Part shown: one piece after another, positions 1-64,000 of the stretch
Numbering within the stretch: position 1 is the first letter of the stretch
Layout of the letters: each line of letters begins with the position of its first letter
Origin: Ornithodoros turicata
Lineage: Eukaryota; Arthropoda; Arachnida; Ixodida; Argasidae
Assembly (NCBI RefSeq): GCF_037126465.1
Contig: NC_088202.1
Span: 29,310,213 to 29,374,212 of the forward strand
Length of the DNA: 64,000 nt
Reading direction: 5' to 3'
Translations under genes and position numbers: made by a program
The notes under the pieces: model-generated
Databases searched by the model: none
The model's input: the letters and a program-made list of their open reading frames with translations, nothing else
Told to the model about the DNA's origin: nothing

Positions 1-1085
1 GCCAAGCATCCTCACAGGAATAGAGTGCTGTGGATATATAGAGGGTCATCTCTCAAAAAAGCGGGTTCACATCCCGGTCGCGGTTTCGGGGTTCTCAACC
101 TGTTTCAGAAGATTCGGCATGGTTGGAAAGCACAGAGAACATAGTTCGTTTTTACACAAATATGTTTGGGTTTGAAGATGTTGCAAGTGCGATGAGATGT
201 AATGACAAGAAAAACTGTACACCGGCTTGATACAGCAAAATTACTTTTTACTCAGACGAACGTCCCCCATACGGGAGACATCACCAGTGCACGAACAGAA
301 TCAGGGAAGACATCAGAGGGGTGACACAAACCCGCCATTGTTGTGACTACCCTCAAGCGGGTGCTTTTGGCAAAACTGCCATCTTGTCGTGCTCGCATGT
401 CATAGAAAACGTCATTTTGAGGTCATGTGACTTTGTTTACATGTCGTTTTGCCGCTTACCGACATATTTTCACTGTCTTAACACCGTCAGAGATGGCCGT
501 ATTTTGCCAGCGTAAACTATGCGGTGCTTCTTCCCCAATAAACCAACAATTACCTGTGGACGTCCCCAGAACGTTAAGCTCCGGACAATAGAAACGTCCT
601 ACGGACATCCCTTATCATCTCTGGGACGTCTGTGAGACTACCGGTAAAGTGCCAAAGTCACATCCCAGGATCTCCTCAAAACGTCCTTATAACGTTCCGA
701 ACTACATTTCAGGAACCTGAAATGGATCTTTCTCCCATACTGTGTTTTCTTTTATGGCGTGCCCCGAATGTTGATAAAATGACAGAGATACAGGCATCTG
801 ATGGACAGACTTGCTGAAATGTTAAACAAGCCTGAGCAATGGGTAAACACTGGAGACTATACAAGACAGCTGTCCTGTGCAGTCTTCAGTGTTCACCAAC
901 TGCTCAGGCATGTTTATCATAGATTTTCCACTAGCTTGCCTGTACGTCAGTTCATCGGTTTGTTCTACTCAACTCTGTTTGCACATCAGTGCCTATCTGC
1001 AGCACAGGCAAGCAACATAACATAACATAACAAGACTCCAAAAGTTATTTATTTTATGCTGCGCAATACGAAAACACTTTCACTC
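1..1085. other. left flank, no recognisable gene
   Basis: Several short open frames occur on both strands, but none has a recognisable motif, splice context or conserved partner. The stretch at about 590-760 is rich in GGACGTCC-like words, as are about 5100-5290 and 57930-58110, which suggests fragments of one dispersed repeat. Nothing else could be supported. Confidence 0.5.
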
Positions 1086-1440
1086 TTGATAGTGTACTTA
1101 AAAATGTTTCACTTTGACTTGACTTAGTCACACACAGTTGCCTGGTTCTCTTGATTTAATGTTGAGACACATCTTCAGCTCTCGATTCTTTTGATGCAGA
1201 TTATTTGGCGTCGCTTGATACTGCACTTAAAAATGTTTCAGTCTTGGCTTGACTTAGTCGCACCGTCACACACATTTATCTGGTTGATGTTGGAACACAT
1301 CTTCGACACCTCTTGATATTGCACTTAAAAATGTTTCTCTCTTGACTTAACTTAGTCGCACTGTCACACACAGTTCCCTGGTTCTCGATTTAATGGCGAG
1401 ATGCATATTGTTCGTGGTTCTTCTCTATGGTTCTTGATTC
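1086..1440. repeat. imperfect tandem repeat, about three units
   Basis: The phrase GCACTTAAAAATGTTTC recurs (with small changes) near 1098, 1225 and 1320, each time followed by CTTGACTTAGTC, a CACACA stretch, a GGTTCTCGATTTAATG-like block and a GATGCAGATT-like block. The period is roughly 100-130 bp and the units have diverged. No coding frame runs through the array. It is probably a minisatellite or the remains of a tandemly repeated element. Confidence 0.6.
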
Positions 1441-2960
1441 CTTTGATGCAGATTCTTTGCCGTGGCGTAGTCGCCTTTTTATCGCAGTGTCCACTTCAAA
1501 CATAATAGTGCCACGAAGTTTTCTGTTTCGCTTCATGGCATATTGGGTCAGATGCAAGATGAGGCCACACTTAAAGCTCGTTGCACAGTCATTGCGCAGC
1601 TCGTGCTCGTTGCCCGCAACGTCGCGCTCCTCAGCGCTCAGGAAAGATACGCTTTTAGTATGTCACGCCAACCTGCCCAAGTTTTAACCTGATTTCATAT
1701 GAAACATACACACGGGCTACTTCAAAATCTTCCTCTTGTGCGACGGCCATAATCCACACAAAGAACACGTTGAGTACTGGCTACGTTTTTGGCCTCACAG
1801 AACAGCACTGCATATGTGAGGCCGAGCCAAGGGGTTCACCATACTGAAATGCCAACAGCTATAATACCCTCTGCTAGAACTAGCCAGATCAGCATGCTCA
1901 CCTATACAAGTCACAACTGACTATTGGCTTTGCTTACTGAAAAAACTTAAGCACTGGCAAAATTGCGTTCATTATGACAACCGCATAACTGGAAAGAAAG
2001 GACTCGACTTGCCACAAAATTCGGCGGTGCAGTGAGAGTGGCGCAAGTGATCTTTCTCCGCATCTGTAAAACATGGCAACTTTCAGATCATTTCTCATAA
2101 CACTCCTGTGTATGCTAGTTAATCGGGCATAAATGATGCCAGATGTCGGGAGTCAATGATAGAAAAAGCGCAAGCCGACTGTACTACGACACCTGTACCC
2201 GAATGTATTGTTATCACCGAAAAGAAGAAATTCACACCAGTGATAATTTGGTCTTACCAACAGTCAGCAGCCCTGTTCATTTCGAAGCTGTAACACAGGA
2301 CAGAAACGACGAGTGATAAGAACTTCCTGCTTTTTCACTCGCCGTCCTTGTCCAAGCCGTCGACACTACATTGTTACTTTAGAATCTGCAGTCCTGTTTC
2401 GTGCAAAAAGTACAGGTTACAACATTTATATCAGCCTAATAGCCAGTAAGAGGTGCTGCTGCTCCTACCTGATTCGGAAGGACACCTCGTGGCAGATGAG
2501 ACTGGATCCATTCTTGCCTCATCCGAGGACAAAATTACATAAACGTGGTGCATATTGAAGCGGTAAACTGGGAATTCAGTTTCAGTGAGAAAACCTGTAG
2601 AAAAACATTTCGCAAAAGTACACGTAAATGTTTTCCTGCAACAATCATATGCCACATACCTCACTTCAGTCGCTGGCCCTTGTTCTGCATGATTCATAAG
2701 CATCCTGCAAGTCTCCCCCCATATGTATGACAAACTGCCAGCTACAAGACATTTCATAACAAAGCCAATTCAAGCACTAGCAGGCTACACGAAGTTCAGA
2801 TAAATAACAGTAACCCCATGGGAGAGAAGCCTGAGCAGGAGGGCGTGGAGTTTACCCAACAGGTAGCCTGCACTTACGATATTTTAAACAATAGTAATAA
2901 CGGGGAGTAGAACCACACATTGAGATAAATGTACATAAATATCGAATCACTACTATACTT
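1441..2960. other. no recognisable gene or repeat
   Basis: Read on both strands. The open frames are short, overlap one another and lack recognisable domains. No transfer-RNA-like fold, long repeat or splice-bounded exon could be supported. Confidence 0.4.
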
Positions 2961-2962
2961 AC

Positions 2963-3150
2963 CAGCGTAATTCCAGTCCTGCCTCGCTTGTAGTTTCTTC
3001 CGATTGAGCTGGTGCAGAAGTTGTAACACAAGCAGTTGTACATAATGTAGTGCCTGACGACAGAGATTCTAAATATTCACGTTTTTTCCCGTTTTGAAGA
3101 GTTGAAAGACGAAAACTGCGACCCGACGACCAACCGCAACGACATTTCAA
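2963..3150 (-). CDS. possible orphan exon with a strong splice donor
   Basis: On the minus strand an open frame of about 60 codons is rich in Ser, Thr and Arg and ends at a good donor (CGCTG|GTAAGT, exon end at 2963). An ATG lies near 3150. The opposite strand is also open for about 165 codons from 3102 without an ATG start, so coding is uncertain on either strand. No family was recognised. It may be a host exon or part of a decayed transposase. Confidence 0.2.
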
Positions 3151-3862
3151 AACACGTACTGATGCAGATGGCGCTCGGTCTTGCTCCTCGAGTCGACGGC
3201 GAGGCCATTAAAGTTTCGGTTTCAAACTCAAGTGAAAATTGTGGAAAGTTCGATTTCGGTACTCTGCGCGAATGTTTCTGGTATATCGACCCAACAAACA
3301 GTTGGAAACCACTTGGCAATCAAGTGGAAGCACTTCACTCTGAACCAGAGACGGTTTATTCCACTTCAAACCACTTTGGCATAGACTCCAGTTCAGATTT
3401 TCACCTGGGGGAGATCACCGTAACCACCATTGTGATCTTTAAAGTTGTTTCATATATTTTTACTGTGCGTCTTTCAATATGTTTTCACCGTCTTTGTGCG
3501 ACATGGCAGGGCTGTAGCGCCATGTACAACATCGAACACATATATGTGGCGTCACCAGAACTATCTGAATTCAAAGCAGTATACAGTAGTAGGCAATGAT
3601 TTTAGTAAGCGGGGTTTGTGCTGGCCCACCGTTTCATGCTTGCACTATCTTTGCAGCACATTGGCAGGCGGGTAGTTTCACAGTCAAAATACTTCCCTCA
3701 ACTCTGAGCAAGGCATTTCAACATCATTAATTGCTATCACAGATTGTGGAACTACAGCCCATATACTAAGGAATGACGCCCGAGCTGGAGGAAGACAAGC
3801 TTCGTGAGATTGATTACCAAAGTTTTAGCGTGATTTCATTTCCAACAAGCCCAAGTATTATA

Positions 3863-4635
3863 CAGGGTGTTTATTTTGATGCTTTGCAGAATTTTTATAA
3901 AAAAGAGCTATGAGGGCAGCACAGATATCATTTTTGCAATCGAATTATAGGGCCAGGCGGACATCCTCTCGAAGAATGTATAAAACTACAAGTTGACTAA
4001 TTACATAAAATTCATTAATTACCTCTTTAATTAGGGGATTCTGGGCAAAAGCGCGATAGCAGAATGAGAGACTATGCTTGTTAAAAGCCATTCCGCGTCT
4101 AGCAAATCCTGAAACACGCACGTGCGTGAAAATATCCATCCCTGAATTTTAACACGAAACCGCAGTGACTGGGAACGCAGGGAGCACAGCGCTCATTTCA
4201 TGTCAGGGGCCACGTGATTTGGAGCGACGGAGATGATTGGAGTTGGCCGATATGCTGGCCAGATAAACCGCTTTCCGGCCCTGATGAGCATTCGTCGGCG
4301 TAGATGATGCGCTCTGAGGCGCGGTTCTTCGTTTTTGCTCATTTGCATACCAAAATCCAGCGATGAATATTTCACGGCACGCGCTCTTTTCTGGATTTTT
4401 AGAAGATAGAATGGCTTTGAACGAGGATTGACTCCTATTCTGCTATCGCGCTTTTGTCCAAAATTCTCTAATTAAAGAGTTAATTAATGGATTTTAGGTA
4501 TTCACTCATCTTGTACTGACATACTCTCTTCCAGACGATGTCCGCATGGCCGTATAACTCAATTGCAAAAACGGCATCTGTGCTGCTCTTATAGCCTCTT
4601 AAAAAATGCTGTAAAGGATAAAAATAAAGGCCCTG
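3863..4635. mobile_element. foldback DNA element with CAGGG termini
   Basis: The left end (TACAGGGTGTTTATTTTGAT) and the reverse complement of the right end (TACAGGGCCTTTATTTTTAT) match. Pairing continues for roughly 200 bp through the block containing GCGCGATAGCAGAAT. TA flanks both ends, consistent with a TA duplication. The loop (about 4090-4420) carries no coding frame that can be defended. A related stretch lies at 19990-20240, and the same CAGGGTGTTT terminus is used by the element at 35473-36254. It is a non-autonomous inverted-repeat transposon, class not determined. Confidence 0.7.
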
Positions 4636-5089
4636 TATTTTTGTTGGATCAACAAGCAGATCATTGCAAACTTCGGACACAGAAACAATGGACAAAAAGC
4701 CGGGGATGTTACCGCGTAAATAGGGACATCTGGTCACTTGACCAATATAGGTGCACTTTGTCAGAGTACGAAACTTTCGTGTAGTGAAGCATGAAATATT
4801 TGTGTTTCTACATTCCAAAAGTAATTCGCTCTCATTCAATTCAGGTAAGCTTGGGCCATGCATTGCAATGTTGGTATCGTGGACAGGTAATATGAACAAT
4901 GATATGAGGAACAGGTTTCGTGAAATTTTGGTTGTTTGATGTGTTACCTGCCATGTGCGCTTCAATAATTATTTCATACTTTTTTGTTCGATGCTCAAAA
5001 TCACCATGGACCTGCCTTTCCAACATACTGCTCAAAACTGTATTATGTACTATGAACCTGCAATAGTTTCAGCACAAAAATATGCGTGC

Positions 5090-5290
5090 ATTTAAATTTA
5101 AATTTGACATCCAGGTAGGATGTTGTCAGGAAGTCCCAGTGACATACTGCTCGGACATTCCACTGGATAAAATTCTGACATTTTTAAAGATATCTTAAAT
5201 ACATTTTTAGGACATCCATGAGGGACCAGGACCTCGGGATCATGCGAGGATATCCTTAGGACGTCGGTGGTTTGCTGGGTCCGCAACATG
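5090..5290. repeat. fragment of a dispersed GGAC/GTCC-rich repeat
   Basis: Short words such as GGACATCC, GGATATCC and AGGACGTCGG recur about every 20-50 bp. The same vocabulary appears at 57930-58110 and about 590-760. There is no coding potential. It looks like an old interspersed repeat, but its ends cannot be defined here. Confidence 0.3.
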
Positions 5291-5663
5291 GTAGCCCATT
5301 TCACCTTAGTTTAAGTACATCGCATCGGCTCGGTAAGTCTTAACACGCGGTCGTCATCGCATCTTTGGAAGTTGTCAACAATACGAGGCTTTATGCATAA
5401 AACTGCGCGTTTTACTGCGAGATCATCGGATAAAAATAGCTACCGTGATCGAAAAACATCCAAAACGTCGTCCGGAAACAACAACCGCATTGTTTACAAA
5501 CGGTTTGGCCGCCGATCACGGGCGCCGCCATCTTTAAGGTCACGTGTGCCTTGACGTTTGCTGTGACGTACGACCAGGACCTGTCCAGGATGCATTGCGT
5601 TCGCCCAGCACGCTTTCGTCTACGGAGCAATAAATTAGATGCCACCCCTGTGGAAGACAACAA

Positions 5664-5858
5664 CCAGCGGATTATTTAAGGAGGTCAGCATACACATCGA
5701 GGAGAGGGCCGCGATTGACGTTGCACACTGAAGGGTCGCTCCGCACGTGCCATGAAAGCTCCTTGAATCATGGCACGTTCGAGGCTTGAATATGCCAAGT
5801 CAATCGCGGCCCTCTCCCCGATGTGTATGCTGACCTCCTTAAATAATCCGCTATTTTC
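5664..5858. repeat. near-perfect palindrome (hairpin)
   Basis: GGATTATTTAAGGAGGTCAG at about 5669 pairs with its reverse complement ending near 5853. The pairing includes the ACACATCG..GAGAGGGCCGCGATTGAC block. A second, inner pairing (CGTGCCATGA with TCATGGCACG) sits in the loop. The following sequence (GGGCACGAAACGTCCAAGTA near 5905) resembles the AACGTC-bearing tails often seen next to Penelope-like elements. That link is only an impression. Confidence 0.65.
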
Positions 5859-5869
5859 TCTCTGCCCTC

Positions 5870-7211
5870 GTTCTGTTCCTGCACTGATGATGTCTCCTGT
5901 ATCGGGCACGAAACGTCCAAGTAAATTGCTATTTTATTGTCTCAAGCGAGTGTACAGTTCTTTTCGTCTGTTCGCATTTACAAAGGCTTGCAAGCAGCGT
6001 GCTGCGCGGTACGGCATATCACTAGTTCAGTCGCGGAGCATTACCTTAACGGAAAACGAGAGAAGATCAATAGATATACGACCTATTCGAGCGTACGTAC
6101 ATCCATAGGCGACAGTCATGGAAATAGAGTCACAGTTTTCGCGAGAGTTTAGAACGAATACAGTGAGGACGTACCACATCTGGCGAAGAGCACTAGCAGG
6201 AACGGCCCGACGGAAAGGAGTGAATGAAACATAGTTGCTGCATGGAAGCGATTCTTCCGCATTTTTATAATATGGCGTCGTGAACTTTCTGTCCACTGAC
6301 GCAATGGGTGAGTAATGTTTTAAAACATCACGTTTGCAGATGGTCATTGGAATCAGTTAATGGTCAGTTAATCAATTAATCGTCAGTTAATTGGAATCCA
6401 GAGCGATGTTCTTAGAAGAGAACCCTCGCACAAAACTGCTAGCGTTAACGCTTTCTATCGTGTTTTGTGGGTCTCGTTGATACTTGAATATAATTTCCTG
6501 AGATACAATGGTGTTCGGTTTGCAGTACCTGGAGATCATTTACGCACGAACAATTGAAGGTATAGCCTTAGTTGCTGTTGCGCCGCAAAAACGTCAATCA
6601 TTTTTATAAATTTAAAGTACCCTTGTACAACTCATTTCTGCCCACAGCCATCATTAATCCGCAAGCGCTGTCAAAATGCGTAGCAACAACGGTAGAAGTG
6701 AATGAATACGTGGAAATAATATTGTCTGTGTGCGAAGGAGGCAAAACTAATGCTGCGGTAATTGCCTTGCGAGGCTTGCCCTTCGTTCTTGCTGAAATGC
6801 TCAAACGTGAGACTAGCGAATGCACTTTGCTCAATCTTTGTGGTCCAGTTGTTCATTGACAAACCTCTTAAGTCATGGTGAGGGACACATATTATCGACG
6901 AGGTATGCGTTGCTCTTCTGCTGGGATTGTAACAGGGTCGACTGCAAAATTCAGAAAAGGCGGCAGCAAAGCCCATTAAAATGGGCGAAACCCTTGCATC
7001 ACAATTATGCCAAAATGCGCACGAGGGCAAACACACCGTTATGGGCTCACAGGCAGTCACAACTCCTCAAGCCTTCAAGGCCTCACGAAACCTTCACCCT
7101 CATATGCCTCTGACAAGATGAAGGGTTGTGAGGCCTCTAGTACAACGGGCCGGGTGGCCCGTGTGACGTGCATTGATTAGCGCGTAAAAAACTGAACGAG
7201 CGGTGATGGCA
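5870..7211. other. flank upstream of the giant element, no gene
   Basis: Open frames of 70-130 codons overlap on both strands near 5770-6350 and 6570-7110. None shows a known motif or consistent splice signals. There is nothing else to report up to the CCGGAG target duplication at 7212. Confidence 0.4.
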
Positions 7212-7217
7212 CCGGAG
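7212..7217 (+). repeat. 6-bp target-site duplication CCGGAG, left
   Basis: CCGGAG lies directly outside the terminal inverted repeat (next bases AGTAGTAGGGCGC). The same six bases, in the same orientation, follow the other terminus at 44581-44586. The sequences beyond these hexamers are unrelated, so this is a direct repeat generated by insertion. Confidence 0.85.
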
Positions 7218-7377
7218 AGTAGTAGGGCGCTGTTACGCATACCGACGTCTTTTTTCTAATCCAAGATGGCGTATTCTAATCCAATTCTAAGCCAAAATTC
7301 AATTCTAAGCCAACACAATCCAATTCTAAGCCAACACAATCCACTTGTAATCCGACAGGAGCCAAATCCAAAGCCAT

Positions 7378-8200
7378 CTGATTGGCCGCCATTAGCTCCA
7401 CCCACTTCACCTTGATTGGTCCACGCCAAGCCTACTGATCATTGATTGGTCAATCGTAGTTCTGCTCCTTTATGTTAATTAGTTGGCTTGGCTCCACCCA
7501 CTTCACGGTGATTGGCGCATGCTAAGCCTACTGATCGTGGATTGGTCAATTGTAGCTCCACCCCTTTATGCTAATCACTTGGCTTCGCCCACTTCACGAT
7601 GATTGGCCCATGCCTGCTGATTGGTTCACCATAGCTCCGCCCCTTTATGCTAATTACTTGGCTCCACCCACTTCACGCTGATTGGCAGAGGCTGATCGCT
7701 GAGCTCTGCCCCTAATTAACCGGCTCCACTGATTGGTCCATTCTAAGCCCTCTGATTGGCCACTACTGATTGGCCAGCTGAACATGGCCTTCACCAGCGC
7801 CCTGGGCGTCGTTCTAGGCCTACTGAACATAGCCTGCACTACCGAGGCAGCGGCTTCACTGTGGCTCTATCTCATATGCCCACTCATATGCCCAAACTTA
7901 CCTCGTGGCGTGCAACTTTCCGCCCACTTCATGCTGATTGGTCCTACCAATCCAGACTTCTAATCCGGTCCACATAGCCTTCACTAGCGCAGCCGCAACT
8001 CCACTGTGGCTCTATCTCAGATATCTAAACTTACCTTTATACTAGGTCTGCCTACTTCATGCTGATTGGTCCATTCCAAGCCTACTGACTTCTAAGCCAA
8101 ACCACGCTATGCCTACTGATTGGCCCTTCAAACCGAAGCCTACCGATGGCCGACTCCGATTGGTCCACGATAAGCCTACTGAACAGTGATTGGCTAGCCT
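7378..8200 (+). promoter_or_regulatory. CCAAT/octamer/CACCC-box array near left terminus
   Basis: ATTGG (a CCAAT box on the other strand) occurs about 16 times between 7381 and 8192. It alternates with GCTCCACCCACTTCAC or CTCCGCCCC (CACCC/GC boxes), AAGCCTACTGAT, and octamer-like TATGCTAAT at 7567 and 7646 (TATGTTAAT at 7471). The first three or four units repeat with a spacing of roughly 80-100 bp. AAGATGGCG (YY1-like) lies just outside, near 7263. Motif identities rest on vertebrate and general eukaryotic consensus sites. Activity is inferred. Confidence 0.5.
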
Positions 8201-9860
8201 GAATTTGTTGGTACCAGGCAGCCGCTTCAGACAAGACACACGACAATTGTTGATTTCAAGCTTTATTTGGTACAACAGCCTCCTGGTCCAGCTGTGGGTT
8301 GGTTCAGCTGCATCAGAGAGATCCCGGTCATCTCTTGCGCTCGTTGGTCACTCAGCTCCCTCGGTAGATGCCATCTGGCTCATCTATCTGCAAGTGCTCA
8401 TTGGCCCATCTGACTACAAGCCTCTCATTGGTCACTTATGTGTAGAGCTCCCTAACAGACTAGAACTGCACTTCCACTGATCGCTAGACCCGACTGCTAC
8501 TCCCTCTAATCTCTACATGAGATAAAATAGGTTTAACTGTGAGATATTGGAACTTTTACCATAAGATAGGTTTAGCGAGGGCTGGTGGGCTCCAACTGCT
8601 ATCGGCCCATGCCTCCCTCCGCGGCTGCTCACTGGTTCTCACAATGAAACTTTTTCACATGCTCTGACGGCGCCAAAGAAGGTTCCCTAGACATACAACA
8701 GATGGCGCCGGTTGTATGCCCTCTTTGCAAAGATGGACAGCCGCGACGCGAGTGTTGATAATGTCCACTCTAACCGCATTGGTCATTCCTTTCTATCCGA
8801 CTGGTTCATACTTCTAGCAAGAGAGCCAGCATTAGAAGCCAAATCTGCTGCTGAACATTACAAAACATGAATAAAACGGCTTACATCAATATGTTCAGTG
8901 CCGCCATCTGAAGTCAGCCGCCTTCATGCTATCCATGCCCCTCATAGCCACGGTTGCCTCGCAGTGCTAACGGTAAATTAAAAAAAACGTTCAGGGTACG
9001 ATGAACACATCTTAAAACACTCTCTACCCATCTCTCCATAGAACACGAGTAAAGTGGGCTTAACCACGTTGTACGCATGATCATGGGGAAGCCCACTTCC
9101 GGGAACAAGCTTTCGTTTTTGTGATAGTGTGCTTTTGCACTTCAACATCAAAATTTAGTTCAGTGTTTATCAAGCAGAATGGAGAGGGAGGAACCTAAAT
9201 AATGCTATAGAGTGAAGCGCGTTCATTCTTAAAAGCTGTAGAACGGATTTTGTCGCAGATTGTGTGCTACAACAAAACAAAACAAAAAATGTTTCAATGT
9301 TTAATAAGCAGAACGAAAAAAAAAGCATCGTGATGCCAAGCAGTGAAACCCACTAGCTCCGCACGCGTTCGTACTAAAAAGCTGAGCAGGAAGACGAAAC
9401 ATGATCGAGAAATGATGCTGTGCAGAGAAGCTCGTTTTAGAGAAAAACGATTTCAATGTCGATTGAGCAAATCATCAAGAAACCCTGTAGAGCTGCACCT
9501 GCAAGGAAGCTTAGGATCGTTTTGTTTTTAGACGGTGTGCGTTCAACACAAGAAACTAATTAAATCAAGCAGAATGGCGAAGCATAGTAATGGTGAAGCT
9601 CAAGATTGTTTCTCTCACTGACGCTTCAACGCTTATTAAACAAAGTGATCGAGTAGACACATTAGTAGTAGTTGGTGCTGCGCAGTGAAACTCCGCACGT
9701 ACTCAATATTAAAAAGAAGACTCAACCCAAGCTGAGTAGCAAGAAACACTATTTCAGATTGGTTTCAGAGCTCTCACGGAGGTATTCTGTGCAAGCGTAT
9801 CCAGCGTATATTTCACGCGACACACCTAGCACGCGTTCCTTCAAAACAGTACGCAAGAGC
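8200..9860. other. outer arm, no gene recognised
   Basis: This part is highly similar to 41900-43550 inverted. It contains a GATGGCGCC pair near 8703 and a purine-rich stretch. A 96-codon frame at 8190-8480 is shared by both arms but carries no motif. Its conservation is explained by the arms being copies. Confidence 0.4.
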
Positions 9861-11020
9861 ACTATTAGACAGTAAGAAGTACCATTAGAAATATAAGTCC
9901 AGGGTGATCACACAGATTCAAAATGAACGAAGTTTATCACATTATAAGCAAGTTCACCTCAGAATAAATGTGTTCACTTTAAAAGTATCACAGTTACAAA
10001 TATGACAGGTTTTACACCACATAGATTCAACGCGCGTCACGAGCACCATACAGCACGCCATATCTGAAACGCGTGGAGAGCTCAGGCGATTTTAGCCCGC
10101 CCATGTCCGCCTATATTGCAATTTTTCACCTGAGAGGCATGCACAGACCGTTATCACGTAGCTATGCATACACACACACACAATACAATTTCGAATGCGT
10201 AATCTGCGTATGATAGCGACGCACGGGCTCAACATGCACCGATATAGACACATCAAACTATCGCGCACCTTCCAGGTTTACAAATCTCCATCACGCCGCA
10301 AACGTAGCCAGCGTATATTTCACGCGACACACCTCCGCGTTCGCACGAGCACTACTGAACAGCATGAAGCACCATTAGAAATATAAATTTAGGATGATCA
10401 CACAAAAACGCACTCAATCTTCGCGGACTCGACCCAAGCTGAGTTTGAAGAAACACAATTGCACATTGATCCCCTCGGAATATTCTGTTCAAACATAGCC
10501 AGCTCACGCGACACAGCTCGTATACGCAGAGCGCAGCTGGAAGCACCCTCAGAAATATAAGTTCAGGGCACAACGTCGCACTATGAACGAGTTCATCTCG
10601 AAAAAATGCGCTCACCTTCGCAGACGGGCACATAATTTCAAGAGCACCGTGCAGCAATATCTGAAACATGCGGCGCGTGGACAGCTCATGCGACTTTAGC
10701 CAGCCCGTATTTACGCATATTGCAGTTTTAGACTTCAACATAAGATATTAATTAAATCGAGCACAAAGCACAGTGATGCTATGTCGTGACTGATGCTCCT
10801 ATGCTTATTAAACAAATTGCTCAGTGCTATGCACGCACGTACTCAGCTCAAGCTGAGTATGAAGAAACACAATTTCATATTGCTCTCTCCCCGAACATCC
10901 TGTGCAGTCGCACCTTCGCGTTCCTTCTCTATACTGGAAGCACCAATATTAAAATGTTAAGTATCGACGCACTATGAACAAGTTCATCAAAAAAAAATTG
11001 GCTTACCTCATCACACCGGT
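9860..11020 (+). repeat. subterminal degenerate repeats, left arm
   Basis: A block of the form GAAGCACCATTAGAAATATAA, then GATGATCACAC or GCACTATGAACAAGTTCATC, then an AGCACCGTGCAGCAATATCTG-like block and CGCGTGGACAGCTCA, recurs near 9870, 10370, 10545 and 10935. Spacing varies from about 180 to 500 bp because units are partly deleted. No convincing gene runs through it. The array may be structural or part of replication or transcription control. Confidence 0.55.
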
Positions 11021-11774
11021 ATGACGTACGTAGATTCTTGTCGCGCGACGGGCTACAGCACGGTAGGGAAACACGGGCGCGTGGACAGCTCACACGATTT
11101 CAGCCTACCCGCGCACACCTCACAACATGCGCCGACACACCAAAATGTTGCGCACCTTCCGGGCACCCACGTGTCGACCACTTACCGTGCCAGCCGCACG
11201 GAAAACTAGATAGCCGAAACACAGGCGCGTAATATATCTCTCCGGTTGGGTCCATCTGTTTTATATCAATGCTCGCTCGTTTCCGCAAGGTTGCAAGTCC
11301 GAGAAATTGGGTCACCCTGAAGATGTGTTCGAGCCATCTGTTTTATATCAAAACGCACTTCCACCCGTCATGGCCAAACTGAGTACTCTGCGGCGGGCCC
11401 TAGCGGAAAAAAAATGTTGCGTCAAGGTGATGTAACGAGAAACTGGGTCACCTCGTAAATCATGTTTTCCGAGGCCGCGCGTATTAAAACCAAAAAGTAA
11501 GCAGTGATCACACCACGCTATGCGAAGAAAAAAATATCCCTAAGACCACATGTCACCACCTGCTCATTGCCGAAACAAGCACCAAAAACAAAGGGTTCGC
11601 TTATGCAGTTTCCAAGAAGTTCCTAATGTCCTTCGCGCGCGCGCATCGGGCCGTTCCTGCGTGATTGTGTAAACAAAATCGCACCACCATCCAAGGGCGC
11701 ATTTGAGTTCCATCCATCGGTCGACTCTGGGTCAAGCGCACGACGAGGAAAATGAGGAAAGTTCTCATTTTCAG

Positions 11775-11929
11775 TTCATTCGGTGTGCGTAGAAACTGAG
11801 AAGTCGTCTGTTTTCGAAAAGCTGGATAAACCCAGTGATGGGAGCATTGTTCCGAAGAACGAAAAGCTGGACGTGTTGGACTTACGCAAGGTCGACATGG
11901 GGAGCCGAACTCCTGATGGAAAGCGATAA
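11775..11929 (+). CDS. small lysine-rich protein exon, left arm
   Basis: A strong acceptor (GTTCTCATTTTCAG) at 11761-11774 opens a 50-codon frame with the charged segment ETEKSSVFEKLDKPSDG and then NEKLDVLDLRKVD, ending at TAA 11927. Upstream open sequence (about 11590-11740) may be the preceding exon. About 170 bp downstream is an AATAAA (12096-12101), and a lysine-rich block encoding HSKKK-stop lies between them in another frame, so a further short exon is likely. In the right arm the same exon is shifted by a 14-bp tandem duplication and split by the nested element. No family was recognised. Highly charged and probably soluble. Confidence 0.4.
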
Positions 11930-12169
11930 ACGCGTTTTAAGCGATTCACATATTAAGGGTTGCAAGAAATCCGTGAGTTACCGGATCTGAAACTGGAGAA
12001 GAGACTCATGGATGGATCGCCCGAAATCATCTTTACTCACTCGAAGAAAAAGTGACCAGCGAAAGTGCGCGCGTCTCATATGTAATCATCACTAAAATAA
12101 AAGTATTTCCTGTTTTTAAGGGGGGGGGAATTCTGTGTTTTGTGATGGAGAAGCTATATAGATAGGTGA

Positions 12170-12600
12170 TAGGGAGAAGGATTACATAGCACGTACTTAT
12201 CGACTAAGCGAGTATAGTTTGTGGAGAGGGCCACGCTATTTTAAAGCCATTTTATATCATATCGCAAACGTTCTGCGCGATCAAACAAGTCCGAGCATTA
12301 TGGAAAGAAGAAAACCGTTTCACGCACCGTGTGCGTTTCAGCGTGCTCAAACAAGTTGTGGCTATTAGTAAAAGAAGTAGTTTTGGGTTCCCAGGCGGGT
12401 TCTGCATGGTGTTTCCAGCGCATCAGGCGATGTTCTACAACAACGTAAATTATTCTGCGCGATCAAACAAGTCCCGCTCCCCTTTATACAAATGACGCGC
12501 GTGCCATATCATAACTTGTTTCAGCGTGCTCAAACAAGTTCTGGCTTTTGTGCGTTGTGGTGAGACGTGGGACTCGTATGATGGTGCAGATTTGTAAGAA
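12170..12600 (+). promoter_or_regulatory. promoter-like region with TCAAACAAGT iterons
   Basis: TCAAACAAGT occurs at 12281, 12347, 12463 and 12530, and the complement ACTTGTTT at 12513. The pair TTCTGCGCGATCAAACAAGT and CAGCGTGCTCAAACAAGTT is present twice, about 185 bp apart, so a module has been duplicated. TTTATACAAA at about 12483 could serve as a TATA box. The region up to AAGAAACACTGAAGA is homologous to 29500-29700 (opposite strand), which lies upstream of a different coding sequence. Confidence 0.5.
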
Positions 12601-12627
12601 ACACTGAAGAGATTCAAGGCACACACT

Positions 12628-13061
12628 ATGGAAATCGACAGCCGAATTAGAAAAGGTATTGCGATTTTATCCTCGCCGTCTAATTAAAATCACTATTTTC
12701 AGTAGGGCGAACGGTCCTCGATGTTTTGACGGCGTTTTTCGGATGGATTCCGGAAGGTGCAGTACCGCAGGGGCTCTCTGAAGCTTTCATCGGGAAAAGA
12801 TTCACCGCCATCGATAGGGTAGAAGATGCTGTGGACGAGATCCTACGAGTATACCACGAAATTGAGCTAGAAAAAGAAGATGCGAACCTATTCATGATAT
12901 CACGCTATCTCGGCGAATTCCTAAAGAGATACGGCTACAGAGACATCGCGGGCATAGATATTCTTCAAGCTCTCCATCTGCTGCACGTCTTAGTTTACCA
13001 CTGGAATGAATGCTGTCGTATCATGTACGAACCGGATGGCTGTCCCCCAAAGATCGAGTGA
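12628..13061 (+). CDS. two-exon small helical protein, left-arm paralogue
   Basis: An ATG at 12628 starts a 28-nt exon (MEIDSRIRK, donor AAAAG|GTATTG at 12655/12656). A 47-nt intron ends in CTATTTTCAG, and exon 2 runs 12703-13061 to a TGA, giving about 128 residues. The shift to a 3-bp later acceptor would keep the frame. AATAAA follows at 13088-13093. The protein is alpha-helical in look, acidic/basic mixed, with FFGWIPEG near the N-terminus and DILQALHLLHVLVYHWNE near the C-terminus. Both regions are conserved in the core gene at 28440-28810 (FFQGIPEQ; DILQALLLLRMLVYRWNQ), which argues for selection on protein sequence. It sits in a cassette absent from the right arm. No family was recognised. 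Confidence 0.6.
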
Positions 13062-13748
13062 AACTAAACTGTGTAATCCTCACGTAAAATAAAGCTCTTT
13101 GGTCCGCACAAAGGATTTTTGAATGCATGAACAGACGGTTTCGAACGTCCAGCCTACCTTATTCGACGCGTTTTTTGAAATAGCCATGCGGGCGTTTGAC
13201 ATCGCGTATGTTTGCAACCACACATGGAGTAACCCTAAAACAAAGTATGGGGAATAAGGTACTTTCGAAGCCTGATGTGCGAAAATACTATCCCTCTATA
13301 TCTGTAAATAGGCAACACGCTGTGCAATTCGAGCTCCCACCTCACACCATTTGGGATAGCACATCGACACAGTATGGTGTTTGATTGCAGAAGGGGTAAA
13401 TCGATTTCTTGCCCCCACCCTCTCTTCACAGGGGTGTACCCTGTTACCCACTCTTAATAATAAAACTTTTGAAATCCACGCTAAGAAATCCACCCTTCAA
13501 ATTCCAATCCTTTCAAATTCAAGCTGTCAAAATAAATCACAATGGGTCTATGCAGTCCAGTGTTAAGCATGGTTTTACGTGAGAAAATCAGTGTTTAAGA
13601 AGGTCACACTCCAGAATAACGAGTCTTTATGCAATTCTGTGTGGTATTCAGCATGTATCTCTCAATTATTCATTAATTTAATTAAGTTAGAGGCGTAAAT
13701 AACTACGCGTATGAATACTAGGAAAACAACGCTTCAGAGGTTCGGCCA

Positions 13749-14673
13749 GCTCTCCACAACTCCCCATAGAGCCCATAGTATAGCTAAATTCACACAACAC
13801 TGGGCACACGACCAATGAGAGTGCAGCGATTGCTTCCTCAATCCTCCAATCAGAAGTCTTTCCGTCCGGCTCGCAGCCCGACCGGTTCTGGCTGTTGCTG
13901 ACTTCTGCTTTCCATACTGGCCTGTGCCGGCTACCCCTCACCTCTAAGTCTACTAGCTTTCATGCACGTCGTAAAGTTATTCCGTGATTCCCAAACAACT
14001 GTCAAAAGTGTCGTAATAAACAAATTTATTTATACTGACACAATCGGCAGGTTGACACATATACATGCACTGAGCGTACTGAGTCCATTGCGTAGCGCTT
14101 CCTAGCACACTGGAACAAAGTTCAAACTTGCAAAATACGCATATCGACACAGCTTATTCCCAGCAACGAACAACTGTCACATACTTGCGCACAATCGCTT
14201 GATCCATCATGTCCTTGCCTGCTACACGTCAAACATAAAATGCTGCTTCGTGAATGGTATTTTCTTGTCACCGCTATGCAGATCTGACTGCGCTCGAACA
14301 TGTTCATCGAGCCAGAATTCACGACAACACTTCAGTTTGAAATCCGATTGGCTCTTCGTAGACCGATGCTTGTGGCGAGAAACAGTACAACACGATCAAA
14401 GGCACCATAATACACGGATAAAACGGCGATCGGCGAACGCACTTGCCTCCCAGCGAAAGACACCGCCAACGCGGCGCCCACCGTTCAGATTTCAAATGAA
14501 ACCGCTGACAGGAGAACGCAGCACGCAGGCGAGGAAGCGCGAAGTGCCGTTTTCAAATTCTGGCAACCAATCCGGACACGCTTGTGGCGTCCGACCAATA
14601 GAGAGGCACGGATTGCTTCGTGCGCAGTAACACGCATTTTGATACAGATTTTGCGAGAGCTGTGGGGGGCTGG
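13749..14673. repeat. segment inverted between arms, left copy
   Basis: This block has the same + strand orientation as 34101-35038, although everything around it is inverted between the arms, so it has flipped in one arm. Its ends share CAGCTCTC in inverted orientation. CCAAT boxes lie near both ends (GACCAATGAGAG about 13810, CTCCAATCAG about 13846, GATTGGCTC about 14346, AACCAATCCGG about 14567, GACCAATAGAG about 14592). No convincing gene inside. Confidence 0.7.
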
Positions 14674-14817
14674 TTCGGCCGTCCGGCTACCATTGGGGAC
14701 GAGGCTATTAGAGAAAATGGAGTAACGACGGAGCTGTATGGTGTTGCGGGATGTGCTGCATAAAAAGGATAATCACTGCAAGCTCTAATAAAGCATATGT
14801 TTCTTCTGCCGATTTCG

Positions 14818-15126
14818 TCAGGTATTTTTCAGACGTGTAACGACTTGGTGTGCTAACACGCGCGTGTAACTTATGAAGGAATTCATTGGTGAAGTGACAT
14901 TGATGCAGTCGTAGCTGTTTTGGACAGGCAATCTGGTAGCGAAAAATGTCCACGATAGGCAACATATAAAACGTACCGCAAAACTGCTGTGTCGACCATT
15001 TGTCACGACGGTAATCACGTACATCACGGTAAACATCATGGAAACGTCTCTTGCTTTCCTCGGCCTCGGCCTACGAAGAACCGCTAATGATATGTTTGAT
15101 AAGCGCCGCGAAAAGTGGTTTAGCAA
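14818..15126 (-). CDS. arm ORF of unknown function (left copy)
   Basis: About 100 codons, with counterpart 33780-34094 (+) in the right arm. Shared segments include VTNGRHSSFAVRF and VTSPMNSF. Beyond the stop, the right-arm frame continues as KSAEETYALLELAVIILFMQ, which could be a hydrophobic tail. Amino-acid changes between arms are frequent, so selection cannot be claimed. It may be non-coding. Confidence 0.2.
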   Translation of the reverse strand: MLNHFSRRLSNISLAVLRRPRPRKARDVSMMFTVMYVITVVTNGRHSSFAVRFICCLSWTFFATRLPVQNSYDCINVTSPMNSFISYTRVLAHQVVTRLKNT

Positions 15127-15202
15127 GGTATAACTGTGCCGGGAACGCCGTCACATGAGGGATGTGTTTAATTAAATCACAGTGAAAGATAGCAGAGGAA
15201 TG

Positions 15203-15625
15203 TTACTGGTCATGTAGAAAGCAGATCTCGTTCACCAACATATCAATGGATTGTTTAAATAGTGTTCCTGTCAATGGACAACTGACGTTTTCGTCCCGTC
15301 TATACTGAGCAATGTTGGCCCAGAGCTTGGTTTCTGGATGCCACAAAACACTTCTCGCCAATGTGGTGCACTGTGACTCAATGGGGCATTTACAGCTGAG
15401 TGTCATTACCACATGAGACAAGTTGACTCTCTCAGGTGCTGTCACTGCAGTGCTGTAGACGATCCAGAGTATATTCTTTGTCATTGCCCACACTACTGAG
15501 CTTTCCAAACTGCCATTTTGAGATCTCAATATCTCTGCCCCTCTCTCTAAAATTTCTTGGCCTATAGCTAAATAGAGCCCACGAATGCCTGCTCTCGAAG
15601 CTCTTTTGGCAATTTTGGACTCCAT
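15203..15625 (-). CDS. arm ORF of about 140 codons (left copy)
   Basis: Starts MESKIAKRA and contains two Cys in LSCKCPIESQC and the segment SVLWHPETKLWANIAQYRR. The right-arm counterpart 33214-33579 keeps the frame with an 11-codon deletion and an earlier end. No family was recognised. Many replacement changes between the copies make coding uncertain. Confidence 0.25.
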   Translation of the reverse strand: MESKIAKRASRAGIRGLYLAIGQEILERGAEILRSQNGSLESSVVWAMTKNILWIVYSTAVTAPERVNLSHVVMTLSCKCPIESQCTTLARSVLWHPETKLWANIAQYRRDENVSCPLTGTLFKQSIDMLVNEICFLHDQ

Positions 15626-16278
15626 GGGACATTATTTCCTTCCTCACACCACAAGCAGCTATGGGGTAGAGTACTGCCCCAGGCAATGAAAGTCTCTGTC
15701 CATCTCAAAATAAAGTTGATGAACAGCATCTGCAACTTCTGTGAGGTGGTTTAAACCACTCTTATAACTACATGATACAGACAAAATACAGAAACCGACA
15801 CTTCCTCAGGTAGGACCTAAGGAAGCGTGGACCTCCATGCGAAACCTTGTACAAATTAAACTTAAACAAAAATCTTCAGTGTCGGTTTCTGTATTTATGC
15901 GATCTACAGGACTTGACTCCCCTCTTCGTATATCAACCACATGATATGTGTAACCTAGGAATGCTGGTATGTGGGTGGAGTGACTAGTTTACCACAGTAC
16001 CACAAATAGGAACACAAATGGCTGATAAATCTGCTACAGAATCTGGGCCAAGACGATGAGCTCTTGGAATCATCACAGTTTTCAATACCATGCAGAGGAA
16101 GAGAGAGTAGAGTACCCTCAAATTTTGTACTACTTTTTCTGAATTACTTGTAATTATGCAGCAGCTACATAGGCAGCAGTTAAAATGCTACCCAGAATTG
16201 CCAAAACTTCATGCTGGCACTCAATTCTTTTTACAAACTTTGGTTTGTGATGTGACGAATGTTTCGGTGACTTCCATA

Positions 16279-16446
16279 GGCCCGGTTTCACCAACTCTGG
16301 TTAACTGAATCAATATCAAGGGTTGCCAATCCTCGAACAGACATTTAACAGACAGTTCTTTTTTTCCATCGGTGATGTGGTGAAGCAGATAGTTTAATGA
16401 CCGTTCATCTTAGTTCAGATGCTGAAAAGTTTGGTGAAACTGGGTC
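16279..16446. mobile_element. small MITE, GGCCCGGTTTCACCAA termini
   Basis: GGCCCGGTTTCACCAACT at 16279 pairs with the complement of the right end (GACCCAGTTTCACCAAAC). The length is about 168 bp with no coding capacity. The target duplication is short or unclear. Confidence 0.55.
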
Positions 16447-19445
16447 ATTATGTAGCCTTTGTGTTCTGGTGCTGTGCAATTGTTTTTCGAGGGATTCAAA
16501 CTACAAAAAAAGGTTAGTAATAAAAAAAATTCTTGGCATACCTACCTACCTACATATATGTCCTGGACAGCATGTAAGAAACTCAACAGAATATAAATGT
16601 CATCATGACATTGGTAGACAGACTGATACCGAAACAAATCGGAAGGGGAGGGCTGGGTTCCACGAATGGGCACTTGTTCACTGCCTCCTCTTGAAAGAAA
16701 AGTAGGACCGAAAGTCGCGTGCTCTGTCAAAGACCACCATAATTCCCTCAAGACCGTGCCTTTTTGATGCAAACTCGTCCCCCCTAGCTTTGAGCGTAGC
16801 TCAACTGTACCAAATTGGTGGCACTGTTGAACAGTATGATGTCATTTGTTTTTATGATGAACAGTATGATCTCATTTGTACCGTTTCTAAGGCACTTTGT
16901 ACAAGGGTTTTGTATGCCAGCAGTGTACTGTCTGCGAAAGGTAGTTTCCGTGTCCACTTCAAGAAGACAATTTTTTTAAGAGGCTTAGAGGATGCGTAAC
17001 TAATGTGTGATTCCCCCTAAATATCAGAAGAGAGGTGCATACTTAAATACCTGAAACCCTCAACTCAATTAATTGTAGGATCAAAATTACGTGGGAATAT
17101 ATTGAGGTTTGTCTCATTCACAAAAGACCTCATTGCACACTCTGCAAAGTGCATCGGTAGTTGCCATGGCCTACATCAATCATAGATACTGCAAACCACT
17201 CATTGAGCATAGTCAGTCCGCGGTACGCAAAGTGAAAAGCGTCATTGTCCATTGTGAACATGGCCATGCAACAGTGCTTGCGGCTTCGCATTTCTCACTA
17301 GTTTCTTTCATCACTTTGTTATGAGATGACTAATGCTTTGCCAATTCAACACTTGGAACTTTGGAACAACTTTGCAAAGGATATGTACTCGTATGCACTT
17401 CCTTTAATCGCTTCAGGAGTATTTCTTCCGTAACATATCTCAGCAAAGCAGTATGTCATGTAGGTAACACGATTTTGGCACAGTATTTGCTTGATATATC
17501 CAACAAGCAGAGGTATCAAATCTTTGTGCCAAAATGGTGTGCCACGTGTCCGTGTAAAGACGAGCCGCTTAGATGGAATAGGTATAGCATATTGACGTTG
17601 AATGCAAGAAGTTAATGTTTGACAACATATTTGTCATGGGTTAAATAGAGCAGTATATCATACACATCAGAAGAATGCCAACACTTCAGTGCTTTACCTT
17701 TACCTGTTATTCCAATGTTTACTCTCCCTTCTATTGGAATTATGTATTTCAGAATCATTTTTGTATTACTGAATTTTAATTTGGCAATCGTTTCACATGT
17801 CTTGTGATAGACAGGTTAGCAATGCAAGCAGGGTTTATGTGCCTCTCACAACCTGCATCTTTATGCAAAAGTACTCCAAAAGCCGGGAGACGACATAACT
17901 AGACAAAAAAGTAGAGACGAGTTCCTAGTTACGAGTTCCGAGACTCTAGAAGCTACCTGTGTCCCCATCTTTGTTCCCTCTTGTTATGTTAAGTTGGAGT
18001 TCTCTACTTTTTCGTCTGCATTTTTATGTATGAGGGTGTTTTTGTGACAAGAGGGCAAGGGTGCCGGCAACATGGCACATGTTCACAAAAATGCAGAACC
18101 AGAGACACACACACACAAAAAAGTATAGCATAACACAGTCCCAATCATTTTGTCGTGTCCTTTTTGATGTGTCGTCTGTTCTACAGTTTTTTTTTCGTGT
18201 GTAGTTTCTGTATTTTAAGCCCAGGAGCAGTTGCTGTAGAGGATGCTGAGAACATGTGAAGCATACATTTTCTCATTCTCACATTATGCTGTAAGCAGTG
18301 TGAAATACAACCCAAAAGGAATTTAATGAGAGACAACTTGTCATCATGATCAGTGTGGGAACATTGCAAAGGAAAAATAATTCTGAACCATAATGGATTC
18401 CTATCCTATTTAATGGTACAGTATCAGATGAAAGTAATCCAAATAATATTAAAGAAGTAACCGTGCAAATTATCAGTCAAACAGTGAAGCTGGCTGCAGT
18501 ACACTACAATGTGTCACATGTAACAATATCAGTGTTTCCAAAAGTGACACATAAACCTTAGGGAGGCCGCAATAGTCAAAGCGGTGGTTACACCAGTTGG
18601 CGAAAAGAAAAAGCAGATGAAGTGAACGCAATATGCGACAAAACCAAGGAAACTATCACGCTACAACTGCAATATATTGAAGTTGTTTTTAAAAAATAGA
18701 AGTTAGTTTCACCGCACAGATATCAGCTGTCGAACACACAGCCATCCCGAAAACTATGCCCATCTTCGTTGATGCACCCACGAATCCACAGGAAGACCGC
18801 CGAGGCTTTCCCAGTCGGATAAGTATCTGTACCTTGAACTGTGAACAGTTTGGTGTACACTCCAGAAAACGAGAACAGCTGATTGCCGATTTCATGGGCG
18901 CGGCCATGTGAGCCGACAAGGACAGTTCAACAGAGGAGCAATTTGAACGCGAATGTGGCGCAAGTGGTAGGCGCAACAATTTGCACTTCAAACGACGTAA
19001 AGTGACCATAAACTAAGCAGCGAGGATGCGTGCTTGCTCATTTGTTATTATTTGGGCCTGTAATCCACATCACGGTTCAGAAAAGCTGCTAAAAATGCGG
19101 ATGACTGGCACAAGAAAAACAAGTTTGCAATGTTGTTTGACCCGTTGCGGTTCAAGCGAATATATCTTTTTTGTGCTTCCTTCCTCTTTTTTCTTTCTTG
19201 TTTTTCTTTTTCTTTTATTGTTTTTTACTGTTTTCGGTTCGTTCCGGAGCCCTAGCTTGGAAAGCTGCTCCTGTTTAGTTTCGGTATAAATCGGAATGTG
19301 GGGGCAGGGGGAACAGTCCACCGTTCCTCGAGTTTTCACGGTGCTGGCTCTGCCCCCCCCCTCCCCCGAATTTTCCCTCCGAGGACCTCTTTGAAAATGC
19401 CGTACTTCTCAATCTCCAACTCCATGTCCAGCAGTGCTCTCCTTC

Positions 19446-19469
19446 AGGTTAGGTTAGGTTAGGTTAGGG
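19446..19469 (+). repeat. short telomere-like (AGGTT)n run
   Basis: Four tandem AGGTT units followed by AGGG, i.e. the arthropod telomere repeat TTAGG in phase. It lies in the unpaired centre of the nested palindrome. Confidence 0.7.
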
Positions 19470-20920
19470 CTCGCTCCCCCTTGCCGACTTCCGAGCTAGT
19501 GCGAGCGAGGTATCTCGATAATGGAAAATCTGAAACGGTGCACTAAAAACAAATGTCACCTCTGTGGATAATAATTTGAAGCATATAGATGAAGGATTCA
19601 TCTCATATCTAAACCGATTGCCAGCAATTCTGCTCTTTCTGTTTCTCGAAGAAAGAAAAACAGCTTCACACACACACAAAAAAAAAAAACATCTTAGTGA
19701 ATTATGCAAATTAGAATGCCAAAATACCTTGCAGATAAGGTTTTCCTCCACTCGCGTACGCGTACGTGCGAAACTAATGTACACATAGTCCTAGTCGTTT
19801 TATTTTAAAAAATCTCCATTAAAAATGGCTACGACCACGAAGTATGCGTTTGTGGCACCCCGTTTATTTTGTGTGTGTGTGTTTCAGCTTGGTGGGGGAC
19901 AAACTTTTATAAAAAAAGTCACGAGAGCTCGTCATTTTCACAGTTGAGTTCTACGGGCGCGTATCTTTTCCAAGAGAAACTATAATGACTAATAACGATG
20001 ACTAATCAATTAAATTCATTAATTAACTCTGATAAGGACGTCTTGAACAAAAGCCAGATACCGATATGAGAGACTGTCCCAGTTAAAATCTACGTTTAAA
20101 AATTTTGAAACGCGTACGTGTACTAAAATACCAATCCTTGAATTTTGACATGCAAATGGGCCAAAACCGAAACCGTGGCAACCACGTTTGGGGTGGTGGT
20201 CTTCACGGTACGGGATACTTTTGTATGTCAATTGCGCTCGCAACTATATTGTCTTGGCTCAGAAACCGTATGTTTCTGGAACGTAGAGAGGGAAAAAAGG
20301 AATCACACAACACGAATATACTTCAAGTACTCTTCTCCTTAGGGAAGCGAGGAAGCGAAAGATTTATTGACTCTTACGTTGCACTAGTGTCAGCGCGCTG
20401 AGCGGTTGAGCTGGAATCGGAACTAGAATTGGAAATGAATAAAAAAGAATGATAAATATTACTAGAAAGAAAAAAAATGAAAAAAGCGTTATCTGAACTG
20501 ATCGAGCTCGGTTCACTCTGGAAATTGTTGCACCGACGACTGGCGCCACGTTCGAACTTACCTAAAATTGCTCCTCTGTTGAACTGTCCTTCTCGGCTCG
20601 CATGGCCGCCCATGAAAGCAGCAATCAGCTGTTCTCGTTTTGTGGAGTGTGCACTAAACTGTTTGTAGTTCAAGCTACAGGTACTTAATACGAGTGGGAG
20701 AGCTTCGGCAGTCTTCCTGTGGATTCGTGGGTGCATCAACAAAGATGGGCATAGCCTTCGAGATGTCTGTGTGTGTGACAGCCGGTGTCTTTCTCCGTCT
20801 GTTACGTCGCTAGACAACTGAGATCACCGTCTGTGCGCGCTCAGGAAGCTTGAAATATGCCCTGATACATATACAGTAATATACACCTTCAATATACGCT
20901 GATACATATACGGTCAGTAA

Positions 20921-23490
20921 ATTGGGACTTGCTCCGCGGCGATCTTTCCCGGAGTTCACAAGAGACACTGTTTGTGGATTTATGCCTTACATTTAATCTA
21001 TCGCATGTCGTTCCACATCCTACCCGAATAACTCATGCCACGCAGTCAACCCTTGACTTGGTTTTAACCTCCCATTCTGAGCACATCACTTCTTTGCATG
21101 TCACTGATGGTCTCAGTGACCACAAGGCCATTTTCTAAGATATCTCTTCAAGTAGTCCAAATGTTCATAAATTCAACGATAAAACCATATACGACTATGC
21201 TCGAGCTAACTTCCAATCCATCAACGAGGGTCTTGAAGCTCTGTATGAAAATTCCTTTCATGGCACCTTGCCTAACTCCATTGAGGATAACTGGTCCCTC
21301 TTTCGTGACAACATAAACTACCTTACCGAGTACAATGTTCCAAAGATAAGAGTGAAATCTTATGATCACAATCCTTGGTTCACGAAAAGTCTTAAAATCT
21401 TGCTAACCAAGAAAAAGCGCTTATTCAGGAAGGCAAAGCGTCTTGGCGACGACGTATCACGGGCTAAATTTCACTGTGAAAATACACGAGCTCGATCAAG
21501 GAAGTGAAACATAAGTTCTTTACCATCGACCTCCCGTCTCTCTTGACGAATAAACCAAAACAATTTTAGAAAATCTTATCTCCACCAAAATCCCACCGTA
21601 TCAGTCTGACACCCGCCGACAGCGACTGCGCCAACGCTTTCGCTTCCTTGTTTTCATCTGTTTTCAACACCAATAACGGTACACCCAAACTCCATTATCA
21701 GTAATCGCCTTGTCACCTATGGTCCCCATTCATATCAGCACTCATGGCATTTGTAAAATCATTGAGTCACTTAAGATGTCGTCAAGTGCTGGTCTGGACT
21801 CTATTAACCCAAAGGTTCTATACAACACGAGATCTATTTCCAGCAGGATTCTATGTTGCATATTTAGTCAGTCACTCCAAGATTCTGCTTTGCCGCAGGA
21901 CTGGAAGATGGCGAAGATTGTCCCTATTCACAAATCAGGCAGCTGCCACATCGTTAATAACTACCGCCCCATTTCACTCACTTCTATAGTATGTAAAATT
22001 CTCGAACGCATACTCCAACGTAGTTAAGTACCTTGAAGGAAAATGCTTCTTCTATCCCTTGCAGCACGGGTTTCGAAACCTCTTTTCATGTGAAACTCAA
22101 GTAGTCAGTTTTGTTCATGACATCTTTCTCCACGCGGACAATAATCATCAGACTGACGCCGCTTTCTTAGACTTTCGCAAGGCCTTCGATATGGTGCCGC
22201 ACTCTAAGCTTCTATACAAACTCTATCTGCCTCGACCCGTATGTCGTCCATTGGATAGCTCAATTTCTGACTAATCGTACGTTATTTGTTACTTGCAACA
22301 ACCACCTATCCCCAGATGTACCTGTGCTTTCTGGTGTCCCTCAGGGTTCAGTCCTCGGCCCTCTCCTTTTCCTTATCTATATAAATGACCTTCCTTCAGG
22401 CATATCTTCCACGATTCGTCTCTTTGCTGACGACTGTGTAGTGTACAGGCAAATCCTCTCTCCTTCTGACCAACTAACCTTACAAAGCGACCTTTAACTA
22501 ATCCGGCGTTGGTGCAATGAGTGGCAAATGCCTCTGAGCATTGCAAAGTTCCTCCCTTCCCCTACATTCTAAGTGATATCACATTAACCCGAGCATATTC
22601 TTACAAATATCTTGGAATCCACCTTTCCTCCAACCTAACTTGGAACGAGCACATCAACCACATAATAACTAACGCTTCTCGCTCCCTAGGCTTTGTTAGA
22701 CGCACCCTCAGGTTGGCGGGCTCCATCTTAAGCTCCTAACCTTCACGGCTCTTGTACGAAGCAAGCTGGAATATGCATCACCTATTTGGGACCCTCCCCA
22801 AAAGTGTCTCTGCGACGCCCTAGAAGCCATCCAGAATCGGGCTGCCCGTTTCATTTCCAACGACTACAAATTCGATCCCTTGTAACCGCGTTAAAATCAA
22901 ATCTTAATCTCGACTCACTCGAACATCGCCGCCGTCTTGCCAAGTTAGCCCTCTTCCATAGGTTCCTTTTCATCTTGCCACCGCACCAATCGCCCATCAC
23001 CCGCCCGAGTGTCATTTTTCCTCGCATCCACCACACTAATAAGGTCACATGCTTTCATTGTAATACCAATGCATTATCCAGATCATTCTTTTGTTCAACT
23101 GCCATCGAATGGAACAACCTCCCATCACCTCTCGCAACTATTATCGAGCATACAGTATTTTGTAACACCGTCTCCCGTTCACTCCACCCACAAGACCACC
23201 ACGCTTGTATGTCAGTTGCTATGAAATTTTTCACCTCCCCCTTATCATATTTGTTAATTATCTGTACTTATGTGAACGAACTCCCTGTTTCACGCTTTAA
23301 TACTTGTTTTCATATAAGTTTGTATACTGTCGTCGTTTCTTTATTTTCCTGTTTACTTACTGCTAATTGCGGTGTTCTTTTCTGCTTGCTTGTTTGTTTC
23401 TATCAAGTTGCTGTAAATGTATCTTACGCTCCAGTTCCCGCCCCCCATGTAATGTCCTCCGGACCCTTGGGGTTCTCGAAATAAATAAAG
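20921..23490 (+). pseudogene. 5'-truncated CR1/Jockey-type LINE, dead
   Basis: The 5' truncation falls within the endonuclease domain (NWDLLRG ... DGLSDHKAI). Reverse-transcriptase blocks follow in order but in different frames: SSSAGLDSINP, NNYRPISLTSIVCKILERIL (about 21958-22015), AAFLDFRKAFDMVPHSKLLYK (about 22158), SGVPQGSVLGPLLFLIYIN (about 22333), IRLFADDCVVY (about 22415). Then come the post-catalytic region (YKYLGIHLSSNLTWNEHIN, SLGFVRRTLRLA) and the C-terminal part, ending with a 3' tail CTTGGGGTTCTCGAAATAAATAAAG. Frameshifts and stops (22025, 22499, 22738) kill it. It sits inside the right half of the nested palindrome, so it inserted after that palindrome formed. Confidence 0.9.
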
Positions 23491-25524
23491 AAATATGAAT
23501 GTTATACTAGTGCGTGCAAGTAGCGTCTGATGTAGGTCCACGGTCTCGTCATGATACAGTGAGGAATACTGCGGCACACTTGATTCAAAGCATTGCTGCG
23601 AGTTAGCTTGTTTCCCGACTGATTGTGTGCTGAACTGAACTTGCATTTTTGTAAAACAACTTCAATATAATACAGTCGTAGAGAGATAGTTTCCGTGGTT
23701 TTGTGGCATATTGCCCTCACTTCATCTGCTTTCTCTTGGACCCCGTTTGGGCTATCGCGGCCTCAATGGGGGTCCTGACACACGGTTTGGGAAACACTGA
23801 GGCATACTGTATATTGTTACATGTTGTAGTGTACTGAAGCCAGCTTCACTGTTGTATTCACTAGTTCACTGCCAGCTTCACTTCGCATGGTTGTATTGTT
23901 TCTTCGCATGGTTACTTCTTCAACGTTACTTGAATGAGGAATGCGGAGAACGAGGAAATGTATGCCTTGCATGTTCTGGATGTGCTCTAATTGCTGACCC
24001 CTGCTGTTGGGCTAAAATCCAGCAACTACACAAAAAGATTAACAAATGCAGAACAGGAGACAGAAACACGGACACAATGACATGATTGAGATCATGATAT
24101 GCTGTCAATTTTTTTCTGTGGTTCTACATCTTATGAACATGTGCTACATTGCCAGCACCCTTTCCCTCTTGCTACGAAGAGAGCCTCTCAGCAATAAAAA
24201 TGCAGGTTGTCAAATGCACGTAAACAGTGGTTACATTTTTTTTTTGGTCTTCACTCATCTAATGTTTATGCCAGAAAATGCTCCCCTAGTTCACATGGCA
24301 TACTGAATATGAGTGTGCTCCACAGCCACAAACTACATTGTAAATTAGCACTGCAGTATGTTTATCGGCACACATGAAATTACCCTTCATAAGTGCATCA
24401 TGCAAACTGATTGATTCTGATGCCAACTGCTCATGAAATAACGTGGGGTGGGGTGAAAGACACTGGAATCACATGTTGCGTCACTAGCAGTGCTGTACTC
24501 ACTCGGCAGTGACATCACAAGCAGTGATTTTTCACTGAAGCCTGCAACTCAACGATGTAATTTACATCTTGATTGCAGAAAAAGTAAGCACATGTTTGTT
24601 ATTACTTGGTATACAGTTGAAACTTGTTAATGTGATGAAGGTCATTCTCGTTGATTTCGGCAATCAAACCATTTTAGGATAAAAAACACCTGTCAAGGTG
24701 TAAGCTATGAAAAGTAGTAAATTGAGTGAGGCATTTTAAATTGCCTTTTTTCCTTTATATTTTCAGTGCTGACATACATCAGCTTGTGTAACTGTCAACC
24801 TGGGCTATTCCAGCCAAAACCAGCCAGAGATGTAGCTTGACTCTGTTAAATATCACTGAAAAAAATTGTGTGCATTTTTTAGACGATGCATATAGCGAAT
24901 GTAACTCATCATTTTGTTTTCTTGAACAATGGGGAACATTAAACTGTGCCGAAATATGAAGTTGTCCCTTACGAGCTTCCTTCTGACATCTACATATGCA
25001 TCACTTGTGCGCTTTCCTTGCCTGGTGTTAGAGGGGAACCACGGCTCTGCCATCCCAAAGGGTATGTAGAACGAGAATAAATCTGGTGACGTGGTGATAA
25101 CTCGAGAAAGGAGCACATTTGGGGTCAAGTTTACAATAAATTTCTGACAAATTAGCATTCTTGAAGGAGCCCCAGATTATTTATGCTTGTAACTGATTGC
25201 TTGTGATTAGCTTCACATAAAAATATCAAGCTGATCTATATTCATTGTTTAACCATGTGTTTGAGAATAACAAGCACTTGCAAAAAATTACTTTTTTTTT
25301 CAGATAGTATATTCACATATAGGTCGTCTAAAAGAAATCTTCCCTTCTTTGTATAACTAGTCCTCTCCTGCAACATATTGAAAATCTAGAGGTTTATTTT
25401 TCTTTAAAAATTTTTTAAAAAATTGTCACCATAATGTGCTGCAGCTTGTTCGTCAGTTGAGGCCAGCTAGGAAGCAAAAAAAAAAAATATTTTGAGAACC
25501 TACAGGTGTATTTGCTCTTACACA

Positions 25525-26354
25525 AGAAAAATGTTTCGTCAGCTCATTCATATCCCATCTGTATGACGCTATAGCACACTTTGAACAAATTCTGCATTCA
25601 ACCGTTCTGCCCAGTTCTACAGATTAATTGCAGTCGCTGCTTCATAACAGCTTTGTCAACATTTATGATTATTTTCACATACCTGAAGTCATCTGGAAAG
25701 TGAACAAATCTCATGATTTCAAGGGCATACCCTCTCCTATAGCATGTTCAGAATCTGCTGGCATGTGTTTTCTGTAGGTCTTATAGCATCAGCTGACCAT
25801 ATTGGCTCAGATCATGTCAGAATGCGACGTAACAGCTTTTGGAAACAATTTATCATGATCTCGTGTGCCCTTCAACCACAACAGAAAAAAAAACCAGTCT
25901 TTCTTTCAGTGGAAATAGGTGTTTTTGCTGCATTAACAGAAGGTGGCTCAAATTAATTGTGTACCTCCTTGTGGCCTGGGTGGAGCATGCCTCACTGTGC
26001 TTTATGTCCAGTAATTTTTTCTCCAACCGTATCTCTTTGGCAGTGAGCCACAACGTGCAGTCTTCAAGCTTTCTTTCATCCGGAAGAACAGCTTACAGCT
26101 CTGCAGGCATCAGAATATCTGCACACTATAGGGGGCTACAATCTAGCCCTATAGGTGCCAACGTTTTAAATGGTACTGCGAACACAGTCATAGTACCCTA
26201 TATCACGGCACAAAACAATTATGTCAAAGTTATGCTTGTGGAGGCAAAGTCACACTTGCCAAAGCCAAAGAGGCAAAGTGACGCTTATGGAGGGTTTTAT
26301 TATGCCCTGCTGCTCAGTGTATGGCTTCTGTTTTTAGCTGGAACAAACCAATAA
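25525..26354 (+). pseudogene. decayed open frames near inner left arm
   Basis: Overlapping frames (about 70 codons at 25744-25956; about 170 codons at 25839-26354) are shared with the right arm (32484-31871). An earlier frame containing FISHLYDAIAHFEQILHSTV has a TAA at about 25625 that the right arm lacks. No family was recognised. More than one frame being kept between the arms is what copying would produce, so no product is claimed. Confidence 0.25.
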
Positions 26355-27276
26355 AAAAAAATCTGAGGAAAGAAATATGCCACCTTCAGTTGTCATCGAC
26401 CAAGCAAACTAAGTCAATAATGGTGGTTGTTATTCACTCTGCTATGTGATTGTCTTCATGTAAATTCACCTGTTTGGTACTGTGGTATCAGGTAGCTTCC
26501 TTGTAGCGTAACATATATGTGACCACATAGAGGACAAAGAGGAGGAATTAGCTAGTGTGGCGTAGGAGCTCCCACACTGGCATAGCTGGTCAAAAAGAAA
26601 ATGTGGGCCATACATCACATAAAACACAAATACCAGTATATTTTCAGCAAGCACTGGTTAATTTCTAGTAGGTGCGGTGCATGTAGCATGTCCATGGACT
26701 GAGTTTTTATTCTTAGAGAAATAATATTTTTGCAGTTATAAAGGATGACAACACGTTCTACATCCGAAGCGAATGTACTAATTAGGTCTCGTTTAATTAT
26801 TAGAAATAGAAGGTCGGTGTAAATGCAATGTCGGTTTCCCTATGTGCCGCTATAGTTTTCCAAAGTATGCTCGTGACCATTTAGTGCGAGGACATGGCCC
26901 CAAAATAATGGCTGTGTGAGAGTAAGTCCCGGAGCGTTCTTTTTGCGTTTTCACTTGAACGTGAGGAAGAAACAACGCTGCAGAACTGCAAGCAGCACAT
27001 TTAATGTAATGTCATACAGGATGCAAGTTTTACAGCGATTTCATATTTCAGCAAAATATTTATAAGCTGTAAAAATGGGTGCAAGGGTACCATACAGTGA
27101 AGTAGTTTCTACCGTAAATTTTAGACCTCTTCTTGGCGTGGGTGCTTGGCATAAAGAGTGACTGCTAATAAACGTATTTGGGGATTTCTGAATGCGAAGA
27201 TCATAGGAGAGGAAGGAAGGCAAACAAATACAACAGAGGGTGCTATTCATTTCTCACACTTCTGATTTCAGTTACT

Positions 27277-27790
27277 TCATTGCTCTTGGTTTTCTTCAGT
27301 TCCGACATCTGATAACCAGAATTTGCACTGTATGCCCACGCGAATAAAAAAGATGCAAAAATTCCTGTGAGAAAATTTCACGGTTTTTAAGACCTTGAAA
27401 ATGGCATTCTTCGGTTCCAGTGTATTCAAAGACCAGTGAAAACAAAGTGCTTGAAGTATTATGTCTAGATACATCTTTTTGCAGCTTTTGCATGGCAAAT
27501 CGTTGTCTAGGAAGGTGCGCGAATCAATGTGGATGTTCCTGAAATTAGAATATTATTTCGTTACACTTTGAGATTACCGTATGCTGGTTACAAAAAAATT
27601 AGGACCTCTGCTGACTGAAGTTATTCATTCGAGAGAACATAGTTTTTTCTTGCAAACAAACACACAATTTCTTCACATTCATATGCAGCTTATTTGCAGA
27701 AATGCATTTCGAGAGTCTGTCCAGTACCTGTTCCCTGCGTTAATCAGAACGTAGGCTCACAAGGAAAACCACAGGCAGGTTCCGATTTCA
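27277..27790 (-). pseudogene. two-exon inner-arm gene, left copy (exon 1 broken)
   Basis: Exon 2 (27277-27538) is open: NIHIDSRTFLDNDLPCKSCK, then MYLDIILQALCFHW and an ending GTEENQEQ-stop. It follows a strong acceptor (TTCTAATTTCAG). Exon 1 would end at 27578 (ATACG|GTAATC), leaving a 39-nt intron (27539-27577). The left exon 1 carries a TAA (GATTAACGC) and a further stop. It reads outward from the core. The CKSC pair could bind a metal, but no family was recognised. No start codon was identified. Confidence 0.35.
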
Positions 27791-28439
27791 CGATTCTACG
27801 GTTCTGAGGCTGGAACACACACAAACACATACAGACGGATAAACACAACACATCCACACGGTATCGGAATCAGGCTTTTTCGTCGATCGTCACTTTTCAA
27901 CACTACGACTTCACAACCAAGGCAGCTGCAGGAGAATGGCGATGTTCGCGACAATGTTCATAATATAGCAGGTGGCCACCCACCATAGCTGGGACGGCTG
28001 GGACCAACACCGAGAACTCATTCGGTGACACCACACGAATTCAGGGTTCGACATACTCAAATTTGAGAGGCGTGCAGCAGAGCAAATCATTAACTGCAGT
28101 GTCAACAGAATCCTGATAGCCGGCGGAGAATACAGTAAACGATTCGTCCAGATTCGGTACTCTCGTTCCCAGCCCACCGCAAAAAGCCTCACCCTGCGGG
28201 GAACTATTTTGAGACGCGGGAGCCAAAAGCCTTCGCTGCTCTGAGGCTGCCGTGCCTGTCGACCAATCAGAGACGATATATTTTGAAAGTTTGAATCTGA
28301 AGTGTTTGTATCGCAAAAGTTGATTTTTACGGCTTTATCTTTACACCGTGGATTTTTTCGTGATTTATTTCGAGGAGTTTATTTTGCGAAGTGTAAACCA
28401 GAGTGATCCCCTTCACAGAACTGACGAGAATCACATTCT

Positions 28440-28810
28440 CTGTAGGACGCGTGGTCCTCGATGTTGTAACAACCTTCTTCCAAGGGATACCTGAACAGGA
28501 AGTGCCGGAAGGAATATATGAAGCTTTCATCAATAAAAGATTCAGCGCAGATGACAGGATAGACAGCGCCGTGGACAAGATCTTACGCATGTACAACGTA
28601 ATCGAGCGGAAACAAGGAGTCTCATTTCTATTCAAAATATCACATAATCTCGATGAAGTCCTAAGGAGGTCGAGCTACGAAGACATTGTACCTGTAGATA
28701 TCCTTCAAGCTCTCCTTCTGCTACGCATGCTGGTCTATCGGTGGAATCAATGTTGTTGTTGTACGATTTACCAAGTGAGCGGTCGGTTTATATTTCCAAG
28801 GATTGAGTGA
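28440..28810 (+). CDS. small helical protein exon in the unique core
   Basis: A TTCTCTGTAG acceptor-like site near 28430-28441 precedes a frame that ends with TGA at 28808-28810. An upstream ATG in frame is lacking, so a short first exon (as in the left-arm paralogue at 12628) must lie elsewhere or has been lost. Conserved positions with the paralogue: VLDV near the start, GIPE, EAFI-KRFSA-DRI, AVDKILRMY, and DILQALLLLRMLVYRWNQ near the C-terminus. A Cys run (CCCC) follows the last helix. It converges with the gene at 29067-29405. Predicted small, helical and probably intracellular. No family was recognised; a helical-bundle regulator would fit but is a guess. Confidence 0.5.
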
Positions 28811-28821
28811 AACAGTATAGG

Positions 28822-28839
28822 CAAATAAACGTTTATTTG
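28822..28839. terminator. bidirectional polyadenylation palindrome
   Basis: CAAATAAACGTTTATTTG is a perfect 18-bp palindrome and supplies AATAAA on both strands between two convergent genes. A second AATAAA follows at 28843 (+). A further minus-strand AATAAA (complement of about 28996-29001) lies closer to the minus-strand gene. Confidence 0.6.
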
Positions 28840-29066
28840 CATAATAAAATCTATGGAGAATCTCAATGTGCGTAAACAATGAAGATTCCGCGCTGTCACT
28901 AAATATCTACTCAATAGGTCGCAATACCCCTGCGTAGTTCGCGAGGTGGATTTGTTTTATGTCATAAAAATATAGTGGTTGCTTCATTCCCGCATTTATT
29001 TCGTGCGAACTTTGTGTCACAAACAGTAAAGGTTATGAAAAAAATTGTTTGTGGTCAACACTGTAT

Positions 29067-29405
29067 TCACAACACTTTAGCGAGGACGTCTTCTAACGTG
29101 GAGACAACACGTTCCTTTCCCTCGACGATGGTAATGTCCAAGCTCGTGTGGTTCTTTTTCCAGTGGTCACGCACCACGGGGATGGAAAACCCGGCATTTA
29201 TGATTGTCTCATTGATGGGTTCTCCGTTTCTATATCGCTCCAACAGTTCCAACTTGTATCTAACAAACTCTCTTATTTTATAAGTACTCTGCACGGGAAT
29301 AGCTCTCAAAATGTCACTAAAATCACTCTCTTCTCCGTGTCCATTTAAAAAGTTGTGTAGGCATTGTAAATCTGCCAGCATGCGTTTGCATACGAACTGA
29401 TCCAT
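29067..29405 (-). CDS. 112-residue acidic/basic helical protein, core
   Basis: ATG at 29405 (MDQFVCKRMLADLQ) to TGA at 29067-29069. An upstream in-frame GTG would add 9 codons, but ATG is preferred. The protein is hydrophilic and helix-rich, with YKIREFVRYKLELLERYRNG in the middle, WKKNHTSLDI, and a C-terminal KERVVSTLEDVLAKVL. No signal peptide or membrane segment. It lies in the unique core of the giant palindrome, convergent with 28440-28810. The 5' leader (29406-29824) has very short upstream ATG frames and is homologous to the region at 12170-12600. No known family was recognised. Confidence 0.6.
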   Translation of the reverse strand: MDQFVCKRMLADLQCLHNFLNGHGEESDFSDILRAIPVQSTYKIREFVRYKLELLERYRNGEPINETIINAGFSIPVVRDHWKKNHTSLDITIVEGKERVVSTLEDVLAKVL

Positions 29406-29824
29406 CTCACACGGCACACTAGGGCTTCGCACTTTCGCGGTTGTCTAGTCGCTGCTCATCACTTTTCTCATGTCGGAGGATAATCCTTGAACATCTTCAG
29501 TGTTTCTTACAAATCTGCACCATTATACGTGTCCCAGGCCTCACCACAACGCACAAATGCCAGAACTTGTTTGAGCAAGCTGAAACAAGCTATGGTATTG
29601 CAGCATGCACGCGCCGAGTGTGAAGCGGTGTTCTTGTTTCCATAATCCTCTCACTTGTTTGATCGCGCAGAACGTTTGGGATATGATATAAAATTGCTTT
29701 AAGAAAGTGTGGTAACCTCTACACAAACTATTCTCGTTTAGGCGATGAATAAGCAATATCTTTTTATAACCTTCCTATTCATATTCAGTTAGAACTATGT
29801 AACGTCACTGTTCAGTTGTTCAGT
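29406..29824 (-). promoter_or_regulatory. promoter/leader region of the core minus gene
   Basis: Reading toward the gene: TTATAAAAAGATATTG (about 29775-29760), TTTTATATCATATC, TTCTGCGCGATCAAACAAGT (ACTTGTTTGA on the + strand at 29653), an AAACAAGC variant at 29583, CTCAAACAAGTT (29564), then GCAGATTTGTAAGAAACACTGAAGA. Every block recurs in the same order at 12240-12610 upstream of a different coding sequence. The region ends where the right arm begins (29825). Confidence 0.5.
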
Positions 29825-30459
29825 GGGGATCACTCTGGTTTACACTTCGCAAAATAAACTTCGAGAATAAACTCCTCGAAATAAATCACGAAAAAATCCA
29901 GGGTGTAAAGATAAAGCTGTAAAAATCAACTTTTGCGATACAACGCTTCAGATTCAAACTTTCAAAATAAATCGTCTCTGATTGGTCGACAGGCACGACA
30001 GCCTCAGAGCAGCGAAGGCTTTTGGCTCCCGCGTCTCAAAATAGTTCCCCACAGGGTGAGGCTTTTTGCGGTGGGCTGGGAACGAGAGTACCGAGTCTGG
30101 ACGAATCGTTTACTGTATTCTCCGCCGGCGATCAGGATTCTGTTGACAGTGCAGTTAATTTGTTCTGCTGCTCGCCTGTCAAATTTGAGTATGTCGAACT
30201 CTGAATTCGTGTCGTGTCACCAAATGAGTTCCCGGTGTTGGTCCCAGCTATGGTGGATACCTGCTATTTTATGAACATTGTCGCGAACATCGCCATTCTC
30301 CTGCAGCTGCCTTGGTTGTGAAGTCGTAGAGTTGAAAAGTGACGATCGACGAAAAAGCCTGATTCCGATACCGTGTGGATGTGTTGTGTTTATCCGTCTG
30401 TATGTGTTTGTGTGTGTTCCAGCCTCAGAACCGTAGAATCATGAAATCGGAATCTGCCT

Positions 30460-30950
30460 GTGGCTTTCCTTGTGAGCCTATGTTCTGATAAACGCAGGGA
30501 ACAGGTACTGGACAGACTCTCGAAATGCATTTCTGCAAATAATCTGCATATGAATGTGAAGAAATTGTTTGTTTGTTTGCAAGAAAAAACTATTTTCTCT
30601 CAGATGAATAACTTGAGTCAGCAGAGGTCCTACTTTTTTGTAACCAGCATACGGTAATCTCAAAGTGTAACGAAAGAAGATTCTAATTTCAGGACCATCG
30701 TCCACATTGATTCGCGTACCTTCCTAGACAACGATTTGCCATGCAAAAGCTGCAAAAGATGTATCTAGACGTAATACTTCAAGCACTTTGTTTTCACTGG
30801 TCTTTGAATACCCTGGAACCTAAGAATGCCATTTTCTTAAATACCGCGAAATTTTCTCAGAGAAATTTTTGCATCTTTTTTATTCACGTGCATATACTGT
30901 GCAAATTCTGGTTATCAAATGTTGGAACTGAAGAAAACCAATCGCAATAA
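30460..30950 (+). pseudogene. two-exon inner-arm gene, right copy (exon 2 broken)
   Basis: Exon 1 (about 30460-30653) is open, with EQVLDRLSKCISANNLHMNV and QMNNLSQQRSYFFVTSI, to the donor ATACG|GTAATC. A 39-nt intron (30654-30692) is followed by exon 2 (30693-30950). Exon 2 has lost one A in CTGCAAAAG (left CTGCAAAAAG), so the frame hits a stop soon after KSCKR. The mini-intron and both splice sites are kept in both arms. The two copies are damaged in different exons. Function unknown. Confidence 0.35.
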
Positions 30951-32450
30951 GTAACTGAAATCAGAAGTGCGAGAAATGAATGGCACCCTCTGTTGTATTT
31001 GTTTGCCTTCCTTTCTCTCCTATGATCTTCACATTCAGAAATCCCAAAGTACGTTTATTAGCAGGTCACTCTTTATGCCAAGCACCCACGCCAAGAAGAG
31101 GTCTAAAATTTACGGTACCAGCTACTTCATTGTATGGTACCCTTGCACCTATTTTTACAGCTTATAAATATTGTGCTGAAATGTGAAATCGCTGTAAAAC
31201 TTGCATCCTGCAGGACATTACATTAAATGTGCTGCTTGCAGTTCTGCAGCGTTGTTTCTTCCTCACGTTCAAGTGAAAAGGCAAAAAGAACGCTCAGAGA
31301 CTTACTCTCACACAACAATTATTTCGGGGCCATGTGTTTGCACTAAATGGTCACAAGCATACTTTTGAAAACTATAGCGGCACATAGGGAAACCGGCGTT
31401 GCATTTGCACCGACCTTCGATTTCCAATAATTAAACGAGACCTAATTAGTACATCCACTTCGGATGTAGGACATGTTGTCAACTCATAACTGCAAAAATA
31501 TGATTTCTCTAAGAATAAAAAGATCAGTCCATGGACACGCTATATGCACCGCACCTACTAGAAATTAACCAGTGCTTGCTGAAAATATACTGGTATTTGC
31601 GTTTTATGTGATGTATGGCCCACATTTTCTTTTTGACCAGCTATGCCAGTGTGAGAGCTCCTACGCCAGACTAGCTAATTGCTCCTCTTTGTCCTCCATG
31701 CGGTCACATATATGTTACGCTACAAGGAAGCTGCTGGTACCACAGTACCAAACAGGTGACTTAACATGAACACAATCACATAGCAGAGTGAATAACAACC
31801 ACCATTATTGACTTAGTTTGCTTGGTCGATGACAACTGAAGGTGGCATATTTCTTTCCTCAGATTTTTTTTTATTGATTTGTTCCAGCTAAAAACAGAAG
31901 CCATACATTGAGCAGCAGGGCATAATAAAACCCTCCACAAGCATCACTTTGCCTCTTTGGCTTTGACAAGCGTGGCTTTGCCTCCACAAGCATGACTTTG
32001 ACATAATTGCTTTGTGCCGTGATAAAGGGTACTATGACTGTGTTCGCAGTACCATTTAAAACGTTGGCACCTATAGGGCTAGATTGTAGCCCCCTATTGT
32101 GTGCAGATATTCTGATGCCTACAGAGCTGTAAGCTGTTCTTCCGGGTGAAAGAAAGCTTGAAGACTGCAAACGTTGTGGCTGACTGCCAAAGAGATACGG
32201 TTGGAGAAGAAATTACTGTACATAAAGCACAGTGAGGCATGCTCCACCCAGGCCACAAGGAGGTACAATTAATTTGAGCCACCTTCTGTTAATGCGGCAA
32301 AAACACCTATTGCCACTGAAAGAAAGACTGTGGGCTTTTTTTTCTGTTGTGGTTGAAGGGCACACGAGATCATAATAAATTGTTTCCAAAAGCTGTTACG
32401 TCGCATTCTGACATGATCTGAGCCAATATGGTCAGCTGATGCTATAAGAT

Positions 32451-32706
32451 CTACAGAAAACACATGCCAGCAGATTCTGAACATGCTATAGGAGAGGATC
32501 TGTCCTTGAAATGATGAGATTTGTTCACTTTCCAGATGACTTCAGGTATGTGAAAACAATCATAAATGTTGACGAAGCTGTTATGAAGCAGCGACTGCAA
32601 TGACTCTGTAGAAGTGGGCAGAACGGTTGAATGCAGAATTTGTTCAAAGTGTGCTATAGCGTCATACAGATGGGATATGAATGAGCTGACGAAACATTTT
32701 TCTTGC
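32451..32706 (-). CDS. arm ORF of about 84 codons (right copy open)
   Basis: The right-arm frame runs from the GCTCTTACGCAAG site to TAG at 32451-32453, with SFISHLYDAIAHFEQILHS, NSFVNIYDCFHIPEVIWKV and ACSESAGMCF. No ATG is seen in this frame, so if real it is an internal or terminal exon. The left arm carries a stop in the middle. Unknown function. Confidence 0.25.
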
Positions 32707-32894
32707 GTAAGAGCTCATTGTCTTGGCCCACATTCTGCAGCAGATTTATCAGCCATTTGTGTTCCTATTTGTGGTACTGTGGCAAACTAGCCACTCCACC
32801 CACATACCAGCATTCCTAGGTTACACATAACATGTAGTTGAAGTGTATACGAAGAGGGGAGTCAAGTCCTGTAGATCACATAAACTAAATACAG

Positions 32895-33056
32895 TAACCG
32901 ACACTGTAGATTTTTGTTCAAGTTTAATTTGTAGAAGCTTTCGCGTGGAGGTCCACGCTTCCTCAGATAGGACCTGAGGAAGCGTGGTCCTCCACGCGAA
33001 AGCTTCTACAAATTAAACTTAAACAAAAAACTTCAGTGTCGGTTTCTGTATTTTGT
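32895..33056. repeat. near-perfect hairpin in the right arm
   Basis: ACAGTAACCGACACTGTAGA through GGTCCACGCTTCCTCAGATA pairs with the reverse complement downstream (GGACCTGAGGAAGCGTGG ... TTCAGTGTCGGTTTCTGTA). The arms are about 75-80 bp. The left-arm counterpart (15780-15890) has lost most of one half, as expected for deletion within a hairpin. Confidence 0.7.
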
Positions 33057-33213
33057 TTATATAACATGTAGTTATAAGAGTGGTTTAAACCACCTCGCAG
33101 AAGTTGCAGATGTTGTTCATCAACTTTATTTCGAGATGGACAGGGAGTTTCATTGCCTGGGGCGATACTCTACCCCATAGCTGCTTGTCGTGTGAGGAAG
33201 GAAATAATGTCCC

Positions 33214-33579
33214 ATGGAGTCCAAAATTGCCAAAAGAGCGTTGAGAGCAGACATTCGTGGGCTCGATTTAGCCATAAGCCAAGCAATTTTATCTGAAAAT
33301 GGCAGTTTGGAAAGCTTGGTAGTGTGGGCAATGACACAGAATATACTCTGGGTCTTCTACAGCACTGCAGTGACACTATCTGAGAGAGTCAGCTTGCCTC
33401 AGATGGTAATGACACTGAGCTGTGAATGCCCCATTGAGTCACAGTGCACTATCTTGGCGAGAAATGTTTTGTGGCATCCCAAAACCAAGCTCTGGGTCAA
33501 TATTGCTCAGTATAGACGGGAGGAAAATGTCAGTTGTCCATTGACAGGAAGACTATACAATCCATTGATGAGTTGGTGA
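33214..33579 (+). CDS. arm ORF of about 121 codons (right copy)
   Basis: Same start (MESKIAKRA) as the left copy. It keeps CPIESQC and WHPKTKLWVNIAQYRR but lacks the ILERGAEILR-type stretch and ends differently after PLTGRLY. This is either a decayed gene or chance frame conservation between recent copies. Confidence 0.25.
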   Translation: MESKIAKRALRADIRGLDLAISQAILSENGSLESLVVWAMTQNILWVFYSTAVTLSERVSLPQMVMTLSCECPIESQCTILARNVLWHPKTKLWVNIAQYRREENVSCPLTGRLYNPLMSW

Positions 33580-33779
33580 ACGAGATCTGCTGCCTACATG
33601 ACCAGTAACAGTCCTTTGCTATCTTTCACTGTGATTTAATTAAACACCTCCCTCATGTGACGGTGTTCCCAGCACAGTTTTACCTTGCTGAACCACTTTT
33701 CGCGGCTCTTATCAAACGTAATATTATCGGTTCTTCGTAGGCTGCGGCTGAACGCAAGAGACGTTTACATGATGTTTAC

Positions 33780-34094
33780 GTGATTACCTTCGTGACAAAT
33801 GGTCGACACAGCAGTTTTGCGGTACGTTTTATGTGTTGCTCATCCTGGACATTTTTCCCTACCCGATTTCCTGTCCGAAACAGCTACGACTGCAATGTCA
33901 CTTCACCCATGAATTCCTTCATGAGTTGCACGCGCGTGTTCGCACACAAAGTCGTTACACGTCTGAAAAATAAATACCTGACGAAATCGGCAGAAGAAAC
34001 ATATGCTTTATTAGAGCTTGCAGTGATTATCCTTTTTATGCAGCACATCGCGCAACACCATACGACTCCATCGTTACTCCATTTTCTCAAATAG
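33780..34094 (+). CDS. arm ORF of unknown function (right copy)
   Basis: Right-arm copy of 14818-15126. It is open for 104 codons and ends in a hydrophobic segment with LLELAVIILFMQHIAQ. No signal peptide or known motif. The frame may simply be open by chance in both copies. Confidence 0.22.
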   Translation: MITFVTNGRHSSFAVRFMCCSSWTFFPTRFPVRNSYDCNVTSPMNSFMSCTRVFAHKVVTRLKNKYLTKSAEETYALLELAVIILFMQHIAQHHTTPSLLHFLK

Positions 34095-34100
34095 CCTCGT

Positions 34101-35038
34101 CAGCTCTCACCAACTCCCCATAGAGCCCATAGTATAGGTAAATTCACACAACACTGGGCACTCGACCAATGAGAATGTAGCGATTGCTCCCTCAATCCTC
34201 CAATCAGAAGTCTTTCGGTCCGGCTCGCAGCCCGACCGGTTCTGGCTGTTGTTGACTTCTGCTTTCCATACTGGCCTGCACCGGCTAACCCTGACCTCTA
34301 AGTCTACTAGCTTTTATGCACACCGTAAAGTTATTCCGTGATTCCCAAACAACTGTGAAAAGTGTCGTAATGATAGAGAAATTTATTTGAGTCATTATAC
34401 TGACACAATGGGCAGGTTGACGCATATACATGCACTGAGCATACAGAGTCCATTGCGTAGCGCTTTCTAGCAGACTGGAACAAAGTTCAAAGTTGCAAAA
34501 CACGCATATCGACACAGCGTATTCCCAGCAACGAACAACTATCACATACTTGCGCACAATCTCTTGATCATCATATCCTTGCCTGCTACACGTCAAACAT
34601 AAAATGCTGCTGCTTCATGAATCCTATTTTCTTGTCACCGCTATGCAGAGCTGACGCTCTCGAACATGTTCATCGAGCCAGAATTCACGACAACACTTCA
34701 GTTTGAAATCCAATTGGCTGTTCGTAGACTGATGCTTGTGTCGAGAAACATTACAACACGATCAAAGACACCATAATACACGGATAAGACGGTGAACGGC
34801 GAACGCACTTGCCTCCCATCGAAAGACACCGCCGACCCGGCGTCCACCGTTCAAATTTCAAATGAAACCGCCGAGGGAGTACGCAGCACGCAGGCGAGGA
34901 AGCGCGAATTGCGGTTTTCAAATTCCGTCAACCAATCCGGACACGCTTGTGGCGTCCGACGAATAGAGAGGCACGGATTGCTCCGTGCGCAGTAACACGC
35001 ATTTTGATACAGATTTTGCGAGAGCTGTGGGGGGCTGG
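34101..35038. repeat. segment inverted between arms, right copy
   Basis: Partner of 13749-14673. The flanking word CTACCAT..GGACGAGG lies on one side of the segment here and on the opposite side in the left arm, as expected if the inversion breakpoints fell within short inverted repeats next to the segment. Confidence 0.7.
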
Positions 35039-35472
35039 CCTCGTCCTCGATGGTAGCCGAACCGCTGAAGCGTTGTTTTCCTAGTATTCATACGCATGGT
35101 TATTTACGCCTGTAACTCAATTAAATTGATGAATAATTATGAGATACATGCTGAATACGACACAGAATTGTATAAAGACTCGTTATTCTGGAGTGTGACC
35201 CTCTTAAACACTGATTTTCTCACGTAAAATCATGCTTAACACTGGACTGCATGGACCCATTGTGATTTATTTTGACAGCTTGAATTTCAAAGGATTGGAA
35301 TTTGAAGGGTGGATTTCTTAGCATGGATTTCAAAAGTTTTATTATTAAGAGTGGGTAACAGGGTACACCCGTTCAGTGTATTATTTGTTACCTTGTACGC
35401 CACTCCTTCTATGACATTTTTAATGTCAGAAGTATTCATAACAAATAAATACATGCTAGAGTCTTAGCTATA

Positions 35473-36254
35473 CAGGGTGTTTCAGTTAAATCCCCGGGCT
35501 AAATAATTCGCGAACCGGTGCACCAATCGAATAACTTTCTTTTTTACAAGTATCTGTCCAATACCGCCTACAAGATGCGCACCGCGTGAATGAGCGGGAG
35601 GCGCTCATTATTTAAATAAAAATGCAAATGAATTTCGTAAAAAAGCGTAACTTCTAAAGCAGGGCACTGTCGGTATTAAAATGGGTACTACCCCTTTTGG
35701 GACCTTCAGTGGACACCTTTCAGAGAAAAATCTGCCACCGAAGCGGGTCATTTGTTGCAGTAATTAATTGGTTCCGGTTTACGTATTTTTGTCGCGGCTG
35801 GTCGCGGCGAAGCGCAAAAAGACGCTCTTTCACTCCCTTATCCATCAATGAATTACGTCCTTACACCAATGAATTACACCCATGAATTACACCAATGAAT
35901 TACGTCCTTTTGCGCTTCGCCGCGACCAGCCGCGACAAAAATACGTAAACCGAAACCAATTAATTACTGCAACAAATAACCCGCTTCGGTGGCAGATTTT
36001 TCTCTGAAAGGTGTCCACTGAAGGTTCCAAAAGGGGTAGTACCCATTTTAATACCGACAGCGCCCTGCTTTAGAAGTTACGCTTTTTTACGAAACTCATT
36101 TGCATTTTTATTTAAATAATGAGCGCCTCCCGCTCATTCACGCGGTGCGCATCTTGTAGGCGGTATTGGACAGATACTTGTAAAAAAGAAAGTTATTCGA
36201 TTGGTGCACCGGTTCGCGAATTATTTAGCCCGGGGATTTAACTGAAACACCCTG
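35473..36254. mobile_element. 782-bp foldback element in the right arm only
   Basis: CAGGGTGTTTCAGTTAAATC at 35473 pairs with its exact complement ending at 36254. Pairing extends about 350 bp inward, with only a short loop around 35860-35910 (repeats of ATGAATTACACC). It is absent from the left arm at the corresponding place. No coding capacity. It shares the CAGGGTGTTT end with 3863-4635. Confidence 0.8.
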
Positions 36255-37264
36255 AATAGCTCCTTATCCATCACACCGCACGGCATTTTTTTCTCTTAAA
36301 ACAGGAAATACTTTTATTTTACTGATGATTACATATGAGACGCGCGCACTTTCGATGGTCACTTTTTCTTCGAGTGAGTAAAGATGATTTGGGGCGATTC
36401 ATCCATGAGTCTCTTCTCCAGTTTCAGGGATTTCTTGCCACTCTTAATCTGTGAATCGCTTAAAACGCGTTTATCGCTTTCCATCAGGAGTTCACCTCCG
36501 GGTAGTTTCATTTTAAATCGAACAACGTGTGAAAGTCGTATTTTTTAATTCGCCCAGAAAAAAATATATGTTAGAGGACAGCTCAAACGACGCAAATCGC
36601 GCCACGTGCGACGCTCGTGCGTATAGTAGTTTCCGCGTAGGAGAGGGGGAAAGTCTGAGGCTGCTTGATCACGCTTTCTTCTGAACCGACTTTGACGGGA
36701 TCAAGCACCGCTAATTTTATCTCTAGGAACTGGAGGTTTTTTGTGATTTGAGGCTACACCATAGACATTGTCGACAGTCACCCACAGAACTCTGAGAGCC
36801 ACAGATTTTCTGTTAAAAAATGCCAAACTTGGCGTAAACGTTCAAAAAGGCCAAACTTTGTTACCAATTTGCTTCATGACAGAACTTCTGAGAACATCGA
36901 GCTTAGTGCCATTCGATAGGGCATTGAAAGGGCATTCGTGCTGTATAGAGCTCATTTTTCTCATCCCAGTTATTTCTGTGTTATTAACTTGAGAATCGCA
37001 CATAGTAGGCGAAAATTGCCAATGTTGCATCTCAGTTTTCTCAAAAATGCCATCTTCGATTTCCTTGATTATTTTTGAAAAGGTGGCGTCATGTCTCTAC
37101 TTTAGACGCCTAGTGAGACCATATTTTATTTTTGCCTGAGAGACGCGCAGCGATTTTTTTTTGTCAGGCAGGGTGCACGAGGCTGCGGCCTTGCGCGCCC
37201 CACCCACGAGCGCGCGACTTTCAACCTCTTCTTTGCTACAGGTGTCCCGCTGACGGAGAAATCA

Positions 37265-37483
37265 ATGACCACACTGCGTGAGCTTGTTGTAGTGTCCCCA
37301 GAGCATCACTTTACGTTTACCCAATGGCCTTCCAGTTCCGTCAGGCTCATTCAAACCGTGGGAGAGTACATGAGTTGCCTGTGCGCCCTTGACGAGAAGC
37401 CCCAGTTCGACGAACATACCGAGAAAGCAGTGAGAAGAAACGAAGCGCTTCGTAGAGATCTTTATCCACTGGTAACATCTTAG
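37265..37483 (+). CDS. 72-residue ORF in the nested element
   Basis: ATG ACC ACA to TAG at 37481-37483, preceded by a good acceptor (CTTTGCTACAG, 37231-37241), after which the frame is open (PLTEKS before the Met). Features: HHFTFTQW, VRLIQTVGEYMSCLCALDEK, and a basic/acidic tail EKAVRRNEALRRDLYPLV. The inverted copy at 38815-39060 has a duplication of about 50 bp within LRELVVV that breaks the frame. Differences in the rest are few and mild (V/M, E/D, E/D). Possible C-terminal exon of an element protein; family not recognised. Confidence 0.35.
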   Translation: MTTLRELVVVSPEHHFTFTQWPSSSVRLIQTVGEYMSCLCALDEKPQFDEHTEKAVRRNEALRRDLYPLVTS

Positions 37484-38024
37484 CTTTTGTTTCAGGTTGC
37501 CACCAGTCCCCCAGGAAGTGTGAAAGTCACATTCTTTTCATTGGTAAAAGAACGAAAAACGGAAGTTTCGAACAACGTAAAATGTGCCCATTGCGAGATC
37601 CCTGCAGGTGGTGGCTGCCACCATTAAATTAGCATCATCCGATAGCTTTACACATGTCCTTTCACATGATATAAAGTGAATGGGTTCAAGCGCATGGATG
37701 CCAGAAGGACTACTGAAGACCACACCGAGGGTTTAATGTACCTACGGCTACCGGAAACGAGGGATTTTAGTTGTGCGTTGTTCTGTCGGAAATTTTGATT
37801 CCCACGGTGACACTGACACATCTCGGTGAGGGCGGACGTGTTATACTTGAGAGCAGCAACTGTCATCACAGCGGTCTTACGGGTTTTGTACCACTCGTCG
37901 TGGTTCCGAAATAACGCTACGGAGCATAAAACTAATTAAAGAGAGCGTGCACACCTTCGGAACTATCACTTATTGCGCCCAAGTTAAGAGGCGACTGCAA
38001 CCACGCGACCACAAATTTGTATTC

Positions 38025-38303
38025 TCAGGTGTTGTAACTTTCTGTCCCCTCTGGCCGTAGTTCTGCCTTCTTAATATTAACTCGCACAACAGCCTCATAG
38101 CGTGCGTATGTGCATTGCCTCAAGCACATGTGCGAGAGAATAGTGAATATGCGCACGTGCGTATACGCACACGTCGTGCGTGCGACTCCCATGAAAGTAC
38201 GTATTAGCAAGTTCAGGTCGCCCACGAAAGTACTGCCCTGCGTCTCCGAAGGAAAAAATAAACATACGTACCATAAGTCCAAAAGAAGTACATAACGCAA
38301 CAT
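38025..38303 (-). CDS. spacer ORF of the nested element, doubtful
   Basis: A 92-codon frame starting with a hydrophobic run (MLRYVLLLDLWYVCLFF) that could be a signal peptide or membrane segment. It is the only longer frame in the unique spacer. No motif, partner copy or splice context supports it. Confidence 0.15.
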   Translation of the reverse strand: MLRYVLLLDLWYVCLFFPSETQGSTFVGDLNLLIRTFMGVARTTCAYTHVRIFTILSHMCLRQCTYARYEAVVRVNIKKAELRPEGTESYNT

Positions 38304-38814
38304 CTGGGCATTAAATTACAAAGCAAAGACTACGAAGCAAAACGCGCTCGTAAACATACGAAGAGCGCCTTTGTGTGGAAAAATCGCTCCGCGGAAAGGT
38401 AGCCCTACGTCTCAATCAAAAAGAGAAAAGGTACTTTACCAGCAGCGCAAAGTACCGGCATAGTTCTGCTCCTGTGGAATAAATCGTGAAAAATATTCCG
38501 GCTTTTTAGAAATAATTAAGATCGAACATGCAAAATTTTCGCGTACCATTCGTGGTTTTGCGATACTAGGCGGACAAAGAAGGCGCTTGAACCCATTCAC
38601 TTTATATCATGTGAAAGGACATGTGTAAAGCTATCGGATGATGCTAATTTAATGGTGGCAGCCACCACCTGCAGGGATCTCGCAATGGGCACATTTTACG
38701 TTGTTCGAAACTTCCGTTTTTCGTTCTTTTACCAATGAAAAGAATGTGCCTTTCACACTGCCTGAGGGACTGGCGGCAACCTGAAACAAAAGCTAAGATG
38801 TTACCAATGGATAA

Positions 38815-39060
38815 AGATCTCTACGAAGCGCTTCGTTTCTTCTCACTGCTTTGTCGGTATGTTCGTCGAACTGGGGCTTCTCGTCAAGGGCGCACAGGCA
38901 ACTCATGTAGTCTCCCATGGTTTGAATGAGCCTGACGGAACTGAGAGACCATTGGGTAAACGTAAAGTGATGCTCTGGGGACACTACAACAAGCCTCAGT
39001 TGTCTCGCGACGTAAACACCCAATTATTATTACTACAACAAGCTCACGCAGTGTGGTCAT
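38815..39060 (-). pseudogene. frame-broken copy of the nested-element ORF
   Basis: Inverted copy of 37265-37483. An insert of about 50 bp beginning TAATAATAATTGGGTGTT and duplicating CTTGTTGTAG interrupts the frame after LRELVVV. The remainder is open to the same stop. Confidence 0.5.
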
Positions 39061-40719
39061 TGATTTCTCCGTCAACGGGAAACATGTAGCAAAGAAGAGG
39101 TTGAAGGTCGCGTGCTCGTGGGTGGGGCGCGCAAAGCCGCAGCCTCGTGCACCCTGCCTGACAAAAAAAGTCGGTGCGCGTCCCTCAGGCAAAAATAAAA
39201 GATTGTCTCACTTGGCGTTTAAGGTAGAGACATGACGCCACCTTTTGAAAAATAATCAAGGAAATCGAAGATGGCATTTTTGAGAAAATTGAGATGCAAC
39301 ATTGGCAATTTTCGCCTACCATGTGTGATTCTCAAGCTAATAACACAGAAACAACTGGGCCGAGAAAAATGAATTCTATACAGCACGAAAGCACTTTCAA
39401 TGTCCTATCGAATGGCACTAAGCTCGATCTTCTCAGACGTTCGGTCATGAAGAAAATTGTTAACAAAGTTTGGCCTTTTTGAACGTTTACGCCAAGTTTG
39501 GCGTTTTTTAACAGAAAATCTGTGGCTCTCAGAGTTCTGTGGGTGACTGTCGACAATGTCTATGGTGTAGCCTATAATCACAAAAAACATCCAGTTCCTA
39601 GAGATAAAATTAGCGGTGCTAGATCCCGTCAAAGTCGGTCCAGAAGAAAGCGTGCTCAAGCAGCCTCAGACTTTCCCCCTCTCATACGCGGCAACTACTC
39701 CACGCACGAGCGTCGCACGTGGCGCGATTTGCGTCGTTTGAACTGTCCTCAAACATTATTTTTTTCTGGACGAATTAAAAAATACGACCTTCACACGTTG
39801 TTCGATTTAAAATGAAACTACCCCTCCCCGTGTCGACCTTGCGTAAGTCCAACACGTCCAACTTTTCGTTCTCCGGAACAATGCTCCCATCACCCGTTTT
39901 AGCCAGCTTTTCGAAAACAGACGACTTCTACGCACACCGAATTCAGTTTCTACGCACACCGAATGAACTGAAAATGAGAACTTTCCTCGTCTTCCCCGTT
40001 GCGCGCTTCGGTCGGAACTCAAATGCGCCCTTGGAGGGTGGCGCGATTTTGTTTACACAATCACGCAGGAACGGCCCGATGCGCGCGCGAAGGACATTTG
40101 GAACTTCTTGGAAACTGCATAAGCGAACCCTTTGTTTTTGGTGCTTGTTTCGGCAATGAGCAGGTGGTGACATGGGCTCATAGGGATATTTTTTTCTTCG
40201 CATAGCGTGGTGTGATCACTGCTTACTTTTTGGTTGTAATACGCGCGGCCTCGGAAAACATGATTTACGAGGTGACCCAGTTTCTCGGAGAAAGCCTATT
40301 TACATCACGTTGACGGAACATTTTTTCCGACAGGGTCCGCCATGACGGGTAGAAGTGCGTTTTGATATAAAACAGATGGCTCGAACACATCTTCAAGGTG
40401 ACTTTCCAATTTCTCGGACTTGCGACCTTGCGGAAACGAGCGAGCATTGATATAAAACAGATGGTCCCAACCGGAGAGGTATATTACGCGCCTATTCGGC
40501 TATCTCGTTTTTCGTGCGGCTGGCACGGTAAGTGGTCGACATGTGGGTGCCTGGAAGGTGCGCAACATTTCGGCGCATGTTAAGCCTGTGTGCGCGGGCA
40601 GGCTGAAATCGTGTGAGCTGTCCACGCGCCCGTGTTTCCCTACCCTGCTGTAGCGCGTCGCGAAACAAGAATCTACGTGCGTCATACCGGTGTGATGAGG
40701 TAAGCCCATTTTTTTATGA

Positions 40720-41900
40720 GATGAACTTGTTCATAATGCGATGCCGTGTGATTATCCTAAATTTATGTTTCTAATGGTGCTTCCAGTGGTGCTCTGCGTG
40801 GGAGGTGGGTTGCGTGCGCCGGCTATGTTTGCACGTAATGTTCTGGGAGAGCAATGTGAAATTGTGTGTCTTCATACTCAGCTTGTGTTCAGGGTTCTTT
40901 TTAACATTGAGTACGTGCGAAGCTTCAGTGCATAGCATTGTTTTATAAGCGTTGGAGCGTCAGTGAGAGCCTTATCACATAGCATCACTGTGCTCTATCA
41001 TTCTGCTTGATTTAGTTAATTTCTTATGTTAAACGCACACTGTGAAAAAACCGCAATATACGCGGACATGGGCAGGCTAAAGTCGCGCAAGCTGCCCGCG
41101 CGCCGTCGGAAATTCGTATTTCTGATATTGCTGCATGGTGCTCGTGAATCTATGTACCCGTCTGCGAAGGTGAGCACATTTTTTTTCCCGATATGAACTT
41201 GTACATAAAGCGACCATCCTAATATTTGTAATGGTGCTTCCAGTGGTGCTCTGCGTGCGAGGTGGGTTGCATGCTCTGGCTATATTTGTGCTACGTAATG
41301 TTCTGGGAGAGCAATGTGAAATTGTGTTTCTTTAAACTCAGCTTGGGTCGAGTCCGCGAAGATTGAGTGCGTTTTTGTGTGATCATCCTAAATTTATATT
41401 TCTAATGGTGCTTCATACTGTTCAGTAGTGCTCGTGCGAACGCGGAGGTGTGTCGCGTGAAATATACGCTGGCTACGTTTGCGGCGTGATGCAGATTTGT
41501 AAACCTGGAAGGTGCGCGATAGTTTGATGTGTCTATATCGGCGCATGTTGAGCCCGTGCGTCGCGATCATACGCAGATTACGCATTCAAAATTGTATTGT
41601 GTGTGTGTGTATACATAGCTACGTGATAACGGTGTGTGCATGCCTCTCAGGTGAAAAATGGGCGGGCTAAAATCGCGTGAGCTGTCCACGCGTTTCAGAT
41701 ATTGCGTGCTGTATGGTGCTCGTGACGCGCGGTGAATCTATGTGGTGTAAAACCTGTCATATTTGTAACTGTGATACTTTTAAAGTGAACACATTTATTC
41801 TGAGGTGCACTTGCTTATAATGTGATGAACTTCGTTCATTTTGAATCTGTGTGATCACCCTGGACTTATATCTCTAATAGTACTTCTTACTGTCTAATAT
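40720..41900 (-). repeat. subterminal degenerate repeats, right arm
   Basis: Inverted counterpart of the left array. TAATGGTGCTTC-type blocks lie near 40775, 41232, 41405 and 41880 (last one variant). The same order of deleted and intact units as on the left indicates that the array existed before the arms were copied. Confidence 0.55.
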
Positions 41901-43529
41901 TGCTCTTGCGTACTGTTTTGAAGGAACGCGTGCTAGGTGTGTCGCGTGAAATATACGCTGGATACGCTTGCACAGAATACCTCCGTGAGAGCTCTGAAAC
42001 CAATCTGAAATGGTGTTTCTTGCTACTCAGCTTGGGTTGAGTCTTCTTTTTAATATTGAGTACGTGCGAACTTTCACTGCGCAGCACCAACCACTATGTG
42101 TCTACTCGATCACTTTGTTTAATAAGCGTTGGAGCGTCAGTGAGAGAAACAATCTTGAGCTTCACCATTACTATGCTTCGCCATTCTGCTTGATTTAATT
42201 AGTTTCTTGTGTTGAACGCACACCGTCTAAAAACAAACGATCCTAAGCTTCCTTGCAGGTGCAGCTCTACAGGGTTTCTTGATGATCTGCTCAATCGACA
42301 TTGAAATCGTTTTTCTCTAAAACGAGCTTCTCTGCACAGCATCATTTCTCAATCACGTTTCGTCTTCCTGCTGAGCTTTTTAGTACGAACGTGTGCAGAA
42401 CTAGTGGGTTTCACTGCTTGGCATCACGATGCTTTTTTTTTTCGTTCTGCTTATTCAACATTGAAACATTTTTTGTTTTGTTTTGTTGAAGCACACTATC
42501 TGCGACAAAATCCGTTCTTCAGCTTTTAAGAATGAACGCGCTTCACTCTATAGCATTATTTAGGTTCCTCCCTCTCCATTCTGCTTGACAAACACTGAAC
42601 TAAATTTTGATGTTGAAGTGCAAAAGCACACTATCACAAAAACGAAAGCTTGTTCCCAGAAGTGGGCTTCCCCCTGATCATGCATACAACGTGGTTAAGC
42701 CCACTTTACTCGTGTTCTATGGAGAGATGGGTAGAGAGTGTTTTAAGATGTGTTCATCGTACCCTGAACGTTTTTTTTTAATTTACCGTTAGCACCGCGA
42801 GGCAACCGTGGCTATGAGGGGCATGGATAGCATGAAGGCGGCTGATTTCAGATGGCGGCACTGAACATATTGATGTAAGCCGTTTTATTCATGTTTTGTA
42901 ATGTTCAGCAGCAGATTTGGCTTCTAATGCTGGCTCTCTTGCTAGAAGTATGAACCAGTCGGATAAAAAGGAATGACCAATGCGGTTAGAGTGGACATTA
43001 TCAACACTCGCGTCGCGGCTGTCCATCTTTGCAAAGAGGGCATACAACCGGCGCCATCTGTTGTATGTGTAGGGAACCTTCTTTGGCGCCGTCAGAGCAT
43101 GTGAAAAAGTTTCATTGTGAGAACCAGTGAGCAGCCGCGGATGGAGGCATGGGTCGATAGCAGTTGGAGCCCACCAGCCCTCGCTAAACCTATCTTATGG
43201 TAAAAGTTCCAATATCCCACAGTTAAACCTATGTTATCTCATGTAGAGATTAGAGGGAGTAGCAGTCGGGTCTAGCGATCAGTGGAAGTGCAGTTCTAGC
43301 CTGTTAGGGAGCTCTACACATAAGTGACCAATGAGAGGCTTGTAGTCAGATGGGCCAAAGAGCACTTGCAGATAGACGAGCCAGAGGGCATCTACCGAGG
43401 GAGCTGAGTGACCAACGAGCGCAAGAGATGCAGCTGAACCAACCCACAGCTGGACCAGGAGGCTGTTGTACCAAATAAAGGTTGAAATCAATAATTGTCG
43501 TGTGTCTTGTCTGAAGCGGCTGCCTGGTC

Positions 43530-44460
43530 CCGACAAATTCAGGCTAGCCAATCACTGTTCAGTAGGCTTATCGTGGACCAACCGGAGCCAGCCATCGGTA
43601 GGCTTCGGTTTGAAGGGCCAGTCAGTAGGCTTAGCGTGGTTTGGCTTAGAAGTCAGTAGGCTTGGAATGGACCAATCAGCATGAAGTAGGCAGACCTAGT
43701 ATAAATGTAAGTTTAGATATCTGAGATAGAGCCACAGTGGAGTTGCGGCTGCGCTAGTGAAGGCTATGTTCAGCGGGCCGGGCCAATCTGTAGCGGCCAA
43801 TCAGAGCGCTGGGAGATTGATCAGTAGGCTTAGCGTGGACCGGATTAGAAGTCTGGATCGGTAGGACCAATCAGCATGAAATGGGTGGCAAGTTGCACGC
43901 CACGAGGTAAGTTTGGGCATATGAGATAGAGCCGCAGTGAAGCCGCTGCCTCGCTAGTGCAGGCTATGTTCAGTAGGTCTAGAACGACGGCCAGGGCGCT
44001 GGTGAAGGCTATGTTCAGCTGGCCAATCAGTGGGCTTAGAATGGGCCAATCGGTAGTGGCCAATCAGAGGGCTTAGAATGGACCAATCAGTGGAGCCGGT
44101 TAATTAGGGGCAGAGCTCAGTGATCAGCCTCTGCCAATCAGTGTGAAGTGGGTGGAGCCAAGTAATTAGCATAAAGGGGCGGAGCTATGGTGAACCAATC
44201 AGCAGGCATGGGCCAATCATCGTGAAGTGGGCAAAGCCAAGTGATTAGCATAAAGGGGTGGAGCTACGATTGACCAATCCACGATCAGTAGGCTTAGCAT
44301 GCGCCAATCACCGTGAAGTGGGCGGAGCCAAGCCAACTAATTAACATAAAGGAGCAGAACTACGATTGACCAATCAATGATCAGTAGGCTGGGCGTGGAC
44401 CAATCAAGGTGAAGTGGGTGGAGCTAATGGCGTCCAATCAGATGGCCTTGGATTTGGCTT
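43530..44460 (-). promoter_or_regulatory. CCAAT/octamer/CACCC-box array near right terminus
   Basis: This is the inverted copy of the left array: CCAATCA repeated many times, GTGGGTGGAGCC boxes, and ATTAGCATA octamer-like words near 44165 and 44245. The module order is preserved, with small changes. Confidence 0.5.
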
Positions 44461-44580
44461 GTGTCGCATTACAAGTGGATTGTGTTGGCTTAGAATTGGA
44501 TTTTGGCTTAGAATTGGATTAGAATACGCCATCTTGGACTAGAAAAAGGACATCGTTGTGCGTAACAGCGCCCTACTACT

Positions 44581-44586
44581 CCGGAG
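44581..44586 (+). repeat. 6-bp target-site duplication CCGGAG, right
   Basis: This is the partner of 7212-7217. It directly follows the right terminus, which ends GCGCCCTACTACT. Confidence 0.85.
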
Positions 44587-44631
44587 ATGGTGCACATCGC
44601 TACAAGGCTCCCCTTCCCCTTCGACAGTCTG

Positions 44632-44831
44632 CACACAGAAAAATAACCGTTATTCGAGAGTTCTTCGTAGTGCAAGAACCCTTTTTTGGACCTTTTCTAT
44701 CTTCGGAAACGAAAGAATGGCGAAGGATCTCCTGGCGCCCTACTGTTGAAGAAGCTTTTCAAGGTGAAAAACATGGACAAGCCGAACAACTTTTAAAGTG
44801 TATTTCTTGAACGGTTATTTTTCTCTGTGTG
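44632..44831. mobile_element. 200-bp MITE-like inverted repeat
   Basis: CACACAGAAAAATAACCGTT at 44632 pairs with AACGGTTATTTTTCTCTGTGTG ending at 44831. The interior has no coding capacity. The target duplication is not clear. Confidence 0.6.
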
Positions 44832-45400
44832 AGACGGGAGTGGAAGACAGGTTGAGTGGGCTCACCCAGCAGGCAGTGCGAAGGCGCCGGCTGCAGGGGT
44901 TGTACCGCGGGCAGCTAGGAAGTGGTGCAAGAGGGTCGGGCTCCACGTAAGTTTGCTTCACGCGGTCCAACGAGACCGACTTGTTGTGCCTCAAAACGTC
45001 GAGGGCAATGGTCTTGTCGGACCGGAACAGCACACAAAAGGGGCCGTCGTAGTGAGAGGCCAGGGGACGGCGAACGGAGTCACGATGCAGGAAGGCATGC
45101 GTGCAGGACTTGAGATCTTGAAGAACGAAAACCGGGACGGAGGCGGACTGGCGTGGAGGTGTCTTAGCAAGCTGATGGAAGAAGCGTCGGAAGTCGTCGA
45201 CATAATCCGGAGGGGGCACAGGCTGCTCGGGTCGTCCAGGAGACGATAGCGGGCAAACACGAGGTGGTGCCGAAAACCAACTCTGCAGCAGAGCATGCGA
45301 GGTCGTGCTTCAGGGGCAGAGGGAATTGCTAGTAAGACAAGGGACAGATGGTCAACCCAATGAGTCCCGGCCACATATTTCCAAAACATGTTGCGCTCTG
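44832..45400 (-). pseudogene. Ty3/gypsy integrase C-terminal fragment
   Basis: On the minus strand, frames carry HWVDHLSLVLLAIPSAPEA, then VGFRHHLVFARYRLLDDPSS, and in another frame PLASHYDGPFCVLFRSDKTI, VSLDRVKQTYVEP. These match in order the end of a gypsy integrase and the PYDGP..VLxR..SxDRxKPxY tail common to these elements. Frameshifts and loss of the rest of pol show it is dead. It abuts the small inverted repeat at 44632-44831. Confidence 0.8.
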
Positions 45401-45928
45401 CCAGCGCAGCCTTCCTTCTCGCACATCACTCCTCTTGCTGCACTGCGCATGCTCCTTGTAACAATGGAGACAGCAACGCCAAGAAATCGTAGTACAGCGC
45501 AGTAACCCCGCCGTTCACGCCTGGCGCCGCTTGTGCGCATTGTAAGCAGCGCGCAAGCAGTTGAGTAGCCAGAGTCGTGTATGCCTTTGTAGTCGTATTC
45601 AACTTAAAGGACAGAGGAAGCGAAGTTTGTCAGTTACAAGAAAAGGTCCGAACAAGGTCTAAATTTTCCGTAGAATTATGATGCCACCAGTATTTTGTGA
45701 GCATGGTGTACGATGAGCATATTTTTGACGATTAGCAGCCCGCCGGGCTGCTCGCCCGACACGATCGCCGACGAAGCCCGCCTGCTGTCGCAAAGCATTG
45801 CGGGAGAAGCTGGGGAGCGTGTGACGTCAGATGTTCCTCGAGCTCCATGGGCGGCTGCCGGATGAACCGGATAAATACAGCGAATTCCGAACAACGCCTC
45901 AAAATGCTCGACTCGGAGGTTTTATGGA

Positions 45929-46250
45929 AGCTCCGGTGGCGCAGCGGTAACGCGTGCGCTTGGAGACTGGGAGGTCCGCGGTTCGAATCCGCGGGCCGGC
46001 TGTGCCGTCTGGGGTTTTTCCTGGGTTTCCCTCAGATGTGTAATAGGCGTATGCCGGCACAGTTCCCCTGAAGTCGGCCCATGGACGCAGCTATCCTCCC
46101 CCCGAGCGGATTCCGCTCGGTCTTCCACTTCACCCTCTCCTCCTCTCCACCACCTTTCCCTTCCCGAGAAACATGCCGCCTAATCAGGCAGGCAGACCTC
46201 TCGGGCTCCTCCCAACGACACTCCTCCTCCTCCATGGAAGTCTGCCGGCG
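45929..46250 (+). mobile_element. tRNA-derived SINE (Ruka-like)
   Basis: Pol III box A-like TGGCGCAGCGGTAACGCG and box B GGTTCGAATCC are correctly spaced. A tRNA-unrelated body follows (GGGTTTTTCCTGGGTTTCCC, GCCGGCACAGTTCCCCTGAA, TCGGCCCATGG). The body is shared with the copy at 56969. Tick tRNA-derived SINEs of this build are described as Ruka. The assignment is from memory of the structure, not a search. Confidence 0.75.
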
Positions 46251-46737
46251 ACATCTCTGATGAGAGATTGATTCCTATTTTTTTTTTATCCGCAGCGGGA
46301 ATCAGACTTAGGGAGAAACGTGAAGTGATGGTGGAGATCTGTGCCTTCCGTTTCCGTGAAAATACAGAAGCCCGCTGTACTTCGTTAACAAGCGAAGGAT
46401 AATGTAAACATCCGGAATTGAATTTCGAAGCATTCGTCAACAAACTGTGCAGTACACTACTTGTTTCACCTGTCTCCAAGAAGGCCTAGATGGATTCGCG
46501 GCGAGAATAAGTTTCCCGTATTTCGGAAACAATTGCAATATGACAGTCATCGAAAAAGCCAGACAACGGCGGAATTTCAACTACGCAACTCTCGATTAAA
46601 AGTCAAGCACCATGATCAATTGGACCACGGAAACAACGACAGGCTAGTAGAGCGCGTTGGTTGTGAAACATACTGGCCGAACGAAAAGTAAGGCAGCAAG
46701 TCTCTCACAGAGAGAATGAGGTCACCTTCCTTCTTAA

Positions 46738-47378
46738 AGTGACAGTCCGGTCGAAAACATAGGTCTGGGAAACACCGCCTTATGATTTCTAATACTCCTC
46801 ACAACAACTGTGCACCATATTTCAGAAGAAATCGTATCGCACGATTTATAATCGACTTTTTTCTATGCCGCAGTTGGTCCTGAGTAAAGGCCGCAGCGAG
46901 CTCTCGCGTGACGTGCATAAGAGCAATGCCGCACGTGACTTGCGCATGCCTGTTTGCGCGATAGTTGATTGTTGCGTGCCAAGCATTTGTCCATTATGAT
47001 GTTTTAGAGTAGCAATCACGCGTTATGTAGACTAAAATGCAGAGCAGCGTCAATGTAAACACAGGTATCACGACGTAGCCTTCTGTTCAGTACACTCATA
47101 GACAAGAACACCTCTCTGCATTCCCAGCAACGGCGCAGTCCTCCGCTCCACTTTGTCCATTGGGGACGTCATGCTCACGTGACGGCTGACGTACATAGAG
47201 GATCCTTGGGGCAAGGAGTATGCGAGGGAGAAAAACGAAACCGGATGTCTTCGGAGGAGCATTTTTTATTCGATATCTCGAAAACCACGCCATTTTGTGA
47301 GCTGAAACTTTCCACCCAGCATGTAAGCCCCAGTGGCAGTCGGAAAAAATCAACTTCCGGTTTTCCCGGACTGTCCCT
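46738..47378. mobile_element. TTAA-flanked inverted-repeat element, 641 bp
   Basis: TTAA at 46734-46737 and 47379-47382 flanks inverted ends AGTGACAGTCCGG and AGGGACAGTCCGG. A TTAA duplication is typical of piggyBac-superfamily elements. No transposase inside, so it is non-autonomous. A lone similar end (TTAAAGGGGCACTAACACC) lies near 60560. Confidence 0.65.
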
Positions 47379-47382
47379 TTAA

Positions 47383-48700
47383 GGATTTGGGGGCCAGCCT
47401 CCATAGGGTTATCTTTCTAATAAACGTCAGCTAATGTTTGACTCCGTGTCTGAGCTGTGCATCAGTGTGTCGTTCGTTCAAGAAATACTCGCGTTGCCAA
47501 AAGGAAGTCGGCAACACGCAATAGTACAGTAAGTAAACAGTTCACTTGCAGTGTACAATTTTGTTGTCGCGAAAATCAACCTCCGATCACAAAGCAACCG
47601 AGAAATCAACGCCAGGAGAACGAATAGAACGAACAATATGCGTCACTTCCGTAGCTGCTACGACGGCGCGGCGACGTTCACCAGGGTCTCAGAGCGCTCC
47701 GTGGCCGAATTTTATATCGCGATTATGTCGGAATTTCAACGAATATACGTGAATCTCAGTCGAATTCCGCACTTTTTTTTGTACACACCGCAATATGAGA
47801 TAAACAGCTTTGCAGCAATGTAGCGGCGTAAACATTGCTTCCAGCACGGAGATTTCCGGAGCACGTCAAAAGAACCCACGGCACGTCAAAAGACGGCACG
47901 GGCAGCATGTCGCCACAGTCGGCAGACAAACCTTACGTGTAACATCACGACACCATTATTACTATTATAAGTTTGCCGTGTGGCCAAGGTATTATTTTCC
48001 CTTTGCCGTCCTTTAAGAACGCAAAGAAATCTAGTTCGTCAACTATATACGCCGTTGGAGTTAAGGAGAAGCGCCACCATGTGCCATCAATAGGGGAGCG
48101 CACTTTCAGCAGCATCTTAGTGTCATGTGCCAGTTTTAAGAGCCGATATGGAAGCAGAGTGAGTACGATGAATTACATTATCTGGCGCAAGGAGGGAGGG
48201 TGGCCTCTCTGTGTCCAGCCCTCCTATCTGTGGCACAGTAATATTTTGAGTTGACGGACTAGATTTCATTTCCTTCTTAAGTTGAACGCGACTATAGGTA
48301 TTGTGCAGTGCCACCTACATAAGGATGGCGGTCTATAGCACACATCTAGGTGTCGTCGTATAGGGCCGAGTCTACTATGACAGCTAGAAAGAAAGTCTAT
48401 GCTCCTTTCTAGCCGTCCTTGCATCGACAAGAGCAGTGCCGCCATCAAGCGGCCACACAGTCCCGTCACTAGGAGTAGATCACACGCCCACACACACACA
48501 CACACATCTTCCTGAGACACGCTTAGCTGGATGGGTCAAGCTACCACCCATTGTAAAAGAACAACAGTAACCCTCCTACGAAAACAACGGGAATTAGCCG
48601 AGGCAAGTCGCAAATATGGACGACAGAAATAAGTAAGCTTACTTGAGGTCTTACTTGTTACTTGTGTCTTCCTCTTAATGATTCCAGGTGTTCTTATATT
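47383..48700. other. no gene recognised
   Basis: Short overlapping frames only. A GCACGTCAAAAGA word is repeated near 47860-47895, and a (CA)n run lies at about 48490-48506. Nothing else could be supported. Confidence 0.4.
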
Positions 48701-48974
48701 TCCTTTTCGCGCTCTAGGTCACCACTAACACATCAATATCACATAGGCCAGGATGTCATCCGTGAGTCTGATACAAGTACATGGGGCTTCATTTCTCCGC
48801 AAACCTCTCTTGGTCAGATCATATTCATACCATTGTTGGCGATGAAAAATTGGGAACTTGGTTTCATCCGTCGCCACATTAGACTTGCACCACCTGAGGT
48901 GACACGTCTTGCATACCAAACACTAGTCAGGCCGAAGTTGGAATATGCATGTAGCATCTGGGATGCTTATCAGT

Positions 48975-49529
48975 CATAGAAATCTTGAGGAGTATGCTAG
49001 AAGGAAACCTCCAAAACTGGGACGTACGGGCGAGGGGAGCGCCATATTGAATCAGCTATTGTTGCCGCGGCGCATGCAAACAAAGGAATCCAGTAAGCAT
49101 ACAGCAAACATAACGCCAAAAATTGTTTTGGAAAAGTAACACACAGCCAGAACCCATGAAACCGCAAGATATGTGAAAACACATACATACACACACGAAG
49201 AAACAAAGACACGACACGGACGCCACATGGGGACGCTGTCTCCGCCGCTGCCTCAACCAGCCTTGACTGCAAGCCTTGGATAGGGGCGGACACTGGCAAA
49301 ATACGTAGCCGACGGAAGCAGAGGGGCAACCGAGCAAGTGTTGCAACAGGTTTCGGAACTGTGGCTGCTTTCACGGGCTAGAAATACGCGACGTTTCCTC
49401 GGCTGATTCAATATGGCTGCCTCCGAGCGCATACACTGAGAGAGGGAAGAGCCCCGTTCAAGTTCTTTGCTCTCCTCCGATCCTCCTCCCCGCATTTCCT
49501 TCTAGCCTCTCTCCATAAGATTTCTATGT
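48975..49529. mobile_element. 555-bp MITE with 8-bp target duplication
   Basis: TTATCAGT at 48967-48974 and 49530-49537 flanks inverted ends CATAGAAATCTT..AGGAG and CATAGAAATCTTATGGAG, with GCTAGAAGGAAA in both. Inner inverted words (GCGCCATATTGAATCAGC and GCTGATTCAATATGG) also pair. An 8-bp duplication with CA..TG ends fits the P or hAT superfamily. No transposase. It inserted into the LINE. Confidence 0.85.
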
Positions 49530-50076
49530 TATCAGTCAAGACTTGTGGGCCTTCTAGAATCCATACAAAACCGGGCAGCTCGCTTTATTTTATCAGACTA
49601 TTCCGTCCAGTATTACATCATTAAAGGCCTCTATCAGTCTTCCTCCTCTTGTACACCGTAGGAAATACTATTGTCTGTGTTTATTTCATCAATTCCGCTA
49701 CACCCACAACCATCCGACCAGACCCACTACATCTCCTCTAGTATCCATCATGCCCATAAAATCGACCACATTCCATGTCGTACATCCCATTTCTAATTTT
49801 CCTTCTTCCCCAAAACCATCATTGATTGGAGCAACCTCCCCCAGTCTATCGTAGCCAACTCCGACTTTTCAGTTTTTCGCAGCCAGCTAGCTGCCAGTTG
49901 TGGTGTATAATTTCCCGATCATCACCTCATATTTTTAACTCAAAATGGTTTCACAATATTGTTTTTTTTCGTATGTGTTTAACTTGTGTTTAACTGCTTC
50001 TCCTGTTGTGTATATTTGTTGATGTAACCTCCCCCCTCACACAAGGCCCCCCTGAGGGCACGTGAGGTATTGACAT

Positions 50077-50240
50077 TGTAGCGGCACCGTGCGTAGCCGA
50101 CGATGAAGATGTCACCAGGCACGTGTTGCCCACGCCCACGCTCTTCTGCACCAGCCACCCAGTCATTCTCATTCTTTTTCCCAGCTGTTTGCCAGTAAGC
50201 AGCCTAGTCCTGCCTTAGGCCTCCGGTCTCCTTCACTCTC
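50077..50240 (+). repeat. 5' LTR, truncated at its 3' end
   Basis: Matches 53028-53190 over TAGCCGACGATGA, TGCACCAGCCACCCAGTC and CTCCGGTCTCCTTCACTC, with a small duplication near 50105 and 50140. The terminal CCTAACA is missing at the deletion junction. Confidence 0.8.
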
Positions 50241-53027
50241 GGAGGGCCTCGCCAGGCCCTCCGCTCCTGCTCGCTTCCGTGATATTCTCAATGAATTCCC
50301 CGATGTCATCAGACTGCCGCCGACCGACACTCCTCCGAAGCATACAATCACGAATCACATTCTCACCAAGGGGCCACCTGTTCATACAAGACCACGTAGA
50401 GTCCCGCCTGAGCGGCCCGCCGTTGCTCGCCGCGAGCTCGAACATCTTTTCCCCCTCGGGTACATCCGGCCTTCCAGCAGCCCCTGGTCCTCGGCACTTC
50501 ACATGGTTCCTAAGAAGGACCCGGGGGATTGGCGCCCTGCAGCAATTATCGCGCCCTGAACGCCGTGACAATTCCGGACCGATATCCGATCCCGCACATC
50601 TGCGACTTTACTGCTAACCTACATAGCACCAAGGTATCTTCGAAAATCGACCTCAGCCTACCACCAGATCCCGGTAGAGCCCGCCGACATTCCGAAGACA
50701 GCAATTACGGCTCATTCGGCAGTTCGGCTTATTTGAATACATCCATATGCCGTTCGGCTTGCGCAATGCAGCCCAGACGTTTCAGAGATTTATAGACGAG
50801 GTGACGCGCGGACTCCACTTCTGTTTCGTCTACTTGGTCGATATCCTCGTTGCCAGCACCACGCCCGAGGAGCACGAAGACCACCTGCGACAGCTCTTTC
50901 ACCGCCTCCACGAATACGGCGTGGTGATCAATCCCGCTAAGTGCGAGCTTGGCGTGGCGTCCATCACATTTCTGGGTCACAGCATCGACGCCACCAGCGT
51001 TACACCCCTCCAGCAGAAGGTCGAAGCTATAGACAGCTTTCCTCGCCGCGCTACACGCCGTAAGCTTCGCGAGTTCCTGGGGCTAGTCAATTTCTACCGC
51101 TGGTTTGACCCACATTGCGCCCAGCTCATTCACCCTACGTTTGCTCTACTCGCTGGCCCTGGCGGACCCTCGCAATCTATTTCGTGGACACCCACAACAG
51201 AGAAGTCTTTCGCGGACATAAAGAAGGCTATCGCAGACTCTGCCTTACTGGCCCATCCCATTTCCAACGCACCAACCGCCCTACTCGTCGATGCGTCATC
51301 AGAGGCCGTTGGATCAGCCCTACATCAGGTCACGCCTGACGGCTAGCTTCAGCCACTCGGGTTCTTTTCTAAGCCGCTCAAACCCGCGGAAACCCGATAT
51401 AGCACCTTTGGTCGGGAGCTGCTCGCGGTATATCTTTCCATCAAGCACTTCCGTCATTTTCTGGAGGGACGCCACTTCACAGTCTACACAGATCACAAGC
51501 CCCTGACATTCGCCATCTCATCCGGAGCAAAGAGCCACTCGCTGCGCGAATTACGTCACCCCTCATTCATTGCCGAATTCACCACCGACGTTTGCCATCT
51601 CTCAGGCACCGACTACATCGTCGCCTACGCCCTCTCACGAGCGCCGATCGCAGCGATCACCGATGGATTTCCCGCCTCGATTGATTACTCGGCATTGGCA
51701 GAAGCGCAAGAGTCCGACGCCGAGATTCAAGAGCTCCTGCTTTCTTCGCACTCTCTCGACATCAAGCGCGTGCCGACCGCTGATTCTCCGCATGCCTTGC
51801 TCTGGGACGCAGCCACGGAAACCCCACGACCTCTCATTCCTCAAGCCTTTCGACGCCGCGTTTTTGACACTCTCACTTTTTGACTTTGTCACTCTCTTCA
51901 GCACCCGAGCATCAAGACCACACAGCGGCTCATTGCCTCACGTTTTGTGTGGCCTGGCATGAACCGGGACATCAGTCAGTGGGCCCGGCCATGCGTGGCT
52001 TGCCAGCGCTCCAAGGTTCAGCGTCACACAATCTCACCGCCATCGCAGTTCCCGGAGCCCGACGGACGTTTTCGCCATGTACATCTCGACCTTGTTGGAC
52101 CCCTTCCACCTTCTAAGGGCTGTGCATACCTCACTCATGCGTCACTTGCATCGATCGTTTCACGCACTGGCCCGAGGCCGAACAGACCCAAGACATTATC
52201 GCCGACACCGTCGTCCACACGACACGTTCCTCCACTCGTGGGTCGCTCGCTTTGGGACTCCAGTGGTTATCACCACCGATAGAGGCAGGCAGTTTACGTC
52301 CCACCTTTTCGCCGACGTATGCCGCCTTCCTGGGCGCTCGCCACCTACAGACGACGGCCTACCATCCCAGTGCTAATGGCATAGTCGAACGTCTTCATTG
52401 AACTGAAGAATGCGCTTCGCACTGACCCCACTGGCCGCTGGGTGGAGCGTCTACCCTTTGCACTTTTGGGCATCCGAGTGGCCATCAGGTCCAACTTTCC
52501 TGTTTCACCCGCAAGTCTCGTCTTTGCGACGCCCCTACGACTTCCGGGACAGTTTTTCGACAGCGGCAAGTCACAGCAGCCAGCCCCGGACCCCTTGCTA
52601 TTCGCTGCTCGCCTGCAGGCCTACTGTGCGAATCTCCGTCCGCCCCCAACTCGCTCATCGTCACCCCCAACCTTCATCCACCAAGAACTGGCCACGTCCA
52701 CCCACATCTCCTTGCGCCACGACGCCACCCGTAGACCTCTCCAGCCTCCGTACGACGGCCCGTACTTCGTCCACGCCCGCCAAGGCAAGACTGTGACCAT
52801 CCAACTGCCGAACCGCCGAGAGGTTGTATCCATCGACAGGGTGAAGCCGGCCTTCCTCCTGCCGGACGCCTCGGCTCCACCGTCACGCATGCCCCTGCCA
52901 AAACCTTCAGCACCTTCACCTGCAGCACCTTCGCCGAGAAGGGTCCGCTGGGAGTCCGGCCCGCTTTCAGTGCGACTCGTGCCGTCGCGGCCTTCGATCC
53001 AGCGGGTGGGGGGGGGTGGGGGGGGCT
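50241..53027 (+). pseudogene. gypsy pol remnant: RT, RNase H, integrase
   Basis: Reverse transcriptase: GYIRPSSSPWSS (about 50457), MVPKKDPGDWRP, NYRALNAVTIPDRYPIPHI in another frame, MPFGLRNAAQTFQRFIDEV (50747), and FVYLVDILV where YxDD is expected, so one catalytic Asp is Val. RNase H: ALLVDASSEAVGSAL, stop at about 51344, then FSKPLKPAETRYSTFGREL and VYTDHKPL. Integrase: a histidine-cysteine finger (HPSIKTTQRLI ... CVACQRSK), HVHLDLVGPLPP, then after frameshifts the tail LQPPYDGPYFVHARQGKT and VSIDRVKPAF. Multiple frameshifts; inactive. Confidence 0.85.
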
Positions 53028-53190
53028 TGTAGCGGCCTGTGCGTAGCCGACGATGATGTCACCAGGCGCGTGTTGCCCACGCCCTTCTGCACCAGCCACC
53101 CAGTCATTCTCATTCTTTTTCCCAGCTCTTCGCCAGTAAACAGCCTAGTCCCGCCTCACGCCTCCGGTCTCCTTCACTCTCGGCCTAACA
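53028..53190 (+). repeat. 3' LTR
   Basis: Complete copy from TGTAGCGGCC to CCTAACA, directly after the G-rich tract and followed by the ACAT duplication. Confidence 0.8.
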
Positions 53191-53230
53191 ACATAAATAA
53201 AAAAAGCCTCGAATTCGACCAACTCAGGGA

Positions 53231-53388
53231 AAAAGTGCTGACGCCAGGAATTGAACTTCGGCCTTCTCATTTCCGGCCAGAAAACAATGGACAACAAATG
53301 GTCGGTATAGCAGTAGCATATCTGACCGGAAATCAGAAGACCCAGGTTATATTCCTGGGCGTCACCACAGTTTCCAGGAGTTGCTTGA
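53231..53388. repeat. inverted pair of tRNA-like arms
   Basis: GACGCCAGGAATTGAAC..TCTCATTTCCGGCCAGA and, inverted, TCTGACCGGAAATCAGAAGA..TATATTCCTGGGCGTC face each other about 40 bp apart. Each half looks like the anticodon and T arms of a tRNA (box B-like). This is a tRNA-derived inverted repeat, not a working tRNA: no acceptor stem closes and the D arm is missing. Confidence 0.5.
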
Positions 53389-53467
53389 AATAGTAACCTT
53401 CCTGCACGATTGCTACGACCGTTTTACTACGAACCACACGGGCGATAGCATAACTATAGTTTGAGCT

Positions 53468-53473
53468 TTATTT
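53468..53473 (-). terminator. candidate serpin polyadenylation signal
   Basis: TTTATT on + gives AATAAA on the coding strand, about 170 bp after the serpin stop codon. Confidence 0.45.
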
Positions 53474-53642
53474 GGGTAAGTGTTTCGACACTAACACCGT
53501 TTGTGCGTGATGAATACATACATCATATGTAATTTTAATCGTCCGTTTGAGAATACATTCCAAACATCTGAAAGAATAGGAAGCAATTACGCGGTCTTCA
53601 CGCGTATGCCGGCACGAGCTGCAGTATACGTTTTACAAAATT

Positions 53643-53840
53643 TCATTGGCTGGTTGTCGCAGCCTGGTTGGAGGTAGCGGCCACTGGAATGCTCTTGACC
53701 GCGCCAAGGAGTAAGATATAGCGGTCGCGTGCTCGCTGTAGCACAAACAGGAAAGGTCGACACAGTAAGAATTCCAGCGGAGCAGGCGACAGAGGCTGCG
53801 TCGCTGTGGCATCGGGGCTCTCCGCCAATACGAAGGTAGC
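53643..53840 (-). CDS. serpin last exon with atypical reactive loop
   Basis: Acceptor AATCTTGCCAG before 53840, stop TGA at 53643-53645. Begins ATFVLAESPDATATQ where most serpins have ATFVEVNEEGTEAAAAT. Then only about 22 residues separate the hinge Glu from RPFLFVLQ, against about 29 in typical family members. The C-terminus carries a 13-residue tail after VKSIP. Confidence 0.85.
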   Translation of the reverse strand, partial: ATFVLAESPDATATQPLSPAPLEFLLCRPFLFVLQRARDRYILLLGAVKSIPVAATSNQAATTSQ

Positions 53841-56800
53841 CTGGCAAGATTTAAAGGTCAACGATGAATTTCGCCGTGAAAAGAAAGTACGCAATGGCAA
53901 GTATAGGTATGTGAGAGGGCGTTTTTTCAAATAAACGTTCGTCTATAGCTCAACCGTGCGCACTGAACACCATTCTCTAGCTAGGCGTACCCTGGGGATA
54001 CCCATGACCATGTGATCATTTGCTCATTATTGAAGCTACGTACCCTGTGCAAGACATCGGTGAGACGCAGTCCACCTGAGGGAGCGGCGACGGTGAAGTC
54101 TGCGCCGTCCATGAATGCGTGCTTTACTCCGGTCTTGACGAGTGACCGGTTGAGGATAACTTCTTGCGTCAGGGTCATTACGGGCAGCTCTACATACACC
54201 TGCTTCCTAAAATATATACTCCCGATGAGCAAAGCAGAACAAGGCAAGACGGCTAATGTATACATGAAAAAGGGCTAGTTCTTGGAGCTTGAGTACACGG
54301 AGGAAGACAGGTACGTAAACGAAGTGGACAGGACACTCCGTTCTGTTTACCTGTCTTCTTCCTGTGCTTCCTCAAACTCAAGGGAATGATGCCTTTTGTG
54401 TAGATCATTCCCATACCTTCCATCTACTTTACAATTACTAGGACGGATGGAGCTTGAATTTGGCGTTTAGTTTGGCATTGAGAATACCACACGACTCACG
54501 CACACATAACGGACTTGGCGAGTAACATCGATACTCCATATAGACTATGACCTATGATAACCAGTATCAGTTGTCCATCCGTCGCTTTCATTCAGCTTTC
54601 CGTTATTCGTTCATCTCCAACTTTAATCCCAGGCGGCGTTTGAACTCCATCCCGTTGTTTCAGCAACGGCGTTACCAAAACGAACTAACGGAACCCGCTA
54701 CTCCACCAACAAGTAGCGCAACACTACGTAGCGCAAATTTGAAAACTAACGCGATATCCCTACCGCTGTCAAATAAAACTAACTACTATCCCGCTGCTTT
54801 CCCGTTACTATGTGCCCTTATCTACTAAGTAACACCTCACCGTATCATCTCGTTGCCCCCCCCCCCCCCCCGAATGCGTATAAAGATGGTGGATGTGTTC
54901 CCGCACGTAGCCAGGATATATTATTTCACGTTGAACTTGAGCTTGAGGTGATGCGCATTTAAGGCAATTCAATGCACATAGCGCGTATGTGCATTTAATA
55001 ATCTTCCCGTCAGAATATTTCGAACACAGAACTGTTTTTCTGCGATGACAGTGTTGCGCTCAACATGCCCGTGAATCCTAAAGCCAAATTGTTTTCCGTC
55101 TGCTTGTACTGTTGACGGATGAGATGAGGTTTTCATGTGTTGCCCAACTGCCACCATAAGCGATCACTCACAGAGTCGCTGACCCCGCCGGCATGACACC
55201 CCTCTCTCCCATCGCGCTGTTATATCCTATGACTATGCAAAGATAGACGAATGCTCACCTGAAAATATTTTTATTGACCGAATTCAACGAATTCACGGTG
55301 TTATATTACAGATGTGCGGCAAACATGTTCGAAGAAGGCAAAGCGAACAATAGTTGCTCTACTTTAGAATATCGAAAATGTTTTTACACTCACTTCGTCT
55401 TACAGACTTACACTATGTACGCAGCTGAAGCCCGTATCTTTTCATGGTATTTTTATCAGGGCTTCGTCACACATAATTAAAGAATACAACGACGGTCCAT
55501 TTGTCTGAGCTTGCTAAGACTAAGCTCTAAGCTATTTCTAAGCTTGCTGTACGTAATCACCGTTCTATACCCTTAAGGCTCATAACACATCAGTCTTACT
55601 TTGTCATTAATTCTTAAAAAATACTAGCACAAACACTATAGAATTAAACAGCCAACGCAACATCACGGTGTCCAAGCCGATCCGAGAACATATACACATT
55701 AAGTCTGCTCCCGTCTTGAACATTCCGCCGAAGTGGGATGTTTTAAACATGTTTTCTCCAGTTCTTCTTCTTCTTCTTTTTATGCTTCTGCACTCAGGTA
55801 ATGATGTTATTTAATAGAGATGGGACGAATCCAGAATTTCACGAATCCGAATCCAAGGAAGGTTCTGCGAATCCTCGAATCTTACGAAACTCGAATCTTT
55901 CGAATCATTTCATTAAAAAAAAGCTTAAAGATTCGAAAGATTGCATTCGCCGTTTCGCCACTCGGATTCGGATTCGCGAATCTCGAATCCCTGCCTATAG
56001 GATTCGAGGATTTCCGAATTCGGTTGGTCCATCCCTATTATTTAATGTATTGTTTCCATGCATCTTCTCTAGGAAGGTCAATGCTGAAGGTATCACTCAG
56101 CACGAAAACTAAGTTAGTGCGCCCGGACGATGCCTAGTTAAGTTTCGAGAAGTAGGGAACTTCTCCCTCTCGCTTTAAATGGGCTATCCTACCCGGGAGC
56201 TATCCCATCCAGCTTTGCTCTTGGGTGCTCCTATTCCGTTTTGCGGTACTAAACCTTCCTCAGAGGTAGCGATATATCACAGTGTTAAAAGAATAATATC
56301 GTTCTGTCTTCTGACTCCTTGAAAACAGCAGCCTTGTAGCTTTTTCGGGACAATCAGTGCAAAGTGTACACTGACCAGTACAAGGCGTACAGGTACCATT
56401 TTCGACAAACCAAGAGGGAAAACGATAAAATTCAGAATGTCTGGTTAGGAAAGTGTGCAGACCGGTACGAGCATACCGAGTTCTGTAAAAGTTACCGAGA
56501 CCCAAATGTAATTCCGTTAACAGGTGAAACGTAATTCAGTTACTTTTGAGCTACATCAGGAGGTATCCATAGGAAGTAATCTCCTGAATTCATGAAAGAA
56601 CAGCATTAGCCGCAAATATTTAAAAATAAACAGTCTTCGTGCTGCAGCTCCTGTAGTGAGGAGACTACAATAGAGTAATGTTCAGGACTTCAAGGAGTAA
56701 TGTTGCCGGACTCATTGCATATTGCGCACCTGATGACGTCACACCTCTCAAAACCAATAATTATTTACTTCTTACTTATTATGATACTTCGCCTTGTAAT

Positions 56801-59800
56801 TAGTCACCGCACAGCCCTGGTGGTGAATTTCTCTAGTATGTTTGAGGTCGCTATTCTGTCGCATAGCTAATGCGAGGGGACAACATCCAATTACGCCTTT
56901 CTGCTTATTTCACTCCATCTGGTGCTTAAAATGCGCCACGCCTTGGGGTGCTCGTATGCTGAAAAACCAGCTCCCGTGGCATAGTGGTTAAGATTATCGC
57001 TTTCCACACCGAGACGGTGAGGTGACACGGGTTCGAATCCTGTCATCGGCTGTCCTGTCTGAGGTTTTCCCTGGGTTTTCCGAATACTTTCTAGACGTAT
57101 ATCGGCACAGTTCCCCCTGAAGTCGGCCTAGGAGGCATACTGCCCCCCCCCCTCCTTCCTGCTGCCCTCTCTCCGCCATGAAAGACGATGTGACGAGAGA
57201 CGACGGGCGGTGGAAGTAGACGCGCATTTCCGCCGCCCCGTCAGCGCGCACGATTTTCATGTTCCCACCACAGTGGCATTCCGTCGTCCAAACGAAAAAT
57301 CAGGAGATGTGGCCTTCCTGTATCACCTCATTGGTCGCCAGCTGTCGTTCTCGGCAGCTCTCGCCGACATCGTGAAAGAAGGTCGGCATGACAGTTTTTT
57401 TGGCTCGACGTCTCTCCTCCCCCGACTCCGGAAATGCGCGTCTATATCCGCTGCCCGCTCACGACGCCGCGTCGGACGTCGCCAAGTGAGAACTGGCCCT
57501 AACACGAAAAAAAAAAAAAAAAAAAAAACGTATGCTGAAAAGTGTTCGTTATCTTACCTCTCTAGTTTTCCGATGATATCGGTGAGCATCTGCGGAGTGA
57601 GCGCCGTCCGATACTCTTGAAGCGATAAATGGCTGTCGGGCAAGAACAGCAGGAGAGTAATGTCCTTGTTGCGGTACGGAAGCTCTATTACTTTCGCTGC
57701 TGCTGGAGCATTTAGTTCCGCGTACAGGAACTCTCCCGTTGCACCTATCATGTCGACCTCTGACGGTGCCGATATCTTTGCCAAGAACGTCTTCTTTCCT
57801 ATGGCTTTGAAAGGGTGGTCGAAGTAGCCCTGTTCAACAAATGCCGGCACATGTGACGTTCGACTTATAAAATGGCAAGACGTGACATTTGGGATTGATT
57901 GAAATTCAGCCTAATTTATTCCCAAACAGAACAAAGCAGTCCCCTGGATGTCCCGATGACATGTTGGGAGATCGGGATGTCCGTCGGATGTGGTCTGTTT
58001 GACGGGTGGACGTCTACAGGATAAGATCTAAGTGGCCGCAATTTCGGGATCTTCTGGATATGCTAATATGATCCTGCAAGTTCGTCCAAGGGATATGTTT
58101 GGGACGCTACTTCTGCATGTAGCTACAGTGAACTGAACTTTTTTGTTTAGAAGTAGCCACATGTTCGCGATAGACATCGCCAGTTTTTTTTTTTTTTTCT
58201 GCCTGTTTTAAAATCCTGGCCACCACACATTTCATTTTCTGTTACTTCTCTTTGTTCGATGTGCCGTGTGTAGATGTTTCCGTGATACTTTCGTGCGCGT
58301 TTAAACCATCTGGAGGGCACAATTAATCCGCAGACCGACCCATGTGGCGTCGCTCATATTCATACTTGACTCGCGACGTAAAGCCACGAATTAGCATTGT
58401 TTGCTTGTTGCTCGCATTTCCCACAACGGACAATGAGTGCAGCACTTGGGAGTGCAAAGAAAAAAGAAATAAATAAAAAGGGAGAGAGAGGCCACTAAGC
58501 CCAAACAGCTCTCAAAGAAAGGCAACATCATTTGTTTCCTGAGGAAGGACAGATAGAATTATTGGTTGTCTCGCGAGGTTCCACAAATTCGAGAGTCCTG
58601 TTTGCATGTGAGTCACAGGCAAACTACCAAACAGTACACAAATAGCACTGAAAGGAGCAATTACTATGCGTATTAACTCACCATTAAGATAACATTTGTG
58701 CTTAATACGGCTTTTGGTTTGAGACATTCAGTTCACTGAAAATCATTGAAATGAACTTGCGCATTGCCACACGATCCCGCGTTTCTCTGTCGTTCGCAAC
58801 AAATGCTCCATCCGGTGAGGGACCTGATTCGGATAAATCCTTGAAACGCCCGCGGCGGCACATCCTGTGGGATATACGCCCAGGACGTCCATCCATAAAT
58901 CACCCAGAGATGTTCAGCGGACATCTATTTCCGGATATGGACATTAAGATCCAATTCAGACCTCCACAGCAGAGAGTGATCTGTCTGGGACCGCTTAAGT
59001 ATTACACCATGCAAGTAGAATTTTACTACATAACCACGTTGAAGATCAACCCTTATCACTCCTGATTGGCGCGAGGCATAAGCCCTTTTGTGACGATTAC
59101 TGTAACTACGTAAGTCCTGGCACACACACACGCACATGACCACATATGGTTAAGCATTGAACACTGTGATAGCATTATCAACTATGATTTCTCGAGAGAG
59201 CAGTGCGTGGCCTTTTCCTTGACTAAAGCGTCCCAAAGAGGCGTACCTTCCAGTCTTCAACGTTCCGGACACGACGATACCTTTCAATTTGATGATTTGC
59301 TAGATTCGTGTCATGCGGTGAAGTTCTGTTCCAGCGTACTACAAAAACGTCATGAGCAATCAGCAATGCAACGACCCTAAATTGGGCGAGGATTTGGAAA
59401 GCTGTACTTTACATTTTCAGCGACAAACTAATCGAGTTTCATTGCGGAAGGTCACCCTACAACGGTGCAGTTCGTGTGTGCAGTTAAAGTGGACCAGAAC
59501 GATCCCCAAGAGTACGTTGGATACTTGACCGCTCCTTCTTTGTACTTTGAAGCTACCCGCTTCTACTGTAATGCTTACAAATTATACATCGCGAATGGAC
59601 AAACTCGCTGGCCCGTAGTATGCACAAAGTTCTGCTGGCTAGTGGTACCTGTATATAACACCGGTTCTTTGTCATGCACGTATTTGGGTCCATAAAGGAA
59701 CATTGCAATTACTCATTTTGAACCGTATATATATTCGGCTGTGTAGGTTATACGTATTACCTTGAAGTAGAAAGCAGAGACCATCACAATCTTCGCAGAT

Positions 59801-59992
59801 GAATCGATAGTTCCAGGGGGAATGACACAGTCCACACGCCCTTGGGTGGCTTTTAAAACCCAAGAGTTCGCGAGTGCTGCAACAGCCTCAGGGTCCGCAC
59901 GAAACGACACCTGCTCCACGCCACACCGGTACTTGCTCTCCACCAATTTCGTCCAGGACTCGTTCAGGTGGGCAGCTTTGTCCACAAACATT
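53643..59992 (-). CDS. serpin family gene, last four coding exons
   Basis: Serpins are suicide inhibitors of proteases or non-inhibitory relatives; in ticks many are salivary proteins. Exons (minus): 59761-59992, 57558-57829, 54044-54206 and 53643-53840, all with GT-AG borders and matching phases (intron phases 0, 2, 0). They give about 286 residues, the C-terminal three quarters of a usual 370-400. Hallmarks in order: NSWVLKATQGRV, VSAFYFK|GYFDHPF, AAKVIELPYRNKDITLLLFL, VELPVMTLTQE, TGVKHAFMDGADF, LTDVLHR|ATF, RPFLFVLQRARDRYILLLG. The N-terminal exon(s) were not found up to 64000. The loop between hinge and RPFLF is about seven residues short and lacks the small-residue hinge, so inhibition is doubtful. 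Introns hold a hAT MITE, a SINE and a hairpin. Confidence 0.88.
54044..54206 (-). CDS. serpin exon (ELP-x-F / DxF region)
   Basis: Acceptor TATATTTTAG before 54206, donor CACAGG|GTACGT at 54044. Encodes KQVYVELPVMTLTQEVILN, TGVKHAFMDGADF and LTDVLHR. VELPVM replaces the common LPKF. Confidence 0.85.
54288..54380. repeat. hairpin in a serpin intron
   Basis: GGAGGAAGACAGGTACGTAAAC pairs imperfectly with GTTTACCTGTCTTCTTCC. Outer words TTGAG/CTCAA extend it. It resembles the hairpin elements at 5664 and 32895 in build, not in sequence. Confidence 0.5.
54842..54872. repeat. homopolymer C run
   Basis: About 15 consecutive C near 54857-54871, within a serpin intron. It may be length-variable and error-prone. 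Confidence 0.5.
55815..56037. mobile_element. 223-bp hAT-type MITE rich in GATTCG
   Basis: TTATTTAA at 55807-55814 and 56038-56045 (8-bp duplication) flanks inverted ends TAGAGATGGGACG and TAGGGATGGACC. This terminus and duplication size are typical of hAT MITEs. The interior is dense in GATTCG/CGAATC. It lies in a serpin intron. Confidence 0.8.
56969..57190 (+). mobile_element. tRNA-derived SINE, second copy
   Basis: Box A-like TGGCATAGTGGTTAAGA, box B GGTTCGAATCC, and the same body as the copy at 45929 (CCCTGGGTTTTCC, CGGCACAGTTCCCCCTGAA). A 22-base A run at 57507-57528 further down may be its tail if the element extends that far. It lies in a serpin intron, antisense to the gene. Confidence 0.75.
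57558..57829 (-). CDS. serpin exon (central sheet)
   Basis: Acceptor TTGTTGAACAG before 57829, donor GAGAG|GTAAGA at 57558. Encodes GYFDHPFKAIGKKTFLAK, then KVIELPYRNKDITLLLFLPD, to the helix MLTDIIGKLE. The length of 272 nt leaves phase 2. Confidence 0.88.
57860..59740. other. serpin intron, no gene supported
   Basis: A GGATGTCC-rich repeat lies at 57930-58110 and a T run near 58180-58198. A 104-codon frame (58751-59065, +) lacks any recognisable motif and sits opposite other open frames. A GCGGTGAAGTTCTG word at about 59325 belongs to the repeat family at 61454 and 62334. Confidence 0.4.
59761..59992 (-). CDS. serpin exon (shutter/helix F region)
   Basis: Acceptor CTCTCGCTGCAG just before 59992, donor CTTCAAG|GTAATA at 59761. 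Encodes MFVDKAAHLNESWTKLVESK through NSWVLKATQGRV to VMVSAFYFK. The two Cys residues (YRCGVEQ and RVDCVI) are unusual and could pair with each other. Confidence 0.85.
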
Positions 59993-61029
59993 CTGCAGCG
60001 AGAGACGGATCGTATTTTAGTATAAATTCATTTCGCCACTTTCATAGTAAAACCCAGGGAACCGAAATGGTGATAGGCTATTTTGTGTGAACCGAGTTCA
60101 GACACTAGAAGAATTTTCTACACTGCAAGAATAGAAGTTTACCGAAAACAAGGTCGATAACAGTGCAAGTTCTGCAGCAAGTACTGCACAACTTTCTGCA
60201 GCGAGGGACGGACGGAGTATAAATGAATTTCGCAAATTTAATAACAAACTCCACGGTACTGAAATGTCACTGGTAAGCTATTTTGTGTGAACTGATTTCA
60301 GACACTATAGGATATCTTTGTGCACTGTACGACTAATAGTTTGCCGAAAAGAAGGCCGATAACAGTACCGTCCTGTGCAATGGGTGGCCCTCAGCATGTT
60401 ATGTCATCACCACGCCCACCACCACCGCTTATAGTAACCAAGGCAAACAGATAACCCAAGAGTTACCTTCCGTTACATTCTTAAAACAAAACTTCGCTGC
60501 ATAACACAATGGCGTCGCTCACTTCCCGTTCGCATTTTTTGTGCACTTAGGCAGCTATATTAAAGGGGCACTAACACCACCTCGCGCAACAAAAAATGGC
60601 GTTACCTTGAAACCAATACGAAAGGAACGTGGTTCATCCCTTGCGTCATTGGTCATATATGAGCGAAGGAAACTGCAATTTTGATTTGGACAATGCATAG
60701 CGTGCTCTCATTGGTCTGCTAAAACGATTTGTCCAATCATCGCGGGAGATCGTTTGAGCAGAGCCACCAGAGGCATCCTCACATTGTCGTACTTCTTCAG
60801 AAGAAGAGGGAAGCGTACACAATTTTGCACTTTAGTGTCACAAAAACGCGTGCACCCTGCACTTTCCACAAATCAGGGACCCGATCCCAAAAGAACCATT
60901 CCGTTCAATATCATTTTCACAAAAGAGCTCGATTTCGTGAATATCCTGTCCTGTACGTCGCATCGCCGAAAACCTAGCGAGATGAAGCGGATAAACGAGA
61001 TAACAGATATGACGCGATATTAGAGCGGC

Positions 61030-61196
61030 AGCTGTTATCTCGTTACCTGCAACCTCGATGTCTCCAACGGGATGTTAAACGGGGCAAACGTCATCCGAAA
61101 GCACATTGACTTTGACAAAGAGGGTCTACAGATGCGCGTATGGTTTTACTTGGAAGCAGACGTCATGGGCACAGAAACAGCTCTGTTGCTATAGCT
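61030..61196 (+). pseudogene. possible Helitron/PIF1 helicase scrap
   Basis: The frame after TAG at about 61023 reads VTCNLDVSNGMLNGANVIRK, resembling the RNLDVSNGLVNGA block near the C-terminus of PIF1-type helicases in Helitrons, and ends with TAG at about 61194. No other helicase motif is near. This is recognition by eye only. Confidence 0.4.
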
Positions 61197-61453
61197 GATT
61201 TGGTGCGCTCCTGACGTCAGGCGACGGCACGTGAAAGCCATTTCGGTAGGCCGGGATTTCGCTCTACATCCCCCCAAGAAACTTCACGATTGCCCATTAC
61301 ACAGGAGCTCGTGGCGAATCGCAGCGAAGCGAAGCGATGCATTTATCGCGCGGGATGGAATAACGAAGAGATACAGCCCCACTCTCAAGTGTGAGGTGGT
61401 GCTAATGAAAGAGCTCGTCGTTGTCGGCCTCACAGAGGTGGAAAACTCTTAAA

Positions 61454-62275
61454 AACAGAACTTCAGCATGTAGCACGCTGAAGACCGACCGTTGTACAGA
61501 GTACCTTCACCCTTCAAGTGTGGAAAGCGCGGGTCGTACGCCTCTACGTGACAATTAACGTGTCGCGCAAACGGGACATCTCCTTTTGCGGAGCGTGTCG
61601 CTTTCTCTCTCCAACCTCCTCTGAGGTTGGACCCACCTGCACCTTAGTTAACATTTTAAAGGCGGAGACTCCGCAGCGAGAGGCGCAAAGCGGACTGAGC
61701 GCGCACTTATGCAGTAGCAGTACATAATTGGTACAAAAAAGGCGTACGCCTCCCGTTTTGAACAAATCAGGAACAAGGACCTTGTCATTCGGAATAATGG
61801 TTAGATTGATTGATTATGTGTTTAATGGCACAAAGGCAACAAAGGCCACAGAGCGCCAAAACCACGGTGAGTGTGTCGGAAATGATTATGGGAAAGATGA
61901 GTAAGTGAGAAAGAGTGTGTGGTTGTTAAAACCCATCTACAGGTATGAGCGATGAGCGATGAGATTGACCAGGATAAGAGAGAGAGGAGGATGACGATAG
62001 CAAGCGAGCATGGCAGTTAAAAGCTATCTACAAGTGTGACAATGAGATATTTACTTGAGGAGTTCGGTGATATTGGATAAAAGCGGAGCAATGCTTATCA
62101 TATACATCTGACTAAGAACCCACACGTGGTCAAAAATTTAATGACGCTATCAAACGGCACAAGAGGGGTGTCACCCAGTAGAAGGGCTGGGTGGAGTGGG
62201 ACATGGTATCTGTAGAATGCGGTGAAATACTGTTGAGAATAATGGTTAGCTAGGAGCGTGCTATGCGGCGAAGTT
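61454..62275. repeat. inverted AACAGAACTTC..CGCT repeat pair
   Basis: AACAGAACTTCAGCATGTAG at 61454 faces AGCGTGCTATGCGGCGAAGTTC ending about 62275. The interior (TGTTTAATGGCACAAAGGCA at about 61820) looks like an old interspersed repeat. No gene. Confidence 0.4.
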
Positions 62276-62333
62276 CATTTTTAAGCGTGTAGTTGGGAAC
62301 AAATTATGTTTCAAATGACCTAGGACTTCACAC

Positions 62334-62635
62334 TGCAAAAACAGAACTTCACCGCACAGCGCGCTCTGTGCGCGCTCTGTGCTCTGTAACCTGCGCGGTT
62401 CTGGTTCGAGGAGAGATGGGAGGGGGGCGGGGGAGCGTACGCCTTTTTGTAGCAATTTGGATGGGTGTATGGTAATTGAGGCAAAAAGGCCTACGTCTCA
62501 CTCTCTCATAATAATGATCGTGCGGGGATGTTACGCGTAATGTTTGCCTGCCTCCACTCTCTCATCAAATCAGAAGCGATAACCCATATCATTCGTGGTT
62601 GACGTACAGCATGCTATGCGGCGAAGTTCTGTATT
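62334..62635. repeat. second inverted pair of the same family
   Basis: AACAGAACTTCACCGCACAGCG at about 62340 and the complement of its relative (GCATGCTATGCGGCGAAGTTCTG, about 62609) bound a 300-bp stretch with a tandem GCGCGCTCTGTGC run. It looks like a MITE. Confidence 0.45.
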
Positions 62636-63286
62636 TAGTGTTTGTTAGTGTTTTGAAAGTGAGTTTCCCCTATAGGTGGTTTCCAACAACCTGTCAAACT
62701 GACGGAAGTTGCAATGTCACATTAATTTACGCTTCCGGTCCGAAGTTCTCCGAAGTCCGAAGTGCGAAGTGCTGGAGTCGTATAGCGTCAGCGTAGCGGA
62801 TGTTCAACGCAGAATCAGCGCAATTGCACTGATTCTGCGGGAAAGGGACATAAAATGTATGGCAATGTATGGCATAACCTGGGATCCTGCGCTTTTGGAA
62901 AAATGTCATCAGCGTAAACACAAATTCAACTAAGGGGTATACGCACTTGTCTCCAAATGCCATGCTGTGTACTTATCATGTTGAATTGTGCGGGCTGTGA
63001 TAACATTATCAACTCATAATGTGAAAAGAATATCACTGAAGCACAACTTCGTCCCAAACTAAAACGAAACCGACTAGATGGTTACCATCCTCAGAATGCG
63101 GCGGATTGCTGTGTAAAATACTGCCCGTACATTCTGTTGTGCCATATCTGAAACGTTGCTTCTTATTTTTGTTATCTGATGCGTCAAATTGACCGGGTTG
63201 TAACGGAACATTTCACACAGCAAAAGATCGCGATTTCAACGCGCACGCCAAAACGAAACCGAAACGTGCAGGATGTGTCACGAAAT

Positions 63287-63652
63287 CTAACCTTTGTCAT
63301 CCGAAAAGTACGTGCCAAGTATTTGTTGTGTGTGCGAAGTACATAACTTCTCTGGGGTGCGGCGTTCCCAGGCGAGCTCATCTTGATTGTCGTTTAAGCC
63401 AGAGTTTATGAAACTTTGCTTTACTCCAATTGAGCGAAATTTAGGACGGGAAGTGCGAAGACCCAGCATACGTAACGCCACTTCCCAACTTGAAAACCAC
63501 CCATTCGAATCGGGCGTGAGATAAGCCACAAAATATTTACACTGAGAACCGGGCTTAACAATAGTCTCACCTATCTTGTAACAGTAAGGATAAGGTGTCC
63601 AGCTCCGAGAAAAGGGAACGTACAAGCATTCCGAGATGTTCAGTGTCATCAT
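63287..63652 (-). CDS. unidentified open frame of about 120 codons
   Basis: From an ATG at 63652 to near 63287, with a possible donor (GACAAAG|GTTAGA) at the end. Contains CKYFVAYLTPDSNGWFSSWE and LNDNQDELAWERRTPEKLC with several Cys and Trp. It does not match serpin N-terminal sequence, so it is not offered as the missing exon. No family was recognised. Confidence 0.25.
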   Translation of the reverse strand: MMTLNISECLYVPFSRSWTPYPYCYKIGETIVKPGSQCKYFVAYLTPDSNGWFSSWEVALRMLGLRTSRPKFRSIGVKQSFINSGLNDNQDELAWERRTPEKLCTSHTQQILGTYFSDDKG

Positions 63653-63719
63653 CTACGTTTGCCATCAGGCTTGTAGTATGTCCGGGTCGGTCGGGTATAC
63701 GACGGTTTCTCTATCGGCG

Positions 63720-64000
63720 CGTGTGTTTACAGTTATGTAGGTGACGCAGTAGTCTGCGTACAACCCGTACTGAGGATGACATGCAGGAAGATGGGTCATT
63801 GTCGTTTATTAAAAAGAAGAGAGGTCCCAGTACACTGCCTTGAGGAACACTGAGAGTTGGTTTGGATAAAGCGGACCGATGTGGTTGGTGTAGTCCCGTA
63901 TGCGTAGTTTGATTTGACCCATAATATGTGCATATACCAATGTTTTCAACTCATACTGTACGTCTTGGAAGTAAATTAGTTGGTATAGAAGGCACTTGTC
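63720..64000 (-). pseudogene. LINE reverse-transcriptase fragment
   Basis: Minus-strand frames read RDYTNHIGPLYPNQL, then SVPQGSVLGPLLFF, then YGLYADYCVTYITV, i.e. the GVPQGSVLGPLLF and YADD blocks with the second catalytic Asp replaced by Tyr and a frameshift between them. It runs off the window edge. Confidence 0.75.

Follow-up and report, generated by a model that had tools for sequence, protein, structure and literature searches.

A multicopy palindromic mobile element with Maverick-type ends in the tick Ornithodoros turicata, one copy of which is enlarged by later insertions

What kind of mobile element could occupy 37 kb of a tick chromosome with what looks like a single palindrome? The structure lies in a 64,000-nucleotide stretch of the Ornithodoros turicata genome, hereafter ‘the window’, in which the hexamer CCGGAG stands at 7212–7217 and again at 44581–44586, so that the element between the two copies spans 7218–44580. 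Both of its termini start with AGTAGTAGGGCGCTGTTACG, inverted relative to each other. A preliminary description of the locus had pointed to this duplication and to the identical inverted termini, and both hold; so does its broader view of a real mobile element with a 6-bp target-site duplication (TSD) and Maverick-like ends, given that other copies have TSDs of their own. Its picture of near-continuous pairing between arms, broken only by a 1.4-kb core, has to be abandoned, since a relative exists without the middle parts and insertions mimic the pairing.

What occupies the locus is a palindromic mobile element of 12.7 kb, enlarged by four later insertions that total approximately 24.7 kb of what had been taken for a 37-kb element. 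Minus these, the element measures 12,699 bp, with arms of 5,402 and 5,419 bp and a core of 1,878 bp; arms thus make up 85% of it, in place of the inverted repeats said earlier to fill more than 90% of 37 kb. The left arm (7218–12619, forward strand) starts with AGTAGTAGGGCGCTGTTACG, and the right arm, on the reverse strand, includes an innermost piece (29485–29824) and an outer piece (39824–44580) that terminates in the same inverted terminus. Identity between the arms is approximately 89–90% over the outer 4.7 kb. The original core is in two parts, both read on the forward strand: a left part holding ORF A′ (12620–13431) and a right part holding ORFs A (forward) and B (reverse) (28412–29484), the first 7 bases of which are a copy of the TSD of the first insertion.

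That first insertion, I1 (13432–28411, forward strand), has the 7-bp TSD TTCACAG, and I2 (29825–35370, reverse strand; 7-bp TSD GTTCAGT) is the same element in opposite orientation, I1 carrying 9.4 kb (16066–25513), with reverse-transcriptase pieces, that is missing from I2. I4 (35466–36261) is a 796-bp palindrome with 93% self-pairing, and I3 (36500–39823) is a 3.3-kb foldback element with 1.2-kb arms and the TSD CTCC. A related copy at C1:71.33 Mb shows the state before these events: window positions 12862–13431 join 28411–29602 directly, making the two core parts contiguous in the absence of I1, and the right arm jumps from 29751 to 36268, I4 being absent; the I3 site is also empty. Because this relative is without both I1 and I2, these are read as two insertions of one other element, and their opposite orientation is what mimicked arm pairing. 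A single 37-kb palindrome is therefore rejected, its middle insertions being missing from the relative.

A search of the assembly for other copies, as the preliminary description had proposed, recovered a multicopy family with 6-bp duplications of its own. From 34 of 40 scored ends, 17 inward-facing pairs could be formed, each of 11.3–14.8 kb. Thirteen other copies were read at both ends, with an exact 6-bp TSD in 11/13 and a match at 5 of 6 bases in 2/13. Ten of these are paired young copies (exact in 9/10, 5 of 6 bases in 1/10, and a 7-bp match in 0/10), with AGTAGTA at 19/20 ends; the three older copies have exact TSDs in 2/3 and 5 of 6 bases in 1/3, with AGTAGTA at 6/6 ends. Copies ending elsewhere had been named beforehand as evidence that would count against a mobile element; all 13 stop at an AGTAGTA-type motif. 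In one further young copy (C3:44.3 Mb), the left terminus is rearranged. One of the young copies measures 12.5 kb and is palindromic, with arms of approximately 6.2 kb each, filling nearly the whole copy and approximately 99.9% identical (one mismatch and two single-base gaps over 3.57 kb). ORF B matches at 150 scored places, the best of 2,987 candidates, where 30/32 close neighbour pairs are convergent. The family has apparently been active recently. Long palindromes can arise through misassembly, when alleles or strands are fused head to head. Here, however, each of 13 other sites has a 6-bp duplication of its own (exact at 11), the arms in the window differ by approximately 10% and many loci share the architecture; such an artefact is extremely improbable, and it is rejected.

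Which machinery, then, would move these palindromes? Among published Mavericks the commonest termini are 5′-(AGT)2//(ACT)2-3′, with 6-bp TSDs, (AG)3//(CT)3 is an alternative terminal motif, and intact vertebrate elements are 12.7–24.6 kb long (PMC8097293). The palindromes resemble Mavericks (Polintons) in their (AGT)2//(ACT)2 ends, 6-bp TSDs and similar total size (12.7 kb here). They differ in having arms of 5.4 to approximately 6.2 kb, compared with terminal repeats of 46–1447 bp in Mavericks, which upholds the earlier remark that the inverted repeats are exceptionally long. They differ also in gene content, with two orphan genes: when the window element and one young copy were translated in all six frames and scanned with Pfam, no polymerase B, integrase, ATPase, protease or capsid gene was found, in agreement with the earlier suggestion of a new or non-autonomous class.

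The genome (1.07 Gb) contains three exact matches to the terminal 20-mer, two at the ends of the window element and the third at a Maverick-like locus, C4:45.19 Mb, where approximately 610 bp of end sequence is 79% alike to the palindrome. Within 5.2 kb at that locus are an integrase-core ORF (PF00665, E 1.3e-6, 29.0 bits, not reaching the cut-off of 32.6) and a piece of polymerase B (PF03175; E 0.011, likewise short of its cut-off), the polymerase reading depending in part on motifs. Comparison of the pieces with PHROGs and phage records, and of one polymerase-like ORF with the PDB by sequence, gave nothing useful. This one degraded locus is the sole basis of the end link to Mavericks, and it has only the end in common with the palindromes, its interior and their arm interiors being unlike. 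Elsewhere in the genome PF03175 scored above cut-off at 91/91 scored places (of 1253 candidates), with open frames of up to 1282 aa; the same search in control genomes gave a signal in 0/14. As the PF03175 family, which Mavericks carry, takes in further polymerases of viruses and organelles, these loci count as candidate Mavericks and as possible helpers for the palindromes.

Since the scans recognised no Maverick gene in the element, it is likely to be replicated and inserted in trans. The explanation that we favour, with confidence a little above even, is that the window holds an insertion-laden copy of a multicopy palindrome with Maverick-type ends, replicated and inserted in trans by Mavericks of the genome, its arms being homogenised via a hairpin. 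A Maverick integrase would make the 6-bp insertions and a protein-primed polymerase B would copy the element from its (AGT)2 ends; the single strand displaced during copying could fold back into a hairpin approximately 6 kb long, in which mismatch or loop repair, or self-primed copying of one half, would equalise the arms of each new copy. After insertion the arms would diverge, as by approximately 10% in the window element. We know of no direct observation of the replication intermediate of such elements, and the literature that we searched contained no palindrome with Maverick-type ends.

Comparison of arms bears on the proposed hairpin step. Three young elements carry eight element-distinguishing variants on both arms and five on one arm only. 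In 12/13 elements the arms differ by 0–2, the arms at C3:34.5 Mb (one of the 13 compared) being clearly different; in 4/13 the similarity between the two arms strictly exceeds that with every other element, and in 8/13 there is no separation from others. An end-sequence distance test using 50/52 loci (two were dropped by a filter on match start and length) gave mixed indications of arm copying: among 16 elements, an element's own two ends were strictly nearest in 4, tied in 6 and not nearest in 6. The likeness of the two arms seems to come from one being copied onto the other, although conversion between the arms of an element already inserted would likewise leave variants shared.

Such conversion belongs to a different account, that of a classical foldback DNA transposon, cut and pasted by some other transposase, in which chromosomal gene conversion would maintain the likeness of the arms. 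Elements made up largely of long inverted arms (85% here) are characteristic of the foldback type, to which Drosophila FB, Galileo, Tetris and Tm1 belong, and other foldback-like insertions (I3 and I4) lie in the same window; inter-arm conversion would also yield the shared variants. We nevertheless regard this account as unlikely. The 6-bp TSDs and (AGT)2 ends fit Mavericks, and the same end is found beside integrase and polymerase pieces at C4:45.19 Mb. Conversion in the chromosome does not keep arms equal for good, because those of the window element have drifted to approximately 90%. Foldback TSDs are 9 bp in FB and 7 bp in Galileo, compared with 6 bp in the palindromic family, whose Maverick-type ends and variants common to both arms of young elements also set it apart. 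No P-element, Mutator or hAT transposase was detected in the scanned copies (the window element and one young copy).

A bolder form of the trans-mobilised, hairpin-homogenised palindrome is possible, though we hold it somewhat short of an even chance: a mobile genome palindromic over its full length, with A and B as its own conserved genes and borrowed Maverick ends and enzymes, and that passes through a single-stranded hairpin at each transposition, one arm serving as template to reset the other. If the favoured explanation is right, the family is a palindromic satellite of the virus-like Mavericks; Maverick ends alone could carry unrelated cargo, with trans action of their machinery in an animal-like genome. 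The signature of arm copying would then preserve, in sequence, a trace of the replication intermediate, predicting a hairpin form, and the explanation would also account for the spread of very long inverted repeats through a genome.

The genes of the element bear on two further readings. ORF A′ (12684–13061, forward strand; 125 aa) is a paralogue of ORF A, an open frame from stop to stop (28397–28810, forward strand) in which similarity to A′ begins near 28435, after a putative splice-acceptor-like TTTTCAG. ORF B (29067–29444, reverse strand) is open for 125 aa in the window copy, where a stop codon lies close to the N-terminus; among the other copies listed, the most frequent frame is 137 aa long. 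A and A′ show dN 0.31, dS 1.12 and dN/dS 0.27, and B copies dN/dS of 0.06–0.59, B being stop-free within the match at 128/150 scored places, a count biased towards intact copies because those places are the best of 2,987 candidates. Purifying selection thus acts on both orphan genes, A and B. Neither matched Pfam or PHROGs below E 0.05; against a protein collection A gave nothing useful and B had one match (P0001, 51% identity), and queries of IMG/VR with either gene or with the integrase ORF from C4 led to no useful match. Structure models of B and A′ were too poor (mean pLDDT 43.6 and 51.0, respectively) for a fold search to be of value. Rfam and tRNA scans of the 64-kb window were empty. 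As small proteins conserved in many copies, A and B may aid packaging, replication or escape from silencing.

Conservation of these genes, which are not decaying remnants, sits poorly with a defective snap-back derivative formed when one Maverick end was duplicated in inverted orientation. Viruses that replicate by protein priming or through hairpins give rise to defective palindromic genomes, which share with the palindromes described here an inverted-dimer structure that would need a helper; such an origin would account for the like ends, the palindrome and the gene loss, and the Maverick-like locus does have the same end. The arm interiors, however, do not match that locus, nor does the rest of the interior, and the family, unlike such genomes, occupies very many chromosomal places with conserved genes of its own. 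We therefore consider this origin doubtful; a literature search for palindromic defective genomes of such viruses found no paper.

Selection on A and B, together with the largely intact (and intact-biased) B matches, would sooner suit a mobile element or virus of a separate class, with its own machinery encoded in A and B and with Maverick-like ends that arose by convergence. At approximately 100–137 aa, with no enzyme family detected in profile and protein searches, A and B are slight candidates for that role, and an end of 20 identical nucleotides in a Maverick-like locus is hard to reach by convergence, leaving such a class quite improbable. One observation in its favour comes from a second palindrome, on C4, each arm of which contains a B-like ORF (28% identity; E 3e-7 and 7e-7). 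This second palindrome is otherwise different, and on the bolder reading given above its B-like gene suggests a wider group of full-length palindromic genomes.

The element in the window (C2:29310213–29374212) occupies positions 7218–44580, and the preliminary description was correct in giving it a 6-bp target duplication, exact copies of CCGGAG lying at 7212–7217 and 44581–44586, and identical inverted termini, both of which start AGTAGTAGGGCGCTGTTACG. In self-comparison, the arms were ~89–90% identical across the outer 4.7 kb of each side, with order breaking further inward. Three relatives, retrieved from the same genome (1.07 Gb, 379 contigs; C1 to C4 denote contigs) via paired ends from a search with the first kilobase, were also palindromes. 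In one of these, at C1:71.33 Mb, window 12862–13431 is joined straight to 28411–29602, the overlap being a 7-bp duplication plus 1 base, and the right arm passes from window 29751 to 36268. This relative lacks both middle intervals, so another element has inserted here twice, independently and once in each orientation: at 13432–28411, between copies of TTCACAG, and at 29825–35370, between copies of GTTCAGT. The near-continuous arm pairing described previously was a false impression created by this opposed pair. A 0.93-kb element with inverted ends is found inside both insertions (13747–14673 and 34102–35038), at slightly different sites; because its absolute orientation is the same in each, it was inserted or flipped separately. 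Also missing from the C1:71.33 Mb relative are two features of the right arm: a 3.3-kb foldback at 36500–39823, whose 1.2-kb arms match at 91% and whose target duplication is the 4-bp CTCC, and a 0.8-kb palindrome at 35466–36261. Minus these later insertions the element measures not 37 kb but 12,699 bp, with a 1,878-bp core between a 5,402-bp left arm and a 5,419-bp right arm, near the size of other family members.

The palindromic element is real and multicopy. Its first kilobase gave 97 matches (40 of 1,599 candidates scored) and the end of a young copy gave 43 (40 of 1,491 candidates scored); in the young-end search, 34/40 scored places formed 17 inward-facing pairs of 11.3–14.8 kb, leaving six unpaired (the query's own element is included in this count, three short second pieces are not). 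In agreement with the mobile element first proposed, these further loci end alike and have their own, mostly exact, 6-bp duplications: among ten of the 17 pairs, read at both ends, the duplication was exact in nine and matched at 5 of 6 bases in one, none reached 7 bp, and AGTAGTA started 19/20 ends. Of the three relatives above, which are older copies, those at C1:75.87 and C1:71.33 Mb had exact duplications, and the one at C3:48.2 Mb matched at 5 of 6 bases. The young copy at C3:44.317–44.330 Mb, left out of the duplication count, has a rearranged left terminus; its arms showed one mismatch and two single-base gaps across their outer 3.57 kb and remain paired as far as a poorly matching centre of ~0.14 kb. 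The family has apparently been active recently.

Where ~1.1 kb of both arms was aligned, disregarding gap counts containing slice offsets, eight variants distinguishing one of three young elements, including deletions of 10, 26 and 8 bp, were on both its arms and five on one arm. In 160-bp arm pieces from 13 elements (ten picked from convergent pairs of the core ORF B, plus the three young ones), nine had identical arms, three differed by 1–2 and C3:34.5 Mb was strongly different; presence or absence of a 10-bp stretch was concordant in 12/12 elements with both arms covering the site. An arm's own mate was strictly closer than any other element in only 4/13, because the young elements are so alike. 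End sequences count against arm copying, the own mate being strictly nearest in 4/16, tied in 6/16 and not nearest in 6/16. The arms may possibly have been equalised by conversion in the chromosome; the window arms have drifted to ~90%, so homogenisation does not last for good after insertion. We infer that homogenisation occurs during transposition, for which the simplest route would be folding of the palindrome's single strand into a hairpin, where mismatches and loops would be repaired.

The window core encodes ORFs A' and A (a paralogue pair; dN 0.31, dS 1.12) on the plus strand and B on the minus strand. B was present at 150 scored places (best-scoring of 2,987 candidates), 128 of which, by hand count and for these best-scoring places only, were free of stops within the match, and A' at 150 places scored out of 441 candidates. 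Close B neighbours were convergent in 30/32 pairs, nine spaced exactly 2,148 bp, and B copies gave dN/dS of 0.06–0.59 across 25 listed pairs with >3 differences (eight sequences; locus L051 was missed by motif, and mates L053, L055 and L057 were omitted). A and B belong to no known family: Pfam, PHROGs, IMG/VR and a protein collection gave no significant match, save one B relative (51%). Layout differs between copies, with A', A and B single and in the core in the window and C1:71.33 Mb elements, whereas young copies have B and a shortened A in each arm.

According to PMC8097293, vertebrate Mavericks have ends that are mostly 5'-(AGT)2//(ACT)2-3' and 6-bp duplications, intact ones being 12.7–24.6 kb with inverted repeats of 46–1447 bp. 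The Maverick traits suspected at the outset are thus divided: the palindromes share the (AGT)2-type end motif and the 6-bp duplication, but their inverted repeats fall outside the Maverick length, and Pfam found no Maverick gene in the palindromes scanned. The window element therefore has the ends of a Maverick but is not one by gene content.

The exact 20-nt end of the window element occurs at just one other genomic place, C4:45.19 Mb, where ~610 bp of end sequence is 79% like it. The interior of this Maverick-like locus holds an integrase-core ORF (PF00665, E = 1.3e-6, 29.0 bits, below the cut-off of 32.6) and a polymerase B piece (PF03175, E = 0.011); two further pieces, assumed from their motifs to be polymerase B, had no Pfam match. 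In this genome PF03175 was above cut-off at 91/91 scored places (of 1,253 candidates), where open frames reached 1,282 aa; the figure for control genomes was 0/14. These loci are probably Mavericks, judged by family membership and not by their ends. None of seven Maverick-like pieces matched the window or the young copy, and the integrase piece matched an insert within the C1:75.87 Mb copy (29%, E = 1e-4). The palindromes are probably mobilised in trans by Maverick machinery. At L009:2067–3329, in another retrieved sequence, a further family end adjoins an ORF that weakly matches AAA (E = 0.011); this locus is perhaps a second Maverick with its own ATPase.

No comparable element, palindromic and bearing the ends but not the genes of a Maverick, was found in the literature searched. 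An ORF resembling B at about 28% identity (E = 3e-7 and 7e-7) was present in both arms of a different palindrome at ~C4:45.154–45.168 Mb (L005:4676–4960, plus strand; L006:1659–1931, minus strand), with a shorter third match at L004:9469–9570, and B-bearing palindromes may form a wider group. Another palindrome, at L007:690–10000 (C4:45.1757–45.185 Mb), has arms ~99–100% identical and is apparently very young. Elsewhere in the window, open frames at 50107–53032 resemble, by eye, a broken Ty3/gypsy-type retroelement, and a serpin piece, which together with the size of the genome points to an animal, lies on the minus strand at 57554–57910 (PF00079, E = 9.3e-10), with a second, recognised by eye, at 59713–60027 on the same strand.
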